From assembly GCF_016722925.1 (NCBI RefSeq), contig NZ_JAEQNC010000014.1, positions 1-64,000 on the forward strand: a stretch of DNA of 64,000 nt. Reading direction: 5' to 3'. This document shows, in pieces, positions 1-64,000 of the stretch (its first letter is position 1; every line of letters begins with the position of its first letter). The position numbers were made by a program, and so were the translations under genes. The stretch is from Phytoamicus setariae (GTDB taxonomy: Bacteria; Pseudomonadota; Alphaproteobacteria; Rhizobiales; Rhizobiaceae). The notes beneath the pieces are model-generated. The model had not been told where the DNA came from. It did not search any database and worked only from the letters and a program-made list of their open reading frames with translations.

Positions 1-81
1 TAGAACCTCCGTTCTGTGTCGCGCATAAAATAGCGGTCCAAGCACGGAGGTCTCTCAACTACGATGTAGAACACGTCCAGT

Positions 82-100
82 CCTCCACCGTAGGTGGAGG
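82..100. repeat. short perfect inverted repeat
   Basis: Two perfect 8-bp arms (CCTCCACC and GGTGGAGG) flank a 3-base spacer. Only a weak T-rich stretch follows on the + strand. It could be a terminator for a gene left of the window or a chance palindrome. Confidence 0.35.
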
Positions 101-114
101 TTTACTTACTTCAT

Positions 115-140
115 AAAAAAGGCGGGCCCGAAGACCCGCC
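115..140 (-). terminator. Rho-independent terminator of the ABC transporter operon
   Basis: Read on the minus strand, a GGCGGG/CCCGCC stem with a TTCG-containing loop is followed by six T residues. It lies about 25 bases beyond the stop codon of the substrate-binding protein gene, the last gene of the five-gene operon. Confidence 0.85.
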
Positions 141-165
141 TTGCTGACTGCATCGTCGCGCGTGC

Positions 166-1137
166 TTACTTGGAAGCTTCCTCGGTGATTTCCATCGTGA
201 AGGCGCCTTCCGGCTTCTTGGTGATGATCTTCTGATCCAGCAGCGCCTTTTCGGTGCGCTCGTAGAGCGCCTTGTCAAGCTTGCCGTCCGGCTCGCCGAT
301 CAGCTTGGCGACTTCGCCCATCATGCGCTTCTGGTGGTTTTCGTCCTGGCCGCCATTTTCCATGACGATGCCAGCGGCTTCATCCGGATTGTCGATCGCG
401 TACTTCCAGCCCTTCATCGAAGCCTTGACGAACTTGACCATGTTAGCCTTGAACGCTGGGTCCTTCAGCTTGTCTTCCATGGCATAGAGGCCGTCTTCCA
501 TCAGGTCGTTGCCCATCGCCGAATAGTTGAAGACGGTCAGATCTTCCGGCTTGTAGCCGGCGTCGATCAGCTGCCAGTATTCGTTGTAGGTCATGACTGA
601 GATACAGTCGGCCTGCTTCTGGATCAGCGGCTGGACGTCGAAGCTCTGCTTGAGGACGGTTACGCCATCGGCGCCGCCATCGGTCTTCAGCCCGAGCTTG
701 TTCATCCAGGCGAAGAAGGGATACTCGTTGCCGTAGAACCAGACGCCGAGTGTCTTGCCCTTGAAATCGGCCTCGCTCTTGACCGGACCGTCCTTCGGGC
801 AGACCAGCTCCATGCCGGCCTTCTTGTAGGGCTGGGCTATGTTGACGAGGCCAACGCCCTTTTCGCGGGCTGCGAGCGCACCGCCCGCCCAGTCGACGAT
901 CACGTCGGCGCCGCCGCCGGCGATGACCTGTTCAGGCGCGATATCCGGGCCGCCCGGCTTGATTTCGACATCAAGGCCTTCTTCTTCATAGAAGCCCTTG
1001 TCCTTGGCGACGAAATAGCCAGCGAACTGAGACTGGGCGACCCATTTCAATTGCAGGGTCACCTTGTCGGCCGCAAGCGCGCTTCCGGCCATCAGCGACA
1101 TAGCGAGAGCAACAGTCATTTTCATTGCATTTTTCAT
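166..1137 (-). CDS. ABC transporter substrate-binding protein, NMT1/THI5-like
   Basis: Predicted periplasmic binding protein of 323 aa. Residues 1-22 form a Sec signal peptide ending in SALAA. The mature N-terminus, with LQLKWVAQSQFAGYFVAKDK followed by GFYEEEGLDVEI, is the hallmark of the NMT1/THI5 (SsuA/ThiY-like) family, whose members bind pyrimidines, riboflavin precursors, sulfonates or nitrate. It is the last gene of the operon, followed by a strong terminator. The adjacent dihydropyrimidinase and N-carbamoyl amidohydrolase genes make a pyrimidine, hydantoin or hydroxymethylpyrimidine the likeliest ligand; that is inference from context, since binding residues cannot be read reliably. 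Confidence 0.9.
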   Translation of the reverse strand: MKNAMKMTVALAMSLMAGSALAADKVTLQLKWVAQSQFAGYFVAKDKGFYEEEGLDVEIKPGGPDIAPEQVIAGGGADVIVDWAGGALAAREKGVGLVNIAQPYKKAGMELVCPKDGPVKSEADFKGKTLGVWFYGNEYPFFAWMNKLGLKTDGGADGVTVLKQSFDVQPLIQKQADCISVMTYNEYWQLIDAGYKPEDLTVFNYSAMGNDLMEDGLYAMEDKLKDPAFKANMVKFVKASMKGWKYAIDNPDEAAGIVMENGGQDENHQKRMMGEVAKLIGEPDGKLDKALYERTEKALLDQKIITKKPEGAFTMEITEEASK

Positions 1138-1170
1138 GCTTTAGTTCCCCTTTGTTGCGGCCCCGCCCGA

Positions 1171-2277
1171 CTAGCGGTAGGACGGATGCCAGAATGTCGT
1201 AACGCGTTCGAGAAGTGCGAGCGCGCCATAGAACAACGACCCGACAACGGCTGCAAGGGCTATTTCGGCCCACACCATGTCGAGATTCATCCGACCCACT
1301 TCGGTCGAGATTCGAAAGCCCATACCGACGATCGGCGTTCCGAAGAACTCCGAAACGAGTGCACCAATCAGGGCAAGAGTTGAGTTGATCTTAAGGGCGT
1401 TGAAGACAAACGGCATGGCTGCCGGAAGCCTGAGTTTGAACAGTGTCTGCCAGTGGCTTGAGCCGTAGGTGCGCATCAGGTCGCGCTCCATATGGCCGGC
1501 GCTTTTCAGTCCTTCGATGGTGTTCACCAGCATTGGGAAGAAGGTCATGATGATGACGACGGCAGCCTTGGACTGCCAGTCGAAGCCGAACCAGATGACC
1601 ATGACCGGCGCGACCCCGATGATCGGCAGTGCCGAGACGAGATTGCCGATGGGAAGCAGGCCGTTCGACAGGAACCGAAAGCGGTCGGCCAGGATCGCGA
1701 CGACGAATCCCGCGCCGGAGCCGACAACAAAGCCAAAGATCATCGCCTTGAGCACCGTCTGGCGGAAATCTGCGGCCAAGATCGGCAGAGAGGTCATGAT
1801 CTTGGCGCCGATCGCCGAGGGTGGTGGAAGCAGCACGAAGGGAATGCCCGCGCCGCGGGTAATCGCTTCCCAGAGGATGAGTATCCACAGTCCGAACAGC
1901 GTCGGGACCAGCACCCTGCCGACGAGAACGTTGCCCGAGCGTCTGGAACCGTCTCCCGAAAGCACGGTGACCAAACGCCAGGCCATCAGCCAGCAAGCGG
2001 CGAGCGCTGCAAAGAAGCCCTTGCTTGCCGTGCCCTCGGCGCCGGAGATCGTTCCGATCAGCAGGAACACTGCAACATGTGTGAGCGCCGCAAAGAGGAA
2101 GATCGACGATGGTTTGGATCCGCCCGTACAGGATGCAAGGGCGGCGGCTGCGATCAGCATGACGATGACGACTGTCACCGATGTCGTCGCGGCTGCCGTG
2201 AAGGGAAGGTTGAAGACGCTGAGCACCAGCGCGATGAAGGCCAGGACTGCCTGCCAGTTTGGTTTGAAACGCATCAT
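1171..2277 (-). CDS. ABC transporter permease with N-terminal membrane extension
   Basis: Inner-membrane permease of 368 aa. The C-terminal ~220 residues are a BPD_transp_1 (SsuC/TauC-type) domain with a clear EAA loop (EGLKSAGHMERDLMRTYGSS) that contacts the ATPase. The first ~110 residues add about three hydrophobic segments not needed in this family, making it longer than the usual ~260 aa. Its ATG overlaps the stop codon of the upstream permease gene, so the two are translationally coupled and probably form a heterodimeric pore. Confidence 0.9.
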   Translation of the reverse strand: MMRFKPNWQAVLAFIALVLSVFNLPFTAAATTSVTVVIVMLIAAAALASCTGGSKPSSIFLFAALTHVAVFLLIGTISGAEGTASKGFFAALAACWLMAWRLVTVLSGDGSRRSGNVLVGRVLVPTLFGLWILILWEAITRGAGIPFVLLPPPSAIGAKIMTSLPILAADFRQTVLKAMIFGFVVGSGAGFVVAILADRFRFLSNGLLPIGNLVSALPIIGVAPVMVIWFGFDWQSKAAVVIIMTFFPMLVNTIEGLKSAGHMERDLMRTYGSSHWQTLFKLRLPAAMPFVFNALKINSTLALIGALVSEFFGTPIVGMGFRISTEVGRMNLDMVWAEIALAAVVGSLFYGALALLERVTTFWHPSYR

Positions 2278-3161
2278 TCCGGCCTCCCGCCCATTCTGGC
2301 AGCGACCATGCGGCCGGCGATGTCAACCACCGTCACGAGCATGATGGCGACGACAGAGCCTGCGACCAGTGCCGCCCAGACATCGATTGTCTGGCTGTAA
2401 TACGAACCCGCGAGCAGCTTGGAGCCGATGCCGGCGACTGCGCCCGTCGGTAATTCGCCGACGATGGCGCCTACGAGGCTTGCGGCAACCGCCACCTTGA
2501 TCGAGGTGAAGAAGAATGGCACCGATGCCGGCAGCCGGAGCTTCCAGAAAGTCTGCGCCTTGGTGGCGTGGTAGGTGTGCACGAGGTCCAGATGCATCGG
2601 ATCGGGCGAGCGCAAGCCCTTGACCATGCCGACCGCGACCGGGAAGAACGAGAGATAGGTTGAGATCAGCGCTTTCGGCAGGATGCCGGTTACATTGACC
2701 GCTGCCAGAACGACCACGATCATCGGTGCGATCGCCAGGATAGGGATGGTCTGGGAGGCGATGATCCATGGCAGGAACGAACGCTCCAGCGCTGGAATAT
2801 GGACGATGCCAACGGCGATCAACACGCCGAGCACGGTGCCCATTGCAAATCCCAGCAATGTCGACGAAAGCGTCACCCACGAATGATAGACGAGGCTACG
2901 GTTGGACCACGGCTTGACCGTGAATACGTATTTGTAGAGGTTTTCCGCCACCTGATGCGGGGCCGGCATCGTCGGTTTCGGCTGCGACCAGGTCTTGGCG
3001 ACCAACTCGGTGAACGTCGATGTCACCCCGTCGCGCTTGTCTTGATCGCGCTGGAAGGGCGCATTCATGAAGATTGCGGCCAGATACCATGCAATGAGAA
3101 TGAGCACCGAGATTGTCAGTACCGGTACGACCTTGTCTGATGTCTTGGAGGTGCCTGCCAT
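2274..3161 (-). CDS. ABC transporter permease
   Basis: Second inner-membrane permease, 295 aa, BPD_transp_1 family. One N-terminal membrane segment (about residues 12-32) precedes a ~70-residue polar stretch and then the core permease domain, with an EAA loop around KGLRSPDPMHLDLVHTYHAT. It starts one base after the stop codon of the EmrE-like gene and overlaps the next permease by four bases, so it is firmly inside the operon. Confidence 0.9.
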   Translation of the reverse strand: MAGTSKTSDKVVPVLTISVLILIAWYLAAIFMNAPFQRDQDKRDGVTSTFTELVAKTWSQPKPTMPAPHQVAENLYKYVFTVKPWSNRSLVYHSWVTLSSTLLGFAMGTVLGVLIAVGIVHIPALERSFLPWIIASQTIPILAIAPMIVVVLAAVNVTGILPKALISTYLSFFPVAVGMVKGLRSPDPMHLDLVHTYHATKAQTFWKLRLPASVPFFFTSIKVAVAASLVGAIVGELPTGAVAGIGSKLLAGSYYSQTIDVWAALVAGSVVAIMLVTVVDIAGRMVAARMGGRPE

Positions 3162-3162
3162 C

Positions 3163-3498
3163 TCAGGCGCTCCCTGTCGAAGGCCACATCATCAGCACCA
3201 TGGCCGCAACGCCGAGCACGAGCCCGCCGACCTGCAGGCTGGACAGCCGCTCGCCATAGAAGCTGAAGGCGATGAGGTTGACGAGAATGAGCTGGGTGAT
3301 AGCCGAAATGGAAATAGCCAGCCCAAGTCCCCCTTCGCGCATCAGTTTCAGCATGATCAGGTTTCCTGTGACATAGAGGCACATGGAAAACACCACCCAC
3401 AGCACGTTGTTGGTGCTGACATAGGCGCGTGAGGAGGTCGCGGCTGCCATGAAGATCGCCGACGAGGTGAGCAGCCAGACGATAAAACCCAGTTTCAT
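3163..3498 (-). CDS. small EmrE/EamA-like four-helix membrane protein
   Basis: Protein of 111 aa with four predicted transmembrane helices and the size and look of a half-size EamA/SMR transporter (GERLSSLQVGGLVLGVAAMV near the C-terminus). I chose ATG at 3498 because GGAG lies six bases upstream on the minus strand; an in-frame TTG at 3510 would overlap that ribosome site. It sits between the ATPase and permease genes with 33-base and 1-base gaps, so it is almost certainly co-transcribed. A role as exporter, accessory subunit or metabolite carrier is open. It lacks the clear AEVxAT motif of SugE/EmrE proteins. Confidence 0.8.
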   Translation of the reverse strand: MKLGFIVWLLTSSAIFMAAATSSRAYVSTNNVLWVVFSMCLYVTGNLIMLKLMREGGLGLAISISAITQLILVNLIAFSFYGERLSSLQVGGLVLGVAAMVLMMWPSTGSA

Positions 3499-3531
3499 AA
3501 TGCACTCCAAGCCGCTTTGTGCGGCGCTTTT

Positions 3532-4326
3532 TCAATGTTCTTCATAGCTGTGTCCCGCCCGCAGGCCTTCGCGAACGCGGTGGGCGATCTTGAGGAACTC
3601 GGCACTTTCACGGATTTCCAGCGGCCGCTCGCGGGGAAGCGTGGATTCGATGACATCGGTCACGCGGCCCGGACGCGGGCTCATCACGACGATCTTGGTG
3701 GAGAGATAGACGGCTTCCGGAATGGAGTGCGTGACGAAACAGATCGTCTTGTTGGTCCGTTCCCAGAGTTTCAGCAGCTGTTCGTTGAGGTGGTCGCGGA
3801 CGATTTCGTCGAGCGCGCCGAATGGTTCGTCCATCAGCAGCAGATCGGCATCGAAGGCAAGCGCGCGGGCAATCGAGGCGCGCTGCTGCATGCCGCCGGA
3901 AAGTTGCCACGGGTATTTCTTGCCGAAGCCCGACAAGTTGACGAGATCGAGGGTCCGCTCGATGCGCGCCTTTTGCTCGCTGGCGGGATAGCCCATGATT
4001 TCTAGCGGCAGAGCGATGTTCTTCTCGATGGTGCGCCAGGGATAGAGGGCGGCCGCCTGGAACACGTAGCCGTAGGCGCCCTTGCGGCGCGCCTGGTCCG
4101 GCGTCATGCCGTTGACGAGGATCGTGCCCGATGTCGGCTTTTCCAGATCGGCGATCGTGCGCAGGAATGTCGTCTTGCCGCAACCGGAGGGGCCGATGAA
4201 GGAGACGAAATCACCCCTGCGGATATCCAGATTGACGTCGGTGAGCGCGGTTACCGGCCCGTCGCTGGTGTGGAAAGTCAGGCCTAGATTGCACGCCGAA
4301 ACGACGGATTCATTGGTGTTTGACAT
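3532..4326 (-). CDS. ABC transporter ATP-binding protein, SsuB/TauB type
   Basis: Cytoplasmic ATPase of 264 aa and first gene of the import operon. The Walker A motif GPSGCGKT (about residues 44-51), signature LSGGMQQR, Walker B LLLMDEPFGALDE and switch His (CFVTHS) are all intact. It belongs to the nitrate/sulfonate/taurine class that pairs with NMT1/THI5-like binding proteins. The gene is divergent from the cupin gene, with 83 bases between start codons that must hold both promoters. Confidence 0.92.
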   Translation of the reverse strand: MSNTNESVVSACNLGLTFHTSDGPVTALTDVNLDIRRGDFVSFIGPSGCGKTTFLRTIADLEKPTSGTILVNGMTPDQARRKGAYGYVFQAAALYPWRTIEKNIALPLEIMGYPASEQKARIERTLDLVNLSGFGKKYPWQLSGGMQQRASIARALAFDADLLLMDEPFGALDEIVRDHLNEQLLKLWERTNKTICFVTHSIPEAVYLSTKIVVMSPRPGRVTDVIESTLPRERPLEIRESAEFLKIAHRVREGLRAGHSYEEH

Positions 4327-4409
4327 ATTTACCCAGTTTCACTCTGATATGTTCCCCACGGGCGGTTGATCCGTCCTGTGATGATTGTCCCGGTTCGAGG
4401 ATTGTCGCT

Positions 4410-4823
4410 ATGTCATCATCCCCTTTTCCCGATTGCAAGCTGATCCGGCCCGCTGTCCCCTACGATGGCAAGCAGGGGTTCACCTATCTCGAAGGTATTT
4501 CTCGGCAATCTGTCGGCGCCAATGCGCTCTGCATGATGCTGTTGACCATACCGCCCGGCGGGCGGGCGAAACCGCATCTGCATGAGGCGCATGAAACGGC
4601 GATCTTCATCCTGTCGGGCGAAGCCGAAGCCTATTACGGTGCGCGGCTCGAGCACAGCGTCGTCACCCGGGCGGGCGACATGTTCTACATCCCGGCCGGC
4701 ATCCCGCATTTCGCGGTCAACCGGTCGGCGACAGAGCCCTGCAGCGCCGTGATAGCGCGCACGGACCCCAACGAGCAGGAGAGCGTGGTGCTGCTGCCGG
4801 AACTGGAGGGGCTGGTGGAGTGA
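4410..4823 (+). CDS. cupin domain protein
   Basis: Small single-domain cupin of 137 aa. Both cupin motifs are present: PHLHEAHETAIFILSG with His/His/Glu metal ligands, and GDMFYIPAGIPHFAVN. The ATG at 4410 has GAGG nine bases upstream; the open frame reaches further 5' (4320) into the divergent promoter region, which I consider non-coding. It may act on or sense a catabolite of the neighbouring pyrimidine/hydantoin pathway, but the substrate cannot be deduced. Confidence 0.85.
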   Translation: MSSSPFPDCKLIRPAVPYDGKQGFTYLEGISRQSVGANALCMMLLTIPPGGRAKPHLHEAHETAIFILSGEAEAYYGARLEHSVVTRAGDMFYIPAGIPHFAVNRSATEPCSAVIARTDPNEQESVVLLPELEGLVE

Positions 4824-4841
4824 GACTCCGCGATCAAAATT

Positions 4842-5024
4842 ACCCCCCTCAGCCCTGCCGGGCATCTCCCCCCCAGGGGGGGAGATTGTTGGTGCCATAC
4901 GCGACGTCTTGCTACGGGCTTTCTCAATCCTTCGGACAGGATTTCGAGCTGATGCAATGTCGGGGCCAAAAATAGCCGATCTCCCCCCTTGAGGGGGAGA
5001 TGTCGCGAAGCGACAGAGGGGGGT
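4842..5024. repeat. rhizobial intergenic mosaic repeat (RIME-like)
   Basis: This ~183-bp stretch has matching inverted ends. The left end runs ACCCCCCTC…CATCTCCCCCCCAGGGGGGAGAT and the right end ATCTCCCCC…GGGGGAGATGTCGCGAAGCGACAGAGGGGGGT, each forming its own C-rich/G-rich hairpin. This is the look of the abundant palindromic intergenic elements of Rhizobium and Mesorhizobium. It fills the gap between the convergent cupin and hydA genes and may end transcription from both. Confidence 0.75.
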
Positions 5025-5052
5025 GTTTCGGACCACGCCAAACTTCAAGCGA

Positions 5053-6507
5053 TCACACCCCGCTGGCCGGTATGCCAGAGCGCTGGACCTTGCGCGGTGC
5101 GGTGACTTCCTTCCATTTGGTCAGCGCCGAGGATACCGCCGGGAAGGGCTCGCGGGCGATGAACTGGCCGTGGCCCTCGCGGGTCTTGATGGTGGTTTCC
5201 TCTATGGCGACATGGCCACGTGTCAGCGTGTAGCGCGGCAGGCCGGTGACGGCCTTGCCCTCGAAGACGTTGTAGTCGATCGCCGACTGCTGGCTGGCAG
5301 CCGAGATCGTCTTGGAACGCTTCGGATCCCACACCACGATGTCGGCATCGGCGCCGACCAGGATCGCGCCCTTGCGGGGATAGATGTTGAGGATCTTGGC
5401 AATGTTGGTCGAGGTGACCGCGACGAACTCGTTCATGGTGATGCGGCCGGTCGCGACGCCATAGGTCCACAACATCGGCATGCGGTCTTCAAGCCCGCCG
5501 GTGCCGTTGGGGATCTTGGTGAAATCGCCGACGCCGGTGCGCTTCTGCGCCGTGGTAAATGCGCAATGGTCGGTTGCCACCACCTGCAGCGAGCCGGATT
5601 GCAGGCCGGCCCAGAGGCTGTCCTGATGCAGCTTGTTGCGGAACGGCGGGCTCATGACGCGGCGGGCGGCGTGATCCCAATCCGGGTTGGCATATTCGCT
5701 GTCGTCGAGCGTCAGGTGCTGGATGAGCGGTTCGCCATAGACACGCATGCCGTTTTGGCGGGCGCGGCGGATCGCTTCATGGGCCTGTTCGCAGGAGGTG
5801 TGCACGACATAGAGCGGTGCGCCGACGGCGTTGGCAATGATGATCGCCCGGTTGGTCGCTTCGCCTTCGAGTTCGGCGGGGCGGGAATAGGCATGCGCCT
5901 CGGGGCCGTTGTTGCCTTCGGCAAGCAGCTTTGCCTGCATCTGGGCGACGACGTCACCGTTTTCGGCGTGCACCAGCGGAAGTGCGCCAAGGGCTGCGCA
6001 GCGCTGGAAGGACGAGAACATCTCGTCGTCGTCGACCATCAGCGCGCCCTTGTAGGCCATGAAGTGCTTGAAGGTGTTGATACCCTTCTCCTTGACGACG
6101 ATCTCCATCTCGTCGAACACCTGTTCGCCCCACCAGGTGATGGCCATATGGAACGAATAGTCGGCGTTGGCGCGGGTGGACTTGTTGTCCCACATCTGCA
6201 GCGCCTCGAGCAGCGACTGGCCGGGTGAGGGCAGGCAGAAATCCACCACCATGGTCGTGCCGCCGGCCAGACCGGCGCGCGTGCCGCTTTCGAAATCGTC
6301 GGAGGAATAGGTGCCCATGAACGGCATTTCGAGATGCACGTGCGGATCGATGCCGCCGGGCATGACATAACAGCCCGTCGCATCCAGCGTCTCGTCGCCG
6401 GAAAGGTTGGGACCGATCTCGACGATCCTGCCGCCGTCGATCTTCACATCGGCCTTGTAGGTCAGGTCGGCGGTAACGATGGTGCCGCCCTTGATGACTG
6501 TGGTCAT
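5053..6507 (-). CDS. hydA: dihydropyrimidinase / D-hydantoinase
   Basis: Cyclic amidohydrolase of 484 aa, the usual length of the family. It opens the dihydrouracil/dihydrothymine ring (and hydantoins) to N-carbamoyl amino acids, step 2 of reductive pyrimidine breakdown. The metal ligands are visible: DPHVHLEMP (HxH), the Lys of HFMAYKGAL that becomes carboxylated, LVHAENGD, VVHTSCEQAH and the Asp of TDHCAF. The start at 6507 has GGGGAG seven bases upstream; the open frame to 6534 is not needed. Last gene of the hydC–small protein–hydA operon. Confidence 0.95.
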   Translation of the reverse strand: MTTVIKGGTIVTADLTYKADVKIDGGRIVEIGPNLSGDETLDATGCYVMPGGIDPHVHLEMPFMGTYSSDDFESGTRAGLAGGTTMVVDFCLPSPGQSLLEALQMWDNKSTRANADYSFHMAITWWGEQVFDEMEIVVKEKGINTFKHFMAYKGALMVDDDEMFSSFQRCAALGALPLVHAENGDVVAQMQAKLLAEGNNGPEAHAYSRPAELEGEATNRAIIIANAVGAPLYVVHTSCEQAHEAIRRARQNGMRVYGEPLIQHLTLDDSEYANPDWDHAARRVMSPPFRNKLHQDSLWAGLQSGSLQVVATDHCAFTTAQKRTGVGDFTKIPNGTGGLEDRMPMLWTYGVATGRITMNEFVAVTSTNIAKILNIYPRKGAILVGADADIVVWDPKRSKTISAASQQSAIDYNVFEGKAVTGLPRYTLTRGHVAIEETTIKTREGHGQFIAREPFPAVSSALTKWKEVTAPRKVQRSGIPASGV

Positions 6508-6577
6508 TTCCAAACTCCCCGTTATTCTTTGCATATCCGCTGTGGGCGAGCCACCAGACGGACTAAGCGTCTAAAGT

Positions 6578-6811
6578 TTATTCCTCATCTGTGAGGAAAT
6601 GGCGGGCAGCCTCCAGAGCCATGTCATGATCCTGCTGGAAGCTAGGGTGGCGCTTCTCCAATGCGCATTCAAGATTCCAAAGTGCGCGTCGTTCAGCGCT
6701 GCTTGCCTTCTTCTCGTCGTAAAGAAAATTCGGCAACCATTGGAGGAGAGCAGACAGGACAACGATTTCTGCTGCAGTTAGATCCGGTATCGCCTCGATT
6801 TTTCGGATCAC
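6578..6811 (-). CDS. small acidic protein translationally coupled to hydC
   Basis: Unrecognised 77-aa protein, mostly helical in appearance and acidic, with no signal peptide or membrane segment. Its GTG start overlaps the hydC stop codon (GTGA), a clear sign of translational coupling, and it ends 70 bases before hydA. The composition (many Ala, Leu, Glu; a WNLECALEKRHPS segment) looks like genuine coding sequence. A role as partner or modulator of one of the two flanking enzymes is only an inference from position. Confidence 0.65.
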   Translation of the reverse strand: MIRKIEAIPDLTAAEIVVLSALLQWLPNFLYDEKKASSAERRALWNLECALEKRHPSFQQDHDMALEAARHFLTDEE

Positions 6812-8058
6812 TCCACGATCCCCGCCGTCTCCACCACTGCCCTAAGCAGCACGTCGGCGCCGGCGCTTGCCCATTCCTTGGAAATCTCCTCCGCCTCGTT
6901 GTGGCTGAGGCCGCCGACGCAGGGGCACATGATCATGGTGGTGGGAGCCACTTTGGCGGCCCAGCAGGCATCGTGGCCGGCGCCGGAAATCAGGTTCATG
7001 TGGGAGTAACCGAGGTCTTCGGCGGCCTTGCGGACAGCCGAGACGAGTGTCGGATCGAAGGTCACAGGATCGAAATGGCCGACGGCCTCGACAGAGTAGC
7101 CGACACCGAGTGCCTCACAGATCGCGGTCGCTTCCTTCTCGATGCGGGCGCGCATGCCGTCGAGCTTGGTCTGGTCCGGCGAACGGATGTCGACCGTGAA
7201 CACCACTTTGCCCGGCAGCACGTTGCGCGAATTCGGCGAGAAAAACACCTGGCCGACGCCGCCCACGGCGCCCGGCTGGTTTTCCATCGCCACGCCCTGC
7301 ACCATTTCCACGATCCGCGCCATCGCGAGACCGGCATTGACGCGCAGGTTCATCGGCGTCGAACCGGTATGTGCCTCGCGGCCAGTCAGCGTGAATTCCA
7401 GCCACCAGAGGCCCTGACAATGGGTGACGACGCCGATCTGCTTGTCCTCGGCTTCGAGGATCGGCCCTTGTTCGATATGGTACTCGAAATAGGCGTGCAT
7501 CTTGCGGGCACCAACCTCCTCGTCGCCCTGCCAGCCGATGCGCTTGAGTTCCTCGCCGAACTGCTTGCCCTCGGGATCCTTGCGGTCATAGGCAAAATCG
7601 AGCGAGTGAACGCCGGCAAACACGCCGGAGGCCAGCATGGCGGGCGCAAAACGCGCGCCTTCCTCGTTGGTCCAGTTGGTGACGACGATCGGGTGCCTGG
7701 TCTTGATACCGAGGTCGTTCATGGTGCGCACGACCTCCAGGCCGGCGAGAACGCCCAGTACGCCATCGTATTTGCCGCCGGTCGGCTGCGTGTCGAGATG
7801 CGAGCCGATATGGACGGGTAGGGCATCGGGATCGGTGCCGGGTCGTGTTGCGAACATGTTGCCGATCTTGTCGACGCCCATCGTCAACCCGGCATTATCG
7901 CACCATGACTTGAAGAGCTTGCGGCCTTCGCCGTCCTCGTCGGTCAGCGTCTGGCGATTGTTGCCTCCGGCAATGCCGGGGCCGATCTTTGCCATATCCA
8001 TCAGCGAATCCCAAAGGCGGTCGCCGTTGATGCGCATATTTTCGCCGGGTGCAGTCAT
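6808..8058 (-). CDS. hydC: Zn-dependent N-carbamoyl amino acid amidohydrolase (M20 family)
   Basis: Protein of 416 aa of the M20/allantoate amidohydrolase–beta-ureidopropionase family. It removes the carbamoyl group from N-carbamoyl-beta-alanine, step 3 of reductive pyrimidine degradation, or from N-carbamoyl amino acids of hydantoins. Seen: VHIGSHLDTQPTGGKYDG (metal His and Asp), TNWTNEEGARFAP (catalytic and metal Glu pair), and MISG-type end ISGAGHDACWAAKVAPTTMI. ATG at 8058 follows GGGAGA with good spacing; longer frames upstream run through the operator region and are rejected. First gene of its operon, facing the TetR gene. Confidence 0.92.
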   Translation of the reverse strand: MTAPGENMRINGDRLWDSLMDMAKIGPGIAGGNNRQTLTDEDGEGRKLFKSWCDNAGLTMGVDKIGNMFATRPGTDPDALPVHIGSHLDTQPTGGKYDGVLGVLAGLEVVRTMNDLGIKTRHPIVVTNWTNEEGARFAPAMLASGVFAGVHSLDFAYDRKDPEGKQFGEELKRIGWQGDEEVGARKMHAYFEYHIEQGPILEAEDKQIGVVTHCQGLWWLEFTLTGREAHTGSTPMNLRVNAGLAMARIVEMVQGVAMENQPGAVGGVGQVFFSPNSRNVLPGKVVFTVDIRSPDQTKLDGMRARIEKEATAICEALGVGYSVEAVGHFDPVTFDPTLVSAVRKAAEDLGYSHMNLISGAGHDACWAAKVAPTTMIMCPCVGGLSHNEAEEISKEWASAGADVLLRAVVETAGIVE

Positions 8059-8071
8059 GATCATTCTCCCA

Positions 8072-8113
8072 TGCAAGACACTTGCAATGCTGGCGCATGG
8101 CAATCCCATGCGC
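8072..8113 (-). promoter_or_regulatory. two hairpins in the hydC leader
   Basis: Just upstream of the hydC ribosome site are two perfect stem-loops: TGCAAG–ACA–CTTGCA (8072-8086) and GCGCATGG–CAATC–CCATGCGC (8093-8113). Any transcript starting near the operator at 8200 would carry both. They could protect the mRNA or affect translation; I know of no riboswitch class that matches. Confidence 0.45.
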
Positions 8114-8199
8114 ATATTGTTCCCCACGATCACCGGGTTGTTGTTTTTCTTGTTTCCCGAAATGGACAGTTGCGTTCTTAGGGCGTTTTGTCCAATAGT

Positions 8200-8215
8200 T
8201 TGACCGTTTGGTAAA
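8200..8215. promoter_or_regulatory. RutR-like operator between hydC and its TetR regulator
   Basis: The 16-bp palindrome TTGACCGTTTGGTAAA matches the E. coli RutR consensus TTGACCANNTGGTCAA at all but two defined positions. It lies in the divergent region between hydC and the RutR-like gene. A near copy (on the minus strand TTTACCGTTTGATAAA) lies upstream of preT at 27741-27756. The match to a known consensus plus its repetition at a second gene set of the same pathway makes an operator likely. Confidence 0.75.
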
Positions 8216-8304
8216 CATTGCAATTTCTGACGCCGCACTCAAGTCGAAAAAGAAAAGATACTTACATTTTTCGGACAGGGGTGAAGACGGGAGCATCCGA
8301 TTTC

Positions 8305-8946
8305 ATGGCGATACCCAGGGCAGCACGGACACAGCGGCGAACCCGCATCCAGGAAGAGAAGGAAGAGAAGATTCTCGAGGCTGCCCTCGATGTGTTTTCC
8401 ATGCATGGTTTCCGGGGGGCGACCATAGACCAGATCGCCGAAGTTGCCGGCATGTCCAAGCCGAACCTGCTCTATTATTTCCGGACAAAGGAGGCAATGC
8501 ACCGGGCGCTGATCGAGCGCGTGCTGGATACCTGGCTCGATCCGCTGAGGGAATTCGACGCTGAGGGCAACCCGGAAACGGAGATACGCTCCTACATCCG
8601 GCGCAAGCTGGAAATGGCACGCGACTTTCCCCGCGAAAGCCGGCTGTTTGCCAATGAAGTGCTGCGCGGCGCCCCGTTGATTGAAGGCGATCTCAAGGGG
8701 CCGCTAAAGCAACTCGTCGACGAGAAGGCCGAAGTCATCCGCGCCTGGGCCAAGGCCGGCAAGATTGCCAAATGCGATCCGTACCACCTGATCTTTTCGA
8801 TCTGGTCGACCACCCAGCATTATGCCGACTTCGATGTGCAGGTCCGCGCGGTGCTGGGGCAGGAGAATGCAGGTGACGGGCGTTTCGAGGATGCCGCTCG
8901 CTATCTCGAACAGTTGTTTATCGGCGGACTTGCCATCTCCAAATGA
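8305..8946 (+). CDS. TetR-family regulator, RutR-like
   Basis: Transcription factor of 213 aa. An N-terminal TetR helix-turn-helix (about residues 18-62, with GATIDQIAEVAGMSKPNLLY) is followed by a C-terminal domain like that of RutR/YcdC (RDFPRESRLFANEVLRGAP). RutR of E. coli senses uracil and thymine. I placed the start at ATG 8305, though the ribosome site (GGGAG, about 12 bases away) is weak. It is divergent from hydC and a RutR-type palindrome lies between them, so it likely controls that operon and probably preTA. Confidence 0.9.
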   Translation: MAIPRAARTQRRTRIQEEKEEKILEAALDVFSMHGFRGATIDQIAEVAGMSKPNLLYYFRTKEAMHRALIERVLDTWLDPLREFDAEGNPETEIRSYIRRKLEMARDFPRESRLFANEVLRGAPLIEGDLKGPLKQLVDEKAEVIRAWAKAGKIAKCDPYHLIFSIWSTTQHYADFDVQVRAVLGQENAGDGRFEDAARYLEQLFIGGLAISK

Positions 8947-8949
8947 ATG

Positions 8950-8972
8950 GAGGCGGATCGACGATCCGCCTC
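8950..8972 (+). terminator. hairpin after the TetR gene
   Basis: A perfect 10-bp stem, GAGGCGGATC and GATCCGCCTC with a 3-base loop, begins four bases after the regulator's stop codon. There is no T-tract, so termination may be weak or Rho-assisted. Confidence 0.45.
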
Positions 8973-9001
8973 AGCGAATTGGCATGTCGAAAACCCTCGT
9001 G

Positions 9002-9078
9002 CGTCATGGTCGGGCTTGACCCGACCATCCATAATCCCTTGATGGGTATGGATCCTCGGCTCAAGGCCGAGGATGACG
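9002..9078. repeat. rhizobial palindromic intergenic repeat
   Basis: The element is bounded by CGTCAT and ATGACG and contains two hairpins, GGTCGGGCTTGACCCGACC and a second built on ATCCTCGG/CCGAGGAT. This double stem-loop design is a common dispersed repeat in rhizobial intergenic regions. It lies between the TetR and chemoreceptor genes. Confidence 0.65.
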
Positions 9079-9158
9079 CCGAATGTGTTGCAAGGTTTGT
9101 TAACAAGCTGAGACGGTTAGATGATCCGCCCCAGCAGTTGGAAACCCGGAGGCTGCGC

Positions 9159-11459
9159 TCAGAACTCTTCCCAGTTGTCGTGCGCAATTGCTGCCGATGA
9201 AGCGCCGGATGCAACAGCCAGGCGTGGTCTTGCCGTCGGACGCGCGGACGCGACTGGTGTGCTGCGCACGGCGGCGGTTGGTTGGCTGGCGGACCGCATC
9301 TGGCGCGACGTTTCCTTGAGCATGGCGATCTGGTTGCCCAGGCGGAAATTGCCGATCAGGCTGTGCAGCTGGGTGCTTTCCTCGGCCAGCGAGATGCCTG
9401 CGGCGTTCATTTCCTCGACCATCGCCGCGTTCTGCTGTGTGGCCTGGTCCATGTGGTTGACCGCGGTGTTGACCTCGGCAAGCCCGACGGATTGCTCCTG
9501 GGCTGCGGTGGCAATGGCATCCATGTGCTCATTGATGGTCTGAACCAGGGCCTCGATGGCGGTGAGGCCTTCGCCTGTACCGTTGACCAGCTTGACACCT
9601 TCTCCCACTGCCGCTGCCGAATTCGAGATCAGCGATTTGATTTCCTTGGCGGCATTGGCGGAGCGTTGCGCCAGTTCGCGCACTTCCTGAGCGACGACCG
9701 CAAAGCCCTTGCCCGCATCGCCGGCACGCGCTGCCTCGACGCCCGCGTTGAGGGCGAGAAGGTTGGTCTGGAACGCGATTTCGTCGATCACGCCGATGAT
9801 CTGGCCAATCTGGCGGGACGATTGTTCGATTTTTTCCATTGCCGAGACTGCATCACGGACGATGGTGCCGGATTGATCGGCCGTCGAACGTGCCGTTTGC
9901 GCGACCTGACGGGCTTCGCCGGTGCGCTTGGTGGTGGCAACGACATTGGAGGTGATCTGCTCGAGTGCAGCAGCCGTTTCTTCAAGCGCCGCGGCCTGCT
10001 GCTCGGTGCGCTTGGCAAGGTCGGAGGAGGCGTTGGAGATTTCCGCGCTGCCGGAATTGACCGACGATGCCGAACGGCCAACGGCGGTCAGGGCGTCGCG
10101 CAACTGCTGGACGGAGGCGTTGAAATCCATCCTGAGCGGCTCGAACTGCTCGGCGAAGCGCTCGGTGATCTCGCAGACCATATCGCCAGCGGCAAGCTGA
10201 CGGAGGCCCGAGGCGAGGGCGCCAGTCGCCTGTGTCAGGCGCTCCTCGGCTTCTGCTTCGGCGCGGCGTTGCATCTCCACGCGGTCACGTTCGGCCTGTT
10301 TGCGGCTTCGCTCAGCCTGATGTTCGAGGTTGCGGTTCTGGATTGCCGCGTCGCGGAACACGCCGACCGAGCGCGCCATGCCACCGATCTCGTCCTTGCG
10401 GCCGGTGTATGGAATGGGCTGGTCGGTTTCACCGCCAGCCAGAGAGGTCATCCGGTCACCGATCGAACGAATGAACTGCGACAGCGTATGGGCAACATAG
10501 GTGCTGAGCGCGATGGACGCGACGACAACAGCGGCAAGGATGGACAGCAGTGTCACGAGGTGCGCAAATGCTGCGGTCAGCGATGCATCCATGGTGGCTG
10601 CGATCCGGTCGCCGGTTTCGTTGAGCAGGCCTGCCACCAGCGTGCGCCGTGCAATATTGGCCGCAACCCACTTTTCAAGTTCGCCAGCCGGGGCCGCATA
10701 CGTGTCGTTCTTGGCGAAATCGGCACGGAAGCGCTGGATCATCTTGCCTTCTGGTGTTTCCCAGAAGGCGTCGTACCGGGCAAGGATGTCTTGCGACGCG
10801 GATTCGCGGAACGGGTGCTCGAATGCATTCGCCATCAGGCTGCCGCTCAGGAACATCGTATAGCCGGATTGGTTCAACTGTCCGGACTGGATGTATTCCA
10901 CGCCCACCCGGTTGAACACCTGAAAACCGTCGTTGACCTGCATGAATGCGTAGTAGCCGGCAGTGGAGCGCGAGAGCGTGCGGTCCTCGGTCATGACGCC
11001 GACGCGCCGCGTAACCTCGGAGCTCGCGCTGGAAATCGGCAGCAGGATCTCCAGGGCCAGGAGCGGCTTTGCCACGCCGGCATCGACAGCACTACGGTAC
11101 TCCGGCAGTCGGGTGAACTTGGCTTGCAGATTTTCAATCGCCGCATCAAGACCAGTGTCGAGTATGCCGCTCGCCCTGGTCGCTTCATAGGCAGCAAGAA
11201 TGTCGGCATGGCGTGCGTTCACTTCCTTGCGCCTGGCGATCAGTTCTTCGCCCTTGGCTGCACCTTCGACCGGCATGAGGAGGATAAGTTCGCCGGCGCT
11301 GTGGACGATTTCCTGAAGTGCTGCGGCACCCTGTAATGTCGAGTATTCCTTGTAGGCGCTCCAGCTCAGCATGCCGCCGAGAGCGACAATGGCGAGCATC
11401 GGAACGATCGCAAGTATGGCGACCATCTTCCGAAAGGACAGATTGGATAGTATTTTCAT
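9159..11459 (-). CDS. methyl-accepting chemotaxis protein with nitrate-sensing-like (NIT) domain
   Basis: Chemoreceptor of 766 aa. A membrane helix at about residues 12-32 is followed by a ~270-residue periplasmic helical region resembling the NIT domain, a second helix at about 302-325, a HAMP domain with a long linker, and the cytoplasmic signalling domain with tip sequence [20 protein letters not shown]. The protein ends in NWEEF, matching the xWxxF pentapeptide that tethers CheR methyltransferase (and CheB) to receptors, so it is probably a high-abundance, adaptation-competent receptor. The ligand is unknown; NIT-type domains can bind nitrate or nitrite. Monocistronic. Confidence 0.93.
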
Positions 11460-11540
11460 GAATGCAACTTACCTGTGCGGCGTATTCTGAGCTTAGGATC
11501 ATTTTTGCTGATTGCGGCTCGAATTCAGTTTCATCGCCGC

Positions 11541-11557
11541 TCGAGTATCATACTCGA
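11541..11557. promoter_or_regulatory. palindrome upstream of the chemoreceptor gene
   Basis: TCGAGTAT-C-ATACTCGA is a perfect inverted repeat with 8-bp arms, 82 bases upstream of the receptor start codon. It could be an operator or a hairpin. No matching regulator is recognisable. Confidence 0.35.
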
Positions 11558-11710
11558 AGCATCGAAGACGGGCGCCTTCGCTGCGCCGGTGGTATCGGGA
11601 GATCCACCTGCGACTTCCTTGTCTTCAATTCCGCTAAATAAGTTATGATCGTATTAAATCCCGCCATGCCGCGTGTGGCGAGATATCGGGGGGCATGTGT
11701 TCTTATGTTG

Positions 11711-12697
11711 TTAATCAGGCAATGCTGCCATGATGGCGAGCCCGAGTGCGGTGACGCAGGCGCCGGCAAGCACCGTCAAACTGACCCACCCGTGGCCTAG
11801 CACGCCTTCCAGTAGGATGATGAAGCATGGCGTCAGATAGCCATAGGCCAGCACTTTGGACGCTGGCAGCCGCAACGAGGCAAACTGTAGCAGCAGCAGG
11901 GTTATGATCGTCGTGACAATGGCCAGATAGGCAATCGCTGCCCAGGCAGAGACCGGCAGGGTGGAAATGCCGGCATGCACGAGCGAGGGCAGCCCGGGCA
12001 GAAGAAGCCAGATGCAGGTCGCGGCCACCGTCCAGAAGCTGAATGCAAAAGGATTTTCGCCGCGATTGAGCTTTCGCAGCAGCGGCGCATAGGCGGCGTG
12101 ACATACGACCCCGATGAAGAAGATCAGTTCGCCCCTGCCGACGTCGAAGGCGAGGATCGCGTCGACATTGCCCCGAAAGATAACCCACACAGCACCGACA
12201 GCTGCAATGACGAGGCTGAGAAGCACGGTGGCGCGCGTCGTCTGCCGCATGGCAAGATAGGCAAAGCCGGCACTGAGCAACGGCATCAGGGTAAACACAG
12301 CCCCGGTTGATACCGGATCAGTGAACTCGAGCGCCTTGAACATGGTGAACATGTAGATGGCCATCAGGCCTCCCAGAAGCACGAAGCGCCACGGCGCCTG
12401 GGGCAGCTGCAAGGGCACTTTGAGGACCAGCGAGCCGAACAGGCCCATTGCGATGACGCTTGCGATGTAGCGTAGCGCATTGATGGTTTCGGCGGATGCC
12501 GCCGCCGTTGCCAGCTTGCCGAAAGAAAACGAGCCGGCGATCAGGAAGGCAAACAGGAGCATCGCCAGATGTGCTCTCAACTTCTCGTGGCCGGTTGCAT
12601 ACTGATGGTGGCTTGGTTTGGAACTGCTTGCTTGCTGCTTCAAGGACGGCCTGCTTTTCAACTCATCGGGTGTGCTGTCGTGTGCCAGCCGATACAT
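11711..12697 (-). CDS. EamA/DMT-family transporter
   Basis: Inner-membrane protein of up to 328 aa with about ten predicted helices in two EamA repeats (RhaT/YdcZ-like drug/metabolite transporter superfamily). A polar ~45-residue N-terminal segment precedes the first helix (LAMLLFAFLIAGSFSFGKLA), and no ribosome site supports the first ATG at 12697, so the true start may be the ATG near 12562. Substrate unknown; such proteins usually export amino acids or other metabolites. Confidence 0.85.
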   Translation of the reverse strand: MYRLAHDSTPDELKSRPSLKQQASSSKPSHHQYATGHEKLRAHLAMLLFAFLIAGSFSFGKLATAAASAETINALRYIASVIAMGLFGSLVLKVPLQLPQAPWRFVLLGGLMAIYMFTMFKALEFTDPVSTGAVFTLMPLLSAGFAYLAMRQTTRATVLLSLVIAAVGAVWVIFRGNVDAILAFDVGRGELIFFIGVVCHAAYAPLLRKLNRGENPFAFSFWTVAATCIWLLLPGLPSLVHAGISTLPVSAWAAIAYLAIVTTIITLLLLQFASLRLPASKVLAYGYLTPCFIILLEGVLGHGWVSLTVLAGACVTALGLAIMAALPD

Positions 12698-12847
12698 AAA
12701 CGAATAGCGGCTTCTAGCACGGCATAAGGTGTTGTGCAGCCTGCAAGGCTCGGCAATCTACATTGTTCCTTTTCAGAATCATTACTTTAGAATATAATTA
12801 CAATCAGTTTCCGGGTCGCCGGGAACATCTTTGACTTGGAGGACAGC

Positions 12848-13147
12848 ATGGACATTTCTGCACTCATCGCTGAACTCATCGGCGGTATCGTAGGGGGAAC
12901 CGCAGGTGGAAAAATCATCAAGGATTCGGATCTCGGCAGCATAGGTAACCTGATCACCGGCGCAATCGGCGGTTTGGGTGGGGGTACTATCCTTAGCTCA
13001 ATCCTGGGGCAGGCTGCGGCAACCACCGCGACTGCAGGATCGATGGACATCGGCGCCCTTGTCAGCCAACTCGTCGGTGGCGGCGTTGGCGGACTGGTTC
13101 TTCAGGTGATCGTCGGCCTGATCAAGAACAAGATGATGGCTAGGTAA
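12848..13147 (+). CDS. small glycine-rich protein with internal duplication
   Basis: Protein of 99 aa, very rich in Gly, Ile and Leu. The two halves are related: MDISALIAELIGGIVGGTAG at residue 1 and MDIGALVSQLVGGGVGGLVL near residue 63. The alternation of Gly and hydrophobic residues suggests membrane insertion or self-assembly, like glycine-zipper proteins. ATG at 12848 has GGAGG five bases upstream; the TTG at 12836 lies upstream of that site. Similar small proteins occur in other rhizobia as far as I recall, without known function. Confidence 0.8.
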   Translation: MDISALIAELIGGIVGGTAGGKIIKDSDLGSIGNLITGAIGGLGGGTILSSILGQAAATTATAGSMDIGALVSQLVGGGVGGLVLQVIVGLIKNKMMAR

Positions 13148-13167
13148 GGCTCTTGCCGAATGAATTC

Positions 13168-13195
13168 GCCGTGCCGCCGAATATAGCGGCACGGC
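13168..13195. terminator. hairpin between convergent genes
   Basis: A perfect 10-bp stem (GCCGTGCCGC and GCGGCACGGC) with an 8-base loop lies between the ends of the glycine-rich gene and the SMR gene, placed to terminate transcription from both sides. There is no long T-tract. Confidence 0.55.
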
Positions 13196-13525
13196 TTAAT
13201 GGGTGACGGACTTCGATAGAAGATTGATGATCAACACGCCGGCGACGATCATGGCAAGGCCGATGATCGCTGCGAGATCCAGCTTCTGGCCAAAAAGCAG
13301 CCAGCCCGCCATGGCGACCAGAACGATACCTGCGCCCGACCACACCGCATAGACGATGCCGACAGGCATCGTCCGCGTGACCAGCGACAACAGAAAAAAG
13401 GCGACGGTGTATCCGGCTACCGACAGTAGGCTCGGCCAGAGGTTGGTAAAGCCGTCTGTCTTGGCAAGCGCCGATGTTGCGATGACTTCTGCGACGATTG
13501 CCGCTGCGAGATACAGGTAAATCAT
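13196..13525 (-). CDS. small multidrug resistance (SMR/EmrE) family transporter
   Basis: Four-helix membrane protein of 109 aa, the standard SMR length. The conserved membrane Glu is present in AAAIVAEVIATSALAKTDGF, followed by the GIVYAVWSGAGIV motif of helix 3. SMR proteins work as dimers exchanging protons for cationic drugs, polyamines or guanidinium. ATG at 13525 is chosen because the family begins there; the open frame extends 54 codons further without family likeness. Confidence 0.88.
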   Translation of the reverse strand: MIYLYLAAAIVAEVIATSALAKTDGFTNLWPSLLSVAGYTVAFFLLSLVTRTMPVGIVYAVWSGAGIVLVAMAGWLLFGQKLDLAAIIGLAMIVAGVLIINLLSKSVTH

Positions 13526-13691
13526 GAAAGCCTCATACCGTCCCGCTCGGTAGGGCGCTAGTCTCCGATCGGCAAATTGTTTCGCGGGTTCGTTCTGCCA
13601 GCAAAAACATGCCTTTCGGACAGGGAATTGTGATCTTGCGCGACATGGCCATCGCCCGCTATGCGTTGTGGCCCCGGAGGACACCACGCAG

Positions 13692-14459
13692 ATGAGACTG
13701 AAAGTACGGATAGCAGCGCTCTATGAAGGCAAATCCGCGCTGGCCCATCGCTTCCGTTACATGCTCTTGTGCATCGATGTCCTGTCGGTGCTGTTTCTCG
13801 TCGTGAGCACCTTCTTTCTCGATCAGGTCTGGGTGAAATGGGTCGATGTCGCGTTCGGCATCTATATGGCTCTCGATTATCTGGCGCGGTTCTGGATCGC
13901 CGGGCGAAAGACCTCGTTCGTCATTCATCCCCTCAACATCACCGATCTCGTCGCCACTATTTCGTTCCTGGCGCCTCTGATGGGGGGAGGTTTCTCGTTC
14001 CTGCGCAGCCTTCGCATCCTGCGCCTGCTCCGCTCGCCCAGGGTGCAGGCCAAGCTCGGTCAGGACTTTCCAGCCTTCCGGCAGCACCAGGACATCGTGC
14101 TGAGCGCTGCCAATCTCGTCATATTCCTATTCGTGATGACCGAACTGGTGTTCGTCACGCAGGTGGGCATCAATCCGCATGTCAATAACTTCCTTGATGC
14201 GATGTACTTCACTGTGACGACGCTGACCACGACCGGGTTCGGCGATATCACCTTGATAGGCGAACTCGGCAGATTGCTGTCCATCCTCATCATGGTGTTC
14301 GGGGTGTCGCTGTTTCTGAGGCTAATCCAGACGATGTTCAGGCCTTCGAAAGTTCGTTACACGTGCCAGCAATGCGGCCTGTTCCTGCACGAAGCAGATG
14401 CTGTTCACTGCAAGCACTGCGGTGCGGTTCTGAACATTCCCTCGGACGGGAGCGTGTAG
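13692..14459 (+). CDS. voltage-gated K+ channel-like protein with C-terminal zinc ribbon
   Basis: Protein of 255 aa, ion_trans/Ion_trans_2 family. Four helices of voltage-sensor type come first, with an Arg-rich S4-like segment (RSLRILRLLRSPR, about residues 112-124), then a pore helix and K+ filter (TVTTLTTTGFGD) and the last helix. The C-terminal ~40 residues form a putative zinc ribbon with two CxxC pairs (CQQCGLF and CKHCGAV). The ATG at 13692 has GGAGG 11 bases upstream; a GTG at 13668 is the alternative. Expected in the inner membrane, possibly gated by voltage or by metal/redox state through the ribbon. Confidence 0.85.
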   Translation: MRLKVRIAALYEGKSALAHRFRYMLLCIDVLSVLFLVVSTFFLDQVWVKWVDVAFGIYMALDYLARFWIAGRKTSFVIHPLNITDLVATISFLAPLMGGGFSFLRSLRILRLLRSPRVQAKLGQDFPAFRQHQDIVLSAANLVIFLFVMTELVFVTQVGINPHVNNFLDAMYFTVTTLTTTGFGDITLIGELGRLLSILIMVFGVSLFLRLIQTMFRPSKVRYTCQQCGLFLHEADAVHCKHCGAVLNIPSDGSV

Positions 14460-14521
14460 ATCGGGCGGAGCGAAGCTCGTGGCAATCGACTTCAAACGAA
14501 ACTCCAGACATTCCGGACCGC

Positions 14522-15313
14522 ATGCCTGACATCACGTCCCTGACAAGCGCCGTCGAAGCGGCTCTTCCCACGCAATCGATCGGCCTACTGTTCGCTCTGC
14601 TGCTGACGTTGTTCGTAGCGGGCCTGGCGCGCGGATTTTCCGGTTTTGGTGCGGCGTTGATCTTCATTCCGATCGGCAGTGCGCTGGCGGGGCCGGGCGT
14701 CGCAAGTCCGCTGCTGTTGATAATCGACACGGTAGCAGCGGCGACGCTCTTACCGAACGCGGCCGCCAAGGCCGACAAGAAGGATGTTACGGCAATGTCC
14801 TTCGGCGCACTTCTCACAGTTCCGTTGGGCGCGGCGGCGCTGGTCTATGTCGATCCGGTCTCGGTGCGATGGGCCATCTCCATCACAGCCATTTTCTTCC
14901 TGTGTTTTCTGATTTCCGGCTGGCGCTTCAGAGGCCCTCCGTCCGCATTCGCCGCTGTTTTGGTAGGAGCCACGGCCGGCCTGTTCAGCGGCGCAGCGCA
15001 GCTTGGAGGGCCGCCGGTCGTGGCATACTGGCTTGGCGGTCGCGCCAACATCGCCACGGTGCGGGCCAACATCGTTCTCTACTTTGCTGTCTCGTCGCTT
15101 TTTACCATAGTGAGTTACGTCATCGCCCAGTTGATAACCGCGCAGGTCTTGCTGCTGGCACTCGTCAGCGCGCCGTTTTACGCCGCTGGACTTTATCTCG
15201 GGGCCAAATCCTTTGGGCTTGCCAGCGAAAGGACCTTTCGCATGGCATCCTATACTCTGATCGGCATTGCCGCAGTTGCGAGCCTTCCGCTTGCAGACCA
15301 CTTGCTGCGGTGA
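14522..15313 (+). CDS. TauE/SafE family (sulfite exporter-like) membrane protein
   Basis: Membrane protein of 263 aa with about eight helices in two repeats; the motif LARGFSGFGAALIFIP near residue 35 and GLFSGAAQLGGPPVVAYWL are characteristic of TauE/SafE permeases, which export sulfite, sulfoacetate or other small organic anions. ATG 14522 begins at the family start; the longer frame overlaps the K+ channel gene by about 100 bases and is rejected. The gap to the channel stop is 62 bases, so read-through is possible. Confidence 0.85.
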   Translation: MPDITSLTSAVEAALPTQSIGLLFALLLTLFVAGLARGFSGFGAALIFIPIGSALAGPGVASPLLLIIDTVAAATLLPNAAAKADKKDVTAMSFGALLTVPLGAAALVYVDPVSVRWAISITAIFFLCFLISGWRFRGPPSAFAAVLVGATAGLFSGAAQLGGPPVVAYWLGGRANIATVRANIVLYFAVSSLFTIVSYVIAQLITAQVLLLALVSAPFYAAGLYLGAKSFGLASERTFRMASYTLIGIAAVASLPLADHLLR

Positions 15314-15685
15314 CTATTCAGCCGGATCCGGCTGCCAGAGATCGATCCGGTTCCCCTCCGGATCGTAGAGCGTGGCGAACCTGCCATTCGGATAGACTTC
15401 GGGATCGATGGTAACCTCTATACCTGCATTTCGAAGCTGTTCGACCATCCGCTCCAGATCCCGGACGCGGAAATTGATCGCCCAGTTCTTGTCCGGCGAG
15501 CCGAAATAATCCGATTGCTGTTGGAACGGAGCGAAAACCGTGATTCCGGCGGTTTGGCGCCAGACTGGGCCGTCATAGTCCTGGGCTGCCGGATTGATAC
15601 CCAGATGGGTAAAATACCAGTCGCCCAAACCTTGCGGATCGCGAGCTCTGAAGAACAAGCCTCCAATGCCGGTGATTCGTTCCAA
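15314..15685 (-). CDS. VOC (glyoxalase/bleomycin-resistance) family protein
   Basis: Protein of 123 aa with a single vicinal-oxygen-chelate domain (starting ITGIGGLFFRARDPQGLGDW, ending LYDPEGNRIDLWQP with the terminal Glu-type ligand region). I chose TTG at 15685 because GAGGAC precedes it at good spacing and the domain begins there; the longer ATG frame adds 26 residues without likeness. Substrate unknown. It is convergent with the TauE/SafE gene, with stops directly adjoining. Confidence 0.8.
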   Translation of the reverse strand: MERITGIGGLFFRARDPQGLGDWYFTHLGINPAAQDYDGPVWRQTAGITVFAPFQQQSDYFGSPDKNWAINFRVRDLERMVEQLRNAGIEVTIDPEVYPNGRFATLYDPEGNRIDLWQPDPAE

Positions 15686-15757
15686 AGCAAAGTCCTCGCG
15701 CCGTCTATCCCACCAAACTTTGTTGCAACTTGATACCAAGTGTGCACTGCCGCGTTC

Positions 15758-15785
15758 TTGCAAAAGACGCGAACACGACTACATT
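15758..15785 (+). promoter_or_regulatory. candidate sigma-70 promoter for the 24-codon gene
   Basis: TTGCAA (15758-15763) and TACATT (15780-15785) with a 16-bp gap resemble -35 and -10 boxes, 38 bases before a start codon that has a strong ribosome site. The -10 match is only four of six. Confidence 0.4.
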
Positions 15786-15822
15786 AATACCATGTTCAAC
15801 GTAACGAAAGGAAGGTGATCCA

Positions 15823-15897
15823 ATGTCTAATGAGTTTTCGGTACTCGTGTACGGCATGGGAGTTCAGGTGAAGATTGCGAGGCAGCCCTCGCTCTGA
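15823..15897 (+). CDS. 24-residue small protein or leader peptide
   Basis: A 24-codon frame begins MSNEFSVLVYGMGVQ and ends in RQPSL. It has a very good ribosome site (AAGGAAGG, about six bases upstream), a promoter-like sequence before it and a Rho-independent terminator about 55 bases after it, so it looks like a self-contained transcription unit. I do not recognise it. It may be a small protein, a leader peptide controlling the terminator, or the coding part of a regulatory RNA. Confidence 0.5.
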   Translation: MSNEFSVLVYGMGVQVKIARQPSL

Positions 15898-15951
15898 CCA
15901 GCCTTCCTCGGGTCGTTGGAGGCCCACGCCTGCAAGAGGCCAAAATTCATG

Positions 15952-15978
15952 AAGGGTCGCCCACAGGCGGCCCTTTTT
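15952..15978 (+). terminator. Rho-independent terminator after the 24-codon gene
   Basis: AAGGGTCGCC and GGCGGCCCTT form a 10-bp stem (one G·T pair) around a CACA loop, followed directly by T residues. It isolates the small gene from vapBC downstream. Confidence 0.75.
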
Positions 15979-16020
15979 GCTATGCTGAGACAGGCTCAGC
16001 AGCGCGCTTCACATGAATGC

Positions 16021-16055
16021 CATTTTGATGTATATCAAAAATACATATCAAAATG
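16021..16055. promoter_or_regulatory. vapBC operator
   Basis: Nested inverted repeats lie just before vapB: TTTTGAT-GTAT-ATCAAAA (16023-16040), and outer arms CATTTTGAT and ATCAAAATG (16021-16055). Antitoxins of the AbrB/VapB type bind such palindromes to repress their own operon; here it covers the ribosome site region. Confidence 0.65.
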
Positions 16056-16064
16056 GAGTGCGAC

Positions 16065-16307
16065 ATGGATACGGCGAAAGTTTTCTGGACCGGTCGTTCG
16101 CAGGCGGTTCGGTTGCCCAAGGAGTATCGGCTGGCTGTTGATGAAGTCCGGGTGCGAAAACACGGCAATGCCGTGATCTTGGAGCCTATCCCTGACGGTT
16201 GGAGTTGGCTCGACAACATTGTCGGTCTGGTCGATGAGGATTTCATTGCTGGCGTTGAAGAGCAGGAAATTGCATCCGACAAACCCGAACTCGATTTCTT
16301 CAAATGA
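16065..16307 (+). CDS. vapB: VapB-type antitoxin (AbrB fold)
   Basis: Protein of 80 aa. The N-terminal half (TAKVFWTGRSQAVRLPKEYR) is the DNA-binding swapped-hairpin AbrB/SpoVT fold of VapB antitoxins; the acidic C-terminus (SDKPELDFF) is the usual toxin-wrapping tail. ATG 16065 has GGAG six bases upstream. Its stop overlaps the vapC start (ATGA). Confidence 0.9.
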   Translation: MDTAKVFWTGRSQAVRLPKEYRLAVDEVRVRKHGNAVILEPIPDGWSWLDNIVGLVDEDFIAGVEEQEIASDKPELDFFK

Positions 16308-16696
16308 AGTTTCTGCTCGACAGCAATGCGGTTATCGCGATCCTGAAGGGAAATTCCACTTTTCATGCCAGGTTGACACAACACCGTCCGATCAATTTCG
16401 CGATTCCATCTATTGTCATGCACGAACTCTATTGCGGTGCCTACAAATCAGAACGGCGAAAGGAGAATCTGGCGCGTCTCGCTCAGATACAGTTTCCGGT
16501 GCTGGAATTTGATCACGAAGATGCCATCGCGGCGGGAGAAATTCGCGCTGCGCTCACGTCAAGAGGTCAGCCGATTGGCGCCTACGATGTCTTGATTGCC
16601 GGCCAGGCATGTTGCCGGAAATTGACGCTGATCAGTCGCAATGTCCGGGAATTCTCTCGAATAGAAGAGTTGTCGCTCGAGAATTGGGAGGATTGA
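16304..16696 (+). CDS. vapC: VapC-type PIN-domain ribonuclease toxin
   Basis: Protein of 130 aa. PIN-domain acidic residues are present: Asp in FLLDSNAVIAIL, Glu in MHELYCGA, and Asp in GAYDVLIAGQA. VapC toxins cut specific RNAs, often initiator tRNA or 23S rRNA, when the antitoxin is degraded. It overlaps vapB by four bases. All catalytic residues look intact, so the module is probably functional. Confidence 0.9.
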   Translation: MKFLLDSNAVIAILKGNSTFHARLTQHRPINFAIPSIVMHELYCGAYKSERRKENLARLAQIQFPVLEFDHEDAIAAGEIRAALTSRGQPIGAYDVLIAGQACCRKLTLISRNVREFSRIEELSLENWED

Positions 16697-16780
16697 GCCA
16701 GCCCGGCCGGGAGCGTTTCCAGTCCGGCAGCGTGGCCTGCCGCCGTTTGAAATCATCGCTCTGGGAGTTGTCAATTCTTC

Positions 16781-17791
16781 ATGCGCCCTTCCGATCTGCT
16801 CCTGCCGATGCCGCAAGGGCTCTATTGCCCGCCCGGCAATTTCTACATCGATCCGGTATCGCCGGTCGGCGCGGCATTGATCACGCATGGACATTCCGAT
16901 CATGCACGTTCGGGCCACGATAAGGTTTTGGCGACATCGCAAACGCTGGACATTATGGCTTTGCGTTATGGAGAGCGTTTTGCGGGTGTCACGCAGGTAG
17001 CGACCGTGGGCGAAGAGATGCAGATCAACGGTGTCAGTGTACGCTTCGTCCCGGCCGGACACGTGCTCGGTTCGGCGCAAATCGTCGTGGAGAAGGACGG
17101 CCTGCGGATCGTGGCGTCGGGCGACTACAAACGCCGGCCGGATGCCACATGCCTGCCGTTCGAGCCGGTTGCCTGCGATGTCTTCATCACCGAGGCCACA
17201 TTCGGCCTGCCGGTATTCCGCCATCCTGACGACCACGACGAGATCCGCCGGCTGCTGCATTCTGTCGAGCAGTTTCCGGAACGGACGCATCTCGTCGGCG
17301 CTTATGCTTTGGGAAAGGCACAGCGCGTCATCAGCCTGCTCAGGCAGGCTGGCTACGACAGGACGATCTATCTGCACGGCGCGCTGGAGAAGCTTTCCAG
17401 TTACTATCAATCGCAGGGTATCGATCTTGGCGATCTGGCACCGGCAACGCTTGAAAAAGGTAACCAGAACGATTTTGCAGGCGAAATCATCATCTGCCCG
17501 CCGTCAGCATTTTCCGATCGTTGGGCGCGGAGGTTTGCCGATCCGATCACCAGCTTTGCCTCCGGCTGGATGCAGATCCGCCAGCGTATCAAGCAGCAGG
17601 GTGTGGAATTGCCGCTCATCTTGTCGGACCATTCCGACTGGGATGAACTGACCGAGACGATCCGGGAGACAGGCGCTTCGGAGATCTGGGTCACGCATGG
17701 GCGCGAGGAGGCATTGGTGCGCTGGTGCGAGCTCAACCAGATTGCGGCGCGGCCGCTGCATCTGGTGGGTTATGAGGACGAGGCGGAATGA
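16781..17791 (+). CDS. ligase-associated DNA exonuclease (MBL/beta-CASP fold)
   Basis: Protein of 336 aa. Metallo-beta-lactamase motif THGHSDHA near residue 33 supplies the metal ligands, and later ASGDYKRRP and the C-terminal HSDW and THG segments fit the beta-CASP nuclease group (SNM1/Pso2-like). It belongs to the family found next to cisplatin-response DNA ligases. It overlaps the ligase gene by four bases, so both are made together for DNA repair, probably of interstrand or end damage. Confidence 0.92.
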   Translation: MRPSDLLLPMPQGLYCPPGNFYIDPVSPVGAALITHGHSDHARSGHDKVLATSQTLDIMALRYGERFAGVTQVATVGEEMQINGVSVRFVPAGHVLGSAQIVVEKDGLRIVASGDYKRRPDATCLPFEPVACDVFITEATFGLPVFRHPDDHDEIRRLLHSVEQFPERTHLVGAYALGKAQRVISLLRQAGYDRTIYLHGALEKLSSYYQSQGIDLGDLAPATLEKGNQNDFAGEIIICPPSAFSDRWARRFADPITSFASGWMQIRQRIKQQGVELPLILSDHSDWDELTETIRETGASEIWVTHGREEALVRWCELNQIAARPLHLVGYEDEAE

Positions 17792-19386
17792 GGGGCTTTT
17801 CCGAACTCATCGACCGTCTGGTGCTGACGCCCTCGCGCAATGGAAAGCTGCGCCTGCTCAAGGATTATTTCGCGGAAACGCCCGATCCGGATCGCGGTTA
17901 TGCGCTGGCGGCGCTGACGGATGGCCTCGATATTCCCGCGATCAAACCGGCGCTGCTGCGCACGCTTGCGGTGGAGCGGATCGACGAGGTGCTGTTTACC
18001 TATAGCTACGACTATATCGGCGATCTCGCGGAAACCGTTTCGCTCATCTGGCCCGAAAACGAGGCGCTTGCTTCATCCGATCCGCTCCGCCTATCCCAGA
18101 TTGTCGTGACCCTGATGAATGCTTCGCGCATCGATGCACCCAGGCAGTTTGCTGCCATCCTCGACCAGTTGGACGCGCCCGGGCGCTACGCGGTTATCAA
18201 ATTGGTGACCGGGGGCTTGCGGATTGGCGTCTCGTCGGGCCTTGCCAAACAGGCATTGACGGATTTTGGCGGCAAGGACGTTATCGAGATCGAAGAACTC
18301 TGGCATGGGTTGAAGATTCCTTATATGGAACTGTTCGCGTGGCTGGAGGGCAGGGCGGAGAAGCCGCAAAACGCCGCCCAAGCGCTGTTCCGTCCCGTCA
18401 TGCTCGCCAACCCGGTGCAGGAGGGCGATCTCGACCTGCTCTTGCCATCAGACTTCCGCGCCGAATGGAAATGGGACGGCATCCGCGTGCAGGTAAGCTC
18501 GGAAGGCGGTGTACGGCGCATGTATTCCCGCAGCGGTGACGAGATATCGGGCACGTTCCCCGACATTCTGGATGCGATCAACTTCAAGGCGGTGATCGAC
18601 GGCGAATTGCTGGTCGGCACGCCGCCGGATCACGTCGGCACCTTCAGCGACCTGCAGCAGCGGCTGAACCGCAAGAGCGTATCACCGAAGCTGATGGCGC
18701 AATATCCAGCCTTCGTGCGTTGCTATGACCTGTTGATGGAAGATGGCAAGGATCTGCGCACGCTCGGCTTCGATGAACGGCGAACCAGATTGGAACGGCT
18801 GGTCGCCACGCTCGATGCCACGCGTTTCGATCTCTCGCCGCAGCTCTCCTACGAAGACTGGGACCAACTTGACCGCATGCGCCAGCAACCGACCCATCCG
18901 ATCATAGAAGGCGTGATGCTCAAGCAAAAGGATTCGCCCTACCTTCCGGGAAGACGCAAGGGGCCATGGTTCAAGTGGAAGCGCGATCCCTACACCATCG
19001 ATGCGGTTTTGATGTATGCCCAGCGCGGCCACGGCAAGCGCTCGAGCTTTTATTCCGATTACACATTCGGCGTCTGGCAGGAGCAGGAAGGCATTCGGCA
19101 ACTGGTGCCCGTCGGCAAGGCCTATTTCGGCTTCAGCGACGAGGAGCTGGCGCAGATCGACAAGTATGTCCGCGACAACACGATCGAGCGCTTCGGGCCG
19201 GTGCGTTCGATCAAGGCGACCGAGGCGGAAGGACTTGTGTTCGAAGTCGCCTTCGAGGGATTGAGCCGCTCGACGCGGCACAAATCCGGCGTGGCGATGC
19301 GCTTTCCACGGATATCGCGGCTGCGTTGGGACAAGCCGGCGGGCGAGGCTGACACGCTTGAAAATCTCGAGGCGCTGCTGGGCTAA
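17788..19386 (+). CDS. ATP-dependent DNA ligase (cisplatin damage response type)
   Basis: Protein of 532 aa. An N-terminal DNA-binding domain (about 1-195) is followed by the adenylation domain with the nucleotidyl-lysine motif EWKWDGIRVQV (Lys near 228), motif III (PAFVRCYDLL), IEGVMLKQK, and FKWKRDP, and then an OB-fold domain. In many Proteobacteria this ligase and the exonuclease occur with an Lhr-type helicase and a Pde phosphoesterase; neither follows here, since the next gene runs on the opposite strand and ends at the ligase stop. Confidence 0.93.
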   Translation: MRGFSELIDRLVLTPSRNGKLRLLKDYFAETPDPDRGYALAALTDGLDIPAIKPALLRTLAVERIDEVLFTYSYDYIGDLAETVSLIWPENEALASSDPLRLSQIVVTLMNASRIDAPRQFAAILDQLDAPGRYAVIKLVTGGLRIGVSSGLAKQALTDFGGKDVIEIEELWHGLKIPYMELFAWLEGRAEKPQNAAQALFRPVMLANPVQEGDLDLLLPSDFRAEWKWDGIRVQVSSEGGVRRMYSRSGDEISGTFPDILDAINFKAVIDGELLVGTPPDHVGTFSDLQQRLNRKSVSPKLMAQYPAFVRCYDLLMEDGKDLRTLGFDERRTRLERLVATLDATRFDLSPQLSYEDWDQLDRMRQQPTHPIIEGVMLKQKDSPYLPGRRKGPWFKWKRDPYTIDAVLMYAQRGHGKRSSFYSDYTFGVWQEQEGIRQLVPVGKAYFGFSDEELAQIDKYVRDNTIERFGPVRSIKATEAEGLVFEVAFEGLSRSTRHKSGVAMRFPRISRLRWDKPAGEADTLENLEALLG

Positions 19387-20720
19387 TCGACTTTCCTGAT
19401 TGTCGGCGTTCCGGCCACATCCAACCTTATTCGTCCTCGGCCGACGTGAACGATTTGAATGGGAAATCCCTTGGCTTCAAGCCGGCGGCGCAGAAGCAGA
19501 AGACGAGTTTCGAGGTTGTCCTTGAGATCGGGTAATCTGAGCGCTTCCGTGAGCCGGATCTCTCGGTTGGTGAATTCGCTTCGCCCTTCCGAAATCGACC
19601 GATCGATCAAGTAGGCCAGCAGGCGGCCAGCCACCCCTTTGATCACATAATCGTTGCCGATAAAAATGCTGTCATCAAAGGCGTGATGCGTGATGGCGAT
19701 CGGCTCCCCGTACGATGTGGAGGGCGCCTGGCGGGACGGTGCGGCGATGGTTTCGAATGCTTCTGTTTCACTGAGCGCGAGGGCCGCTGCGGTCTGGCGT
19801 CCCAGGATTTCGATAGCAGCCACGTCCTCGTCGCGAAAAGCCAGTCGCTCGTTGCTTTCGACAAAGATAACTCCACGAACAGCCTGACGAACGATGATGG
19901 GAACCGCCAGCTGGCTCATGGCGTCGGCCAGACGGGGCAGGGCTATGGTGCGCGCCTCGTTCTCGTCCGTACCAGAGGTATGAATGATTGCTTCGCCCAT
20001 CCTCCGTACGCGGCTCATGTCGCTCACCTTGATCGGGCGTCCATGCGCGGCAGCGGAGGCGATCAGGTCGTTTTCGCCGCGCACTTCCGAACCAAGGCCC
20101 GAACGTTCGTAACCGATGCTGCCGACCGTGGTCAGCACGCCGGCGGCAGGATCGTTCAGAAGAACCAATGCGTGCTTGCAAGAAAGCTCGCTGCTGAGGC
20201 CCGCGAGCAATGCATCCATGATGCCGCCAACATCGGTTGCACGGTCAATGGCCTCTGCGATGCGCGCAACAGCGGTTAGTTCAGCAGGGCGGCGGTTGGC
20301 AACCTCGTCGCGGATCTCCGCATTGGATTTGGCGATCCTGATCTCGTGGACCCGAAAAATATCAGCGCTTCTCAGCCGCATGATCCCCGCCATGCCCACT
20401 TGGGCGCTGCTGGCCTTCAGATGCAGGGCGATGTGGTCGAAGAGCACGCCGTTGTCCACTGAGCGTTGGAATTCGATATCGAGCGTATATTGCGTACCAT
20501 TGTTGCCATCGACCAACATCAGCGTGGCGTGGGGATTGGCCCGCACATTGGCTGCGGTCTTAGCAAAGAACTGGTTCGAGAGCGCTATATGATCGTCGTC
20601 TATCATCACCACATGTGAAAGATAGGAAATATTCGGCGTACCGTCCGCCGACACTGTGGCGATGATCGACGGAATGACGCCCTCGAAACAGGCATGCAGG
20701 TCGGCAAGCGCCACTCTCAT
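19383..20720 (-). CDS. PPOX-fold/GAF protein with C-terminal winged-helix-like domain
   Basis: Protein of 445 aa with three parts: a flavin-reductase-like PNPOx split barrel (about 1-140), a GAF domain (about 160-315), and a C-terminal region (about 350-445) beginning FIGNDYVIKGVAGRLLAYLI that resembles a winged-helix DNA-binding or response domain. Start ATG 20720 overlaps the stop of the upstream PPOX gene (ATGA). Together these suggest a cofactor- (FMN, F420 or haem) or redox-responsive sensor; the function is inference only. Confidence 0.75.
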   Translation of the reverse strand: MRVALADLHACFEGVIPSIIATVSADGTPNISYLSHVVMIDDDHIALSNQFFAKTAANVRANPHATLMLVDGNNGTQYTLDIEFQRSVDNGVLFDHIALHLKASSAQVGMAGIMRLRSADIFRVHEIRIAKSNAEIRDEVANRRPAELTAVARIAEAIDRATDVGGIMDALLAGLSSELSCKHALVLLNDPAAGVLTTVGSIGYERSGLGSEVRGENDLIASAAAHGRPIKVSDMSRVRRMGEAIIHTSGTDENEARTIALPRLADAMSQLAVPIIVRQAVRGVIFVESNERLAFRDEDVAAIEILGRQTAAALALSETEAFETIAAPSRQAPSTSYGEPIAITHHAFDDSIFIGNDYVIKGVAGRLLAYLIDRSISEGRSEFTNREIRLTEALRLPDLKDNLETRLLLLRRRLEAKGFPIQIVHVGRGRIRLDVAGTPTIRKVD

Positions 20721-21187
20721 GACGGTCGTCCCGCAGTTCTGCCGGCATTCGGGCCTGGTGTCTGCACATAGATTTCGGACACTGCCAGCGTCGCCACCAT
20801 CGCATCGCGATTGGTGAGCCATGGTGCGGCAATCATTCCCGGTACGCCCAAGTCGATGAGTTCGGCGCGAATGGCATCGATGAAGTGGTCTGAGCGACGA
20901 TAGTCGTCGGCATCGGGAGAGCGGAGCCAGGCCTTGCCTTTCATTTGATAGGTCACATAGTCCGACGGACAGACGAAGGTTGCCGCCAAACGGCCGGTGT
21001 CGTGGATATTGGCAATCGTTTCAGGCCATTGCCAGCTCGAGATCGTTATGTCGATATGCCCGCCCTCTGAGGGCAGGAACACGCCAACCGCCCTGGCAAT
21101 TGCCGGACGGCACTCTGCGCCTGCGGTGCCGACGATGATCATCAGCGGCTTTTTCAGAAACTGCTTCAGGCCTTCATCAAGTTGCAA
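20717..21187 (-). CDS. pyridoxamine 5'-phosphate oxidase-like (PPOX) protein
   Basis: Protein of 156 aa with a single split-barrel domain (IIVGTAGAECRPAIARAVGV near the start; WPETIANIHDTGRLAATFVC). Such proteins bind FMN, F420 or haem. It is coupled to the GAF-containing PPOX gene by an ATGA overlap, so the two probably act together. No more specific family is recognisable. Confidence 0.8.
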   Translation of the reverse strand: MQLDEGLKQFLKKPLMIIVGTAGAECRPAIARAVGVFLPSEGGHIDITISSWQWPETIANIHDTGRLAATFVCPSDYVTYQMKGKAWLRSPDADDYRRSDHFIDAIRAELIDLGVPGMIAAPWLTNRDAMVATLAVSEIYVQTPGPNAGRTAGRPS

Positions 21188-21323
21188 GCCAATGCTCCCT
21201 CGGAAACTCTCTCTCGTTTAGCAAAGATTTAGGAAGAAGGCATGCGTCTTTTAGGCACCATTTAGGAACGCGGATTTCGAATAAAAGATACCAGCTCTCC
21301 ATTCGCAACAATGGAGTGAACCC

Positions 21324-22862
21324 ATGCAGAGTATCATCCCCCATATCATGCCGGCTAGCGCAGTGGCCGTGATCGGTGCCGGGCCGAGCGGTCTTGCTGC
21401 TGCACGCTGGCTTGCCCAGCACGGCTTCGAACCGGTGGTTTTCGAAGCTTCCGGCCGCGTCGGCGGCCAGTGGAATACCGGCGCTGAACATAGCGCCACC
21501 TGGCCCGGCATGCGGACCAATACCAGCCGGGTGATGACCGTCTTTTCGGACCTCGATTATCCCGAGGGGACGGCGACCTATCCGCGGCACGACCAAGTGC
21601 AGGCTTACCTTGAAGCCTACGCGGAGAAGTTCGGTCTCGCGCGTTGCATAAGGTTCAACTCCGCCGTCGAACTGCTTGATCGTGCGCCGGGCCATGGGTG
21701 GCTTGTCCGCTCGCGCCAGAATGGTCTGGAAAAGGCGGAGATTTTCGTTCACGTCGTCGTGGCCACAGGCCGTTTCGTCGAAACCAGCATGCCGGAAATT
21801 CCCGGTCTCGAGAGCTTTGTTGGATCGCTCGGTATCTGCCACACCAAGGACTATCGTGGAGCGACGGTCTATCGTGGCAAGTCTGTCCTGATGGCCGGCT
21901 GCTCGATCAGTGCGCTGGAAATCGCCTCCGACATCGCGTTCGGCGGCGCAGCCGGAGTTCTGGCGAGCTATCGCAAGCAACGCTATGTGCTGCCCAAGCT
22001 GATTGCGGGCGTGCCGACCGAGCATGTGATGTTCACCCGCGCGGCTGCAATGGCTGCCCGTATGTTGCCGCCCGATATTCTCGCGGCCGGCATGCGCGAC
22101 AAGGTCGTGTCCGTTTCGGGAAGCCCGGCACAGTTCGGTGCGTTCGAGCCGGATGCCAACATCTTTGCCGCTGGCATTACCCAGTCTCAGCATTTTCTGC
22201 CGGCAGTGGCGGAAGGCCGGATCGGCGTGAAGCCCTGGATCGAGCGCATTGATGGACGCACGGTGCATTTTGCCGACGGAAGCCGCGCCGCGCCGGACGG
22301 TATCGTCTTCGGCACCGGCTATAAGCTCTCCCTGCCGTGGCTCGCGCCAGAGATCGGTAGGCTGCTCGCCATCGATGGCGGGCATATCGATCTGCATGAG
22401 CATACCTTCCATCCGGATCTCCCGGGGCTGGCCTTCCTCGGTCTTTATGACGCAGTCGGTCCGACCTTCCCGGTGCTTGAATTGCAGGCTCGGTGGGTTG
22501 CTTATGCGCTGTCCGGCATACGGTCGATGCCGTCGCGCGAAGCGATGCAACAGGGCATCGAACAGGCGCGCGCCGGGCGCGGCGGCCCGACCGGCATTCC
22601 AATGAACATGCTGGCCATGCTGTTTGCCGGCAATGCAGGTGTCGAACCCAGACTCGGGAACTGGCGGCAGATAGAGAGAGCCCTGCTTGCCGGGCCGCTC
22701 TCTCCGGCTTCGTTCCGGCTGGACGGGCCTGATGCCGTGGCCGATGCTGCGGAACGGGTGAAGGCGGCAGCGCGTGCGTTCGGCTGCATCACCAGCGAGG
22801 ACTACACCTCCGAGGAAGGCTTGATGCGCGCCATCGTCCTGCCGAACATGCAGGCGGCCTGA
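21324..22862 (+). CDS. flavin-containing monooxygenase (FMO-like)
   Basis: Protein of 512 aa. The FAD fold GAGPSGLAAARWL is near residue 14, then EASGRVGGQW. An FMO-like fingerprint (FVGSLGICHTKDYRG) is near 169-183, and the NADPH fold (LMAGCSISALEIA) lies at about 190. The predicted reaction is NADPH- and O2-dependent oxygenation of N- or S-containing or ketone substrates. ATG 21324 has GGAGTG upstream. It is a single-gene unit; the substrate is unknown. Confidence 0.88.
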   Translation: MQSIIPHIMPASAVAVIGAGPSGLAAARWLAQHGFEPVVFEASGRVGGQWNTGAEHSATWPGMRTNTSRVMTVFSDLDYPEGTATYPRHDQVQAYLEAYAEKFGLARCIRFNSAVELLDRAPGHGWLVRSRQNGLEKAEIFVHVVVATGRFVETSMPEIPGLESFVGSLGICHTKDYRGATVYRGKSVLMAGCSISALEIASDIAFGGAAGVLASYRKQRYVLPKLIAGVPTEHVMFTRAAAMAARMLPPDILAAGMRDKVVSVSGSPAQFGAFEPDANIFAAGITQSQHFLPAVAEGRIGVKPWIERIDGRTVHFADGSRAAPDGIVFGTGYKLSLPWLAPEIGRLLAIDGGHIDLHEHTFHPDLPGLAFLGLYDAVGPTFPVLELQARWVAYALSGIRSMPSREAMQQGIEQARAGRGGPTGIPMNMLAMLFAGNAGVEPRLGNWRQIERALLAGPLSPASFRLDGPDAVADAAERVKAAARAFGCITSEDYTSEEGLMRAIVLPNMQAA

Positions 22863-22885
22863 TCAGCGTCGCGTCACTTAAAAAT

Positions 22886-22919
22886 GGCGGCTGCGGCAGA
22901 ATTTACTGACGCAGCCGCC
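22886..22919 (-). terminator. terminator of the sigJ operon
   Basis: A perfect 10-bp stem (GGCGGCTGCG and CGCAGCCGCC) with a 14-base loop lies between the convergent FMO and sigJ genes. On the minus strand it is followed by ATTTTT, so it terminates sigJ; it may also work on the + strand. Confidence 0.7.
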
Positions 22920-22936
22920 CGGTGCTTTGAGGCCAC

Positions 22937-23794
22937 TCAGTGCAAGTGCTTCAGCTTGTCCGGGTTACGCACGACATAGATGGCGACGACCTTGCCGTCT
23001 TCGATTTCAAGCGCGGTCGTTTGCAGTTCGCCATCCGCTTCTCGCGTCACGAAGCCGGGAAGCCCGTTGACGAAGCCGGTGTGTACGAGATGTGAGCCGT
23101 GCTTGATGAACAGCGCTGCCAGATGCTCGTGCACATTCATGACGGCTTCGAGGCCCAGGATCGGCTTGATTGCCGCAGAACGCTTGCCGCCGCCATCGGC
23201 ATGGATACTGACATCGGCTGCAAGCATTGCACCGAGCGCCTTCATGTCGCCGCTGCGTGAGGCCGTAAAGAAGGCCGTCGCCAGTTCAAGGCCGTGCTGT
23301 TGATCCACCTTGAAGCGCGGCCGTGCTTCTCGGACGTGGCTGCGGGCACGTGCTGCAAGTTGACGGCAGGCGGCCGGATCGCGCTGGATGGTTTCTGCGA
23401 CCTCTTCGAAACCCAGCCCAAAGACATCGTGCAGTAGAAAGGCCGCCCGCTCGAGCGGAGAAAGGCGTTCGAGCGCCAGCATCAGTGGCAAGGTGACGTC
23501 CTCCTCCTGTTCCTCTTCAACGACAGGATCGGGAAGCCACGGCCCGACATAGGTCTCGCGCTGTCGCCGCGCGGATTTGAGCTGGTCCAGGCAGAGTCGG
23601 GTGACGGTACGGCGCAGGAACGCTTCGGGTTCCCTTACCGAAGGGCGGTCAGCCCGGATCCAGCGGATGAACGCCTCCTGCACCATGTCTTCGGCATCGG
23701 CAACGGATCCCAGCATCCGATAGGCGACCCGTATGAGCTTGGGACGCAGCGGGTCGAATGTCGTCGCTGCGTCTTCCTGGCCGAACCCCGTCAT
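22937..23794 (-). CDS. sigJ: ECF RNA polymerase sigma factor, SigJ-like with SnoaL-like domain
   Basis: Protein of 285 aa. Region 2 is around RMLGSVADAEDMVQEAFIRW and region 4 around LPLMLALERLSPLERAAFLL to the HTH near 150. The C-terminal ~110 residues form a SnoaL-like domain typical of the SigJ (ECF41) group, where it controls sigma activity. The start ATG at 23794 overlaps the stop of the AhpD-like gene by one base (TGATG). ECF41 sigmas are typically paired with a carboxymuconolactone decarboxylase-like protein, exactly as here. Confidence 0.9.
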   Translation of the reverse strand: MTGFGQEDAATTFDPLRPKLIRVAYRMLGSVADAEDMVQEAFIRWIRADRPSVREPEAFLRRTVTRLCLDQLKSARRQRETYVGPWLPDPVVEEEQEEDVTLPLMLALERLSPLERAAFLLHDVFGLGFEEVAETIQRDPAACRQLAARARSHVREARPRFKVDQQHGLELATAFFTASRSGDMKALGAMLAADVSIHADGGGKRSAAIKPILGLEAVMNVHEHLAALFIKHGSHLVHTGFVNGLPGFVTREADGELQTTALEIEDGKVVAIYVVRNPDKLKHLH

Positions 23795-24264
23795 CAGGCC
23801 GCCGTCGCCTGGGCCGCCTTCGCCGCCGCTGGATCGATCCACAGGCCGAAACCGACAGCGAGACGGTTCCACCCATTGATGACGTTGATCATAAGCGTGA
23901 GCTTCACCTGTTCCTCCTCGGTGAACTGGTCCTTGAGCGCCTCATAGGCATTCTGATGCGCGTGGCCTTCCGAAAGCCGCGTCAGGGCTTCGGTCCAGCC
24001 TAGTGCGGCCCGTTCGCGAAGGGAATAGCAAGGAGCCTCGCGCCAGGCCGACAGAAGGTAGATGCGCTGTTCCGTCTCGCCCTTCGCACGGGCTTCCGCC
24101 GTGTGCATGTTGATGCAGTTGGCGCAACCGTTGATCTGGGACGCGCGGATTTTGACCAGTTCGATGAGTGAAGGTTCCAGGCTGGCAGCAGCGGCCATGG
24201 ATGTGCCCATCCAGCTCTTCATCAGGGCAGGGGCGGCGGCGAAGGGATCGAGCTTGGCAGTCAT
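23794..24264 (-). CDS. AhpD-like carboxymuconolactone decarboxylase family protein
   Basis: Protein of 156 aa with the AhpD-type redox motif GCANCINMHTAEA (CxxC plus His) around residues 45-58. Members act as alkylhydroperoxidases. It is the gene just before sigJ and overlaps it by one base; such enzymes are usual targets and partners of ECF41 sigma factors. A promoter of its own sigma factor is therefore likely upstream, but I could not identify it. Confidence 0.9.
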   Translation of the reverse strand: MTAKLDPFAAAPALMKSWMGTSMAAAASLEPSLIELVKIRASQINGCANCINMHTAEARAKGETEQRIYLLSAWREAPCYSLRERAALGWTEALTRLSEGHAHQNAYEALKDQFTEEEQVKLTLMINVINGWNRLAVGFGLWIDPAAAKAAQATAA

Positions 24265-24401
24265 GGGTCAGTCTCCTTGGTTGGTTACGACACCATGACG
24301 AGACAGGAATTGCCGGTGTGACATGCACGGCGAATTTTTTGTGACCGAATTCGCGGGTGCATATTGTAGGTGCATCGCTGTCGCGGTGCTTGCGTGCTGC
24401 C

Positions 24402-24890
24402 CTATTTGAGGTCTGCTTCCTCCACGGTCCGCATTGAGATTATGGGATCACCGGTGCAAACGACATCAACGACGTGGTCGAGGCAGGCCACAGAAAAGTG
24501 GTTGAGTGGACCGGGGTGGTTATCTGTGGCCCAAGTGGCTTCAGCGACGTGATCAAGGAAGCCCGACTTTCGGTACGAGCGAAGAAGCTTCCCGCCGAAT
24601 TCCTCGCTGTAATCCAGAGCATAGGACTCGTTACGGGTGGAAAATGCCACGTAGTTCTCGAATATGATAGTGAATGCGTAAAAACCAGCCAGTGTGGTGA
24701 TCGCTCTGCCCGGCCCTAGGATTTCATCGATCGCCGATGAACCTGTTGAGATCGGGCCATACTCTCCCACTGATCTTGCTTCAAAAACCACGAGCTTGAG
24801 GTCCAGGGCATGGTCACCACGTCCGAAACTTTCGAGAGACACATAGACGCAAGAATCCAGTTTCTGACGCATATCAGACTGATCAGTCAT
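24402..24890 (-). CDS. hypothetical protein
   Basis: Unrecognised 162-aa protein without signal peptide or membrane segment. It is acidic and well mixed in composition, with segments ALDLKLVVFEARSVGEYGPI and FENYVAFSTRNESYALDYSE that look like beta-strands of a compact domain. Base composition is slightly lower in GC than its neighbours. Stand-alone on the minus strand between the AhpD/SigJ pair and preA. No function proposed. Confidence 0.75.
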   Translation of the reverse strand: MTDQSDMRQKLDSCVYVSLESFGRGDHALDLKLVVFEARSVGEYGPISTGSSAIDEILGPGRAITTLAGFYAFTIIFENYVAFSTRNESYALDYSEEFGGKLLRSYRKSGFLDHVAEATWATDNHPGPLNHFSVACLDHVVDVVCTGDPIISMRTVEEADLK

Positions 24891-24954
24891 TGGATGCCAT
24901 CCAAAAAATTCTCGGCCGGTATCATCGCGTTACCAACTCATAGAATCAAAATGA

Positions 24955-24973
24955 AACCCCCGTCACCGGGGGT
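24955..24973 (-). terminator. terminator of preTA
   Basis: AACCCCCG-GTG-ACGGGGGTT-type hairpin (24955-24973) lies 26 bases after the preA stop codon and is followed on the minus strand by a T-rich stretch (TTCATTTTG). Confidence 0.7.
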
Positions 24974-24998
24974 TCTGAAGTTTAAGAGGTTGCGAAAC

Positions 24999-26312
24999 CT
25001 ACTCCGCGGCCTGCTTGGCCATCGGGTTGTTCGGATGCGTGGTCCAGTTGGCGTACTGGTCGGAGACGACCTTGCCGGTGCGCTTGTCCATGCTGCCCGC
25101 TGCAAGCGGCACCATGGTGATGCAGTTCTCGACCGGACAGACGTCGATGCAGAGGTTGCAGGCGACGCATTCCTCTTCTATCACTTCGAAATGCCTGACG
25201 CCGTCGAGCATCGAGGTGATCGCCTGGTGGGACGTGTCCTCGCAGGCGATGTGGCAGCGGCCGCACTTGATGCAGGCATCCTGATCGATCTGGGCCTTGG
25301 CGATGTAGTTGAGGTTGAGATATTGCCAGTCGGTGACGTTGGGCACGGCCTTGCCCTTGAAATCGTCGAGCGTGGCATAGCCCTTCTCGTCCATCCAGTT
25401 TCCGAGGCCCGAGATCATTTCCTCGACGATCTTGAAGCCATAGGTCATGACGGCGGTGCAGACCTGGACGTTGCCGGCGCCGAGCATCATGAACTCGGCG
25501 GCATCGCGCCAGGTTGTCACGCCGCCGATGGCCGAGATCGGCAGGCCGCGGGTTTCGGCATCGCGGGCAATTTCCGCTACCATGTTCATGGCAATCGGCT
25601 TGACGGCCGGGCCGCAATAGCCGCCATGCGTACCCTTGCCGTCGATCGACGGCGTGGGGGAACAGGTGTCGAGATCGACGCCGGTGATCGAGTTGATGGT
25701 GTTGATCAGTGACACGGCATCGGTGCCGGCTTCGTGGGCGGCCCGCGCCGGGCGGCGGACGTCGGTGACATTCGGCGTCAGTTTGGTGATCACCGGCATG
25801 CGGCTGTACTGCTTGCACCAGCGCACGACCATGGCGACATATTCCGGCACCTGGCCGACCGCAGCGCCCATGCCGCGTTCGGACATGCCGTGCGGACAGC
25901 CGAAATTGAGTTCGATGCCATCGACTTCGGTCTCTTCGACCAGCGGCAGGATCGCCTTCCAGGCTTCCTCCTCGCAGGGCACCATGATCGAGGCGACGAT
26001 GGCACGATCCGGCCAGTTCTTCTTGACCATCTTCATTTCCTGCAGGTTGATCTGCAGGGGACGATCAGTGATCAGTTCGATGTTGTTGAGACCGAGCAGG
26101 CGGCGGTCGGCGCCCCAGATGGCGCCATAGCGCGGACCATTGACGTTGACCACCGGCGGGCCTTCCTCGCCCAGCGTCTTCCAGACCACGCCGCCCCAGC
26201 CGGCCTTGAAGGCGCGCTCGACATTGTAGGCCTTGTCGGTCGGCGGCGCGGATGCCAGCCAGAACGGATTGGGGGACTTGATGCCGACGAAGTTGTTTCT
26301 GATATCAGCCAT
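24999..26312 (-). CDS. preA: NAD-dependent dihydropyrimidine dehydrogenase, catalytic subunit PreA
   Basis: Protein of 437 aa. The first ~310 residues are a dihydroorotate-dehydrogenase-like FMN barrel (LNFGCPHGMSERGMGAAVGQ motif), and the C-terminus carries two 4Fe-4S clusters (CIKCGRCHIACED and CVACNLCIDVCPVENC). With PreT it reduces uracil and thymine to dihydropyrimidines, the first step of the pathway completed by hydA and hydC 18 kb away. It is 13 bases downstream of preT, same operon. Confidence 0.95.
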   Translation of the reverse strand: MADIRNNFVGIKSPNPFWLASAPPTDKAYNVERAFKAGWGGVVWKTLGEEGPPVVNVNGPRYGAIWGADRRLLGLNNIELITDRPLQINLQEMKMVKKNWPDRAIVASIMVPCEEEAWKAILPLVEETEVDGIELNFGCPHGMSERGMGAAVGQVPEYVAMVVRWCKQYSRMPVITKLTPNVTDVRRPARAAHEAGTDAVSLINTINSITGVDLDTCSPTPSIDGKGTHGGYCGPAVKPIAMNMVAEIARDAETRGLPISAIGGVTTWRDAAEFMMLGAGNVQVCTAVMTYGFKIVEEMISGLGNWMDEKGYATLDDFKGKAVPNVTDWQYLNLNYIAKAQIDQDACIKCGRCHIACEDTSHQAITSMLDGVRHFEVIEEECVACNLCIDVCPVENCITMVPLAAGSMDKRTGKVVSDQYANWTTHPNNPMAKQAAE

Positions 26313-26325
26313 TGTTCATCCTCCC

Positions 26326-27687
26326 TTACGCAACCGCCGCGGACGATGCACGTCCGGCTGCGAATTGTCGATCAATCGATTCCGCCGCATCGCGACCGTT
26401 GGCGACCGCCGTAACGGTCAGGTCTTCGCCGCCGACAATGCAGTCGCCGCCAGCCCAGACGCCCTCGACAGAGGTTCGTCCTTCGGCATCAACGACGATG
26501 CGTCCTCCCTCCAGTTTCAGTGCGTCGAGACCGGTTGCGTCAAACTTCTGGCCGATCGCCTTGAAGATCTGATCGGCGGCTATCATGCCGACTTCGCCCG
26601 TAGACACCAGCTTGCCGTCCTTGATGGCGGTGTAGGCGACTTCGATGCCGGCCACCTTGCCGTCCTTGCCGATGATCGATTTCGGTGCCAGCCAATGGCG
26701 GATGGTCACACCCTTGGAGGCGGCCAGATCCTGCTCGAATTCCGAGGCGTTCATCTGGTCCTTGCCGCGACGATAGCATATCGTCACCTCTTCCGCACCC
26801 AACAGCTTCGACTGGATGGCCGCGTCGATTGCGGTCATGCCGCCACCGAGCACGACAACGCGCCGGCCGATGCTGACTTCGCCCTTGTTCGTGGCCTGGC
26901 GGAGGTCGGAAATAAAGTCGACGGCATCCTCGACGCCGTCGAGATCCTCGCCATCGACACCAAGCGAGTTGACGCTGCCCAGGCCGACGCCGAGGAACAC
27001 GGCATCGAAATTGGCGGTCAGTTCGCCGAGTGTAAAGTCCCGGCCGAGCGCCTGGCCGATGCGGATCTCGATGCCGCCGATTTCCAGGATGTAATCGACT
27101 TCGCGCTGGGCGATGCTGTCGGTCGCCTTGTAGGCGGCGATGCCGTATTCATTGAGGCCGCCAGCCTTTTCGCGGGCATCGAAGACGATGACCTGGTGGC
27201 CTTTCATGGCGAGGCGGTGGGCGGCGGCGAGGCCGGCGGGACCAGCGCCAATCACGGCGACACGACGATGGGTCGGTTCGGCGCGGGTGTAGAATTGCTT
27301 GTTGGCAGCCATCGCCGCATCGGTGGCGTAGCGTTGCAGGCGGCCGATTTCCACCGGCTTTTCCTCGGCTGTGTTGCGCACGCAGGCCTGCTCGCACAAC
27401 GTTTCGGTGGGACAGACCCGCGCGCACATGCCGCCGAGAATGTTCTGGTCGAAAATCGTCTTGGCGGCGCCGATCGGGTTTCCAGTCGATATCTGCCGGA
27501 TGAACAGCGGGATATCAATGGAGGTGGGACAGGCCGTCATGCAGGGCGCGTCATAACAGAAATAGCAGCGGTCCGAGGCGACAAGCGCTTCATGCCGGCC
27601 GTAGGCCGGATGCAGGTCGGAAAAGTTAGCCTCGATTGACTGTGGGTCCAGTCTGCCTGGACGGATTCCGGGCGCAGGATTGGTCAT
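26326..27687 (-). CDS. preT: dihydropyrimidine dehydrogenase, NAD-linked flavoprotein subunit PreT
   Basis: Protein of 453 aa of the GltD/PreT family. Cysteine clusters for 4Fe-4S centres are near the start (CYFCYDAPCMTACPTSIDIP and CARVCPTETLCEQAC), followed by FAD (VIGAGPAGLAAAHRLA) and NAD(P) (VVLGGGMTAIDAAIQ) Rossmann folds. It passes electrons between NAD(H) and PreA. First gene of the operon; an RutR-like palindrome is 54 bases upstream of its start codon. Confidence 0.95.
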   Translation of the reverse strand: MTNPAPGIRPGRLDPQSIEANFSDLHPAYGRHEALVASDRCYFCYDAPCMTACPTSIDIPLFIRQISTGNPIGAAKTIFDQNILGGMCARVCPTETLCEQACVRNTAEEKPVEIGRLQRYATDAAMAANKQFYTRAEPTHRRVAVIGAGPAGLAAAHRLAMKGHQVIVFDAREKAGGLNEYGIAAYKATDSIAQREVDYILEIGGIEIRIGQALGRDFTLGELTANFDAVFLGVGLGSVNSLGVDGEDLDGVEDAVDFISDLRQATNKGEVSIGRRVVVLGGGMTAIDAAIQSKLLGAEEVTICYRRGKDQMNASEFEQDLAASKGVTIRHWLAPKSIIGKDGKVAGIEVAYTAIKDGKLVSTGEVGMIAADQIFKAIGQKFDATGLDALKLEGGRIVVDAEGRTSVEGVWAGGDCIVGGEDLTVTAVANGRDAAESIDRQFAAGRASSAAVA

Positions 27688-27740
27688 TTTCTACATTCCC
27701 CTTTTGTTTATTTGAAGGGAGCGTAGCAAAGCTTTAAAAA

Positions 27741-27756
27741 TTTATCAAACGGTAAA
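27741..27756. promoter_or_regulatory. RutR-like operator upstream of preTA
   Basis: On the minus strand TTTACCGTTTGATAAA, differing at two of 16 positions from the palindrome at 8200-8215 and sharing its ACCGTTTG core. It lies 54-69 bases before the preT start, a position suited to repression. The repeated match suggests the same TetR regulator controls both operons. Confidence 0.65.
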
Positions 27757-27774
27757 ATTTTGAAGCGGCACTCG

Positions 27775-28194
27775 TCAAAATGGTTGCAGGATGACCAAAA
27801 GGACGATGGCCGCAACGAAGATCATCGTCACCAATGCCGAGTTGCGAAGAAATGCCGAAACAGGTTGCGCCGGAATCTGCTGCATCTTCCTGAAGGCAGC
27901 CGCTTGTGCGCCGTGGATTCCGCTCAGAAGAAACACAAGCGCCATCTTGGCCATCAGCCACGGGGCGGCGAAGTAGCTCGCGAGATAGGCGAGCGTCAGC
28001 CCCAGAACCCAGACCAGCAACAAGGCAAATCCGATGATCGGTCCGTTCCAGAAGCGGGCGGCTGAAATGACCGCATCCAACTGCTGCACGCCGGGCCTGA
28101 GATAGCGCAGCAGGAAGCCGTTGAGGATCATGCCGCCGATGAAGATGAAAACCGCCACCAGATGAGCGGCCTTGAGCCAAAAGAAGTAATCCAT
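27775..28194 (-). CDS. four-helix CopD/HemJ-like membrane protein
   Basis: Protein of 139 aa with four predicted membrane helices; the first (FWLKAAHLVAVFIFIGGMIL) carries the His of the H-x(n)-GG pattern seen in CopD/DUF2269/HemJ-like proteins that may bind haem or copper. Ends 19 bases before the preTA operator. Function uncertain; it could be transcribed with preTA only if its promoter reads through the operator. Confidence 0.7.
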   Translation of the reverse strand: MDYFFWLKAAHLVAVFIFIGGMILNGFLLRYLRPGVQQLDAVISAARFWNGPIIGFALLLVWVLGLTLAYLASYFAAPWLMAKMALVFLLSGIHGAQAAAFRKMQQIPAQPVSAFLRNSALVTMIFVAAIVLLVILQPF

Positions 28195-28494
28195 GTGCGT
28201 TCTCCGGTTGTGATGGCAGCCCCGCCATCGGAAGAAAGGTAGCGTAAAATGGGGTTTGCGTGAACGGCATCGCCGTCAGCAACTGGTGCCGCTGGAGGTG
28301 TAGCGTGGTGTGGATGCGCCCGAACGCGTATCGCAGTCGCGACATATTAGAAGCGTGAAATAATTTGCCAAAACGCCCTTTTTGCCAGCCTGGCTCCAGC
28401 CCCGGCCCGCATATTCCCGCCCATTAACGTAAATTAACCAGTCTTAATAAATCGTTTACTGCGCGATTTCCCACTGGAACACAAGGAGTCCAGC
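28195..28494. other. intergenic region upstream of the large repeat protein gene
   Basis: About 300 bases without a gene, between divergent transcription units. The last 80 bases are AT-rich (ATTAACGTAAATTAACC, CTTAATAAATCG) and probably hold the promoter of the repeat protein. An AAGGAG ribosome site lies at 28483-28488. I see no palindromic operator. Confidence 0.6.
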
Positions 28495-31400
28495 ATGGCC
28501 AAATCCGGTCTGATCAAAACCGTCTCCAACATCTCCGCAATCTCCGGGACAAACTACGGGGACATCATTACCGTCACATCGAGGGTCAATGGCGGCCAAC
28601 TGGATCTGAAGAACGGCTATGACATTCTGCGGCTTGGCAACTTCAACAACAAGGTGACGATTTCCAACATTGAGTCTCTGGTCTCCCAAGGTGGCAACGA
28701 CCAGGTCACGCTGGTGACCGCGATTACTTCTGGCAACATCCATCTGGGTGGCGGCAACGATATCCTGACGTTTTCCGAACGTGGCGGTACGACGACGATT
28801 TCAAACATCGAGACCGTGATTGGCGGCGAGTCCTCCGAAACGATTACCCTGTCGGGGCGAGCCAACAATGTCTTCATCGATCTCCGTGAAGGCAGTGACA
28901 GGCTTACGCTCGGCGCGTTCCAGAACAACCTGACCGTCGCCGGTATCGAGATCATCAATGGTGGCAAATCGTCGGATATCGTGACCGTCGCTGGCGAATA
29001 TCGCGGCATCATCGACCTCAAGGAGGGAAAGGACAGTCTGATATTCGGCGACGAGGGCGCGAAGGCGACAGTTTCGAATGTCGAGACCATCACCTCGGGA
29101 AGCGGCGAGGACACTGTCATATTGCACACCGCCGCCAGTAAGGCGGTGATCGATCTCGGAGCCGGAGACGACCGGCTGGATCTTGGAGCCGGCATCAACA
29201 GCGTCGCAGTTTCCAACGTAGAGACAATTTACGGAGCGTCCCAAAGCGACACGGTCACGCTGAAGACAGGGATCGACGGCGGGTTCGTCAACCTCAGAGC
29301 CGGACTGGACTCGTTGACGCTTGCAAATTTCGACAACAGCCTCTCCGTCGATAGCATCGAGACGATCGTTGGCAACTCGAAGAATGACATTGTGGTTTTC
29401 AATGCGCTGGCTACCGGCGTGTCGATCGATCTCAAGGATGGCATCGACACGATCTACTTCTCCGATTTCGGTGGCACGATCACCGTCAGCAATGTCGAGT
29501 CGATCTTCGGGGGGGCGAAATCGGACGTCGTTACATTCCTGACAGCTTACTCGGGCGGGATCATCAATCTTGGCGAGGGCGGCGACAAGCTCGCGCTCGG
29601 CAAGTTCGACAACACGTTGACTGTCGCGAATATCGAGACGGTCGTTGGCAATATCTCCAGCGATATCATCACACTTGACACGACGATCAGCGGCGGCACG
29701 ATCAGCCTCGGCGCCGGCAACGATATGCTGACGCTCGCTGACGGCGATAACTCGCTGACTGTCGAGGCCACAGAAACCGTCAATGGCGGCAGCGGCGACG
29801 ACTATGTCGCGCTGAAGATCCTGGCGGCAAAGTCCACGGTCGATCTTGGGGACGGCAACGACACATTGGCCCTGCAAGGCTCTGGCGCGAGCACTGTGAC
29901 AGTTGTGAATGTCGAGTCGATTTTGGGCAGTTCGGGCGCCGACACGATCTATCTCAGCGCTCCCAGTAACGGGACTTACATCGACCTCAAGGCAGGCAAC
30001 GACACGCTCTACCTTGCAAACGGCGGTAACTCCATCTCGGTCGCCGGTGTCGAGACCATTATTGGTGCGGGTGGCGACGATTTCGTCTCGTTCGAAAGGG
30101 CGGCGGTCTCTGCGGTGATCGACCTGAAGGGTGGCAATGATACACTCCAGCTCTCCAGTAATGGCGGGACGATCACCGTCAGGAATGTCGAAACCGTTCT
30201 TGGTGACACAGGTGTCGATGTCGTGTCGATCGGCAATACGGCTGAAGGGGTCTATATCGATCTGGGCGACGGCAATGACACACTCAAGCTCGACAACTAT
30301 GCCAATTTCGTCTCGGTGCAGAATGTCGAATCCATCATCGGCGGCACCGGCGCGGACCATATCACGCTGATCGGTGCCTATGAGAGCGGCTTTGTCGATC
30401 TAGGCCGCGGCACGGACACACTGATCCTCAGCGATGAGGGTGCAACGTTGACGGTCTTGGGCGTGGATATCGTCAACGGCGGCGAAGCAGACGATGAACT
30501 CACGCTCTCGGGCGCATATGCCACGGGTTATTTCGATCTTGGCGGTGGAAATGACACGATCAAACTTGGAGATACCGGGTTCACATTCACCGTCGCCAAC
30601 GTCGAGACGGTTGTCGGCGGGCTCAGCAATGACGTCGTGACGATTGCGAACGGCGAGGGCGGTACCTTCAATCTTGGCGAAGGTATGGACAAGCTCACGC
30701 TTGCCAGTAGCGGCAGCACGGTAACCGTATCCGGCATCGAAACTGTCATCGGCAGGGACGGCAATGATACCGTCACCGTGACCGACGCGATGACGGGCGG
30801 GTCGATCAATTTGGGCGGGGGCTTCGATACACTTTACATCGAGGCCGAGGGGTCAACATTGACAATCGAGGCGATCGAATCTGTGATCGGTAGCAATGGC
30901 AGCGATCTCATCACGGTTACAAAAGGCTATACCGGCGGCCTTATTGACCTCGGATATGGCTACGACAGCATCACCTTCAGCAACAACGGCAGCACGGTAA
31001 CGCTTGCGAACGTCGAAAGCGTAGTGGGTGGTTCGCTCAGTGACCTCGTGACGATCGAAGGACCCTTCGAGGGAGGCTATTTCAATCTCAGCGGCGGCAA
31101 TGACATGCTCGATTTTTCGGCGGTCGCCACCACGGTGACCATCGTCAAGGTCGAGACGGTGATCGGTTCGGCAGGCGACGATTACGTCACCATCGAACAG
31201 TCGTTGGCCGGCGCGACGATCAACCTCGGCGATGGGCATGACACGGTAGATTGGTCAGCATCCACAGCAGGCGTGACGGCGGCTTTATCGGACGTCGAGA
31301 TGATCCTCGGTGGTTCGAACAACGATTCAATCGTTATCGGGACAGCATTCGTCGACGGCTATATTGATCTCGGAGAGGGCTATGACAAGCTCACGCTGGC

Positions 31401-32421
31401 GAACTTCGTCAACACCGTAACCGTTGCCGGCGCCGAAACGATTATCGGCGGCACCCAGCATGATCATATACTGCTCGCAGGTGCGGAAAAATATGTCGGC
31501 CTGATTTCGCTGGGGGGAGGCAACGATATGCTTCAGCTCAGCGACTATGGCAGCTCGATCACCATCAAGGACGTCGAGACCGTCATTGGCGGTGCGGGAT
31601 CAGACTGGCTCAAGGTCGACAGCCAGGCCTCTGGACTGATCTTCGATCTGGGCGAAGGCGACGACCGCGTCGGGCTCGGAAACTTCACAAACCTGGTCAC
31701 GGTGAGCAACACCGAAACGGTGGTCGGTGGCACCGGGTCGGATACCGTGGTGGTGCTGACTCCGATGAGCGAAGGCCTGATCAACCTCGGTACTGGACTG
31801 GACAAGGTGACTTTCATGGAAAGTGCAGTGGTCACGGTACAAGGTGTCGAGACGGTGATCGGCTCGTCGTCGGAAGACGACATCACCTATCTCGGCAGCA
31901 TCTCCAACGCTTTCATCGATCTCCTCGGCGGCGAGGATCATTTGCGCCTTTCCTCTGCCTCGACGGTCTCTGTGGCAAATGTCGAGAACGTTCATGGAAG
32001 TGCATTTGCCGATACGATTTACCTGACAGGCAATCGCAGCGCCTATGTTGAACTCAATGCTGGGTCGAATCGTCTCTATATGGGTGAGGCCGCCGATCGT
32101 GTTATTGCCGGAACGGGTTCAGACGCATTCATATTCACCAAGACCAACCAGTCGACAGCCAGCGCCACCGATGTCATTACGGGATTTGCCATAGACAAGG
32201 ATGTGCTGGAGTTTCATGGCCTTCTGAATGGGCAGTTCCAGTGGCTAGGAACAACGGCGGCCTTCAGCGGTCAAGGCAATTCCCAAGCCTATTATTCGAG
32301 GTCTGGCTCCACCCATACGCTCTACATCGACACGGACGGAAACGGCCAGGCCGATATGGTGCTCAAACTCGACGGCATGGGATTGACGACGCTGTCGGCC
32401 AACGATTTCGACTGGATGTGA
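28495..32421 (+). CDS. large secreted calcium-binding-like repeat protein (25 units)
   Basis: Protein of 1308 aa built almost entirely of about 25 tandem units of ~46 residues. Each unit carries one 'VxNVETVIGGxGxDxVxL' strand-turn and one 'GxIDLGxGNDTLxL' strand-turn, so it has RTX-like Gly/Asp turns but a longer period than the nine-residue RTX repeat. The C-terminal ~110 residues resemble RTX/serralysin ends (DAFIFTKTNQST, DTDGNGQADMVLKL, final DFDWM) and are the likely type I secretion signal. There is no Sec signal. No secretion genes are nearby. Probably an extracellular beta-solenoid for adhesion, biofilm or surface layer. Confidence 0.85.
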   Translation: MAKSGLIKTVSNISAISGTNYGDIITVTSRVNGGQLDLKNGYDILRLGNFNNKVTISNIESLVSQGGNDQVTLVTAITSGNIHLGGGNDILTFSERGGTTTISNIETVIGGESSETITLSGRANNVFIDLREGSDRLTLGAFQNNLTVAGIEIINGGKSSDIVTVAGEYRGIIDLKEGKDSLIFGDEGAKATVSNVETITSGSGEDTVILHTAASKAVIDLGAGDDRLDLGAGINSVAVSNVETIYGASQSDTVTLKTGIDGGFVNLRAGLDSLTLANFDNSLSVDSIETIVGNSKNDIVVFNALATGVSIDLKDGIDTIYFSDFGGTITVSNVESIFGGAKSDVVTFLTAYSGGIINLGEGGDKLALGKFDNTLTVANIETVVGNISSDIITLDTTISGGTISLGAGNDMLTLADGDNSLTVEATETVNGGSGDDYVALKILAAKSTVDLGDGNDTLALQGSGASTVTVVNVESILGSSGADTIYLSAPSNGTYIDLKAGNDTLYLANGGNSISVAGVETIIGAGGDDFVSFERAAVSAVIDLKGGNDTLQLSSNGGTITVRNVETVLGDTGVDVVSIGNTAEGVYIDLGDGNDTLKLDNYANFVSVQNVESIIGGTGADHITLIGAYESGFVDLGRGTDTLILSDEGATLTVLGVDIVNGGEADDELTLSGAYATGYFDLGGGNDTIKLGDTGFTFTVANVETVVGGLSNDVVTIANGEGGTFNLGEGMDKLTLASSGSTVTVSGIETVIGRDGNDTVTVTDAMTGGSINLGGGFDTLYIEAEGSTLTIEAIESVIGSNGSDLITVTKGYTGGLIDLGYGYDSITFSNNGSTVTLANVESVVGGSLSDLVTIEGPFEGGYFNLSGGNDMLDFSAVATTVTIVKVETVIGSAGDDYVTIEQSLAGATINLGDGHDTVDWSASTAGVTAALSDVEMILGGSNNDSIVIGTAFVDGYIDLGEGYDKLTLANFVNTVTVAGAETIIGGTQHDHILLAGAEKYVGLISLGGGNDMLQLSDYGSSITIKDVETVIGGAGSDWLKVDSQASGLIFDLGEGDDRVGLGNFTNLVTVSNTETVVGGTGSDTVVVLTPMSEGLINLGTGLDKVTFMESAVVTVQGVETVIGSSSEDDITYLGSISNAFIDLLGGEDHLRLSSASTVSVANVENVHGSAFADTIYLTGNRSAYVELNAGSNRLYMGEAADRVIAGTGSDAFIFTKTNQSTASATDVITGFAIDKDVLEFHGLLNGQFQWLGTTAAFSGQGNSQAYYSRSGSTHTLYIDTDGNGQADMVLKLDGMGLTTLSANDFDWM

Positions 32422-32430
32422 TCGTCGGTG

Positions 32431-34664
<2,234 letters not shown>

Positions 34665-34713
34665 GGCTACTCCCTATGGCTGCAGTCTGGGTGCGCCTCT
34701 CGTCATTTTAAAA

Positions 34714-34755
34714 TTGACTACAATTATCAAGTTTAATCTTTACTATGATAGTCAA
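34714..34755. promoter_or_regulatory. AT-rich region with inverted repeat before the DUF2325 gene
   Basis: TTGACTA (34714-34720) and TAGTCAA (34749-34755) are exact inverted arms 28 bases apart in a strongly AT-rich stretch, 61 bases before the DUF2325 start. It looks like a promoter/operator region. An iron-type regulator is possible given the haem-related genes downstream, but no Irr or Fur box is recognisable. Confidence 0.4.
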
Positions 34756-34815
34756 CTTATATATCTGTCATTCCAAGGGGCCGCGCCAGTGGCCCGGTTC
34801 GCAACCGGAATTGGG

Positions 34816-35217
34816 ATGATGGCCAAAAAATCGCACAAGAACAGGCAGAGTAACGTTCGGTCGGAAAATGTCGATCCGGCAGAGAAGGGCAGCGAGGGCC
34901 TGCGAGGTCGCGCGATCCTCTATGTGGGCGGCCGCGACTGCCAGGTTGCCCATCTTCGCCAGATTGCCGAGAACTTCGGTGCGGAGCTAATTCACCACGA
35001 CGGCGGGTTGCGTGAAGCGGTATCGCGCATCGATACGGTACTTCCGTCCGTTGAGTGCGTCTTCTGCCCGATCGACTGTATCAGCCATGATGCATGCCTG
35101 CGGGTGAAGACCGGCTGCAAGAAAACCGGCACCTCTTTCGTGCCGTTGCGTAACGGGTCGAAATCCAGTTTCGAGCGGGCGATGAACGAACTCCATGAAA
35201 AGGCCCTCCGGCAATGA
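34816..35217 (+). CDS. DUF2325 domain protein
   Basis: Protein of 133 aa. After a polar 30-residue start comes the DUF2325 core (AILYVGGRDCQVAHLRQIAE; then FCPIDCISHDACLRVKTGCK), with paired cysteines that suggest metal or redox binding. Function of the family is not established. Two ATGs (34816 and 34819) are possible and neither has a strong ribosome site. It overlaps the next small gene by four bases. Confidence 0.8.
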   Translation: MMAKKSHKNRQSNVRSENVDPAEKGSEGLRGRAILYVGGRDCQVAHLRQIAENFGAELIHHDGGLREAVSRIDTVLPSVECVFCPIDCISHDACLRVKTGCKKTGTSFVPLRNGSKSSFERAMNELHEKALRQ

Positions 35218-35435
35218 GCAATGCGCCCGACAATTTCATGATGATCGGACTGCACAAGCTTGCAGCCGAACGCGGCGGCGGCTTGATCCCTGAACTGCTC
35301 GCGCTTTACCAGGACCGGCAGCAAGAGCCGATGTCCCAGCGCAATGCACCGGCTTCAGATCCGTCGACAAAGTGCGCAGGCAATGACAATGTAATCGCTT
35401 TCCGCCCCTATTTATTGGCAAAACGGAGACGCTGA
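35214..35435 (+). CDS. small protein coupled to the DUF2325 gene
   Basis: Protein of 73 aa starting at an ATGA overlap with the DUF2325 gene, ending in a basic tail (LLAKRRR). The middle is low-complexity and polar; the start (FMMIGLHKLAAERGGGLIPE) could form a helix. I do not recognise it. The overlap and the 12-base gap to the next gene place it in a four-gene operon. Confidence 0.6.
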   Translation: MSNAPDNFMMIGLHKLAAERGGGLIPELLALYQDRQQEPMSQRNAPASDPSTKCAGNDNVIAFRPYLLAKRRR

Positions 35436-35447
35436 GGGAGATTAAGG

Positions 35448-35761
35448 ATGTTCATCGCGATGAACCGGTTCAAGGTCGCAACAGGCTATGAACTCGAATT
35501 CGAGGATGTCTGGAAAAACAGGGATTCGGCCCTTGATGGGGTTCCCGGGTTTGTCGAGTTCAAATTGCTGCGTGGCAAGACCATGCCGGAGGAGGGATAC
35601 ACGTTGTTTTCCTCGCATGCGATCTGGTCGTCAGAGGCAGATTTTATTGCCTGGACCAAATCTGAAAACTCCGACAGGCCCACAAGAGCGCGTCCGACAA
35701 ACGGCATCTCTACAAGGGGCCGCCGGTTTTCGAGGGATTCAATGTGGTGGAGGGCGCCTGA
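35448..35761 (+). pseudogene. ABM/haem-degrading monooxygenase-like gene with a one-base deletion
   Basis: The frame starting at 35448 encodes a typical antibiotic-biosynthesis-monooxygenase (HmoA/IsdG-like) domain: MFIAMNRFKV, then GVPGFVEFKLLRGK and ADFIAWTKSEN. Near 35670 (AAAACTCCGACAG) one T seems to be missing: reading one base on restores FRQAHKSASDKR, GPPVFEGFNVVEGA and a stop at 35759-35761 that overlaps the next start as TGATG. In the unrepaired frame the protein runs to 35786 with an unrelated tail. Either a true frameshift or a sequence error. Such proteins degrade haem or act on quinones. Confidence 0.75.
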
Positions 35762-36150
35762 TGCGCACGCACCCCCTCAGCGATGACGACCGCGTCGAGG
35801 TTCTGCCGATGCTCCCCTCGCTCTCGATCGCGGAGAGCCGGGATTTCTACCGCGATTTCCTTGGCTTTGACGAAATCGTCTACGAGGACAGGGACTATCT
35901 CATCCTGCGGCGCGACTTTCTCGATAGCCCGTTGGAAGTGCACTTCTGGCTGACGGACGAACGTCATTTGTGCGAGAATTCCGGTATCTATATCAGGGGC
36001 GGAGGCATCGACGCGCTGCACGCCGAATTCACCAAACGCGAGACTCCCAAGCTGACGCCGATGACAGTCCGCCCGTGGAACATGGAAGAGTTCTATGTCT
36101 GGGATCCGCACGGCAACATTTTGAAATTTGGGCGAATTCCGGGGAAATAG
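35761..36150 (+). CDS. VOC/bleomycin-resistance-like protein
   Basis: Protein of 129 aa with one vicinal-oxygen-chelate domain of the BLMT type (LPSLSIAESRDFYRDFLGFD; then EVHFWLTD and EEFYVWDPHGNILKFG). Its ATG overlaps the stop of the monooxygenase-like gene after frame correction, which supports that correction. Last gene of the DUF2325 operon. Substrate unknown. Confidence 0.85.
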   Translation: MRTHPLSDDDRVEVLPMLPSLSIAESRDFYRDFLGFDEIVYEDRDYLILRRDFLDSPLEVHFWLTDERHLCENSGIYIRGGGIDALHAEFTKRETPKLTPMTVRPWNMEEFYVWDPHGNILKFGRIPGK

Positions 36151-36185
36151 ATCCTTGCTATCTAGCCTCTTTATCGGGCGTTTTT

Positions 36186-36551
36186 CTACGCCTGCTTCCG
36201 GAAAAGCGCGCCGGCCGCGACCGCTACCCAGCCCAATATCATCATCGTGCCGCCAGTGGGTGCCGACATCGGGAAGAGCCCATAACCGTATTTGTTGCGG
36301 AACAGCAGGTCTCCCGCAAACAGGATGCAGCCGAAGCTGATCAGCACGCTTGCGATGACGGCGGTCCGGATTTTCTCGTAGCCGAACGAGAGAGCGAGCA
36401 GGGCAGGTGCCTGCGCTATGCAGGCCGCTGCCGCAGCGCCGATCAGCCGCGGATCCTCGCCATGTGCGGCCATGGCGGAGAAGGCTACGCCGAGCGCGCC
36501 AATGATACCGGCGAAAAAGAGCGTCAGTCGCGGGAAAAATCCAGGGTTCAT
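36186..36551 (-). CDS. DUF423 family membrane protein
   Basis: Protein of 121 aa with four predicted helices, typical of DUF423 (YgdD-like): LTLFFAGIIGALGVAFSAMAAHG at the start, FAGDLLFRNKYGYGLFPMSA and PTGGTMMILGWVAVAAGALF later. Function unknown. Overlaps the truncated haemoglobin gene by four bases, forming a two-gene operon. Confidence 0.88.
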   Translation of the reverse strand: MNPGFFPRLTLFFAGIIGALGVAFSAMAAHGEDPRLIGAAAAACIAQAPALLALSFGYEKIRTAVIASVLISFGCILFAGDLLFRNKYGYGLFPMSAPTGGTMMILGWVAVAAGALFRKQA

Positions 36552-36952
36552 CCGGTAATGCCCTCGTCCTTGTTCTGCATGTGGTGGGCGAGCTTTTCGA
36601 TCGGCGCCCAGATGATCTCGCGAAGCTTTGGGTGTTCGATCGTCTCGCCCATCGCCTGCCTGAAGCAGAGGATCCAGCCGTCGCGTTCCTCGGCCCCGAT
36701 GGGCGCGACGAAATGCCGGGAGCGAAGGCGTGGATGGCCATATTTCTCGACATAAACAGGTGGGCCGCCGAGATATCCGGTCAGGTACTCATAGAGCTTC
36801 TGTTCGGCATTGGCGAGGCTCGGCGGATGTACTGCGCGGCAGGCACTTGCTTCTGGCAACGTGTCCATCAGCTCGTAGAACCGGCGGACGAGCTTGCGGA
36901 TCGTAGCATCGCCGCCGATCGCCTCGTAAAGTGTGATTGTTTCTTCGCTCAT
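36548..36952 (-). CDS. group II truncated haemoglobin
   Basis: Protein of 134 aa of the 2/2 globin family, class II (TrHbO-like): LYEAIGGDATIRKLVRRFYE, then GGPPVYVEKYGHPRLRSRHF with the proximal His region and DGWILCFRQAMGET. It binds O2 or NO and may protect against nitrosative or oxidative stress. The start is ATG 36952, or 36961 three residues earlier; neither has a clear ribosome site. Coupled to DUF423. Confidence 0.9.
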   Translation of the reverse strand: MSEETITLYEAIGGDATIRKLVRRFYELMDTLPEASACRAVHPPSLANAEQKLYEYLTGYLGGPPVYVEKYGHPRLRSRHFVAPIGAEERDGWILCFRQAMGETIEHPKLREIIWAPIEKLAHHMQNKDEGITG

Positions 36953-37117
36953 GCCCCCCATATGGCGCGTGACGTTCAGCCGGTCAATGTGGCAAAGCGT
37001 GCCTGTCTATCCGTGCAGGCCGACAAATGCCGCGCGCAACGGCGCTGAACGGAAAATCCCGATGCTCCGCGTCCGAACAAAGTTCGCTACGATGGAAACC
37101 AGCGCTCGGCGGGCGTG

Positions 37118-37136
37118 TTTTCAAAGCGCTTTCGTA
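37118..37136. promoter_or_regulatory. candidate LacI-family operator 1 of thuAB
   Basis: AAAGCGCTTT core (37123-37132) within TTTCAAAGCGCTTTCGTA; flanks are only partly symmetric. It shares its core with the perfect palindrome 105 bases further downstream. Confidence 0.5.
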
Positions 37137-37227
37137 TCCTGAACGATGGTCTTTGATGCAAGCAAGTTGAGATGGAAGGAAAATGTGGGCTTGCCAGAAG
37201 CAGGCAGAGCTACTATTTTACCCGGCA

Positions 37228-37243
37228 TTGAAAGCGCTTTCAA
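37228..37243. promoter_or_regulatory. candidate LacI-family operator 2 of thuAB
   Basis: TTGAAAGCGCTTTCAA is a perfect 16-bp palindrome with the central CG step typical of LacI-family regulators, 30 bases before the thuA start codon. In Sinorhizobium, a LacI-type regulator ThuR controls trehalose genes; no such regulator gene is in this window. Confidence 0.65.
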
Positions 37244-37272
37244 ATTGTGAGATCCGTAGTCAGGAGCAAGCG

Positions 37273-38058
37273 ATGGCCATCCGTACAGTCGTCTGGGGTG
37301 AGAATATTCATGAACGTATCAACAAGGCCGTTGCAGAGCTCTATCCCGACGGCATGCATCAGACGATTGCGAATGCACTGAACGCCGATGGTGCGATTGC
37401 CGCCACCACAGCGACGATGCAGGAACCCGAACACGGGCTGAGCCAAGAGCGGCTGGACAATACCGACGTCCTCGTCTGGTGGGGGCACCGCGACCATGGC
37501 GGTGTCGATGACGTGATTGTCGAACGCGTCGCCAAGCGGGTGTACGAGGGCATGGGGCTGATCGTGCTGCATTCCGGCCATTTCTCCAAGATCTTCAAGC
37601 GGCTGATGGGTACCCCCTGCGCGCTGAAATGGCGTGAAGCGGGCGAGCGTGAACGCGTCTGGGTCGTCAATCCGGGACATCCGATTGCTGCTGGACTCGG
37701 GGAACATTTCGTCATCGAGAACGAGGAAATGTATGGCGAGCACTTTTCAGTGCCGGAGCCGCTGGAAACCGTGTTCATTTCCTGGTTCCAGGGCGGAGAG
37801 GTGTTCCGGTCCGGCATGACGTGGCGTCGTGGCGCCGGCAATGTGTTCTACTTCCGTCCTGGTCACGAGACCTATCCGACTTTCCATCAGCCGGAAGTGC
37901 AGACGGTCCTGCAAAACGCGGTCAAATGGGCACACAACCCGATACCCCCGATCAAGGCGGTGCTCGAGGCGCCGAACGTGCCGGTCGAGGTGGCGCTGGA
38001 GCCGATCGTCGAACGTGGCGCCAAGCTGCACGAAGCAGGCGAAGACGGATATAAGTGA
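37273..38058 (+). CDS. thuA: trehalose utilisation protein ThuA
   Basis: Protein of 261 aa, the ThuA family length. Typical segments are [12 protein letters not shown] at the start, [15 protein letters not shown], and the His-rich [12 protein letters not shown] and [16 protein letters not shown]. Together with ThuB it converts trehalose and related disaccharides through 3-keto forms in Sinorhizobium and Agrobacterium. ATG 37273 has GGAG eight bases upstream. The usual thuEFGK transporter genes are not next to it. Confidence 0.93.
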
Positions 38059-38071
38059 GAGGAAATTGCCG

Positions 38072-39115
38072 ATGCGTCTCCTGATTCTCGGAACCGGCGG
38101 CATGGCCAACACCCATGCCGAGAATTTCGCCAAGATCGATGGCGTCGAAATGGTCGGCGCGGTCGATGTCGATCCAGCTCGCGTTTCGGCCTTTGCGGAA
38201 AAACACAAGATCGCCAACACCTTCGGTTCGCTTGATGAGGCGATCGCCTGGGGCAAGTTCGAAGCGGTGGCCAATGTGACGCCGGATCGCGCCCATCACC
38301 CTACCACGATGCAACTCGTCAAGGCCGGCAAGCATCAGTTCTGCGAAAAGCCGCTGGCGGAAAACCATGCGCTCGCCAGTGAAATGGCCGATGCGGCGGA
38401 AGCTGCCGGATTGATCAACATGGTCAACCTGACCTATCGTAATGTCGCACCGCTACAGAAGGCGCGGGACATGGTGCTGGCGGGCGAAATCGGCTCGGTC
38501 AAGCATGTAGAGGCATCCTACCTGCAGAGCTGGCTAATTTCGAAGCAATGGGGAGACTGGCGGACAGAAAGCCAGTGGCTGTGGCGTCTATCAACAGCCC
38601 ATGGTTCCAATGGCGTGCTCGGCGATATCGGCATCCATATTCTCGATTTCGCCTCTTATGGAGCGGGCCTCGAGATCGACCACATATTCGGCCGCCTCAA
38701 GACCTTCGACAAAGCCGAAGGCGGCAAGATCGGCGACTATTCGCTCGATGCCAATGACAGCTTCACCATGTCTGTCGATTTTTCCAACGGCGCGCTCGGC
38801 GTCATCCACGCCACGCGCTGGGCGGCGGGCCATTTCAACGACCTGAAGCTGAGGATCTATGGAGACAAAGGCGGCATCGAGGTGCTGCATACGCTCAAGG
38901 GCTCATGGCTCAAGGCCTGCACTGGCGCGCATGCCGAACTGGCGGAATGGCAGGAAATCGATGCAGGCAAGGTGCCGACCAACTACGAGCGTTTCGCCGC
39001 GGCGGTGAAAACGGGCCGGAATGGTGAACCCGATTTCCGTCATGCGGCCAATCTGCAGAAGGCGCTGGACCTCGCTTTCGTCACCGAGAAGCAACGGCGC
39101 GAGGCCGCGCTCTGA
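38072..39115 (+). CDS. thuB: Gfo/Idh/MocA-family oxidoreductase ThuB
   Basis: Protein of 347 aa. An N-terminal NAD(P) Rossmann fold (LLILGTGGMANTHAENF) and the EKPL motif (HQFCEKPLAENHA) define the Gfo/Idh/MocA family; position directly after thuA (13-base gap, GAGG ribosome site) makes it ThuB, a ketoglycoside-forming or -reducing dehydrogenase in trehalose use. Start ATG 38072; the longer frame overlaps thuA. Confidence 0.9.
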   Translation: MRLLILGTGGMANTHAENFAKIDGVEMVGAVDVDPARVSAFAEKHKIANTFGSLDEAIAWGKFEAVANVTPDRAHHPTTMQLVKAGKHQFCEKPLAENHALASEMADAAEAAGLINMVNLTYRNVAPLQKARDMVLAGEIGSVKHVEASYLQSWLISKQWGDWRTESQWLWRLSTAHGSNGVLGDIGIHILDFASYGAGLEIDHIFGRLKTFDKAEGGKIGDYSLDANDSFTMSVDFSNGALGVIHATRWAAGHFNDLKLRIYGDKGGIEVLHTLKGSWLKACTGAHAELAEWQEIDAGKVPTNYERFAAAVKTGRNGEPDFRHAANLQKALDLAFVTEKQRREAAL

Positions 39116-39124
39116 CACAAGTGC

Positions 39125-39158
39125 CGGCACTCTCCTGCCACGAGACGCGAGAGTGCCG
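39125..39158 (+). terminator. hairpin after thuAB
   Basis: A 10-bp stem (CGGCACTCTC and GAGAGTGCCG) with a 14-base loop lies 10 bases after the thuB stop. There is no T-tract, so its efficiency is uncertain. Confidence 0.55.
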
Positions 39159-39266
39159 ACATTTACCCATCAACATAAAATGTGTCGCCCGCGGCCCGGG
39201 CGACTTGAATGTGTGCTGGTCCTGGGCTATGAGACCTCACCGGCAGGCGGAACTGATCCGCCCGAA

Positions 39267-39343
39267 GCACCCGTAGCTCAGCTGGATAGAGTGTTGGATT
39301 CCGATTCCAAAGGTCACAGGTTCGAATCCTGTCGGGTGCGCCA
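39267..39343 (+). tRNA. tRNA-Arg (anticodon CCG)
   Basis: A 77-base cloverleaf: acceptor GCACCCG pairs with CGGGTGC, D arm GCTC…GAGT, anticodon stem TTGGA/TCCAA around loop TTCCGAT (anticodon CCG, codon CGG), T arm ACAGG-TTCGAAT-CCTGT, and encoded CCA. It is the likely target site of the integrase remnant that follows. Confidence 0.95.
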
Positions 39344-39487
39344 TTTATTTCTCTGCCAAACATTTGATATTGCACTATTTTTCTGCGTTTTCTACGCAGA
39401 TTAAGTTGATTTTGCTACGGTTCTTGCTACGGTATTTGCAATTGGCGGCACTTGATTGCATCGCGGTTGGTCCGCTATCTTCCTTGC

Positions 39488-40252
39488 ATGGCAATCGTTT
39501 TACGCAACAAGAAATTTCACCTGCGCCGCGAAGTTCCGGTTCGCTTTTCTTCAATCGAAGATCGCAAAATCATCTGGCTCAGTCTCCATACTGGCGATGA
39601 GGAAGATGCGAAGCTGAAAGCGACGGTCGCGTGGCGGCAACTGCTTGACGGATGGCAGGCGCGCCTGGACGGCGACATGGAAGATGCGGAACTCCGCTTT
39701 GCCGCCGCCAGACAGATCGCCGTGCGCCGCGGGTTTTCCTACCTGCCAGCAGTGGACGTCGCCCAACTCCCACTTGCCGAGCGTTTGCAACGGGTCTCGA
39801 AAATCCCCCTTCGCCGCGACAGCCCCGATCGCATTGAAGCGGTGGCCCTGCTCGGAGCCGTAAAAGAGCCCGGCGTGACGATTGAGAAGGCCCTCGAGGT
39901 TTTCTGGGAACATGAAGCCGACAAGGAAATCGGCAAGAGCGCCGACCAGATTCGGCGCTGGCGGAACCCAAAGATCAAAGCCATAAAGAACTTGGTTGCC
40001 CAGATTGGCAACAAGGAGCTCGCGTCGATCGCAAGGGCCGATATGCTGAAGTTCCGCGACTGGTGGCGGGACGAGATGCGATCAGAGGGTCTGGTGGCAA
40101 ACTCGGCAAACAAAGATCTGATTCACATGGCCCATGTCATTCGGACGGCAAACGAGCGCTTGTCGCTCGGACTTGATGATCAATTGCGGAAGGCTCAGTG
40201 CCATGCCGACCTTAATCCAACCCTCACGGTCGATATTTACGAAGTAGTTTGA
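39488..40252 (+). pseudogene. tyrosine-recombinase (integrase) remnant lacking the catalytic domain
   Basis: Frame of 254 aa resembling the N-terminal and core-binding parts of a phage-type integrase (DUF6538-like start: LRNKKFHLRREVPVRFSSIE; helical segment SADQIRRWRNPKIKAIKNLV; MLKFRDWWRDEMRSEGL). Full-length relatives have a further ~180-200 residues with the R-H-R-Y catalytic residues; here the frame stops before them. Directly after tRNA-Arg, so it marks the left edge of an island and can no longer recombine. Confidence 0.8.
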
Positions 40253-40388
40253 GAAGAGGGTTGGCTGATAGTTAAGCTGCAGAAGGCGGGGCACCGCCCT
40301 CCGCCCATCCTCCCAGATGTGCCAGTATTTCGGCGACTTGCCAGTGTGTTAGCCATATGCCATGTCCGTCTGGCATTTGGAGTATAAA

Positions 40389-41207
40389 ATGACGAAGGTT
40401 ACCGTTACCGGAAATTCCGGTTTTGACATGCGCGACATCGACTTTAGCACCATGTTTTACGGGTATCGTTTCGTCCAGACTGGAAGTGTGTTTCGGATCA
40501 CCTACTCCAATGGATGGGCCGACGAGTTTCGCGGGTCCGGGTTTCGGTATGCCAATGACGGCACGCCAACTGACGGAACCGTCAAGAGCTATGCGATTTT
40601 CAGCCATAGTAGCAGGCTTGCCGTGGTCGATGGGCTCAACGTTTCGGTCACAAAGATCGTCGATGCAGCAGAAACATTCTCGACTGCCGACGATTTTCGC
40701 CTGATCAAAAACGCGATGTCAGGCAAGGATCTCCTCGTTGGCGGACAGGGCGACGATGTTGCCTTTAGTTATGGCGGCAACGATCGGCTGTTGGGAAAGG
40801 GCGGAAATGACATTCTCAAGGGCGGTGACGGTAATGACACGCTGACTGGCGGTGCAGGCCGCGATATCGTGAGCGGCGAAAAAGGCGCGGATACATTTGT
40901 GTTCACGCGCACCAGTGAAAGCAATACCTTCAACCGCGACAAGATTACCGACTTTTCTCAGCAGCAGAATGATACGATCGATCTCTCGGCGATCGACGCA
41001 AACGAGTCTGCTCGCGGAAATCAAGCGTTCAAGTTCATCGGTGCCAGCGAGTTTCATGGCAAGGCCGGCGAACTGCGGTTCGAAAAGCAGGGCGGCCTTA
41101 CGATCGTCCAGGGCGACACGGATGAGGCCGCGCGCGAGGCTTTTATCGCGGCGAGCCTAGCAGCTTCAATTAACATAAGGGGCGCGGATACCTTGAGATC
41201 TCCTTAG
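40389..41207 (+). CDS. RTX-type calcium-binding protein with altered C-terminus
   Basis: Protein of 272 aa. An N-terminal ~115 residues of no known family is followed by several GGxGxD nonapeptide repeats (around YGGNDRLLGKGGNDILKGGD) and an RTX C-terminal module (DTFVFTRTSES, DTIDLSAIDANE). The last 30 residues diverge: relatives continue after IVQGDTD with GDGDAD and a hydrophobic end, whereas here EAAREAFIAAS follows. The type I secretion signal may therefore be lost. ATG 40389 follows a weak AT-rich leader. Confidence 0.75.
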   Translation: MTKVTVTGNSGFDMRDIDFSTMFYGYRFVQTGSVFRITYSNGWADEFRGSGFRYANDGTPTDGTVKSYAIFSHSSRLAVVDGLNVSVTKIVDAAETFSTADDFRLIKNAMSGKDLLVGGQGDDVAFSYGGNDRLLGKGGNDILKGGDGNDTLTGGAGRDIVSGEKGADTFVFTRTSESNTFNRDKITDFSQQQNDTIDLSAIDANESARGNQAFKFIGASEFHGKAGELRFEKQGGLTIVQGDTDEAAREAFIAASLAASINIRGADTLRSP

Positions 41208-41259
41208 TGCACTGCCTGTGGCAAGCGTTCTCCCAGGAGCCTGAAATTGGTCTCGGTGC

Positions 41260-41505
41260 TCAGCGTTTCGGTGAGCGATTAGTCTTTTGATCCTTCACCA
41301 ACATTGCAACTGCGGTAATTATTTCGCCTTCACCCCATCCGGCGGCCTTTCCCGCTTCAAACAAGTGCGATTTGATTTCGTCTGTCGTAAGTTGGGGAAC
41401 CGCTCCATGCGCCGTCAGTTTTTGAAACTCGGGCGCTACTGCATCGCGACAATCCACGATGCGTCGCCTGTATTGGCCGGATTTCTTGGGTGGGCAGATT
41501 TCCAT
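41260..41505 (-). CDS. possible small hypothetical protein
   Basis: Frame of 81 aa with a reasonable helical second half (TTDEIKSHLFEAGKAAGWGE) and basic end. No ribosome site is visible before ATG 41505 and no family is recognised. It may be a fragment in decayed island DNA. Confidence 0.4.
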   Translation of the reverse strand: MEICPPKKSGQYRRRIVDCRDAVAPEFQKLTAHGAVPQLTTDEIKSHLFEAGKAAGWGEGEIITAVAMLVKDQKTNRSPKR

Positions 41506-41727
41506 ACGGTGGAAATGCGGCAGCGTTAAATTAGTTGCGGCTACTTCTGCTGGCTACGAATTTACGCACTAAGATTAGGCGTCTTGCGCTAGGTGCCGTT
41601 TCGGATCCTTGTCAATTTTAAGTGAGCGGACAACGGAGCAGACAGGGCTTAACATCGTCGGGGTTTTGGCGCCACGGCTAACGTCAGTAGGCGCAACCGA
41701 GCAACCATCCTGTGAATGGAGGCTATT

Positions 41728-42159
41728 GTGAAACACCAGACATTTGAACAATTGCAGTCCATTGGCGCGACTGGAGATTTTCTTCGTTCCTCCTTGCCGC
41801 GTACCGATCGGCTGGCGCGTTGGGCGGAACTTCTGGAACAAGTCTCGCATCATCAGCTCTCGACACTGCGTGAAACAGAGTACGAACCAAAAGCGTGGCG
41901 CGCTGCAATGCGCGCTGACGGCACCCCAATTTCGGTAGCGTTCAAAGATCCGGTCCTTCGAGCCGCCGGCTTGCATGGCGATACTTATGATGATGCGACA
42001 CGATTCTTCGAAATCAACGATGAGCAACTGCATCGGATTGTGTGCTTTTGCCATTTCGGCAACACCGTAAGTGGCGCCGATGCAGCGCGCCGCGTTCGCG
42101 AGATCTTAAGCGGGCGAACCAGCCTCTTTGCGCGGTTGCGCGCGCTTTTCACGGGTTGA
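41728..42159 (+). CDS. hypothetical protein
   Basis: Unrecognised protein of 143 aa, soluble, with no signal peptide. I chose GTG 41728 because GGAGG lies five bases upstream; the ATG at 41716 is part of that same site. Segments such as LPRTDRLARWAELLEQVSHH and DDATRFFEINDEQLHRIVCF look like genuine helical coding sequence. A terminator-like hairpin follows at 42195. No function proposed. Confidence 0.7.
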   Translation: MKHQTFEQLQSIGATGDFLRSSLPRTDRLARWAELLEQVSHHQLSTLRETEYEPKAWRAAMRADGTPISVAFKDPVLRAAGLHGDTYDDATRFFEINDEQLHRIVCFCHFGNTVSGADAARRVREILSGRTSLFARLRALFTG

Positions 42160-42194
42160 TAGCTAATCTTGCGCCTGCGCATTGACGTCAGGAG

Positions 42195-42224
42195 GAGCCG
42201 GCCCGCTGGTCGGCTCGCCGTTTT
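42195..42224 (+). terminator. terminator after the 143-aa hypothetical gene
   Basis: GAGCCGGCC and GGTCGGCTC form a 9-bp stem (one G·T) with a 4-base loop, followed by GCCGTTTTG. The remaining ~240 bases to the topoisomerase gene show nothing I can name. Confidence 0.6.
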
Positions 42225-42463
42225 GAAAATGAAGAGCCCGGCAGGCCTTCAGTCCGCAGTGGTCCGCTTTTCCTTTTGACTGATGCCGTCAGTCCGTTCC
42301 CGGCTGCCAGGGTGTAAGTTATTGCCTTGAATGGTCGAGTGGGACGACGTGCTTGGAATGCTCGCCGGCCTAGGTAATCGATCCAGACCCATTTCTGCCG
42401 TGTTCCGGATATCCGGGGTGTTGGGAGAAAGGAACAGAACGTTTGCATCGCAGTTTAACCGGC

Positions 42464-43537
42464 ATGGTTCAGTTAGTTTCCGAAATGGATAAGATGTACT
42501 CAAGGAGTAGCGCATTGTTGGGCGGCTCCGAGCTTGTTTATTGGTCTTCACTTGAGGGTGGCGTGAGCCGCAGGCTCGGTAAACGGGGTTTTCTCTATTA
42601 CGCCGCCGACGGCCGCCGCATCACGGATCCAGCCGAACTTAAGCGTTTTGCGGCCTTGGCCGTTCCGCCAGCCTACTCGGATGTCGTGATTTCGTCGAAC
42701 CCGAACTCGCATTTACAGGCGGTCGGGGTCGATGCTCGTGGCAGGAAGCAGTATCGGTACCATCCCGATTGGTCATCAGAGCGCGGACGAGCGAAATTCG
42801 AGAAGCTCGTGCAGTTCGCGGAGAGACTTCCTGAGATACGGGAGCGGGTAGACAACGATCTGAGGTCCAGAATGCCGACTTATGAAAAGGCGATAGCGAC
42901 CGTCGTGCATCTTCTCGACAACCTATATATCCGCGTGGGCAATTCCACGTATGCAGCCGCCAATGGGTCGTTCGGTCTGACGACGCTGCGAAACAGGCAT
43001 TTGAAGATCGAAGGTTCAGTGATGCATTTCCGCTTCAAGGGGAAATCCGGCAAAGAGTGGCGGGTGTCACATACTGACCGGAGGCTGGCAGGCGCGATCA
43101 AGCGAATCCAAGAGCTGCCTGGTCAGAACCTCTTCCAGTATCTGGATGAGGATGGCGCTCATCATCAGATCAAGTCGCAGGATGTCAACGAGTATATCCG
43201 GACTGCGTCCGGTAGAGACTTCACTTCTCGACAGTTCCGCACTTGGGGCGCGACATGCATGGCGGCCTTCTCGCTTGCGGAGATCGAAGCCGCGACGAGC
43301 AAACGGGATCGTGCGCGGCAAATCAATGCCGTAGTAGACGCCGTGGCGGCGAAGCTCGTCAATACCCGGTCTGTGTGTCGGTCTTCCTACATTCATCCCA
43401 AAGTCTTTGAGGAATTCGAAGCGGGACGGCTCCCGGCGTTGATTCGGATGGGAAAAACAAGAAGCACCCGCCTGCTCGATTGGATGAACGAGGATGAAAT
43501 TTGCGTGCTGCGTTGGCTGGAGGTGGTTGCGAATTGA
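42464..43537 (+). CDS. DNA topoisomerase IB
   Basis: Protein of 357 aa from this start, of the poxvirus/bacterial topoisomerase IB family, which relaxes supercoils through a 3'-phosphotyrosine. Seen: NSTYAAANGSFGLTTLRNRH with a catalytic Arg, KGKSGKEWRVSHTDRRL, SRQFRTWGAT, and the active Tyr in CRSSYIHPKVFEEF. Start uncertain: a TTG at 42443 has an AAGGA ribosome site, ATGs lie at 42464 and 42485. Commonly found as a non-essential accessory gene in rhizobia. Confidence 0.9.
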   Translation: MVQLVSEMDKMYSRSSALLGGSELVYWSSLEGGVSRRLGKRGFLYYAADGRRITDPAELKRFAALAVPPAYSDVVISSNPNSHLQAVGVDARGRKQYRYHPDWSSERGRAKFEKLVQFAERLPEIRERVDNDLRSRMPTYEKAIATVVHLLDNLYIRVGNSTYAAANGSFGLTTLRNRHLKIEGSVMHFRFKGKSGKEWRVSHTDRRLAGAIKRIQELPGQNLFQYLDEDGAHHQIKSQDVNEYIRTASGRDFTSRQFRTWGATCMAAFSLAEIEAATSKRDRARQINAVVDAVAAKLVNTRSVCRSSYIHPKVFEEFEAGRLPALIRMGKTRSTRLLDWMNEDEICVLRWLEVVAN

Positions 43538-43724
43538 GGTCAGATGAACTGCCGTTGGGGTCGGTTATACCCATCGATGATCACTGCCATTGTCGCTGAT
43601 TGTGCTCGTCGCTGGTGCTAAGACAGTCTCGGCATTCTGAGGCTGGCCCTTTCTCGCATAGCAAATATTGAGCGATCGGCTTTGTCAGCCTTCACGTCAT
43701 CGACTCCCTCCTGCAATCCGGCTC

Positions 43725-44204
43725 CTAGGCGTGAATGATCGCCTCGGCTTCGGCTTCGCTCAGTTCATATTTGTTCCCAGCTTTCCGCCAAATCCTCAGC
43801 ATGCGTCGATAGCTTGATAGTGTACTTATGCTGTGCGAATTCCTGTTGGGAGCCGATTCCGGGTAGAGCCTGCATCGATCAATGAGGTATTGGGCGAACG
43901 CAAAATGCGGATCGTTGTTGGCATCGAAGCCCTCGAACTTGGATGCCTTCTCATTGGATGGCGTCCATCCATTTTGCTTTGCGCTTCCCAGCGCGCGAAA
44001 CATCTCCAGGACGTCGTAGACCTCCTTTTGCATTTCAGCGGAGGCCTCCTCATCACTGAACATATGAAACAATTCGGAATACCGGGAGGTGTCCCCCGAG
44101 GCCAAAATCTCTTGTTGTGCTTGCAATTCGGCTACGTTGCCCGGATTATGTGTCTTGAGAAGTTCCAGCTGGTTCCACAAAATCAGGCGTGTCGGGCGGT
44201 CCAT
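43725..44204 (-). CDS. YfbU family protein
   Basis: Protein of 159 aa matching the YfbU pattern: RPTRLILWNQLELLKTHNP at the start, a helical middle, FEGFDANNDPHFAFAQYLID, and the end SSYRRMLRIWRKAG…LSEAEAEAIIHA. ATG 44204 has an AAGGAG ribosome site seven bases upstream. Function of the family is not established (YfbU was proposed to affect cell death in E. coli). Confidence 0.85.
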   Translation of the reverse strand: MDRPTRLILWNQLELLKTHNPGNVAELQAQQEILASGDTSRYSELFHMFSDEEASAEMQKEVYDVLEMFRALGSAKQNGWTPSNEKASKFEGFDANNDPHFAFAQYLIDRCRLYPESAPNRNSHSISTLSSYRRMLRIWRKAGNKYELSEAEAEAIIHA

Positions 44205-44314
44205 TGTCTCGCTCCTTGCAATCGTGTCGAATTCAGTCTCAGCACGAAAAGAATCTGCCGGGAAAAGCAAGAGCGGCTGGGAAGCCGCCCTCACTCGACG
44301 TTTGGGTCGCTTTG

Positions 44315-45139
44315 CTACTGGATAGGCTTATAATCCGGCTGGGCTTTCAGCGCATCTTTGTTGGCATCGATGTAGACCCGGAAATCATCGCCTTCCTTGT
44401 TTCGCACAATAGTGAGCTCATCGGGGGTCACCGCAATTTCATGCTCGCCAATGCCGAGGAAGCCGCCGATATCGAGCACCACCAACTGCACCTGCCCATT
44501 GTCGGCCATGACCAGACGATTGATTTCGCCAACGTCCTCGTCCTTAGCGCCATATACGCGTGCGCCGGTTAGCTTGTCGGCAGTCACTTCCGTCATTTGG
44601 GCTGTCTGATAACCCTCACGCATCACGTCTGGCCGAATAAGCTTCGTGCGGTTTTCATCGATTGTGGCCTGCACCCCGCTATCGGGGATAGTGGCGGCCG
44701 TGGTGTTGGGATCAGTTGGCAAGACATAGGCGGGGGCATTATCGAGTGCATCCTTGGTCGCGTTCACGACGAGGAAGTAGCTTTCCGGTGAGTCGCCATC
44801 TTTGATGAACTTCACATCGCGTATAGACACCGCTACGTCTTTTTCGCCCATGCCAAGGAAGCCGCCGACTCCGATGACCGCTGCCCGAATGGACTGGTCA
44901 CTTCCCAACACGACATCGTTAATCTCGCCGATATTTGCCCAGTTTTTGTCGGGGTCGTTGAGGGGCATGTTCAGATCAACCGGAGTTTCGGCCGCGTATA
45001 CGGTTTGCCCAATCAACTGAGATGCGCGTATATCGGTCGCGCTATACTGGTAAGTGGTGAGGGGGGCGACTGAGGCGCCGTAAGCTGCACCACCTGCCAG
45101 CAGGATGGAAATGGCTGTCGTCGCGATCAGTTTTTTCAT
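44315..45139 (-). CDS. exported PRC-barrel domain protein
   Basis: Protein of 274 aa with a Sec signal peptide (residues 1-22, LIATTAISILLAGGAAYGAS) and two PRC-barrel repeats, recognisable by IGVGGFLGMGEKDVAVS (about 115) and LDIGGFLGIGEHEIAVTPDE (about 220). PRC-barrels bind RNA, proteins or, in photosynthetic reaction centres, quinone-linked sites; the role here, in the periplasm, is unknown. ATG 45139 chosen at the signal peptide; the longer frame (to 45484) has no support. Confidence 0.85.
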   Translation of the reverse strand: MKKLIATTAISILLAGGAAYGASVAPLTTYQYSATDIRASQLIGQTVYAAETPVDLNMPLNDPDKNWANIGEINDVVLGSDQSIRAAVIGVGGFLGMGEKDVAVSIRDVKFIKDGDSPESYFLVVNATKDALDNAPAYVLPTDPNTTAATIPDSGVQATIDENRTKLIRPDVMREGYQTAQMTEVTADKLTGARVYGAKDEDVGEINRLVMADNGQVQLVVLDIGGFLGIGEHEIAVTPDELTIVRNKEGDDFRVYIDANKDALKAQPDYKPIQ

Positions 45140-45486
45140 TGTCTCAATCCTTCCATACAATCTTATGCTCCGGCCTCTGGGCCGGTGAAGGATAAGCGCA
45201 TCAATCCGCGATTTGTTCCCGACGTCCGTTGTCAAAGTCGCTTGGTTGCGGTCGGCTTCCTTGTCGCGGGTGGGCTCAAGGTGCCGTAAAAGGTGGCTGG
45301 CGGGTGGCGGAAATGACGGCGGGGGAACGAGGAGCCGCCGCGGAACCGATGGGGATCGGAGCCCTCGAGTTCGCTGGATGAACCTTCTTACAGTTAAGCG
45401 ATTTCGAGTTGCGGCTACGGTCAGCAGAAGCCTGACGTTGCAGGCATGCATCAAACCTAGTAAAGCCCGGTCCGGGTTTCTCACAA
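45140..45486. other. divergent intergenic region
   Basis: About 350 bases between the PRC-barrel gene and the RTX gene. Short open frames exist on both strands, but none has a ribosome site or known domain. Probably promoter and degraded sequence. Confidence 0.5.
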
Positions 45487-46584
45487 ATGTCGTTTGGGAT
45501 CTATGTCGTCGGCGACAAGAACACGATCAATATTGGCGCAAAGTCGAGCATTACCGCCGGGGCAGGCGTCTATGCGGCTGAGGCGAATGGCGTCAAGGTG
45601 AGCAATCGCGGTGACATTGCGAGCACGAATGTCGGAATAGCCGTCGGGGAAAGAGGCACGGTCGTCAACTCTGGCGAGATCATGAGCTTCGCCGGTGTGG
45701 GTGCTGGTGCCGACAGCACTGTCACGAACATGGCTGGCGGTCGCATCATCGGTGGCGCGGGTGGAGCTGTCTCATTTGCTGGAGTTGGCAGCAACCGGCT
45801 TGTCAATGATGGTTTCATCGCCGCGGCTGGCGGTTTAATCGCGATTAGGGATGACGTCGGCCGTTCAACAATCATCAATACCGGCACGATCGAAGGCGCG
45901 GTGTTGCTGGGGGCAGGCAACGATTTCTTCGACACGAGCAAGGGTGTTTTCAGAGGGATCGCGGCTGGCGGCACGGGTGACGACACCTATGTGACGTCCG
46001 GCAAGTTGACCGTCATCGAAGCGGATGCCGAAGGCACTGACACTGTCCGGTCCTCCGCTTCTTTCACGCTCGCCGCCAATGTCGAGGCACTCATTCTGAA
46101 CGGCGAGGCCAACATCAACGGCACCGGCAGCGCGGACAACAACGTCATCACCGGCAATGCTGGTAACAATGTCCTCAAGGGGATGAAGGGAGATGACCAT
46201 CTCCGTGGCGGCAATGGCACCGACACCTTGGTCGGAGGCGCCGGCGCGGATATCTTGAGCGGTCAGGGTGGCACCGACACCTTCGTGTTCACCAAAGTCA
46301 GCGACAGCTCAGCGGTGGTCAGTGACATGATCTCCGACTTCTCGCACCAGCAGCATGACACGATCGACCTTGCTGCGATCGATGCCAATGAGCTCGTCAG
46401 CGGCAACCAGGCTTTCAAATTCATCGGCGGCGCCGAGTTTCATGGTAAACTTGGTGAGTTGCGCTTTGAAAAGCAGGTCGGAGTTACGATCGTCCAGGGC
46501 GACACGGATGGCGACGGCGATGCCGATTTGGTGATTGCGCTGCAGGGCAATCACCAGCTGACCAAGTTCGATTTCGAACTCTGA
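45487..46584 (+). CDS. RTX-type secreted calcium-binding protein
   Basis: Protein of 365 aa. The first ~150 residues are Gly/Ala/Asn-rich beta-helix-like repeats (NTGTIEGAVLLGAGNDFF), then come RTX nonapeptides (GMKGDDHLRGGNGTDTLVGG), and a C-terminal RTX module (DTFVFTKVSDSS, DTIDLAAIDANE, GDTDGDGDADLVIAL, ending FDFEL) suited to type I secretion. No ribosome site precedes ATG 45487 and the frame is open further upstream, so the N-terminus may be truncated or mis-set. Related to the protein at 40389. Confidence 0.8.
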   Translation: MSFGIYVVGDKNTINIGAKSSITAGAGVYAAEANGVKVSNRGDIASTNVGIAVGERGTVVNSGEIMSFAGVGAGADSTVTNMAGGRIIGGAGGAVSFAGVGSNRLVNDGFIAAAGGLIAIRDDVGRSTIINTGTIEGAVLLGAGNDFFDTSKGVFRGIAAGGTGDDTYVTSGKLTVIEADAEGTDTVRSSASFTLAANVEALILNGEANINGTGSADNNVITGNAGNNVLKGMKGDDHLRGGNGTDTLVGGAGADILSGQGGTDTFVFTKVSDSSAVVSDMISDFSHQQHDTIDLAAIDANELVSGNQAFKFIGGAEFHGKLGELRFEKQVGVTIVQGDTDGDGDADLVIALQGNHQLTKFDFEL

Positions 46585-46596
46585 TCCCAGTAATCA

Positions 46597-46629
46597 GCCC
46601 GGCGGCCTTACGGATGCCGGGCGCTTTTT
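46597..46629 (+). terminator. terminator of the RTX gene
   Basis: GCCCGGC and GCCGGGC form a 7-bp GC stem with a 12-base loop, followed by GCTTTTTG. It starts 13 bases after the stop codon. Confidence 0.8.
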
Positions 46630-46709
46630 GCGTGTCCTATGTCTTCCTGCATGTTCTAAGACAGGTTAGATCTAGAATCGATCTGCAGCTGAAATTTCAA
46701 GGGAATTGC

Positions 46710-47039
46710 ATGGCCGGCAAAAATCTATTTAAAATCATTGCACTCGGCGTTTTCGTCTCGGCAGGTGGTGCCGCACACTCTTTGACGATCAAGGGAGTAT
46801 GCACGGTTACTGCATCCGCGCATGGTAGTAAGAAGTTCGCTACACTCAAGTGTGCTAGAGCAACTACTCCGGGAAACTACGAAATCAGGTCGACCGTTTG
46901 GGAAAAGGATGACCGGAAGGCCTACAAGAGTATTGCCCGCTTTGCAGGGCGGAAGTTTTCCTGCGATTTGGTTCGAGGGGGGACGACAAGAGATGGGGAT
47001 ACCGAATCCACCCACTTCAGCCTAGAGAAGTGTCAGTGA
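46710..47039 (+). CDS. small exported cysteine-containing protein
   Basis: Protein of 109 aa with a signal peptide (FKIIALGVFVSAGGAAHS). The mature part has four Cys (near residues 31, 48, 80 and 108) that could form two disulfides, and a basic, beta-rich look. GGGA precedes ATG 46710 at suitable spacing. No family recognised. GC content is lower than its surroundings, which fits acquired DNA. Confidence 0.65.
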   Translation: MAGKNLFKIIALGVFVSAGGAAHSLTIKGVCTVTASAHGSKKFATLKCARATTPGNYEIRSTVWEKDDRKAYKSIARFAGRKFSCDLVRGGTTRDGDTESTHFSLEKCQ

Positions 47040-47261
47040 ACCACGACGGAGCGCTTCCGGGCGCTCTGTACGCGTTTCAGTCCTTCACTACTTGCTTTCT
47101 AGCCCGCCACGCCGGCGGCGAAACGGTGATCGTGCTGTCGCGCAAGCCGCAGCTGCTGCAGCGAAACTTCCCCTTCCGCGCCGGATCGATGGAACTGTGG
47201 TCGCGGCTACGAGACGGACGCCCGATGGGCGCCCGCCGTGACGTCGTAGTTCGCCTGGGCG
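47040..47261. other. gap with a possible coding remnant
   Basis: No complete gene. On the minus strand, 47077 to about 47240, a frame of high third-position GC contains KFRCSSCGLRDSTI, like the end of a small zinc-ribbon protein, without a start codon in view. Treat as a possible relic only. Confidence 0.3.
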
Positions 47262-48974
47262 TCAGTCGTGCCCTGTCTTCATCTGTCGAACTCGCTGCAT
47301 GACCTGTTCAAGATTGTAACTTGCTGGGTCTTGCATCGGCGGGAACTTGATGTAGGTCTCAAGATGTCTCAGCCATAACTGCTGGCCGATTGGGAGCATG
47401 TTCCAGTCATAGACATAGGCGGTCGACGGAGAGGCGATCGCGCCTCCCATACCGAAAAGTGTCTTGATTTGCTGACCGACTGAAGTCTCGAACGGATCAC
47501 GCTTGATGTTGACGACCTGTGTCCAAGAGTAGGGTTGCACGCCAGCTATGAACCCGGCCGGATCATCGGACACCATGGCGAAGTACATTTTCCAGTTCTT
47601 ATAGCGGACCGCAGACGGCTCCTTGCCGGAATAGTAAAGGAATGAGTCCCGTGCCGACTTGTCGGACTTTCCTTCCAGGTATGCGCGCTGGTTTACGCCG
47701 TCGAGCGTAGTTTTTGCGAGGCCGGGATACTCGCCCTTCTCGAGCGTTTCCTTCAGTTCATTGCCCTTGGGACCACCGGCGATGTCGACTAATGTGGGCA
47801 ACCAATCGAGCGCAGCGAACATGTCGTTCTTCACTGTTCCCGGTTCAATGTGGCCAGGCCAGCGTGCCACGAGTGGGGCTCGCATTCCGCCTTCCCAGGT
47901 ACTCAGTTTTCCGCCCTTGAATGGCGTGGTGCCGCCGTCAGGAAAGGTGATCGTCTCTGCGCCGTTGTCGGTAGTGAAGACAACGATGGTATTGTCGAGT
48001 TCACCCATCTCCTCGAGCTTCTTCAACACGTAGCCAATGTTGTCGTCCATCTGTTTCATGCCGGCTTCGTTGACGCCCCAATCCTTGCCGCCTGGTTCCC
48101 CCACCATGTTCAGGTACTTGTCCGACAACACTGTGGTGATGTGCATGCGTGCCGGGTTGTACCAAACGAAGAAGGGTTTCTTGGTTTTCTCGGGGTCGTT
48201 CCTGTCGAGGAAATCTATGACCTTGGCCGAGATTTCTTCATCAACCGTTTTGGAGCGTTCTAGCGTCAAAGCTCCTTCGTCCTTGCATGTCTGATTTTCC
48301 GGCGTGCCGTCGGAGGATATACAAGCGAGCATCGGTCGCGGAGGCGTCAGGCAAGTAGTGGTAGCCGGGTCTACTGCTGCTGGATCTTCTTTAAGCCCTG
48401 GTATCGGCGTGTTCCTGCAAGGCGGCGCCAAGGTCTGTTCGGTCGGCGTCTTGTTGAGGTCAGGGAAACTCACGCCCTGCATGGCATCGAGGTGATAGAG
48501 ATAGCCCCAGAACTCCTGAAAGCCATGTGCGGTTGGCAAAGACTCCGTGTGGTCGCCGAGATGGTTCTTGCCGAACTCTCCAGTGTTATAACCGAGATCG
48601 TGCAGGAAGCGAGCAAGGGTGGGTGTGCCTTTCCGAAGGTATGATGGGCTGCCGGGAATTTCCGGGAGGACCATCCCCACTCGCACGGGCTGCATGCCAG
48701 TTAGGAAGGCGGTGCGACCAGCCGTGCAGCTTTGCTCGGCGTAATAGGTCATAAATTTCGCACCTTCTTTGCCTATGCGATCGATGTTGGGCGTTTCGCC
48801 CACCATCAGGCCCTGATGATAGATGCTGGGCTGCATCCAGCCAATATCATCGCCCATGATGAACAGGATGTTGGGTTTTTGTGTTTCCTGAGCGGCGGCC
48901 GGGCTAGCTCCGGCCAAGAGCGCTGCCGCAAACGTTGCCAATACGGCGCTGCAATTGCCAAATTTGTGCTTCAT
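47262..48974 (-). CDS. exported arylsulfatase
   Basis: Protein of 570 aa with a Sec signal peptide (residues 1-28, ending SPAAAQ). Sulfatase features: metal-binding start PNILFIMGDDIGW, the formylglycine motif EQSCTAGRTAFLTG (Cys near residue 82), LGDHTES and VVFTTDNGAE. The Cys must be oxidised by a formylglycine-generating enzyme, not encoded in the window. It hydrolyses sulfate esters in the periplasm or outside, releasing sulfate. Single gene on the minus strand. Confidence 0.92.
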   Translation of the reverse strand: MKHKFGNCSAVLATFAAALLAGASPAAAQETQKPNILFIMGDDIGWMQPSIYHQGLMVGETPNIDRIGKEGAKFMTYYAEQSCTAGRTAFLTGMQPVRVGMVLPEIPGSPSYLRKGTPTLARFLHDLGYNTGEFGKNHLGDHTESLPTAHGFQEFWGYLYHLDAMQGVSFPDLNKTPTEQTLAPPCRNTPIPGLKEDPAAVDPATTTCLTPPRPMLACISSDGTPENQTCKDEGALTLERSKTVDEEISAKVIDFLDRNDPEKTKKPFFVWYNPARMHITTVLSDKYLNMVGEPGGKDWGVNEAGMKQMDDNIGYVLKKLEEMGELDNTIVVFTTDNGAETITFPDGGTTPFKGGKLSTWEGGMRAPLVARWPGHIEPGTVKNDMFAALDWLPTLVDIAGGPKGNELKETLEKGEYPGLAKTTLDGVNQRAYLEGKSDKSARDSFLYYSGKEPSAVRYKNWKMYFAMVSDDPAGFIAGVQPYSWTQVVNIKRDPFETSVGQQIKTLFGMGGAIASPSTAYVYDWNMLPIGQQLWLRHLETYIKFPPMQDPASYNLEQVMQRVRQMKTGHD

Positions 48975-49442
48975 CTGCCTTCTCCCTCAATGTAGCCGAG
49001 AAAAACTGGACGCGGGACATGGGCGATCCGCCCAACCAGGAGTTCGCTTTGGTTTGGATGTGGTTGAAGCTATTATGCGAGGCGCGTGGTGAGACTAGTG
49101 CGTCGCCTTGTATGTTTTGATGGGTTGATGTCTACGCCTTGCGCTTAATATTAGAACTATCTCACGAATATGTTTTCGCTTCAAGATTGAAAGCCGACCC
49201 GACCTCGCGGAAAGAAACTTGGCCTTCCAAAGACAGCGCGCCGTGGGACGAGGCCAAGGCGCTGCAGCGGCCGTTATTGATATGTTGGTCCGATTTGCCC
49301 AGTGACCTGCCTGCATAATATTTGTTTCTGCTAATTTGCGGCTGCCTTCGTTCTGCCACGCGCTCCTGCTTTCTGGCTTCGTCGGTGACCGACGAGGTTA
49401 CCGCTTGAGCGTAGACTGGAATTGATGCCTGGAGTTTCTGGT
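48975..49442. other. intergenic region between the first arylsulfatase and DUF2721 genes
   Basis: About 470 bases between divergent genes. Small frames are present (for example 33 codons at 49018) but lack ribosome sites and recognisable sequence. I see no clear hairpin or operator. Confidence 0.5.
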
Positions 49443-49931
49443 ATGGACGGCAGTTCGACTTCGGCGGTGCCTGCTATTGTCAGCGTAATCGAAACCGCAT
49501 TGACGCCCGTCTTTCTTCTGGCGGGCACAGCAGCAGTTCTCAACGTGGTTTCAATGAGACTGGCCAGGGTATCGGATAGAGCCAACGACATCGCAGACCT
49601 TGTGATTCACGGAAGAGATGCGAATGAGGCGCGGAGGGAACAGCTTTCATATCTTCGACGCCGTACGCTGGCGCTTGAAGCATCCGTGATTTTGGCGATC
49701 CTGTCTGCCGTATTCACCTGCCTATCGACGATGGGCCTGCTGTTTGGCGCGATCCGAGAAGAATATCGAGATGCAGTGCTGTTCTGGTTTTTCGGTGCCG
49801 CATTGGTCGCGCTGACTTTGTCATTCTTCGCCTTCATGTACGAAATGGTCGGTGCGGCCTGCAGCATGATGCGTCAGATCAAAAGCGACAAGCTACAGCG
49901 CAGGAATGTTTATCAAAGCGACATTGGATGA
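49443..49931 (+). CDS. DUF2721 family membrane protein
   Basis: Protein of 162 aa with an N-terminal helix (VIETALTPVFLLAGTAAVLN), the family motif VSMRLARVSDRANDI, and two more helices near the C-terminus. Function unknown. ATG 49443 is preceded by GGAG at eight bases; ATG 49425 lies upstream of that site. It lies between two arylsulfatase genes but on the opposite strand. Confidence 0.88.
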   Translation: MDGSSTSAVPAIVSVIETALTPVFLLAGTAAVLNVVSMRLARVSDRANDIADLVIHGRDANEARREQLSYLRRRTLALEASVILAILSAVFTCLSTMGLLFGAIREEYRDAVLFWFFGAALVALTLSFFAFMYEMVGAACSMMRQIKSDKLQRRNVYQSDIG

Positions 49932-50078
49932 AGTCTTGCCAACCTTATTGGAGCAGATAGCGGGCGCGATTTCCGCTTCTTGCGCATGCTGCCGAGTCGG
50001 CTTGTCCGCAATGGGCCCGAAGCAGACAACACGCTCGCCCCCTCAACAGTCATGAAGAGGAGGCGAAAAATTGCGGGA

Positions 50079-52550
50079 TCAGGCCTCCTTGTGCTTGACC
50101 TTGATCACATTGATCGTGCCCTTGAAGGCGTTGTCCCAAGGATCATAGTCATCACAGACAGGCGAATAGGCATCCATGCCGACATCGGCGGTTTCCCCCG
50201 CCAGCGAGTAGACCGCACCTTGGGTTTTATCGATCCGTCCTTCGCCGACTTGCTTGCCGTTGATGAACAGTCGCCCAGTTCCTCCCTTATGAAGTCCATC
50301 GCCGTCATAGGAGAAGTCATGCACAAGTGTGACCTTGCCCTCTGGTAGCTCCTCGGTGCCCTCGATGTAGTAGTATTCGCGAGCCAGCCAATTATAAGCA
50401 AACTTCGGTTTGCCCTCTTTGATGTAGAGGCTCCATCCACCAAACAAACCGCCTTGCGACAGTATCACACCATCTGCCCCACCCTTTGGCACTTCGATGT
50501 CTGCAGTAATGACAAAGGATCGGCTGAGCGTGTCAATGAACACATTTTCCGCCATGCCCGTCATTCCAGCATAAAGCGTCATTTCGGTGCGTCCTGCCAT
50601 AATGTCTGGCCTACCTGCGTTGGTCGCATTCAGTCGCTCGAAGGAGCGGTCATCCATTGGATAAACGCCGAACTTGATTGCTTCTTCGTGAAAGAGGTCC
50701 TGAAGCTCCTTCAGCTTCTCCGGATTCTTGTCGGCCAGATTGACCGCCTGTCCGAAGTCTTCGGCGACGTGGTAGAGTTCCCACGTGTCCTTGGCGTAGT
50801 CGTCCACGCGCGGATGATCTTCCCATGGTGCTCGATGCATGACGCAGGCGAGCCAGCCATCCTTGTACATCGAGCGGTTGCCACTGCATTCATTGTACTG
50901 GACGGTATGCCGATCCGCGGCAGTTGGCGCATCGAAGCTGTAAGAGATCGAGGTCCCAGCAATGGGTATCTGCTCGACACCGTTCACCCATTTGGGTTCC
51001 GGAATACCAGCGGCCTCAAGGATGGTTGGGCCGATGTCGATCAAGTGGGTGTACTGCTTGCGTATCTCGCCTTTCGACTGGAAGCCCTTTGGCCAACGGA
51101 TAACCATGCCTTGGTTCTGCCCACCACCTTGGCAGGCGTTGATGCACCAAGTCGCGGGTGTTGAACCTGCCATTGCCCATGCCACTGAATAATTCGGGTA
51201 GGAATTGGGGCCGCCATATTCAGCCAGCCGCGTCAGAAGATAGGGGATGTCTTCGGGTGCTGAGTTAAGGTTGGACCATTCGTTGAATGTGCCATTAAGA
51301 CCACCAATCGCTGTGCCGCCGTTGTCACCAGCAATATAGATCACGACGGTATTGTCGAGTTCGCCAAGGTCCTCAACAGCTTGGATCAGGCGCCCAATTT
51401 CCCTGTCGGTATGTTCGCAGTAACCGGCATAGACTTCCATCTGTCGAGCAAGGACCTTTTTAGCATCCGCAGAAAGCGTGTCCCACTTAGCAATCTCGGG
51501 CGGGTTTTCCGCGAGCTTTGTGCCGGGCGGCATCAAACCCATCTCGATCTGGCGCTCCAGGATTTCCTCGCGCAGCTTGTCCCATCCCTTATCGAACTGA
51601 CCGTTGTATTTGTTGAGCCATTCCTTTGGGGGCGTATGCGGCGGGTGCGCACCAGCAGCGGCGTAGTACATGAAGAAGGGGCGGTCGGGTGTGAGCGCTC
51701 GCGTCGCGCGAACCCAGGCAATCGCCTTGTCGGTCATGTCTACGCTGAAATGGTAGTTCTCGGCGCGAGGCACACCCAATTCGGTGGTGCCATCGACCAG
51801 ATACGGCCTAAACAGCGACTTCTCGCCGCCGATAAAGCCATAGAACTTTTCAAAACCCTGTCGTGCAGGCCACCGATCAAACGGCCCTGAGACGCTGGTT
51901 TCCCAAGGCGGCGTCTCATGACTCTTGCCGAACATAGAAGTGCAATATCCCCATTGGCGGAGGATTTCAGCAATCGGTGCGACGCTCTTCGGGCGCATAC
52001 CAGTATCGCCGGGATAGGACGTTGCACCGTCCACGACAGCGGCCTGACTGTTCTGGTGCTGATTTCGGCCCGTCAACAAGGCTGTGCGGCTCGGGGAGCA
52101 AAGGCTGTTGACGTGGAAATTGGTGTATGTGAGCCCCTCTGCCGCCAGCTTATCGGGCGTTGGAAATTTAGTCGAGCCGCCGAACGTCGAAGGGTCGGAA
52201 TATGAGACCTGATCGAGCAATACGAGCAACACGTTCGGCGCACCCTTGGGAGGACGGACCTTGAAATTCGCAGGCTGCGGAACCTTGCGCCAGTCAGGCT
52301 CGGTAATCGGTGCCTGCTTGGGAGGAAGGATCGGCAGTACCTCGCCGTATTGATAACCGCCTCCCGGAACCAGAGCTGGTTCCTGAACGATAATGGTGGT
52401 AGCGGCCTCGGCCGTCGAGAGCGGAAGTCCAGTGGTTGTGACGGCCGCCGCTGTGAGTGCCGTCCCAGCCAGCAATTCGCGGCGGCTAAGGCCAACTGTC
52501 GGGACACCGGTTTCATCTTCCGGAATGGTTGGGGTCTTGTCCTTGCTCAT
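50079..52550 (-). CDS. Tat-exported arylsulfatase with C-terminal lectin-like domain
   Basis: Protein of 823 aa. The N-terminus carries a twin-arginine signal (LSRRELLAGTALTAAAVTTT). The sulfatase domain shows PNVLLVLLDQVSYSD and the formylglycine motif NSLCSPSRTALLTGRNQHQN, DKAIAWV and IYIAGDNGGTA. The last ~150 residues (GGADGVILSQGGLFGGWSLY; TGRLFINGKQVGEGRIDK) look like a concanavalin/LamG-type sugar-binding fold. ATG 52550 has an AGGAG ribosome site. Tat export suggests cofactor or folding in the cytoplasm, consistent with formylglycine formation before export. Confidence 0.93.
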   Translation of the reverse strand: MSKDKTPTIPEDETGVPTVGLSRRELLAGTALTAAAVTTTGLPLSTAEAATTIIVQEPALVPGGGYQYGEVLPILPPKQAPITEPDWRKVPQPANFKVRPPKGAPNVLLVLLDQVSYSDPSTFGGSTKFPTPDKLAAEGLTYTNFHVNSLCSPSRTALLTGRNQHQNSQAAVVDGATSYPGDTGMRPKSVAPIAEILRQWGYCTSMFGKSHETPPWETSVSGPFDRWPARQGFEKFYGFIGGEKSLFRPYLVDGTTELGVPRAENYHFSVDMTDKAIAWVRATRALTPDRPFFMYYAAAGAHPPHTPPKEWLNKYNGQFDKGWDKLREEILERQIEMGLMPPGTKLAENPPEIAKWDTLSADAKKVLARQMEVYAGYCEHTDREIGRLIQAVEDLGELDNTVVIYIAGDNGGTAIGGLNGTFNEWSNLNSAPEDIPYLLTRLAEYGGPNSYPNYSVAWAMAGSTPATWCINACQGGGQNQGMVIRWPKGFQSKGEIRKQYTHLIDIGPTILEAAGIPEPKWVNGVEQIPIAGTSISYSFDAPTAADRHTVQYNECSGNRSMYKDGWLACVMHRAPWEDHPRVDDYAKDTWELYHVAEDFGQAVNLADKNPEKLKELQDLFHEEAIKFGVYPMDDRSFERLNATNAGRPDIMAGRTEMTLYAGMTGMAENVFIDTLSRSFVITADIEVPKGGADGVILSQGGLFGGWSLYIKEGKPKFAYNWLAREYYYIEGTEELPEGKVTLVHDFSYDGDGLHKGGTGRLFINGKQVGEGRIDKTQGAVYSLAGETADVGMDAYSPVCDDYDPWDNAFKGTINVIKVKHKEA

Positions 52551-53228
52551 TGACTGCTCCTGTTCGATTGACGCATCTAAAGCCAACGTGACTGGCTGAA
52601 GTATCGATAGGTTGTGCATGTCTGGCAGCAGGCCGTTAGCGCCTGCAGTAGTTGGGAACGCACAGATGTGCCCCCCATTGTTAACGCGACGCGGCACACT
52701 GCCGCCGGGAATTGCGATCATTTCGGACAGATCGGCATGCGACTTCAATTCGACTGCAACATCGATCTCGCACTCCTCCGAGTGTTGCGATTGATATCGC
52801 GCATGTGTGAGAGCGCCTTCGGATTGTTGTCTTGGTATCCGCAGGGATCGTGCTTATCGGCAGAAAGAGTAGGATACGACATGGCTAAATGTAAGTTACG
52901 TAACTGTAACATCGCCGGGCCTGGCGTAACGTCCACTCAATTTAGCGGGCTCTAAATCGGGAGCCCAAATGGCCATATGGCGGCTTTGGGCGCAAAGCGG
53001 GCCTTGGCAGTTCGACGACGCCGGCCTGCGACGCGCGTTGGGGTGGCGGAGAGCTTGCGTGAAGCGGGGAATTGTAGTTGACGACGAGAAAGCGCAACTT
53101 AGCACCTGCGGGCACCGGCGCCGCATGCGAGATTTCACGGAGACTAGCCGGACGACGCTGCAACTTTGCGAAGACCGAAGCTTGAGTTTCTGGTAAGGTT
53201 CATCGATAGGTGTGCAACGGAGGATCGC
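52551..53228. other. 678-base region without a recognisable gene
   Basis: Several short frames overlap here on both strands (for example 75 codons from 52969 and 24 codons from 52881) but they lack ribosome sites, mutual conservation signs or known motifs, and base use is uneven. Probably promoter of the upstream sulfatase plus decayed sequence. Confidence 0.5.
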
Positions 53229-53549
53229 ATGAACGACCTTCAGGATATGCAGAGAATCGCGCTCCGCGACAAGTTGGTTGGTATGTGGGCGGCCGAAGAG
53301 CTGGGGCTCGTCGGGGAAAGCGCCGAAGCCTACATTAACGACCTCGCCAAGGGCGCGCTCGACTTTGAACGCAATGACGTACTTGCCGTCATTCGCAAGG
53401 ACTTCGATGCTGCAGGTGTCGTTCAGTCCGACGAGCAGATTTCAAGAGTCATAAGCCAAGCCTGGCTGGCGGCCGGAAGACAGACCAACAGCGCAGACGC
53501 CGGTGACGTCGCACTAGTGCAAATTGTTCGTAATCTAAAGTTGAGTTAA
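53229..53549 (+). CDS. DUF1476 (ATPase zeta-subunit) family protein lacking the N-terminal segment
   Basis: Protein of 106 aa matching the alphaproteobacterial F1-ATPase zeta subunit family (DUF1476): IALRDKLVGMWAAEELGLVG, then EAYINDLAKGALDF and VLAVIRKDFDAAGVVQSDEQ. In the usual protein the first ~20 residues (FxDRExAFExKFA type) insert into F1 and inhibit it; this copy starts about there and has only MNDLQDMQR. ATG 53229 has GGAGG five bases upstream. Island location suggests a second, altered copy. Confidence 0.85.
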   Translation: MNDLQDMQRIALRDKLVGMWAAEELGLVGESAEAYINDLAKGALDFERNDVLAVIRKDFDAAGVVQSDEQISRVISQAWLAAGRQTNSADAGDVALVQIVRNLKLS

Positions 53550-53653
53550 CGGCGAGAAGAACACAGCGCTGAGCCGAAGACGCACTGCTGGCATTTGTCA
53601 CGCCTGACCTAGCCCTGTGGGTCCGACAAGTTAGCAGCATGGGCGACCGTCAA

Positions 53654-53800
53654 CTAGGAGTGGAAGCGAACTAACGGCACCGTTTGTGTCGGCGCGATGT
53701 CGTAGCGGGGAGGGGTGTTGCGGCCGATATAGGGTTCGGTCAGGCGATAGAGTTTGACTAGCTCAGACCAGGGCATGAATTGGGTGAAACGGCCGCACAT
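53654..53800 (-). pseudogene. truncated SRAP (YedK/HMCES-like) peptidase
   Basis: A 48-codon frame begins MCGRFTQFMPWSELVKLYRL and includes PPRYDIAPTQTVPLVRF, the N-terminal signature of SOS-response-associated peptidases, whose Cys2 crosslinks abasic sites in single-stranded DNA. A stop follows VPLVRFHS; the remaining ~170 residues of the family are missing. An AGGAGG ribosome site precedes the ATG at 53800. It is too short to be a functional SRAP protein. Confidence 0.8.
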
Positions 53801-53843
53801 GGGGACCTCCTCATGGGTCGCTCAAGTCAGTGCCAGCAGCCAA

Positions 53844-53864
53844 AGCCCGGCACAAGGCCGGGCT
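53844..53864 (-). terminator. terminator of the small PRC-barrel gene
   Basis: AGCCCGGC and GCCGGGCT form a perfect 8-bp stem with a 5-base loop, 18 bases after the gene's stop codon. Only a short T stretch follows. Confidence 0.55.
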
Positions 53865-53881
53865 AGGTAGGCGGCGTCAAC

Positions 53882-54172
53882 TCAGTCGAGATGCTCGGGC
53901 ATTTCTTCGAGCTGATCCTTGGTCCACGTCGTGACCGCGTGGACATCTCCGTCCTCATCGCGCATGAAGTCTAGGACCGCGAGCGGGACAGCAACTGACT
54001 TCGTCCCGACCCCTAGGAAACCGCCCACGTCGATGATCGCGGCCCCGCTTTCGCTGTGGATATGATCAACGGTACCAATCGTATCGTTATCGGGTCCGTA
54101 AACGGTCGCGCCTTCTAGAACTCCCGACGTGACTTCGGTGGGAGAGAGACGTACATGATTTAAGTGGTCCAT
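53882..54172 (-). CDS. small cytoplasmic PRC-barrel protein
   Basis: Protein of 96 aa with a single PRC-barrel domain (GATVYGPDNDTIGTVDHIHS; IIDVGGFLGVGTKSVAVPL), no signal peptide. Related in motif to the exported two-barrel protein at 44315. ATG 54172 has an AAGGAG ribosome site. Function unknown. Confidence 0.85.
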   Translation of the reverse strand: MDHLNHVRLSPTEVTSGVLEGATVYGPDNDTIGTVDHIHSESGAAIIDVGGFLGVGTKSVAVPLAVLDFMRDEDGDVHAVTTWTKDQLEEMPEHLD

Positions 54173-54272
54173 TTCGGTTCTCCTTCATATCGACCAACCG
54201 ACTAATGAACCCATTTAAACGCAAACTGTTCCCGCCAGCCGCGTCTGTAGCCCCTCAGTTTTCCACGGACAT

Positions 54273-54629
54273 CTACTCGGCGGCATTCGCAACGAGGGGA
54301 TCAGTGAAGTCACCAACGGGATCATCGCTGTTATCGTGCTTGCGGTGAAATTCTCCGGCATCGAATGCTTCGAAGATTTCGAAGAACGGCTCAGAAACTT
54401 GGTTAGTACCCGTCCCGCAGCCCGCTCGCACTGCGCTCCACAGATCATTCATCGCGCCATCACAGAAGTTGTAGCTCAGCTCACCGCGATGGTACCCTAA
54501 CGCGATTTCCAGAGCAGCGGCGTTGTAGCAATCCCAGTCATCTAAAGCACCTGCCCATCGGACCACATCGTCATTTGAAACGCGTTCTTCTCGCCCTTTA
54601 TTGATCGCGAACTGCAGGAAGTCAGACAT
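54273..54629 (-). CDS. hypothetical protein
   Basis: Unrecognised acidic protein of 118 aa, soluble, rich in Asp, Asn and aromatic residues (DDVVRWAGALDDWDCYNAAA; EPFFEIFEAFDAGEFHRK). The ribosome site before ATG 54629 is weak (GAGAG). No function proposed. Confidence 0.65.
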   Translation of the reverse strand: MSDFLQFAINKGREERVSNDDVVRWAGALDDWDCYNAAALEIALGYHRGELSYNFCDGAMNDLWSAVRAGCGTGTNQVSEPFFEIFEAFDAGEFHRKHDNSDDPVGDFTDPLVANAAE

Positions 54630-54718
54630 TGCTCTCGCTCTTATCGTCTCTCTCCGAAAAACTATGCATGACCACGACTTCGAGCGTCAATGGCCGCTCT
54701 AGGCCCCAAGCGGACTTG

Positions 54719-55383
54719 TCATCTCGACATCGCAGGCGCAGGTGAAGGGTTGCCTGAAAAGAGGAGTCGAACACCGAGGCCCAAGAGCACTATCCCGGTA
54801 AAGCGTTCCTGCCACACAAGGAGCTTTGTCCAGCGGTGAAGGAGCTGGCCAACTGTGCCAGATGCCAAAGCGACGCCGCCTAGCGAAAAAACACCGACCA
54901 GCTTCTGGATCGATCCCAGGATGAAGAGCTGCAGCCATACTCGTCCGGAGGACGGGTCAACCAACAGAGGCAGGAAGGTGAACATGAAAAGAAGTGACTT
55001 CGGATTCGTCAGGCTGTTGAGTGTACCCTCACGAACAGCCTTCCAACCTGATACAGGCTTCGCCCTTATTTGTGTGGCCGATTGAGAGCCGAAGCTTGTC
55101 CAAAGCATCTTGCCTCCAAGGTAGATCAGGTATCCAGCGCCAGCCCACTGCAACAAAATAAGAGCGGCGGGATAGGCCGCAACAAGTGATGCTAATCCAA
55201 GCACCAGCAAACTAACCTGAACAGCACCTGCGACGAAGATCATGCCTATGACGGTGAGTAGAGCAGCCTTCGTCCTTAGCCAACACCTCGGGCAATGATG
55301 TCCGGTCCCGGTGTAATTTCGAGAACGGCTAGAGCGACAAGGAATGTTATGAACGTTGACGCGTCGGGCATGGCTTCCGGCAT
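54719..55383 (-). pseudogene. LysE-family exporter with nonsense codon and frameshift
   Basis: From 55383 (or ATG 55371) on the minus strand the frame reads the LysE start (MPDASTFITFLVALAVLEIT, then PGPDIIARGVG) and hits TAA at 55276-55278, where relatives have Gln. A few bases on (near 55269) one A is missing; after restoring it the sequence continues LLTVIGMIFVAGAVQVSLL to the end at 54719 (NPKSLLFMFTFLP, C-terminal helices). The downstream 174-residue frame alone lacks the first helix. LysE/RhtB proteins export amino acids; this copy is broken. Confidence 0.8.
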
Positions 55384-55739
55384 GAATATTGGGGACTCGA
55401 CGCTCATATCACTTGGGCATCGATATCGCCATTGGTACGTCTGCAAAAGGCCAATACCTGCCGAATACGTGTCGGCTGCTTTGCGCCTCCATAGTGGTCA
55501 TGGAGCCACAGGTCGCTGTTGCTGCAAAGCGGACACGACGCAGCGAATAGAGCCCGAGCCTGCATTCGGGCAACTTCGGGCCTGATGCTCTGGGTCGCGA
55601 ACACTTCATCGCCAAGCGCAATACCTCTTCCGACATCTAGGCTGTTCCTCCGGCAGGTATTGCCATGGCCATCCACCGCTCGCGCCCAGAGCGTTGTCAT
55701 TCAAATTGTGCTAATTTGCTTCGAGGTGGAGTGAGCCCT
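55384..55739. other. intergenic region upstream of the cyclase gene
   Basis: About 356 bases. A minus-strand frame reads segments such as RYWPFADVP that occur in dispersed rhizobial repeat sequences as I remember them, so this may be a degenerate repeat rather than a gene. The final 40 bases hold the ribosome site (GGTGGAG) of the cyclase gene. Confidence 0.4.
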
Positions 55740-57488
55740 ATGAGCGAGATGCGCAAGATCGCAGCGATCCTGGTGTCCGACGTTGTCGGCTATAGCCGGC
55801 TCGCCGGCGCCGACGAAGAGCGCGTGCTGGCGCGCCTTCGCGCCCTGCGCAGCGACCTCATCGATCCGACTATTGCCGTCTACAATGGCCGTGTCGTCAA
55901 GCGCACGGGAGACGGCAGCCTCGTTGAATTCCGCAGTGTCGTCGATGCCGTGCGTTGCGCCATCGAGGTGCAGAATGCCATGGTCGAACGGAATGCGGGC
56001 CTGCCGCCCGAGCGCCGCATCGAGTTCCGGGTGGGCATCCACCTTGGCGACGTGGTCGAGGAAAGCGACGGCGATCTTATGGGCGACGGCGTCAATATAG
56101 CTGCTAGGCTGGAAGGCATCGCCAAGCCAGGGGCGATCTGCCTTTCCGAAGATGCCTACCGCCAGGTAAAGGCGAAGCTCGATCTCCTTGTCATCGATCT
56201 TGGCGCGACACAACTCAAGAACATTGCCGAGCCAATCCGCGTCTATTCGCTTGAAGCTGGACGTGCCACTTCACCGATAATATCAGAGCAACCATCTGCT
56301 CACGGCAAGCCGTCCATTGCCGTGCTGGCATTCAACAATCTAAGTGGCGATGTCGAACAGGAGTATTTCTCCGACGGCATTAGCGAAGACATCATCACGG
56401 ATCTCTCGCGACTGTCCGAGCTGCACGTGATCGCGAGGAACTCTTCCTTCGTCTACAAGAAGGCTGCCGTTTCGATACCCGAAGTGGCCAAGGCGCTTGG
56501 CGTTCGTTATGTGCTCGAGGGAAGTGTGCGCAAAGCCGGCAACAGGGTGCGGGTGACAGCCCAGTTGATCGATGCGACTGATGGCGGGCATGTCTGGGCA
56601 AACCGCTTCGATCGCGACCTCACCGATATCTTCGCCGTTCAGGATGAGCTAACGCTGGAAATCGTGGCAGCGCTCAAGCTGAAGCTCACGGCGGGTGAGC
56701 GGGATCGGTTGGCCAAGTCGCGTGCTGTGGACGTGAAGGCCTACGAATTTTTCCTGCGCGGTCGGGAGTTGGCATGGATTACTACCAAAATCGGCAACAT
56801 AGAGGCGCGCAAGCTGCTTGAGCGCACGATCGCCATCGATGCCGGATACTCTCCGGCCTATGCGTTCATCGCTTTCACGCATTGCATTGACTACATCAAT
56901 GGCTTTTCCAGTGATCCCGAGTATTCGCTACGGACCGGACTGGAGCTTGCGCAGCGTGCGGTGGCGATGGGCGAGGAAGAACCCACCGGTCATTGGGCGC
57001 TGGGTATAGCCTATGGATGGGGGGGTGATCTCGACCGCGGGCTGGCCGAAGCGCATCGCGGGCTCGCGCTTTCACCGAACTTCGCGGCGATGATGCTTCT
57101 GCTGGCGAGAATTCAGATATATCTTGGTGATGCTGCCGCCGCGCTTGAGACGCTTGATGCCGCCAAACGGCGGGACCCGCATCATCCACAGTTCGCCATG
57201 CAGTTTCAGGCCGACGCACATTTTTCCTTGGGCCAGTATGAGCAAGCTATTGTCGCAATTGAACAGTGGCTCACGCGAAGTCCGAATTCCGAGAGCGCCT
57301 ATGCTCTGCTCGCCTCCTGCTATGGCCATCTCGGCCGGCTGGAGGCAAGCCGGAAGGCTTGGTCACGTGCACTCCAGATCAATCCGGATTTTTCAATGGA
57401 ACGCCGCCGACGCATCCTCCCCTACCGCAAACCCGAAGACTTCGAGCTCCGCATCGAAGGACTGCGCAAGGCAGGATTGGAGGTCTGA
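55740..57488 (+). CDS. class III adenylate/guanylate cyclase with TolB-like and TPR domains
   Basis: Protein of 582 aa. The catalytic CHD domain (about 5-170) contains ILVSDVVGYSRLAGADEERV, VKRTGDGSLVEF and GDGVNIAARLEGIA. Next comes a TolB/FlgO-like region (PSIAVLAFNNLSGDVEQEYF, then ALGVRYVLEGSVRKAGNRVR) and TPR-like repeats to the end. This domain order is abundant in rhizobia. It likely makes cAMP or cGMP in the cytoplasm; signals are unknown. ATG 55740 has GGTGGAG upstream. Confidence 0.9.
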   Translation: MSEMRKIAAILVSDVVGYSRLAGADEERVLARLRALRSDLIDPTIAVYNGRVVKRTGDGSLVEFRSVVDAVRCAIEVQNAMVERNAGLPPERRIEFRVGIHLGDVVEESDGDLMGDGVNIAARLEGIAKPGAICLSEDAYRQVKAKLDLLVIDLGATQLKNIAEPIRVYSLEAGRATSPIISEQPSAHGKPSIAVLAFNNLSGDVEQEYFSDGISEDIITDLSRLSELHVIARNSSFVYKKAAVSIPEVAKALGVRYVLEGSVRKAGNRVRVTAQLIDATDGGHVWANRFDRDLTDIFAVQDELTLEIVAALKLKLTAGERDRLAKSRAVDVKAYEFFLRGRELAWITTKIGNIEARKLLERTIAIDAGYSPAYAFIAFTHCIDYINGFSSDPEYSLRTGLELAQRAVAMGEEEPTGHWALGIAYGWGGDLDRGLAEAHRGLALSPNFAAMMLLLARIQIYLGDAAAALETLDAAKRRDPHHPQFAMQFQADAHFSLGQYEQAIVAIEQWLTRSPNSESAYALLASCYGHLGRLEASRKAWSRALQINPDFSMERRRRILPYRKPEDFELRIEGLRKAGLEV

Positions 57489-57910
57489 CACCCGGCTGCG
57501 CAGCGGGGGCATGGGCTATCGCTACAGGCAAATCTACTTTCCGCTTGAGCGTCCTGTTGCCGGACGCACGTAAAGCTGATCACGGAGATATTCCGCGTCT
57601 AAGGGGAGTTCGTTCATGGCAGTTCAATAGTCGCGGTCCCCTTTCGTCTGCTATGCGCCCCCAAAGCGGACGGTCGCCCTCCGAGAGGTTATGATGCTGG
57701 GTGGCCCTCCGATTGTGGGGCATCATCACAAATCTCATACCAGCTCGGCTTTTCCGAAGCGCCTGGTCGGCCTCTAAGCGCGGCCTCTACTTTCGCGAAG
57801 GCAGCTCTGCTGTGCAAAGCGGAAATGTTTTCCACATTTAGCCGCGATTGGCCCGAAGCAGGTGTAATCGAGCAGTCCCGCGAGGGGCACTGAGATGAAG
57901 GGAGACGACG
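57489..57910. other. gap with probable repeat or insertion-sequence remnants
   Basis: About 420 bases with no convincing gene. The last ~130 bases before the next frame have the look of an IS110-type upstream region. The middle contains sequence typical of dispersed rhizobial repeats. Nothing firmer can be said. Confidence 0.45.
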
Positions 57911-58285
57911 ATGTTTTATGCTGCTTTGGACGTGTCGCTCCGCTCTCGCGCCACGGCGTTTGAATTAGAGCCATTCTCAAATCACCCAAACGACGACCTT
58001 AAAGACGGCTGCATTGCGATATTCGCAGGGGAGAAAGCTCAAGGGACGGAGCTCGCTGCAATAATCGGCCTGTTGTCGGATCACGTCGAGGGGGAAGAGC
58101 AACGAGCTAGCCTGGAACACAACGAGCGCTACAAGGGTGGTTTGGCAGAGAAACGGGAAGCGGCCAAACAACGACTTTTGTCGGGTGCTGACTGTGGTTG
58201 GACACAGCTTGAATGTGCTCCGATATCGTACTGCCGCGCCAACGGGCGCACATATCGGCTCGCTCCAGCTCCAAGTAACCGATAG
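57911..58285 (+). CDS. chimeric hypothetical protein with IS110-like N-terminus
   Basis: Protein of 124 aa. The first ten residues (MFYAALDVSL) match the start of IS110-family transposases (M-YYAGIDVS type), with GGGAGA ribosome site in front. The rest (GCIAIFAGEKAQGTELAAII; LEHNERYKGGLAEKREAAKQ; GADCGWTQLECAP) is an unrelated soluble, unknown domain. I read it as a fusion formed when an insertion element was lost or rearranged. Confidence 0.55.
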   Translation: MFYAALDVSLRSRATAFELEPFSNHPNDDLKDGCIAIFAGEKAQGTELAAIIGLLSDHVEGEEQRASLEHNERYKGGLAEKREAAKQRLLSGADCGWTQLECAPISYCRANGRTYRLAPAPSNR

Positions 58286-58328
58286 GACCTTCATCGTGTA
58301 AGCTCTTTGTCAACAGATGAGAAGGGGC

Positions 58329-58475
58329 ATGGGCGGCAAGCAAATTAAGAAATCATTGGATACGTCGGATGAGAGGCAAGCTCTGCGGATGGCCAACGAG
58401 ATCCGGCACGAACAGAAATATTGCCTCATGATGGGGCTGAGGGATTGGCGCGCCGTAGTGTTCCGCGGGAGATGA
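58329..58475 (+). pseudogene. short integrase-like N-terminal fragment
   Basis: A 48-codon frame begins MGGKQIKKSLDTSDERQALR and continues MANEIRHEQKY, a pattern (basic strand, then 'SLxTxDxxxA' helix) found near the N-terminus of tyrosine recombinases. Ribosome site GAAGGGG precedes ATG 58329. No catalytic part follows. With the remnant at 39488 it brackets the proposed island. Confidence 0.5.
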
Positions 58476-58806
58476 ATGCATAGGACAAGGCTACGACGGC
58501 CAAAGCATCGAACGTCGCCGTTCCATCGACTGCCAGACTGCAACCTCCCCAAATACAATTTGGCTGAGTGATTATCATTTTCATTCGACGATCTCCCGGC
58601 GATAGCTGAAGCGATGGGCTGAACTGCGGGTATGTGGTTGGCAATCGGAGGCATGTCGCCTTTCGTTGCGACGTGAAAAGCTCTTCCATAGCTCAGGTAA
58701 GGTAACACCTACGGATCATCCGCCCCCGCATCGGCGCCGCAAAGGCAGATGCGGAGGTGCCTTGGCTGCAGAGGTTTCCGCGTTCGCGGTGGAGAGGACA
58801 AATCGA
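58476..58806. other. intergenic region upstream of the one-carbon gene cluster
   Basis: About 330 bases. A weak minus-strand frame (52 codons from ~58584) has a GGGAG site but no known domain. Near 58728-58757 a hairpin CCGCATC…GATGCGG lies in the leader of the GcvT-like gene. The island-to-core boundary probably lies here. Confidence 0.45.
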
Positions 58807-60066
58807 ATGAACGATATCAAATTCACGTCGGGACTGTCGGCTGTGGCGGGTGCCCGGGTCGCTTTTCGTGGCACACCCTTCGTGGAGCGCACAGCGCCGC
58901 TGAACCAGAACGCTCTCTGGATGCGCTGGGACAGGAACATGGTCGTCGATGCCTATTCCGATATGGTCGAGGAACTGGCGGCGATCCGCACGCGGGTTGC
59001 CATGGGCGACATGTCGCCACTATCGAAATACGTCATCGCCGGCCCGGATGCCGAAATGCTGATGGACAAGCTCATCCCGCGCGACATCACCAAGCTGAAG
59101 ATCGGCCAGATCTATTATGCACCGTGGTGCGATGAAAACGGCCACGTGGTCGGCGACGGTCTTGTCTTCCGCATGGACGAAACCACCTTCCGCGTCTCGG
59201 CCGATCCCGGCTTTACCTGGTGGAAGCAGCATGCCAGTGGCCTCGATGTGCAGGTCACCGACATCACCGACACCTACGGCATCCTGACCTTGCAAGGCCC
59301 GCGCTCCCGCGAAGTCCTTCAAGCGGTCGCCCAGTCGCCGTTCGAGGAATTACCGTTCTCCCGTCTGGCTATGGTCACCATTGCCGGCAGGCAAGTCGAA
59401 ATCCTGCGCCAGGGTTTTACCGGCGAGCACGGCTATGAGCTCTGGGTCAAGGCCGAGGATGGTGTCGCCGTCTGGGACGCCGTTCAGGAGGCCGGAAAGC
59501 CCTATGGCATTCTCCCCGCCGGTGCATGGGCGCTGGACATTGCGCGGCTGGAGGCGGGCCTGCTGATCGTCGGCTACGATTACACCAGCGCCGGACCGGA
59601 TGATGGCGGTGCGGGCATCCAGGCGGCCGGAAAATACCGGGCTTCGCCGTTTGATCTCGGCCTCGGCCGGTTAATCGATTTCCGCAAGAGCGACTTCGTC
59701 GGCAAGGCGGCGCTGGAGCGCATGCAGGGCGCGGGCGATCACCGTCAGCTCGTCGGCCTCGACATCGAATGGTCTCAGGCGGCCGGTGGCGCCGGTCTCG
59801 AAGGTGGCGCGCCTGGCAATCTCCGTCGGGTGCAGTGGTATCCAGTGCCGGTGTTTCATGGCGCGGCTGAAGTCGGCCACGCTAGCAGCGTCGCCTGGTC
59901 GCCGACAACCGGCAAGATGATCGGCTTCGGCCATCTGCGCGGCGATGTCGCAGCCGTTGGAACGCAGTTGACGCTGCGCTGGAACAAGGATGGCACGACG
60001 ATCGACGTCAATGCCCGCGTCGTCGCTCTGCCGTTCCTCTCGCTCAAGCGAGCAGTAAACGGCTGA
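58807..60066 (+). CDS. GcvT-like folate-dependent aminomethyltransferase/demethylase
   Basis: Protein of 419 aa of the glycine cleavage T family, longer than true GcvT (~365 aa) and without gcvH/gcvP nearby. Typical segments: LMDKLIPRDITKLKIGQIYY, GILTLQGPRSREVL, GFTGEHGYELWVKAEDG and FVGKAALERMQG. Relatives move a methyl or C1 group from a donor (for example dimethylglycine, DMSP, or aryl methyl ethers) to tetrahydrofolate. The MetF-like and PurU genes downstream make a methyl-THF-generating demethylase likely; the donor is unknown. ATG 58807 has GAGAGG upstream. Confidence 0.85.
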   Translation: MNDIKFTSGLSAVAGARVAFRGTPFVERTAPLNQNALWMRWDRNMVVDAYSDMVEELAAIRTRVAMGDMSPLSKYVIAGPDAEMLMDKLIPRDITKLKIGQIYYAPWCDENGHVVGDGLVFRMDETTFRVSADPGFTWWKQHASGLDVQVTDITDTYGILTLQGPRSREVLQAVAQSPFEELPFSRLAMVTIAGRQVEILRQGFTGEHGYELWVKAEDGVAVWDAVQEAGKPYGILPAGAWALDIARLEAGLLIVGYDYTSAGPDDGGAGIQAAGKYRASPFDLGLGRLIDFRKSDFVGKAALERMQGAGDHRQLVGLDIEWSQAAGGAGLEGGAPGNLRRVQWYPVPVFHGAAEVGHASSVAWSPTTGKMIGFGHLRGDVAAVGTQLTLRWNKDGTTIDVNARVVALPFLSLKRAVNG

Positions 60067-60081
60067 GTGAACGCTGTTGGC

Positions 60082-60180
60082 GCGGTGACACTCCGGTCAC
60101 CGCATTCTCCTGAATGACGTGCCGGGTGGTTTGACCCACCCGGCCACCGAGAATTCCCAGACGTCGCCCTTCAGGGCGGC
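60082..60180 (+). promoter_or_regulatory. three successive hairpins between GcvT-like and metF-like genes
   Basis: GCGGTGAC/GTCACCGC (60082-60103), GCCGGGTGG/CCACCCGGC (60121-60144) and GTCGCCCT/AGGGCGGC (60162-60180) stand one after another in the 153-base gap. They may protect or uncouple the downstream mRNA, act as a terminator cluster, or be an intergenic repeat. No T-tract follows. Confidence 0.5.
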
Positions 60181-60219
60181 GCACGCCTCCGGCTTGTCTA
60201 TTGAACCCCAGGGAAGATC

Positions 60220-61113
60220 ATGACGAAAACCAGCGAAACGCTCGCCGAAAGACCCGCCTTGTCCGCCTGGGCCGCTCAAGCGGAGACATCCATCGAACTC
60301 GCTCCGGAGCAGGTGCGCAATTTCGCCCCGCAGGCCGAGCATTTTCCCCTGGGCTCGCGCGTCTTCCTGACCCATCTGACCGGCAAGCCGGAAGCGATGC
60401 AGATCGAGGCGGCACTGCGCGTGAAGGAGATGGGCTATGTGGCCGTTCCTCATTTTGGCGCGCGAAATTTCAAGACCGAGAAGGACTATGTCGATCTCGT
60501 CACCGCCCACAGCCGCAATGGCATCACCGAAGCGCTGTTTCTCGGTGGCAATCCGCCCCTGTTTGCCGGACCGATGGGCGAAGCAGCGCAGTTGCTTGCC
60601 CATCCGGTGTTGAAGGACAGCTCGCTCGGGACCGCCTTTGTCTCCGGTTACCCCGAGGGGCATCCCGATATCAACGAGGCCAGTTTGAAGGATGCCCTGC
60701 GCCGCAAGATCGATATCTGCAAGGATGCATCGCGCGATGTGCGGGTCGCCTCGCAATTCGCCTTCGATGGCAACATGATTGCTGCCTGGGCAAAGAGCCT
60801 GCATGATACCTATCCGGGACTTCCCGTTCATGTCGGTCTGGCTGGCGTCACCAGTCTGACGAAACTCATCAAATTTTCGATGATGTGCGGGGTAGGGCCA
60901 TCGATCGCTGCTTTGAGGCGCTCCGCAAGCGGTCTGTTCAACATCATCGCCGACCGCAACCCGGCCGAAGTTCTGGATGCGATGGCGGCAAGTTATCCCG
61001 TGCCCGTGGCGCCGCTGAATTACCATTTCTTCCCGTTTGGCGGATGGGAGAAGACGTTGTCCTGGTTTGCTGATTATCAGGAGGCTCGCGGGTTGCGGGC
61101 AACCGGGCAATGA
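60220..61113 (+). CDS. methylenetetrahydrofolate reductase-like protein
   Basis: Protein of 297 aa of the MetF/MTHFR barrel family (VFLTHLTGKPEAMQIEAALR; ALFLGGNPP, replacing the usual LRGD segment; SQFAFDGNMIAAW; GLAGVTSLTKLIKFSMMCGV). It may oxidise 5-methyl-THF made by the GcvT-like protein to 5,10-methylene-THF, or reduce it. The FAD site looks kept in part; divergence from biosynthetic MetF suggests a catabolic form. It overlaps purU by four bases. Confidence 0.85.
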   Translation: MTKTSETLAERPALSAWAAQAETSIELAPEQVRNFAPQAEHFPLGSRVFLTHLTGKPEAMQIEAALRVKEMGYVAVPHFGARNFKTEKDYVDLVTAHSRNGITEALFLGGNPPLFAGPMGEAAQLLAHPVLKDSSLGTAFVSGYPEGHPDINEASLKDALRRKIDICKDASRDVRVASQFAFDGNMIAAWAKSLHDTYPGLPVHVGLAGVTSLTKLIKFSMMCGVGPSIAALRRSASGLFNIIADRNPAEVLDAMAASYPVPVAPLNYHFFPFGGWEKTLSWFADYQEARGLRATGQ

Positions 61114-61976
61114 ATTGCCAGACACTCATGCAATCCTTCGTCCTGACGCTGTCGTGCGAGGATCAGGCCGGCATCGTTGCCGCGGTGACGACGCAGCTTG
61201 CCAAGCTCGGCACCAACATCGTCGAAAGCAACCAGCATTGGGATCAGGCGTCCAACCGCTTTTTCATGCGCATCGCCTTTACGATCCCCGCCCAGGCATC
61301 GAAGGCCTCCATCGAAAAAGGCCTCGGCCCGGTGATGGAACGGTTTGGCATACAAAGTGCCCTGTTCGACCGCGGCCGCAAGCCGAAGATGGTGATCATG
61401 GTCTCGAAGTTCGACCATGCCCTGCTGCATCTGCTTTACCAGATCCGCGTTGGCTGGCTGGATGCCGAGGTCGCCGCGATCATCTCCAATCATGAGGACA
61501 GCCGGGAAACGGCCGAGTGGGCAGGTGTTGCCTATCACGTGCTGCCGGTGACGAAGGACAACAAGCCGCAGCAGGAAGAGCGAATTCTGGCCATTGTGGA
61601 AGAAACCGGCGCCGATCTGGTGGTGCTCGGTCGCTACATGCAGGTCTTTTCAGACAACCTTGCGCGACGATTGTTCGGCAGGGTCATCAATATCCACCAT
61701 TCGTTTCTGCCAAGTTTCAAGGGAGCCCGGCCCTATCATCAGGCCTGGGAACACGGAGTGAAGCTTATTGGCGCCACGGCGCATTATGTCACCGCCGATC
61801 TCGATGAAGGTCCGATCATCGAGCAGGAAACCGAACGGGTGACGCATGCCATGAGCGTCGAGGACTTTGTCGCGGCGGGCCGCGACATCGAAAGCCGCGT
61901 GCTTGCACGTGCCGTCAAGCGGCACATCGAGGGCCGCGTCATGCTCAACGGACGAAGAACAGTCGTGTTCGCATAG
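61110..61976 (+). CDS. purU: formyltetrahydrofolate deformylase
   Basis: Protein of 288 aa. An N-terminal ACT domain (LTLSCEDQAGIVAAVTTQLA) precedes the hydrolase domain with NIHHSFLPSFKGARPYHQAW and GATAHYVTADLDEGPIIEQ, which hold the catalytic Asn, His and Asp. It cleaves 10-formyl-THF to formate and free THF, which would drain C1 units from demethylation and recycle the folate carrier. ATG 61110 overlaps the metF-like stop; ATG 61128 is possible. Confidence 0.95.
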   Translation: MNCQTLMQSFVLTLSCEDQAGIVAAVTTQLAKLGTNIVESNQHWDQASNRFFMRIAFTIPAQASKASIEKGLGPVMERFGIQSALFDRGRKPKMVIMVSKFDHALLHLLYQIRVGWLDAEVAAIISNHEDSRETAEWAGVAYHVLPVTKDNKPQQEERILAIVEETGADLVVLGRYMQVFSDNLARRLFGRVINIHHSFLPSFKGARPYHQAWEHGVKLIGATAHYVTADLDEGPIIEQETERVTHAMSVEDFVAAGRDIESRVLARAVKRHIEGRVMLNGRRTVVFA

Positions 61977-62041
61977 AACCCGCAAGACTGAACGCAGCAA
62001 CTACAGCCATGCCTGCCCGGCCATCGGGCGCCGATGCGAGG

Positions 62042-62058
62042 GACGATCGCAGATCGTC
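62042..62058 (+). promoter_or_regulatory. palindrome upstream of sgaA
   Basis: GACGATC-GCA-GATCGTC, 7-bp perfect arms, lies 33 bases before the sgaA start and just upstream of its AGGAGG site. Could be an operator or a small hairpin. Confidence 0.35.
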
Positions 62059-62090
62059 GCGCGCCGTGACATCAATAGGAGGAGCACGTG

Positions 62091-63296
62091 ATGAAGAATG
62101 GAACGACACATCTTTTTGTACCCGGTCCGACCAATATTCCGGAGGCCGTCCGCCGCGCCATGAACGTGTCGATGCAGGACATGCGGGCGCCGGATTTCCC
62201 GGAACTCGTCCTGCCATTGTTTGCGGACCTGAAGCGCATCTTCAAGACCGACACCGGCACCGTCTTCATCTTTCCCGGTTCGGGCACCGGCGCCTGGGAA
62301 GCGGCCATATCCAATACGCTCAATCGCGGCGACCGGGTGCTGATGTCGCGTTTCGGCCAGTTTTCGCATCTGTGGGTGGATATGGCCCAGCGGCTCGGGC
62401 TTGATGTCGAGTGCATCGATGTCGAGTGGGGCGAGGGCGTGCCGGTCGAGGAATATCAGCGCCGCTTGAGCGACGACAAGGGTCACAAGATCAAGGCGGT
62501 GTTCGTTACCCATAACGAAACCGCGACAGGCGTGACGTCGGATGTCGCCGGCGTGCGCGCGGCACTCGACAGCACCGGCCACGACGCGTTGCTGTTCGTC
62601 GATGGCGTCAGTTCGATTGGCTCGATCGATTTCCGCATGGATGCGTGGGGCGTCGATCTCGCCATTACAGGTTCGCAAAAGGGGCTGATGCTGCCGGCAG
62701 GACTTGGTATCCTTGCGGCGAGCGAAAAGGCGCTGGAGGCGCACAAGCAATCTCGTATGGAGCGCTGCTATTTCAGCTTCGAGGATATGAAGGCGCCATC
62801 GGCGACCGGCTACTTCCCCTACACCCCGCCAACCCAGTTGTTGCATGGCCTCAGGGCCTCGCTCGATCTGATCTTCGCCGAGGGCCTGGATAACGTCATT
62901 GCCCGCCATCACCGCCTTGCCGAGGGCGTGCGCCGCGGCGTGCATGCCTGGGGCCTGAGGCTCTGTGCCAAGGAGGAGAAGTGGTGGTCTGATACGGTTT
63001 CGGCGATCGTCGTTCCCGAAAACATCGACGCCCGCCATGTCATCGCCAATGGCTATGCCCGATACCGCACCTCGTTCGGGGCTGGTCTCAGCAAGGTTGC
63101 GGGCCGGGTGTTCCGGATCGGCCATCTGGGTGACCTCAACGAGGTCATGTGCCTGGCTGCTCTGGCCTCGGCGGAAATGTCGCTCCGTGACGCCGGTTCG
63201 CGCATTGAAGCCGGCTCCGGTGTCGCTGCGGCGCAGGAATGGTACCGGTCCGAGATCGCTCGAAACGAACAGATGCTTCGCGACCGCGCGGCTTGA
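62091..63296 (+). CDS. sgaA: serine-glyoxylate aminotransferase
   Basis: Protein of 401 aa, class V PLP aminotransferase. Seen: LFVPGPTNIPEAVRRAM at the start, FPGSGTGAWEAAISNTL, VDGVSSIGSIDFRMDAWG and the PLP lysine in TGSQKGLMLPAGLG, plus YFPYTPPTQLLHGLRA. It converts serine and glyoxylate to hydroxypyruvate and glycine. ATG 62091 has AGGAGG upstream. The next gene is a dehydrogenase that fits its product. Confidence 0.92.
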   Translation: MKNGTTHLFVPGPTNIPEAVRRAMNVSMQDMRAPDFPELVLPLFADLKRIFKTDTGTVFIFPGSGTGAWEAAISNTLNRGDRVLMSRFGQFSHLWVDMAQRLGLDVECIDVEWGEGVPVEEYQRRLSDDKGHKIKAVFVTHNETATGVTSDVAGVRAALDSTGHDALLFVDGVSSIGSIDFRMDAWGVDLAITGSQKGLMLPAGLGILAASEKALEAHKQSRMERCYFSFEDMKAPSATGYFPYTPPTQLLHGLRASLDLIFAEGLDNVIARHHRLAEGVRRGVHAWGLRLCAKEEKWWSDTVSAIVVPENIDARHVIANGYARYRTSFGAGLSKVAGRVFRIGHLGDLNEVMCLAALASAEMSLRDAGSRIEAGSGVAAAQEWYRSEIARNEQMLRDRAA

Positions 63297-63308
63297 GGGG
63301 ACAAATTG

Positions 63309-64000
63309 ATGACAAAGCCAAAGGTAATCGTAACGCGGCGTTGGCCGCGCGAGGTGGAAGCCCGTCTCGCCGATATGTTTGATGTAACACTCAACGAAGC
63401 CGACCGCCCCTACGGCCAACAGGAGCTTCGCGAGGCACTGCGCCAGGCGGATGCTGTGTTGCCCACGGTGACCGACAAGCTCGGCGCCGACATTCTGGCA
63501 GCCGGTATGCGCACGAAGATACTCGGCAACTTCGGTGTCGGTTTCAATCATATCGACATTCCGGCGGCGCGGTCGGCGGGATTGGTCGTGACCAACACCC
63601 CGGCGGTGCTGACGGACGCGACGGCGGATCTGGCGATGACGCTGCTGCTGATGTGTGCACGGCGTGCGGGGGAGGGCGAACGGGAACTACGCTCGGGCGC
63701 CTGGAGTGGCTGGAGGCCGACACATCTGTGCGGGACGCAGGTCACGGGAAAGACGATCGGTATTATCGGAATGGGTCGTATCGGCCAGGCGATGGCACGG
63801 CGCTGCCATTTTGGCTTCGGCATGGATGTGGTGTTTTTCGACAGCTATCCGGTCGCCAATCCGGGTGTACCGGCGCGCCAGCTGGCAACGGTCGAAGAGG
63901 TTCTGGCCGCAGCCGATTTCGTGTCGCTGCATTGCCCGGGCGGCGGTGAGAACCATAACCTGATCAATCAGCAACGCCTTGCCTGCATGAAGTCGACGGC
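63309..64000 (+). CDS. D-2-hydroxyacid dehydrogenase (glycerate dehydrogenase/glyoxylate reductase type), cut by the window end
   Basis: Partial protein of ~230 residues running off the right edge. It starts MTKPKVIVTRRWPREVEARL, has LGNFGVGFNHIDIPAARSAG with the catalytic-loop region, and the NAD(P) fold GIIGMGRIGQAMARRCH. Relatives reduce hydroxypyruvate to glycerate or glyoxylate to glycolate. Placed 12 bases after sgaA with a GAGGGG ribosome site, so it is its natural partner. The catalytic His is beyond the window. Confidence 0.9.
   Translation, partial: MTKPKVIVTRRWPREVEARLADMFDVTLNEADRPYGQQELREALRQADAVLPTVTDKLGADILAAGMRTKILGNFGVGFNHIDIPAARSAGLVVTNTPAVLTDATADLAMTLLLMCARRAGEGERELRSGAWSGWRPTHLCGTQVTGKTIGIIGMGRIGQAMARRCHFGFGMDVVFFDSYPVANPGVPARQLATVEEVLAAADFVSLHCPGGGENHNLINQQRLACMKST

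Follow-up and report, generated by a model that had tools for sequence, protein, structure and literature searches.

Two matching operators and a RutR/PydR-like regulator at the separated hyd and pre genes of Phytoamicus setariae

A RutR/PydR-type repressor is predicted to control both operons of the reductive pyrimidine pathway of Phytoamicus setariae via two 16-bp operators (operators 1 and 2), and to be released by uracil. From sequence comparisons, we give this reading a probability of about 0.88. The most likely reader of both operators is the regulator whose gene is adjacent to operator 1. The window, i.e., the whole stretch of 64,000 nucleotides that was analysed, contains all the elements concerned.

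Genes and operators of the two loci

The features of the two loci are the following:

166..4326, minus strand: ABC transporter genes (NMT1/THI5-like binding protein, two permeases, ATPase), downstream of hydA
5053..6534, minus strand: hydA, dihydropyrimidinase (TIGR02033, 593 bits vs. a cut-off of 393)
6808..8058, minus strand: hydC, candidate N-carbamoyl-beta-alanine amidohydrolase (beta-ureidopropionase), from profile search
8200..8215, plus strand: operator 1, TTGACCGTTTGGTAAA, in the divergent hydC-tetR gap
8305..8946, plus strand: tetR, RutR/PydR-like TetR-family regulator of 213 amino acids, from profile searches
24999..26312, minus strand: preA, NAD-dependent dihydropyrimidine dehydrogenase subunit (NF006183, 726 bits vs. 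a cut-off of 335)
26326..27687, minus strand: preT, dihydropyrimidine dehydrogenase flavin/Fe-S subunit (Fer4_20 and Pyr_redox_2), adjoining preA
27741..27756, minus strand: operator 2, TTTACCGTTTGATAAA, upstream of preT

The hydC product scores 700.6 bits with NF006769 (cut-off 452) and 397.5 bits with TIGR01879 (cut-off 204); its probable substrate is taken from the gene context. Among the NCBIfam matches listed for preT, only GltD-like ones are found, below their cut-offs. The ABC genes are perhaps co-transcribed with hydA; homologues of the binding protein and of both permeases are present in 76 of the 80 named loci.

The two operators are identical at 14 of their 16 bases. Operator 1 is located 141 bp from the start of hydC and 89 bp from that of tetR, operator 2 is located 53 bp from the start of preT. 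The preliminary description of this DNA had reported these two 16-mers, placed them upstream of hydC-hydA and preT-preA and noted a RutR-like TetR gene next to the first; coordinates, identity and gene assignments are all borne out, the latter by profile searches. It had called both sites palindromes, which is true in part: each one is imperfect, with 5 of 8 base pairs matching (by eye). The claimed resemblance to the E. coli RutR consensus is found again, since operators 1 and 2 match 12 and 10, respectively, of the 14 fixed positions of the consensus as quoted there (i.e., they differ at 2 and 4 positions).

It had also proposed a regulon split over 18 kb. The two gene groups are indeed separated, but this figure is approximate: operators 1 and 2 are 19.5 kb apart and 16 kb separate the end of the regulator gene from preA. 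Moreover, the split is local. The tetR-preT distance, 17.4 kb here, ranges from 1.35 to 155 kb in the 57 genomes having both genes on one contig, and the hyd and pre genes form a single cluster that has spread out locally. Among 81 genomes of the family, preT and tetR are found together in 63, one alone in 7 and neither in 11.

When the window was scanned with up to 3 mismatches, 3 matches were obtained vs. a mean of 0.55 for shuffled sequences, none of the 100 shuffles reaching 3. In the whole genome (5.6 Mb), TTKACCGTTTGRTAAA has exact matches at operators 1 and 2 only; allowing 1 mismatch adds a single site, G000:C7:7689. With a palindromic matrix, neither the ABC genes nor the EamA transporter of the window were found to have a strong site ahead of them. 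The next-best matrix matches in the window have scores of 16.1 (position 19595) and 11.3 (position 46890).

The regulator and its proposed mode of action

The regulator and E. coli RutR share 98 of 202 residues (48.5%), in an alignment that is ungapped over residues 8-209. The protein matches the RutR structure 3loc of the PDB (E 2.8e-60) and contains a TetR_C_3 domain. Its scores with the two RutR models remain under the cut-offs, i.e., 244 bits vs. 368 for TIGR03613 (E 1.1e-72) and 222.5 vs. 230 bits for PRK15008. The accessible part of PMC10891134 names W77, Y97, W167, Q171 and Q179 as uracil residues of RutR, and K52 and K62 as DNA-contact residues; all are kept in 97 out of 97 aligned sequences, that of the window regulator included.

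In the tree, whose root is not fixed, the window regulator belongs to a group of 80 rows (support 100/97). Outside this group are E. coli RutR and five homologues, of which four are rutA-linked and one has no pathway gene that could be found. The group also includes L275, which is rutA-linked, and own_other_L030, an unrelated row on a long branch. It is largely linked to the reductive pathway and distinct from E. coli RutR. RutA itself has no match over the cut-off in this genome (the best reaches 162 bits vs. 498) and exceeds the cut-off in 6 of the 81 family genomes. The preliminary description had suggested a RutR orthologue used for reductive breakdown. Scores under the RutR cut-offs and a separate tree group make the word orthologue too strong; what stands is a RutR-like protein with a conserved pocket in a reductive context, and the view that it would work like RutR holds.

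The likeness to E. coli RutR (PDB 3loc, 4jyk, 6z1b) thus concerns the family, the ungapped alignment and the residues of the uracil pocket and of DNA contact. It extends to a regulator gene divergent from catabolic genes and to a 16-bp operator of the same shape, a TTGACC-type palindrome being present at the regulator gene and at its predicted targets. The differences are that (i) E. coli RutR controls the Rut pathway and carAB, according to the accessible part of PMC10891134; (ii) the window protein is under the cut-offs of the RutR models and in another tree group; (iii) the window operators have a G at position 7 and a GGTAAA or GATAAA half.

The following mode of action is proposed. The 8305-8946 protein would bind as a dimer to operator 1, in the gap that separates hydC from tetR, and to operator 2 ahead of preT. 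Without uracil, it would shut off preT-preA, tetR itself and hydC-hydA, perhaps together with the ABC genes that follow hydA. Once uracil or thymine occupies the pocket, the repressor would leave the DNA, and the three steps leading from uracil to dihydrouracil, N-carbamoyl-beta-alanine and finally beta-alanine would be switched on jointly.

That the regulator senses dihydrouracil or N-carbamoyl-beta-alanine instead of uracil, or that it is an activator, is the alternative that survives best, and it is rather improbable. Pathway intermediates are common inducers, which speaks for another effector; the five pocket residues kept in 97/97 sequences speak against it. As for activation, E. coli RutR is an indirect activator of carAB according to the part of PMC10891134 that is accessible. 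On the other side, the TTGATA of operator 2 may be the −35 element of preT, and such an overlap would suit repression. Consensus scans for a sigma-70-like promoter found none at operator 1 or 2.

It is less probable still that a different protein reads the operators, e.g., the second RutR-like regulator of the genome (G000:C37:213454-214053). This protein is the next-best RutR match (166.5 bits), ATGACCATTTGGTCAA is found upstream of it and it keeps K52, K62, W77, Y97, W167 and Q171. However, Q179 is replaced by L and the neighbouring genes are those of transport, a sigma-54 activator, PAS and a GMC oxidoreductase. It was rejected as a general reader of the sites because it occurs in only 4 of the 81 family genomes (E <=1e-50, this genome included), whereas the sites and the regulator adjacent to operator 1 are widespread.

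The proposed control of two groups of pyrimidine-breakdown genes by one repressor is well supported but of a familiar kind, with the PydR and RutR regulons as precedents. According to its title, the work of Hidese et al. 2012 (J Biochem 152:341, cited in PMC7332683) describes Pseudomonas putida PydR as a RutR-like regulator of the reductive pathway which represses the dihydropyrimidine dehydrogenase gene. The window regulator is likewise RutR-like, with an operator at that gene in the 48 named loci examined, PydR's own operator being assumed similar. The likeness is by description only, and the title speaks of the dihydropyrimidine dehydrogenase gene, not of hyd genes. RutR regulons of "pyrimidine catabolism" were predicted in 68 genomes (13 Proteobacteria taxa) with taxon-specific substitutions in the motif (Leyn et al. 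2016, PMC5343134); the accessible part does not state whether rhizobia or hyd/pre genes were included. Among the papers listed in literature searches, titles and abstract beginnings yielded no description of a RutR-type hyd/pre regulon in rhizobia; two of these papers, PMC7685610 and PMC9491525, mention RutR and Sinorhizobium. Amidohydrolases of the hydA/hydC kind are of industrial interest (PMC10952681), and the accessible part of that paper contains nothing on regulation. The present results offer a precise and testable regulon for the use of uracil and thymine in rhizobia and agrobacteria.

The operators in related genomes

The hydC-tetR gap carries TTGACCGNNTGGTAAA in 79 out of 79 named rhizobial loci examined, in which only two bases of the centre vary. 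Upstream of preT, TTTACCRTTTGATAAA is found in 48 out of 48 (47 identical, 1 with one change), 52–60 bp ahead of the start codon. Both operators are exact in the 8 other genomes of the genus that were searched, and operator 2 is the best conserved of the 95 16-column windows of its region. In the 81 family genomes, TTKACCGNTTGRTAAA has 63 exact matches vs. 3 for the reversed-pattern control; 36 of these genomes have no exact match, only exact matches having been scanned. The preliminary description implied a motif that is not scattered at random and recurs at orthologous hyd/pre genes; both points agree with these counts, and its interpretation as a whole is supported. Such conservation is sufficient for annotating near relatives.

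In view of these counts, chance look-alikes can practically be dismissed as an explanation of operators 1 and 2, although the one-mismatch site G000:C7:7689 is precisely such a look-alike and part of another conserved element. The gene concerned has TT-N-A-N4-TTGGTAAC at −89 to −96 from its start in each of the 8 further genomes of the genus that were searched. These counterparts have not conserved the CCG of the left half and depart from the operator pattern at 2 to 4 positions, which indicates a separate element, and the site was rejected as a further target.

Farther out, the sites persist in changed form. Of 15 further loci, most of them more distant, the hydC-tetR gap has a best match with 1 mismatch in 4 cases, with 2 in 2 and with 3 in 8, and one gap has no match within 3 mismatches. 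For 9 preT regions among these loci, 0, 1 and 2 mismatches are found in 1, 2 and 6 cases, respectively. At the level of the order, a strong RutR-like palindrome is present in 13 of 14 regions upstream of preT (shuffle mean 0.03), but in only 13 of 38 for tetR and 4 of 15 for hydC, so that neither general autoregulation nor general control of hydC is claimed. The same scoring applied to E. coli gives 10/12 for the best upstream 16-mer of rutA-rutR and 11/12 for that of carA.

The 38 regulator loci of the order are adjacent to reductive genes (27), to rutA (5) or to neither (6), and never to both. These counts point to a regulator family associated with one or the other of two alternative routes of uracil breakdown. 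It may tentatively be proposed that (i) the RutR-like regulators of the order form two lines according to the uracil route; (ii) the operator of the reductive line drifted from an ancestral TTGACC-N4-GGTCAA; (iii) in near relatives the preT copy, even at its centre, is nearly fixed because it also serves as a promoter element. The odds of this doubtful extension are slightly lowered by the presence of own_other_L030 in the 80-row group.

Most of the 63 family matches (51 by coordinates) are located upstream of preT (34) or tetR (17). The other 12 include 2 ahead of further preT copies or fragments and one about 59 bp ahead of a Bmp/PnrA-like binding-protein gene (genome G360). With the palindromic matrix, the 80 named loci gave 80 matches at most 400 bp ahead of tetR and 48 ahead of preT. 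A further 51 matches lie elsewhere; one of these, TTGACCATGCGGARAA, is found repeatedly, in 11 of the 80 loci, mostly of Agrobacterium, 1.6–1.9 kb beyond abcS, and is a possible extra site; it overlaps open frames in the 4 of its 11 loci that were inspected.

Operators, neighbouring genes and rarity of the motif

RutR-like palindromes had been placed upstream of hydC and preT, and this placement agrees with both the coordinates and the profile searches. Both 16-mers are present and share 14 of 16 bases (two differ).

6808-8058, minus strand: hydC, hydantoinase/carbamoylase-family amidase (TIGR01879 and NF006769 in profile searches)
8200-8215, plus strand: operator 1, 16-mer between hydC and tetR
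8305-8946, plus strand: tetR, TetR-family gene on the other side of operator 1 from hydC
24999-26312, minus strand: preA (NF006183), following preT
26326-27687, minus strand: preT, protein with Fer4_20 (domain II of dihydropyrimidine dehydrogenase), assigned to PreT
27741-27756, minus strand: operator 2, 16-mer 53 bp before preT

A dihydropyrimidinase was also recognised in the window by TIGR02033. Dihydropyrimidine dehydrogenase, dihydropyrimidinase and amidase account for the three reactions of the reductive pyrimidine pathway. A perfect 8-bp inverted repeat, GCGCATGG/CCATGCGC, lies at 8093-8113, 35 bp from the hydC start and about 86 bp from the operator. The tRNA-Pro (100 bases) called by ARAGORN at 25470-25569, within preA and on the same strand, is most likely a false call.

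The motif is not scattered at random. TTKACCGTTTGRTAAA has only two exact matches in the 5.6-Mb genome, i.e., operators 1 and 2, and one further match at one mismatch. Each of the 8 further genomes of the genus included in the search has both sites exactly (8/8); G378 (84% complete, contamination 6) carries each site twice and G379 has one additional one-mismatch match. In 81 family genomes, TTKACCGNTTGRTAAA gave 63 exact matches vs. 3 for the reversed control, with at least one in 45 genomes. By coordinates, 34 matches precede preT, 17 precede tetR and 12 are elsewhere, 2 of the latter before additional preT copies or fragments.

Three other elements were observed. In G360, a related genome, a TTGACCGATTGATAAA site is found about 59 bp upstream of the gene for a Bmp/PnrA-like ABC binding protein (L178 443-1516), a possible nucleoside-uptake target. 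A conserved TT-N-A-N4-TTGGTAAC element (G000:C7:7689-7720, L198-L206) shares only one half with the operator; the gene that starts about 90-105 bp downstream of it is of the small secreted-protein type. TTGACCATGCGGARAA occurs in 11 loci, mainly of Agrobacterium (L093, L113-L116, L118, L119, L122, L132, L145, L161), 1.6-1.9 kb beyond the ABC transporter gene abcS, and overlaps open frames.

Conservation of the operators and spacing of the cluster

Of 309 loci, the best 80 made up the near-relative set; they come from Rhizobium, Sinorhizobium/Ensifer, Agrobacterium and related genera. The palindromes are present at the orthologous genes: TTGACCGNNTGGTAAA in the hydC–tetR gap of all 79 loci with a hydC match and, 52–60 bp before the start codon, TTTACCGTTTGATAAA (47/48) or TTTACCATTTGATAAA (1/48) in the 48 loci with a preT start in reach, preT being missing or incomplete in the stretch for the other 32 of the 80. 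The six forms of TTGACCGNNTGGTAAA vary at two centre bases only, as would be expected for a palindromic TetR-type operator. Upstream of preT the operator reaches 99.9% mean identity vs. 67.4% for the region (first of 95 windows, 47 aligned regions); in the hydC–tetR gap, 96.0% vs. 73.8% (rank 6 of 231, 80 gaps).

The preliminary description spoke of a regulon split over 18 kb. The halves are indeed apart here (tetR–preT, 17.4 kb); however, this distance ranges from 1.35 to 155 kb in the 57 genomes of the family whose tetR and preT share a contig, thus the «split» is rather that of one cluster with a variable spacer. The tetR–preA gap falls to 93 bp among near-relative loci. The spacer of the window contains genes for a chemotaxis receptor, EamA and TauE transporters, an ion channel, a ligase/exonuclease pair, and flavin-monooxygenase-like, AhpD-like and SigJ-type sigma factor proteins. 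The EamA-family gene (11711-12697), also near the regulator gene in some relatives, has no strong operator of its own in the window.

In 15 mostly more distant loci with hydC and tetR (L067-L082 minus L078), the exact operator words are altered. The best hydC–tetR match has 1 mismatch in 4 loci, 2 in 2 and 3 in 8, and one gap of the 15 has no match at ≤3 mismatches. Nine preT upstream regions have 0 (1 region), 1 (2) or 2 mismatches (6), TTGACCAATTGATAAA being the commonest form. At the order level, several more distant forms, e.g., TTGACCAAATGGTCAA, are nearer the E. coli type than those of the window, which suggests that the latter have drifted.

Among 38 hand-picked order-level loci with a regulator homologue, the neighbours within 10-20 kb are reductive genes in 27, rutA in 5, neither in 6 and both in none. 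A strong RutR-type palindrome precedes preT in 13/14 loci (shuffle mean 0.03), tetR in 13/38 (0.07) and hydC in 4/15 (0.03). RutA scores above its cut-off in 6 of the 81 genomes of the family, and does not do so in the source genome.

Kinship of the regulator and predicted mechanism

The regulator matches the RutR models strongly, yet under their curated cut-offs, and its alignment with E. coli RutR contains no gaps (98/202 positions identical). The contacts described for the latter in PMC10891134, i.e., W77, W167, Q171, Y97 and Q179' at uracil and K52 and K62 at DNA, are all retained in 97/97 aligned sequences, the window protein included. In a tree of 88 rows (root not fixed), this protein falls in an 80-row group (support 100/97); E. 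coli RutR, the rutA-adjacent L240, L249, L251 and L273, two unrelated TetR rows and L242 (a homologue with no pathway gene found) are outside. This group is not clean, since it takes in the rutA-linked L275, the genome's own C37 paralogue, tandem paralogues and the unrelated long-branch own_other_L030. The regulator thus belongs to the RutR family, in a line linked largely to reductive genes. Given the scores and the tree placement, the earlier proposal of a RutR orthologue with a reductive role goes too far as to strict orthology with E. coli RutR.

The regulator would most likely be a repressor acting at both operators and freed by uracil, and it most likely also controls its own gene. Operator 2 contains TTGATA, with a spacing of 17 bases to a downstream TACGCT, in a block that relatives keep in part. 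Operator 2 may thus sit on a -35 element (TTGATA), a placement kept as putative because the consensus scan called no promoter there. P. putida PydR is, going by the title of Hidese et al. 2012 (via PMC7332683), RutR-like and a repressor of the gene for dihydropyrimidine dehydrogenase; at that level of comparison it is the direct precedent for the predicted repressor. Leyn et al. 2016 (PMC5343134) predicted RutR regulons with taxon-specific motif changes across 13 groups of Proteobacteria (68 genomes). The shared operator is sound, conserved and of an already known kind.

RutR paralogues

In the relatives L070, L073, L246, L256, L259, L265 and L271, hydC is separated from the first RutR paralogue by a second. 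A perfect TTGACC-N4-GGTCAA palindrome is found upstream of 4 of 6 scored paralogues (L061, L246, L256, L259, L265, L271). The second RutR-like regulator of the source genome (G000:C37:213273-214053; L063 9774-10554) occurs in 4/81 family genomes, the source genome included. Its neighbours are polyamine-type ABC transporter, sigma-54 activator, PAS and GMC oxidoreductase genes, and ATGACCATTTGGTCAA lies about 100-165 bp before the gene (start codon not fixed).
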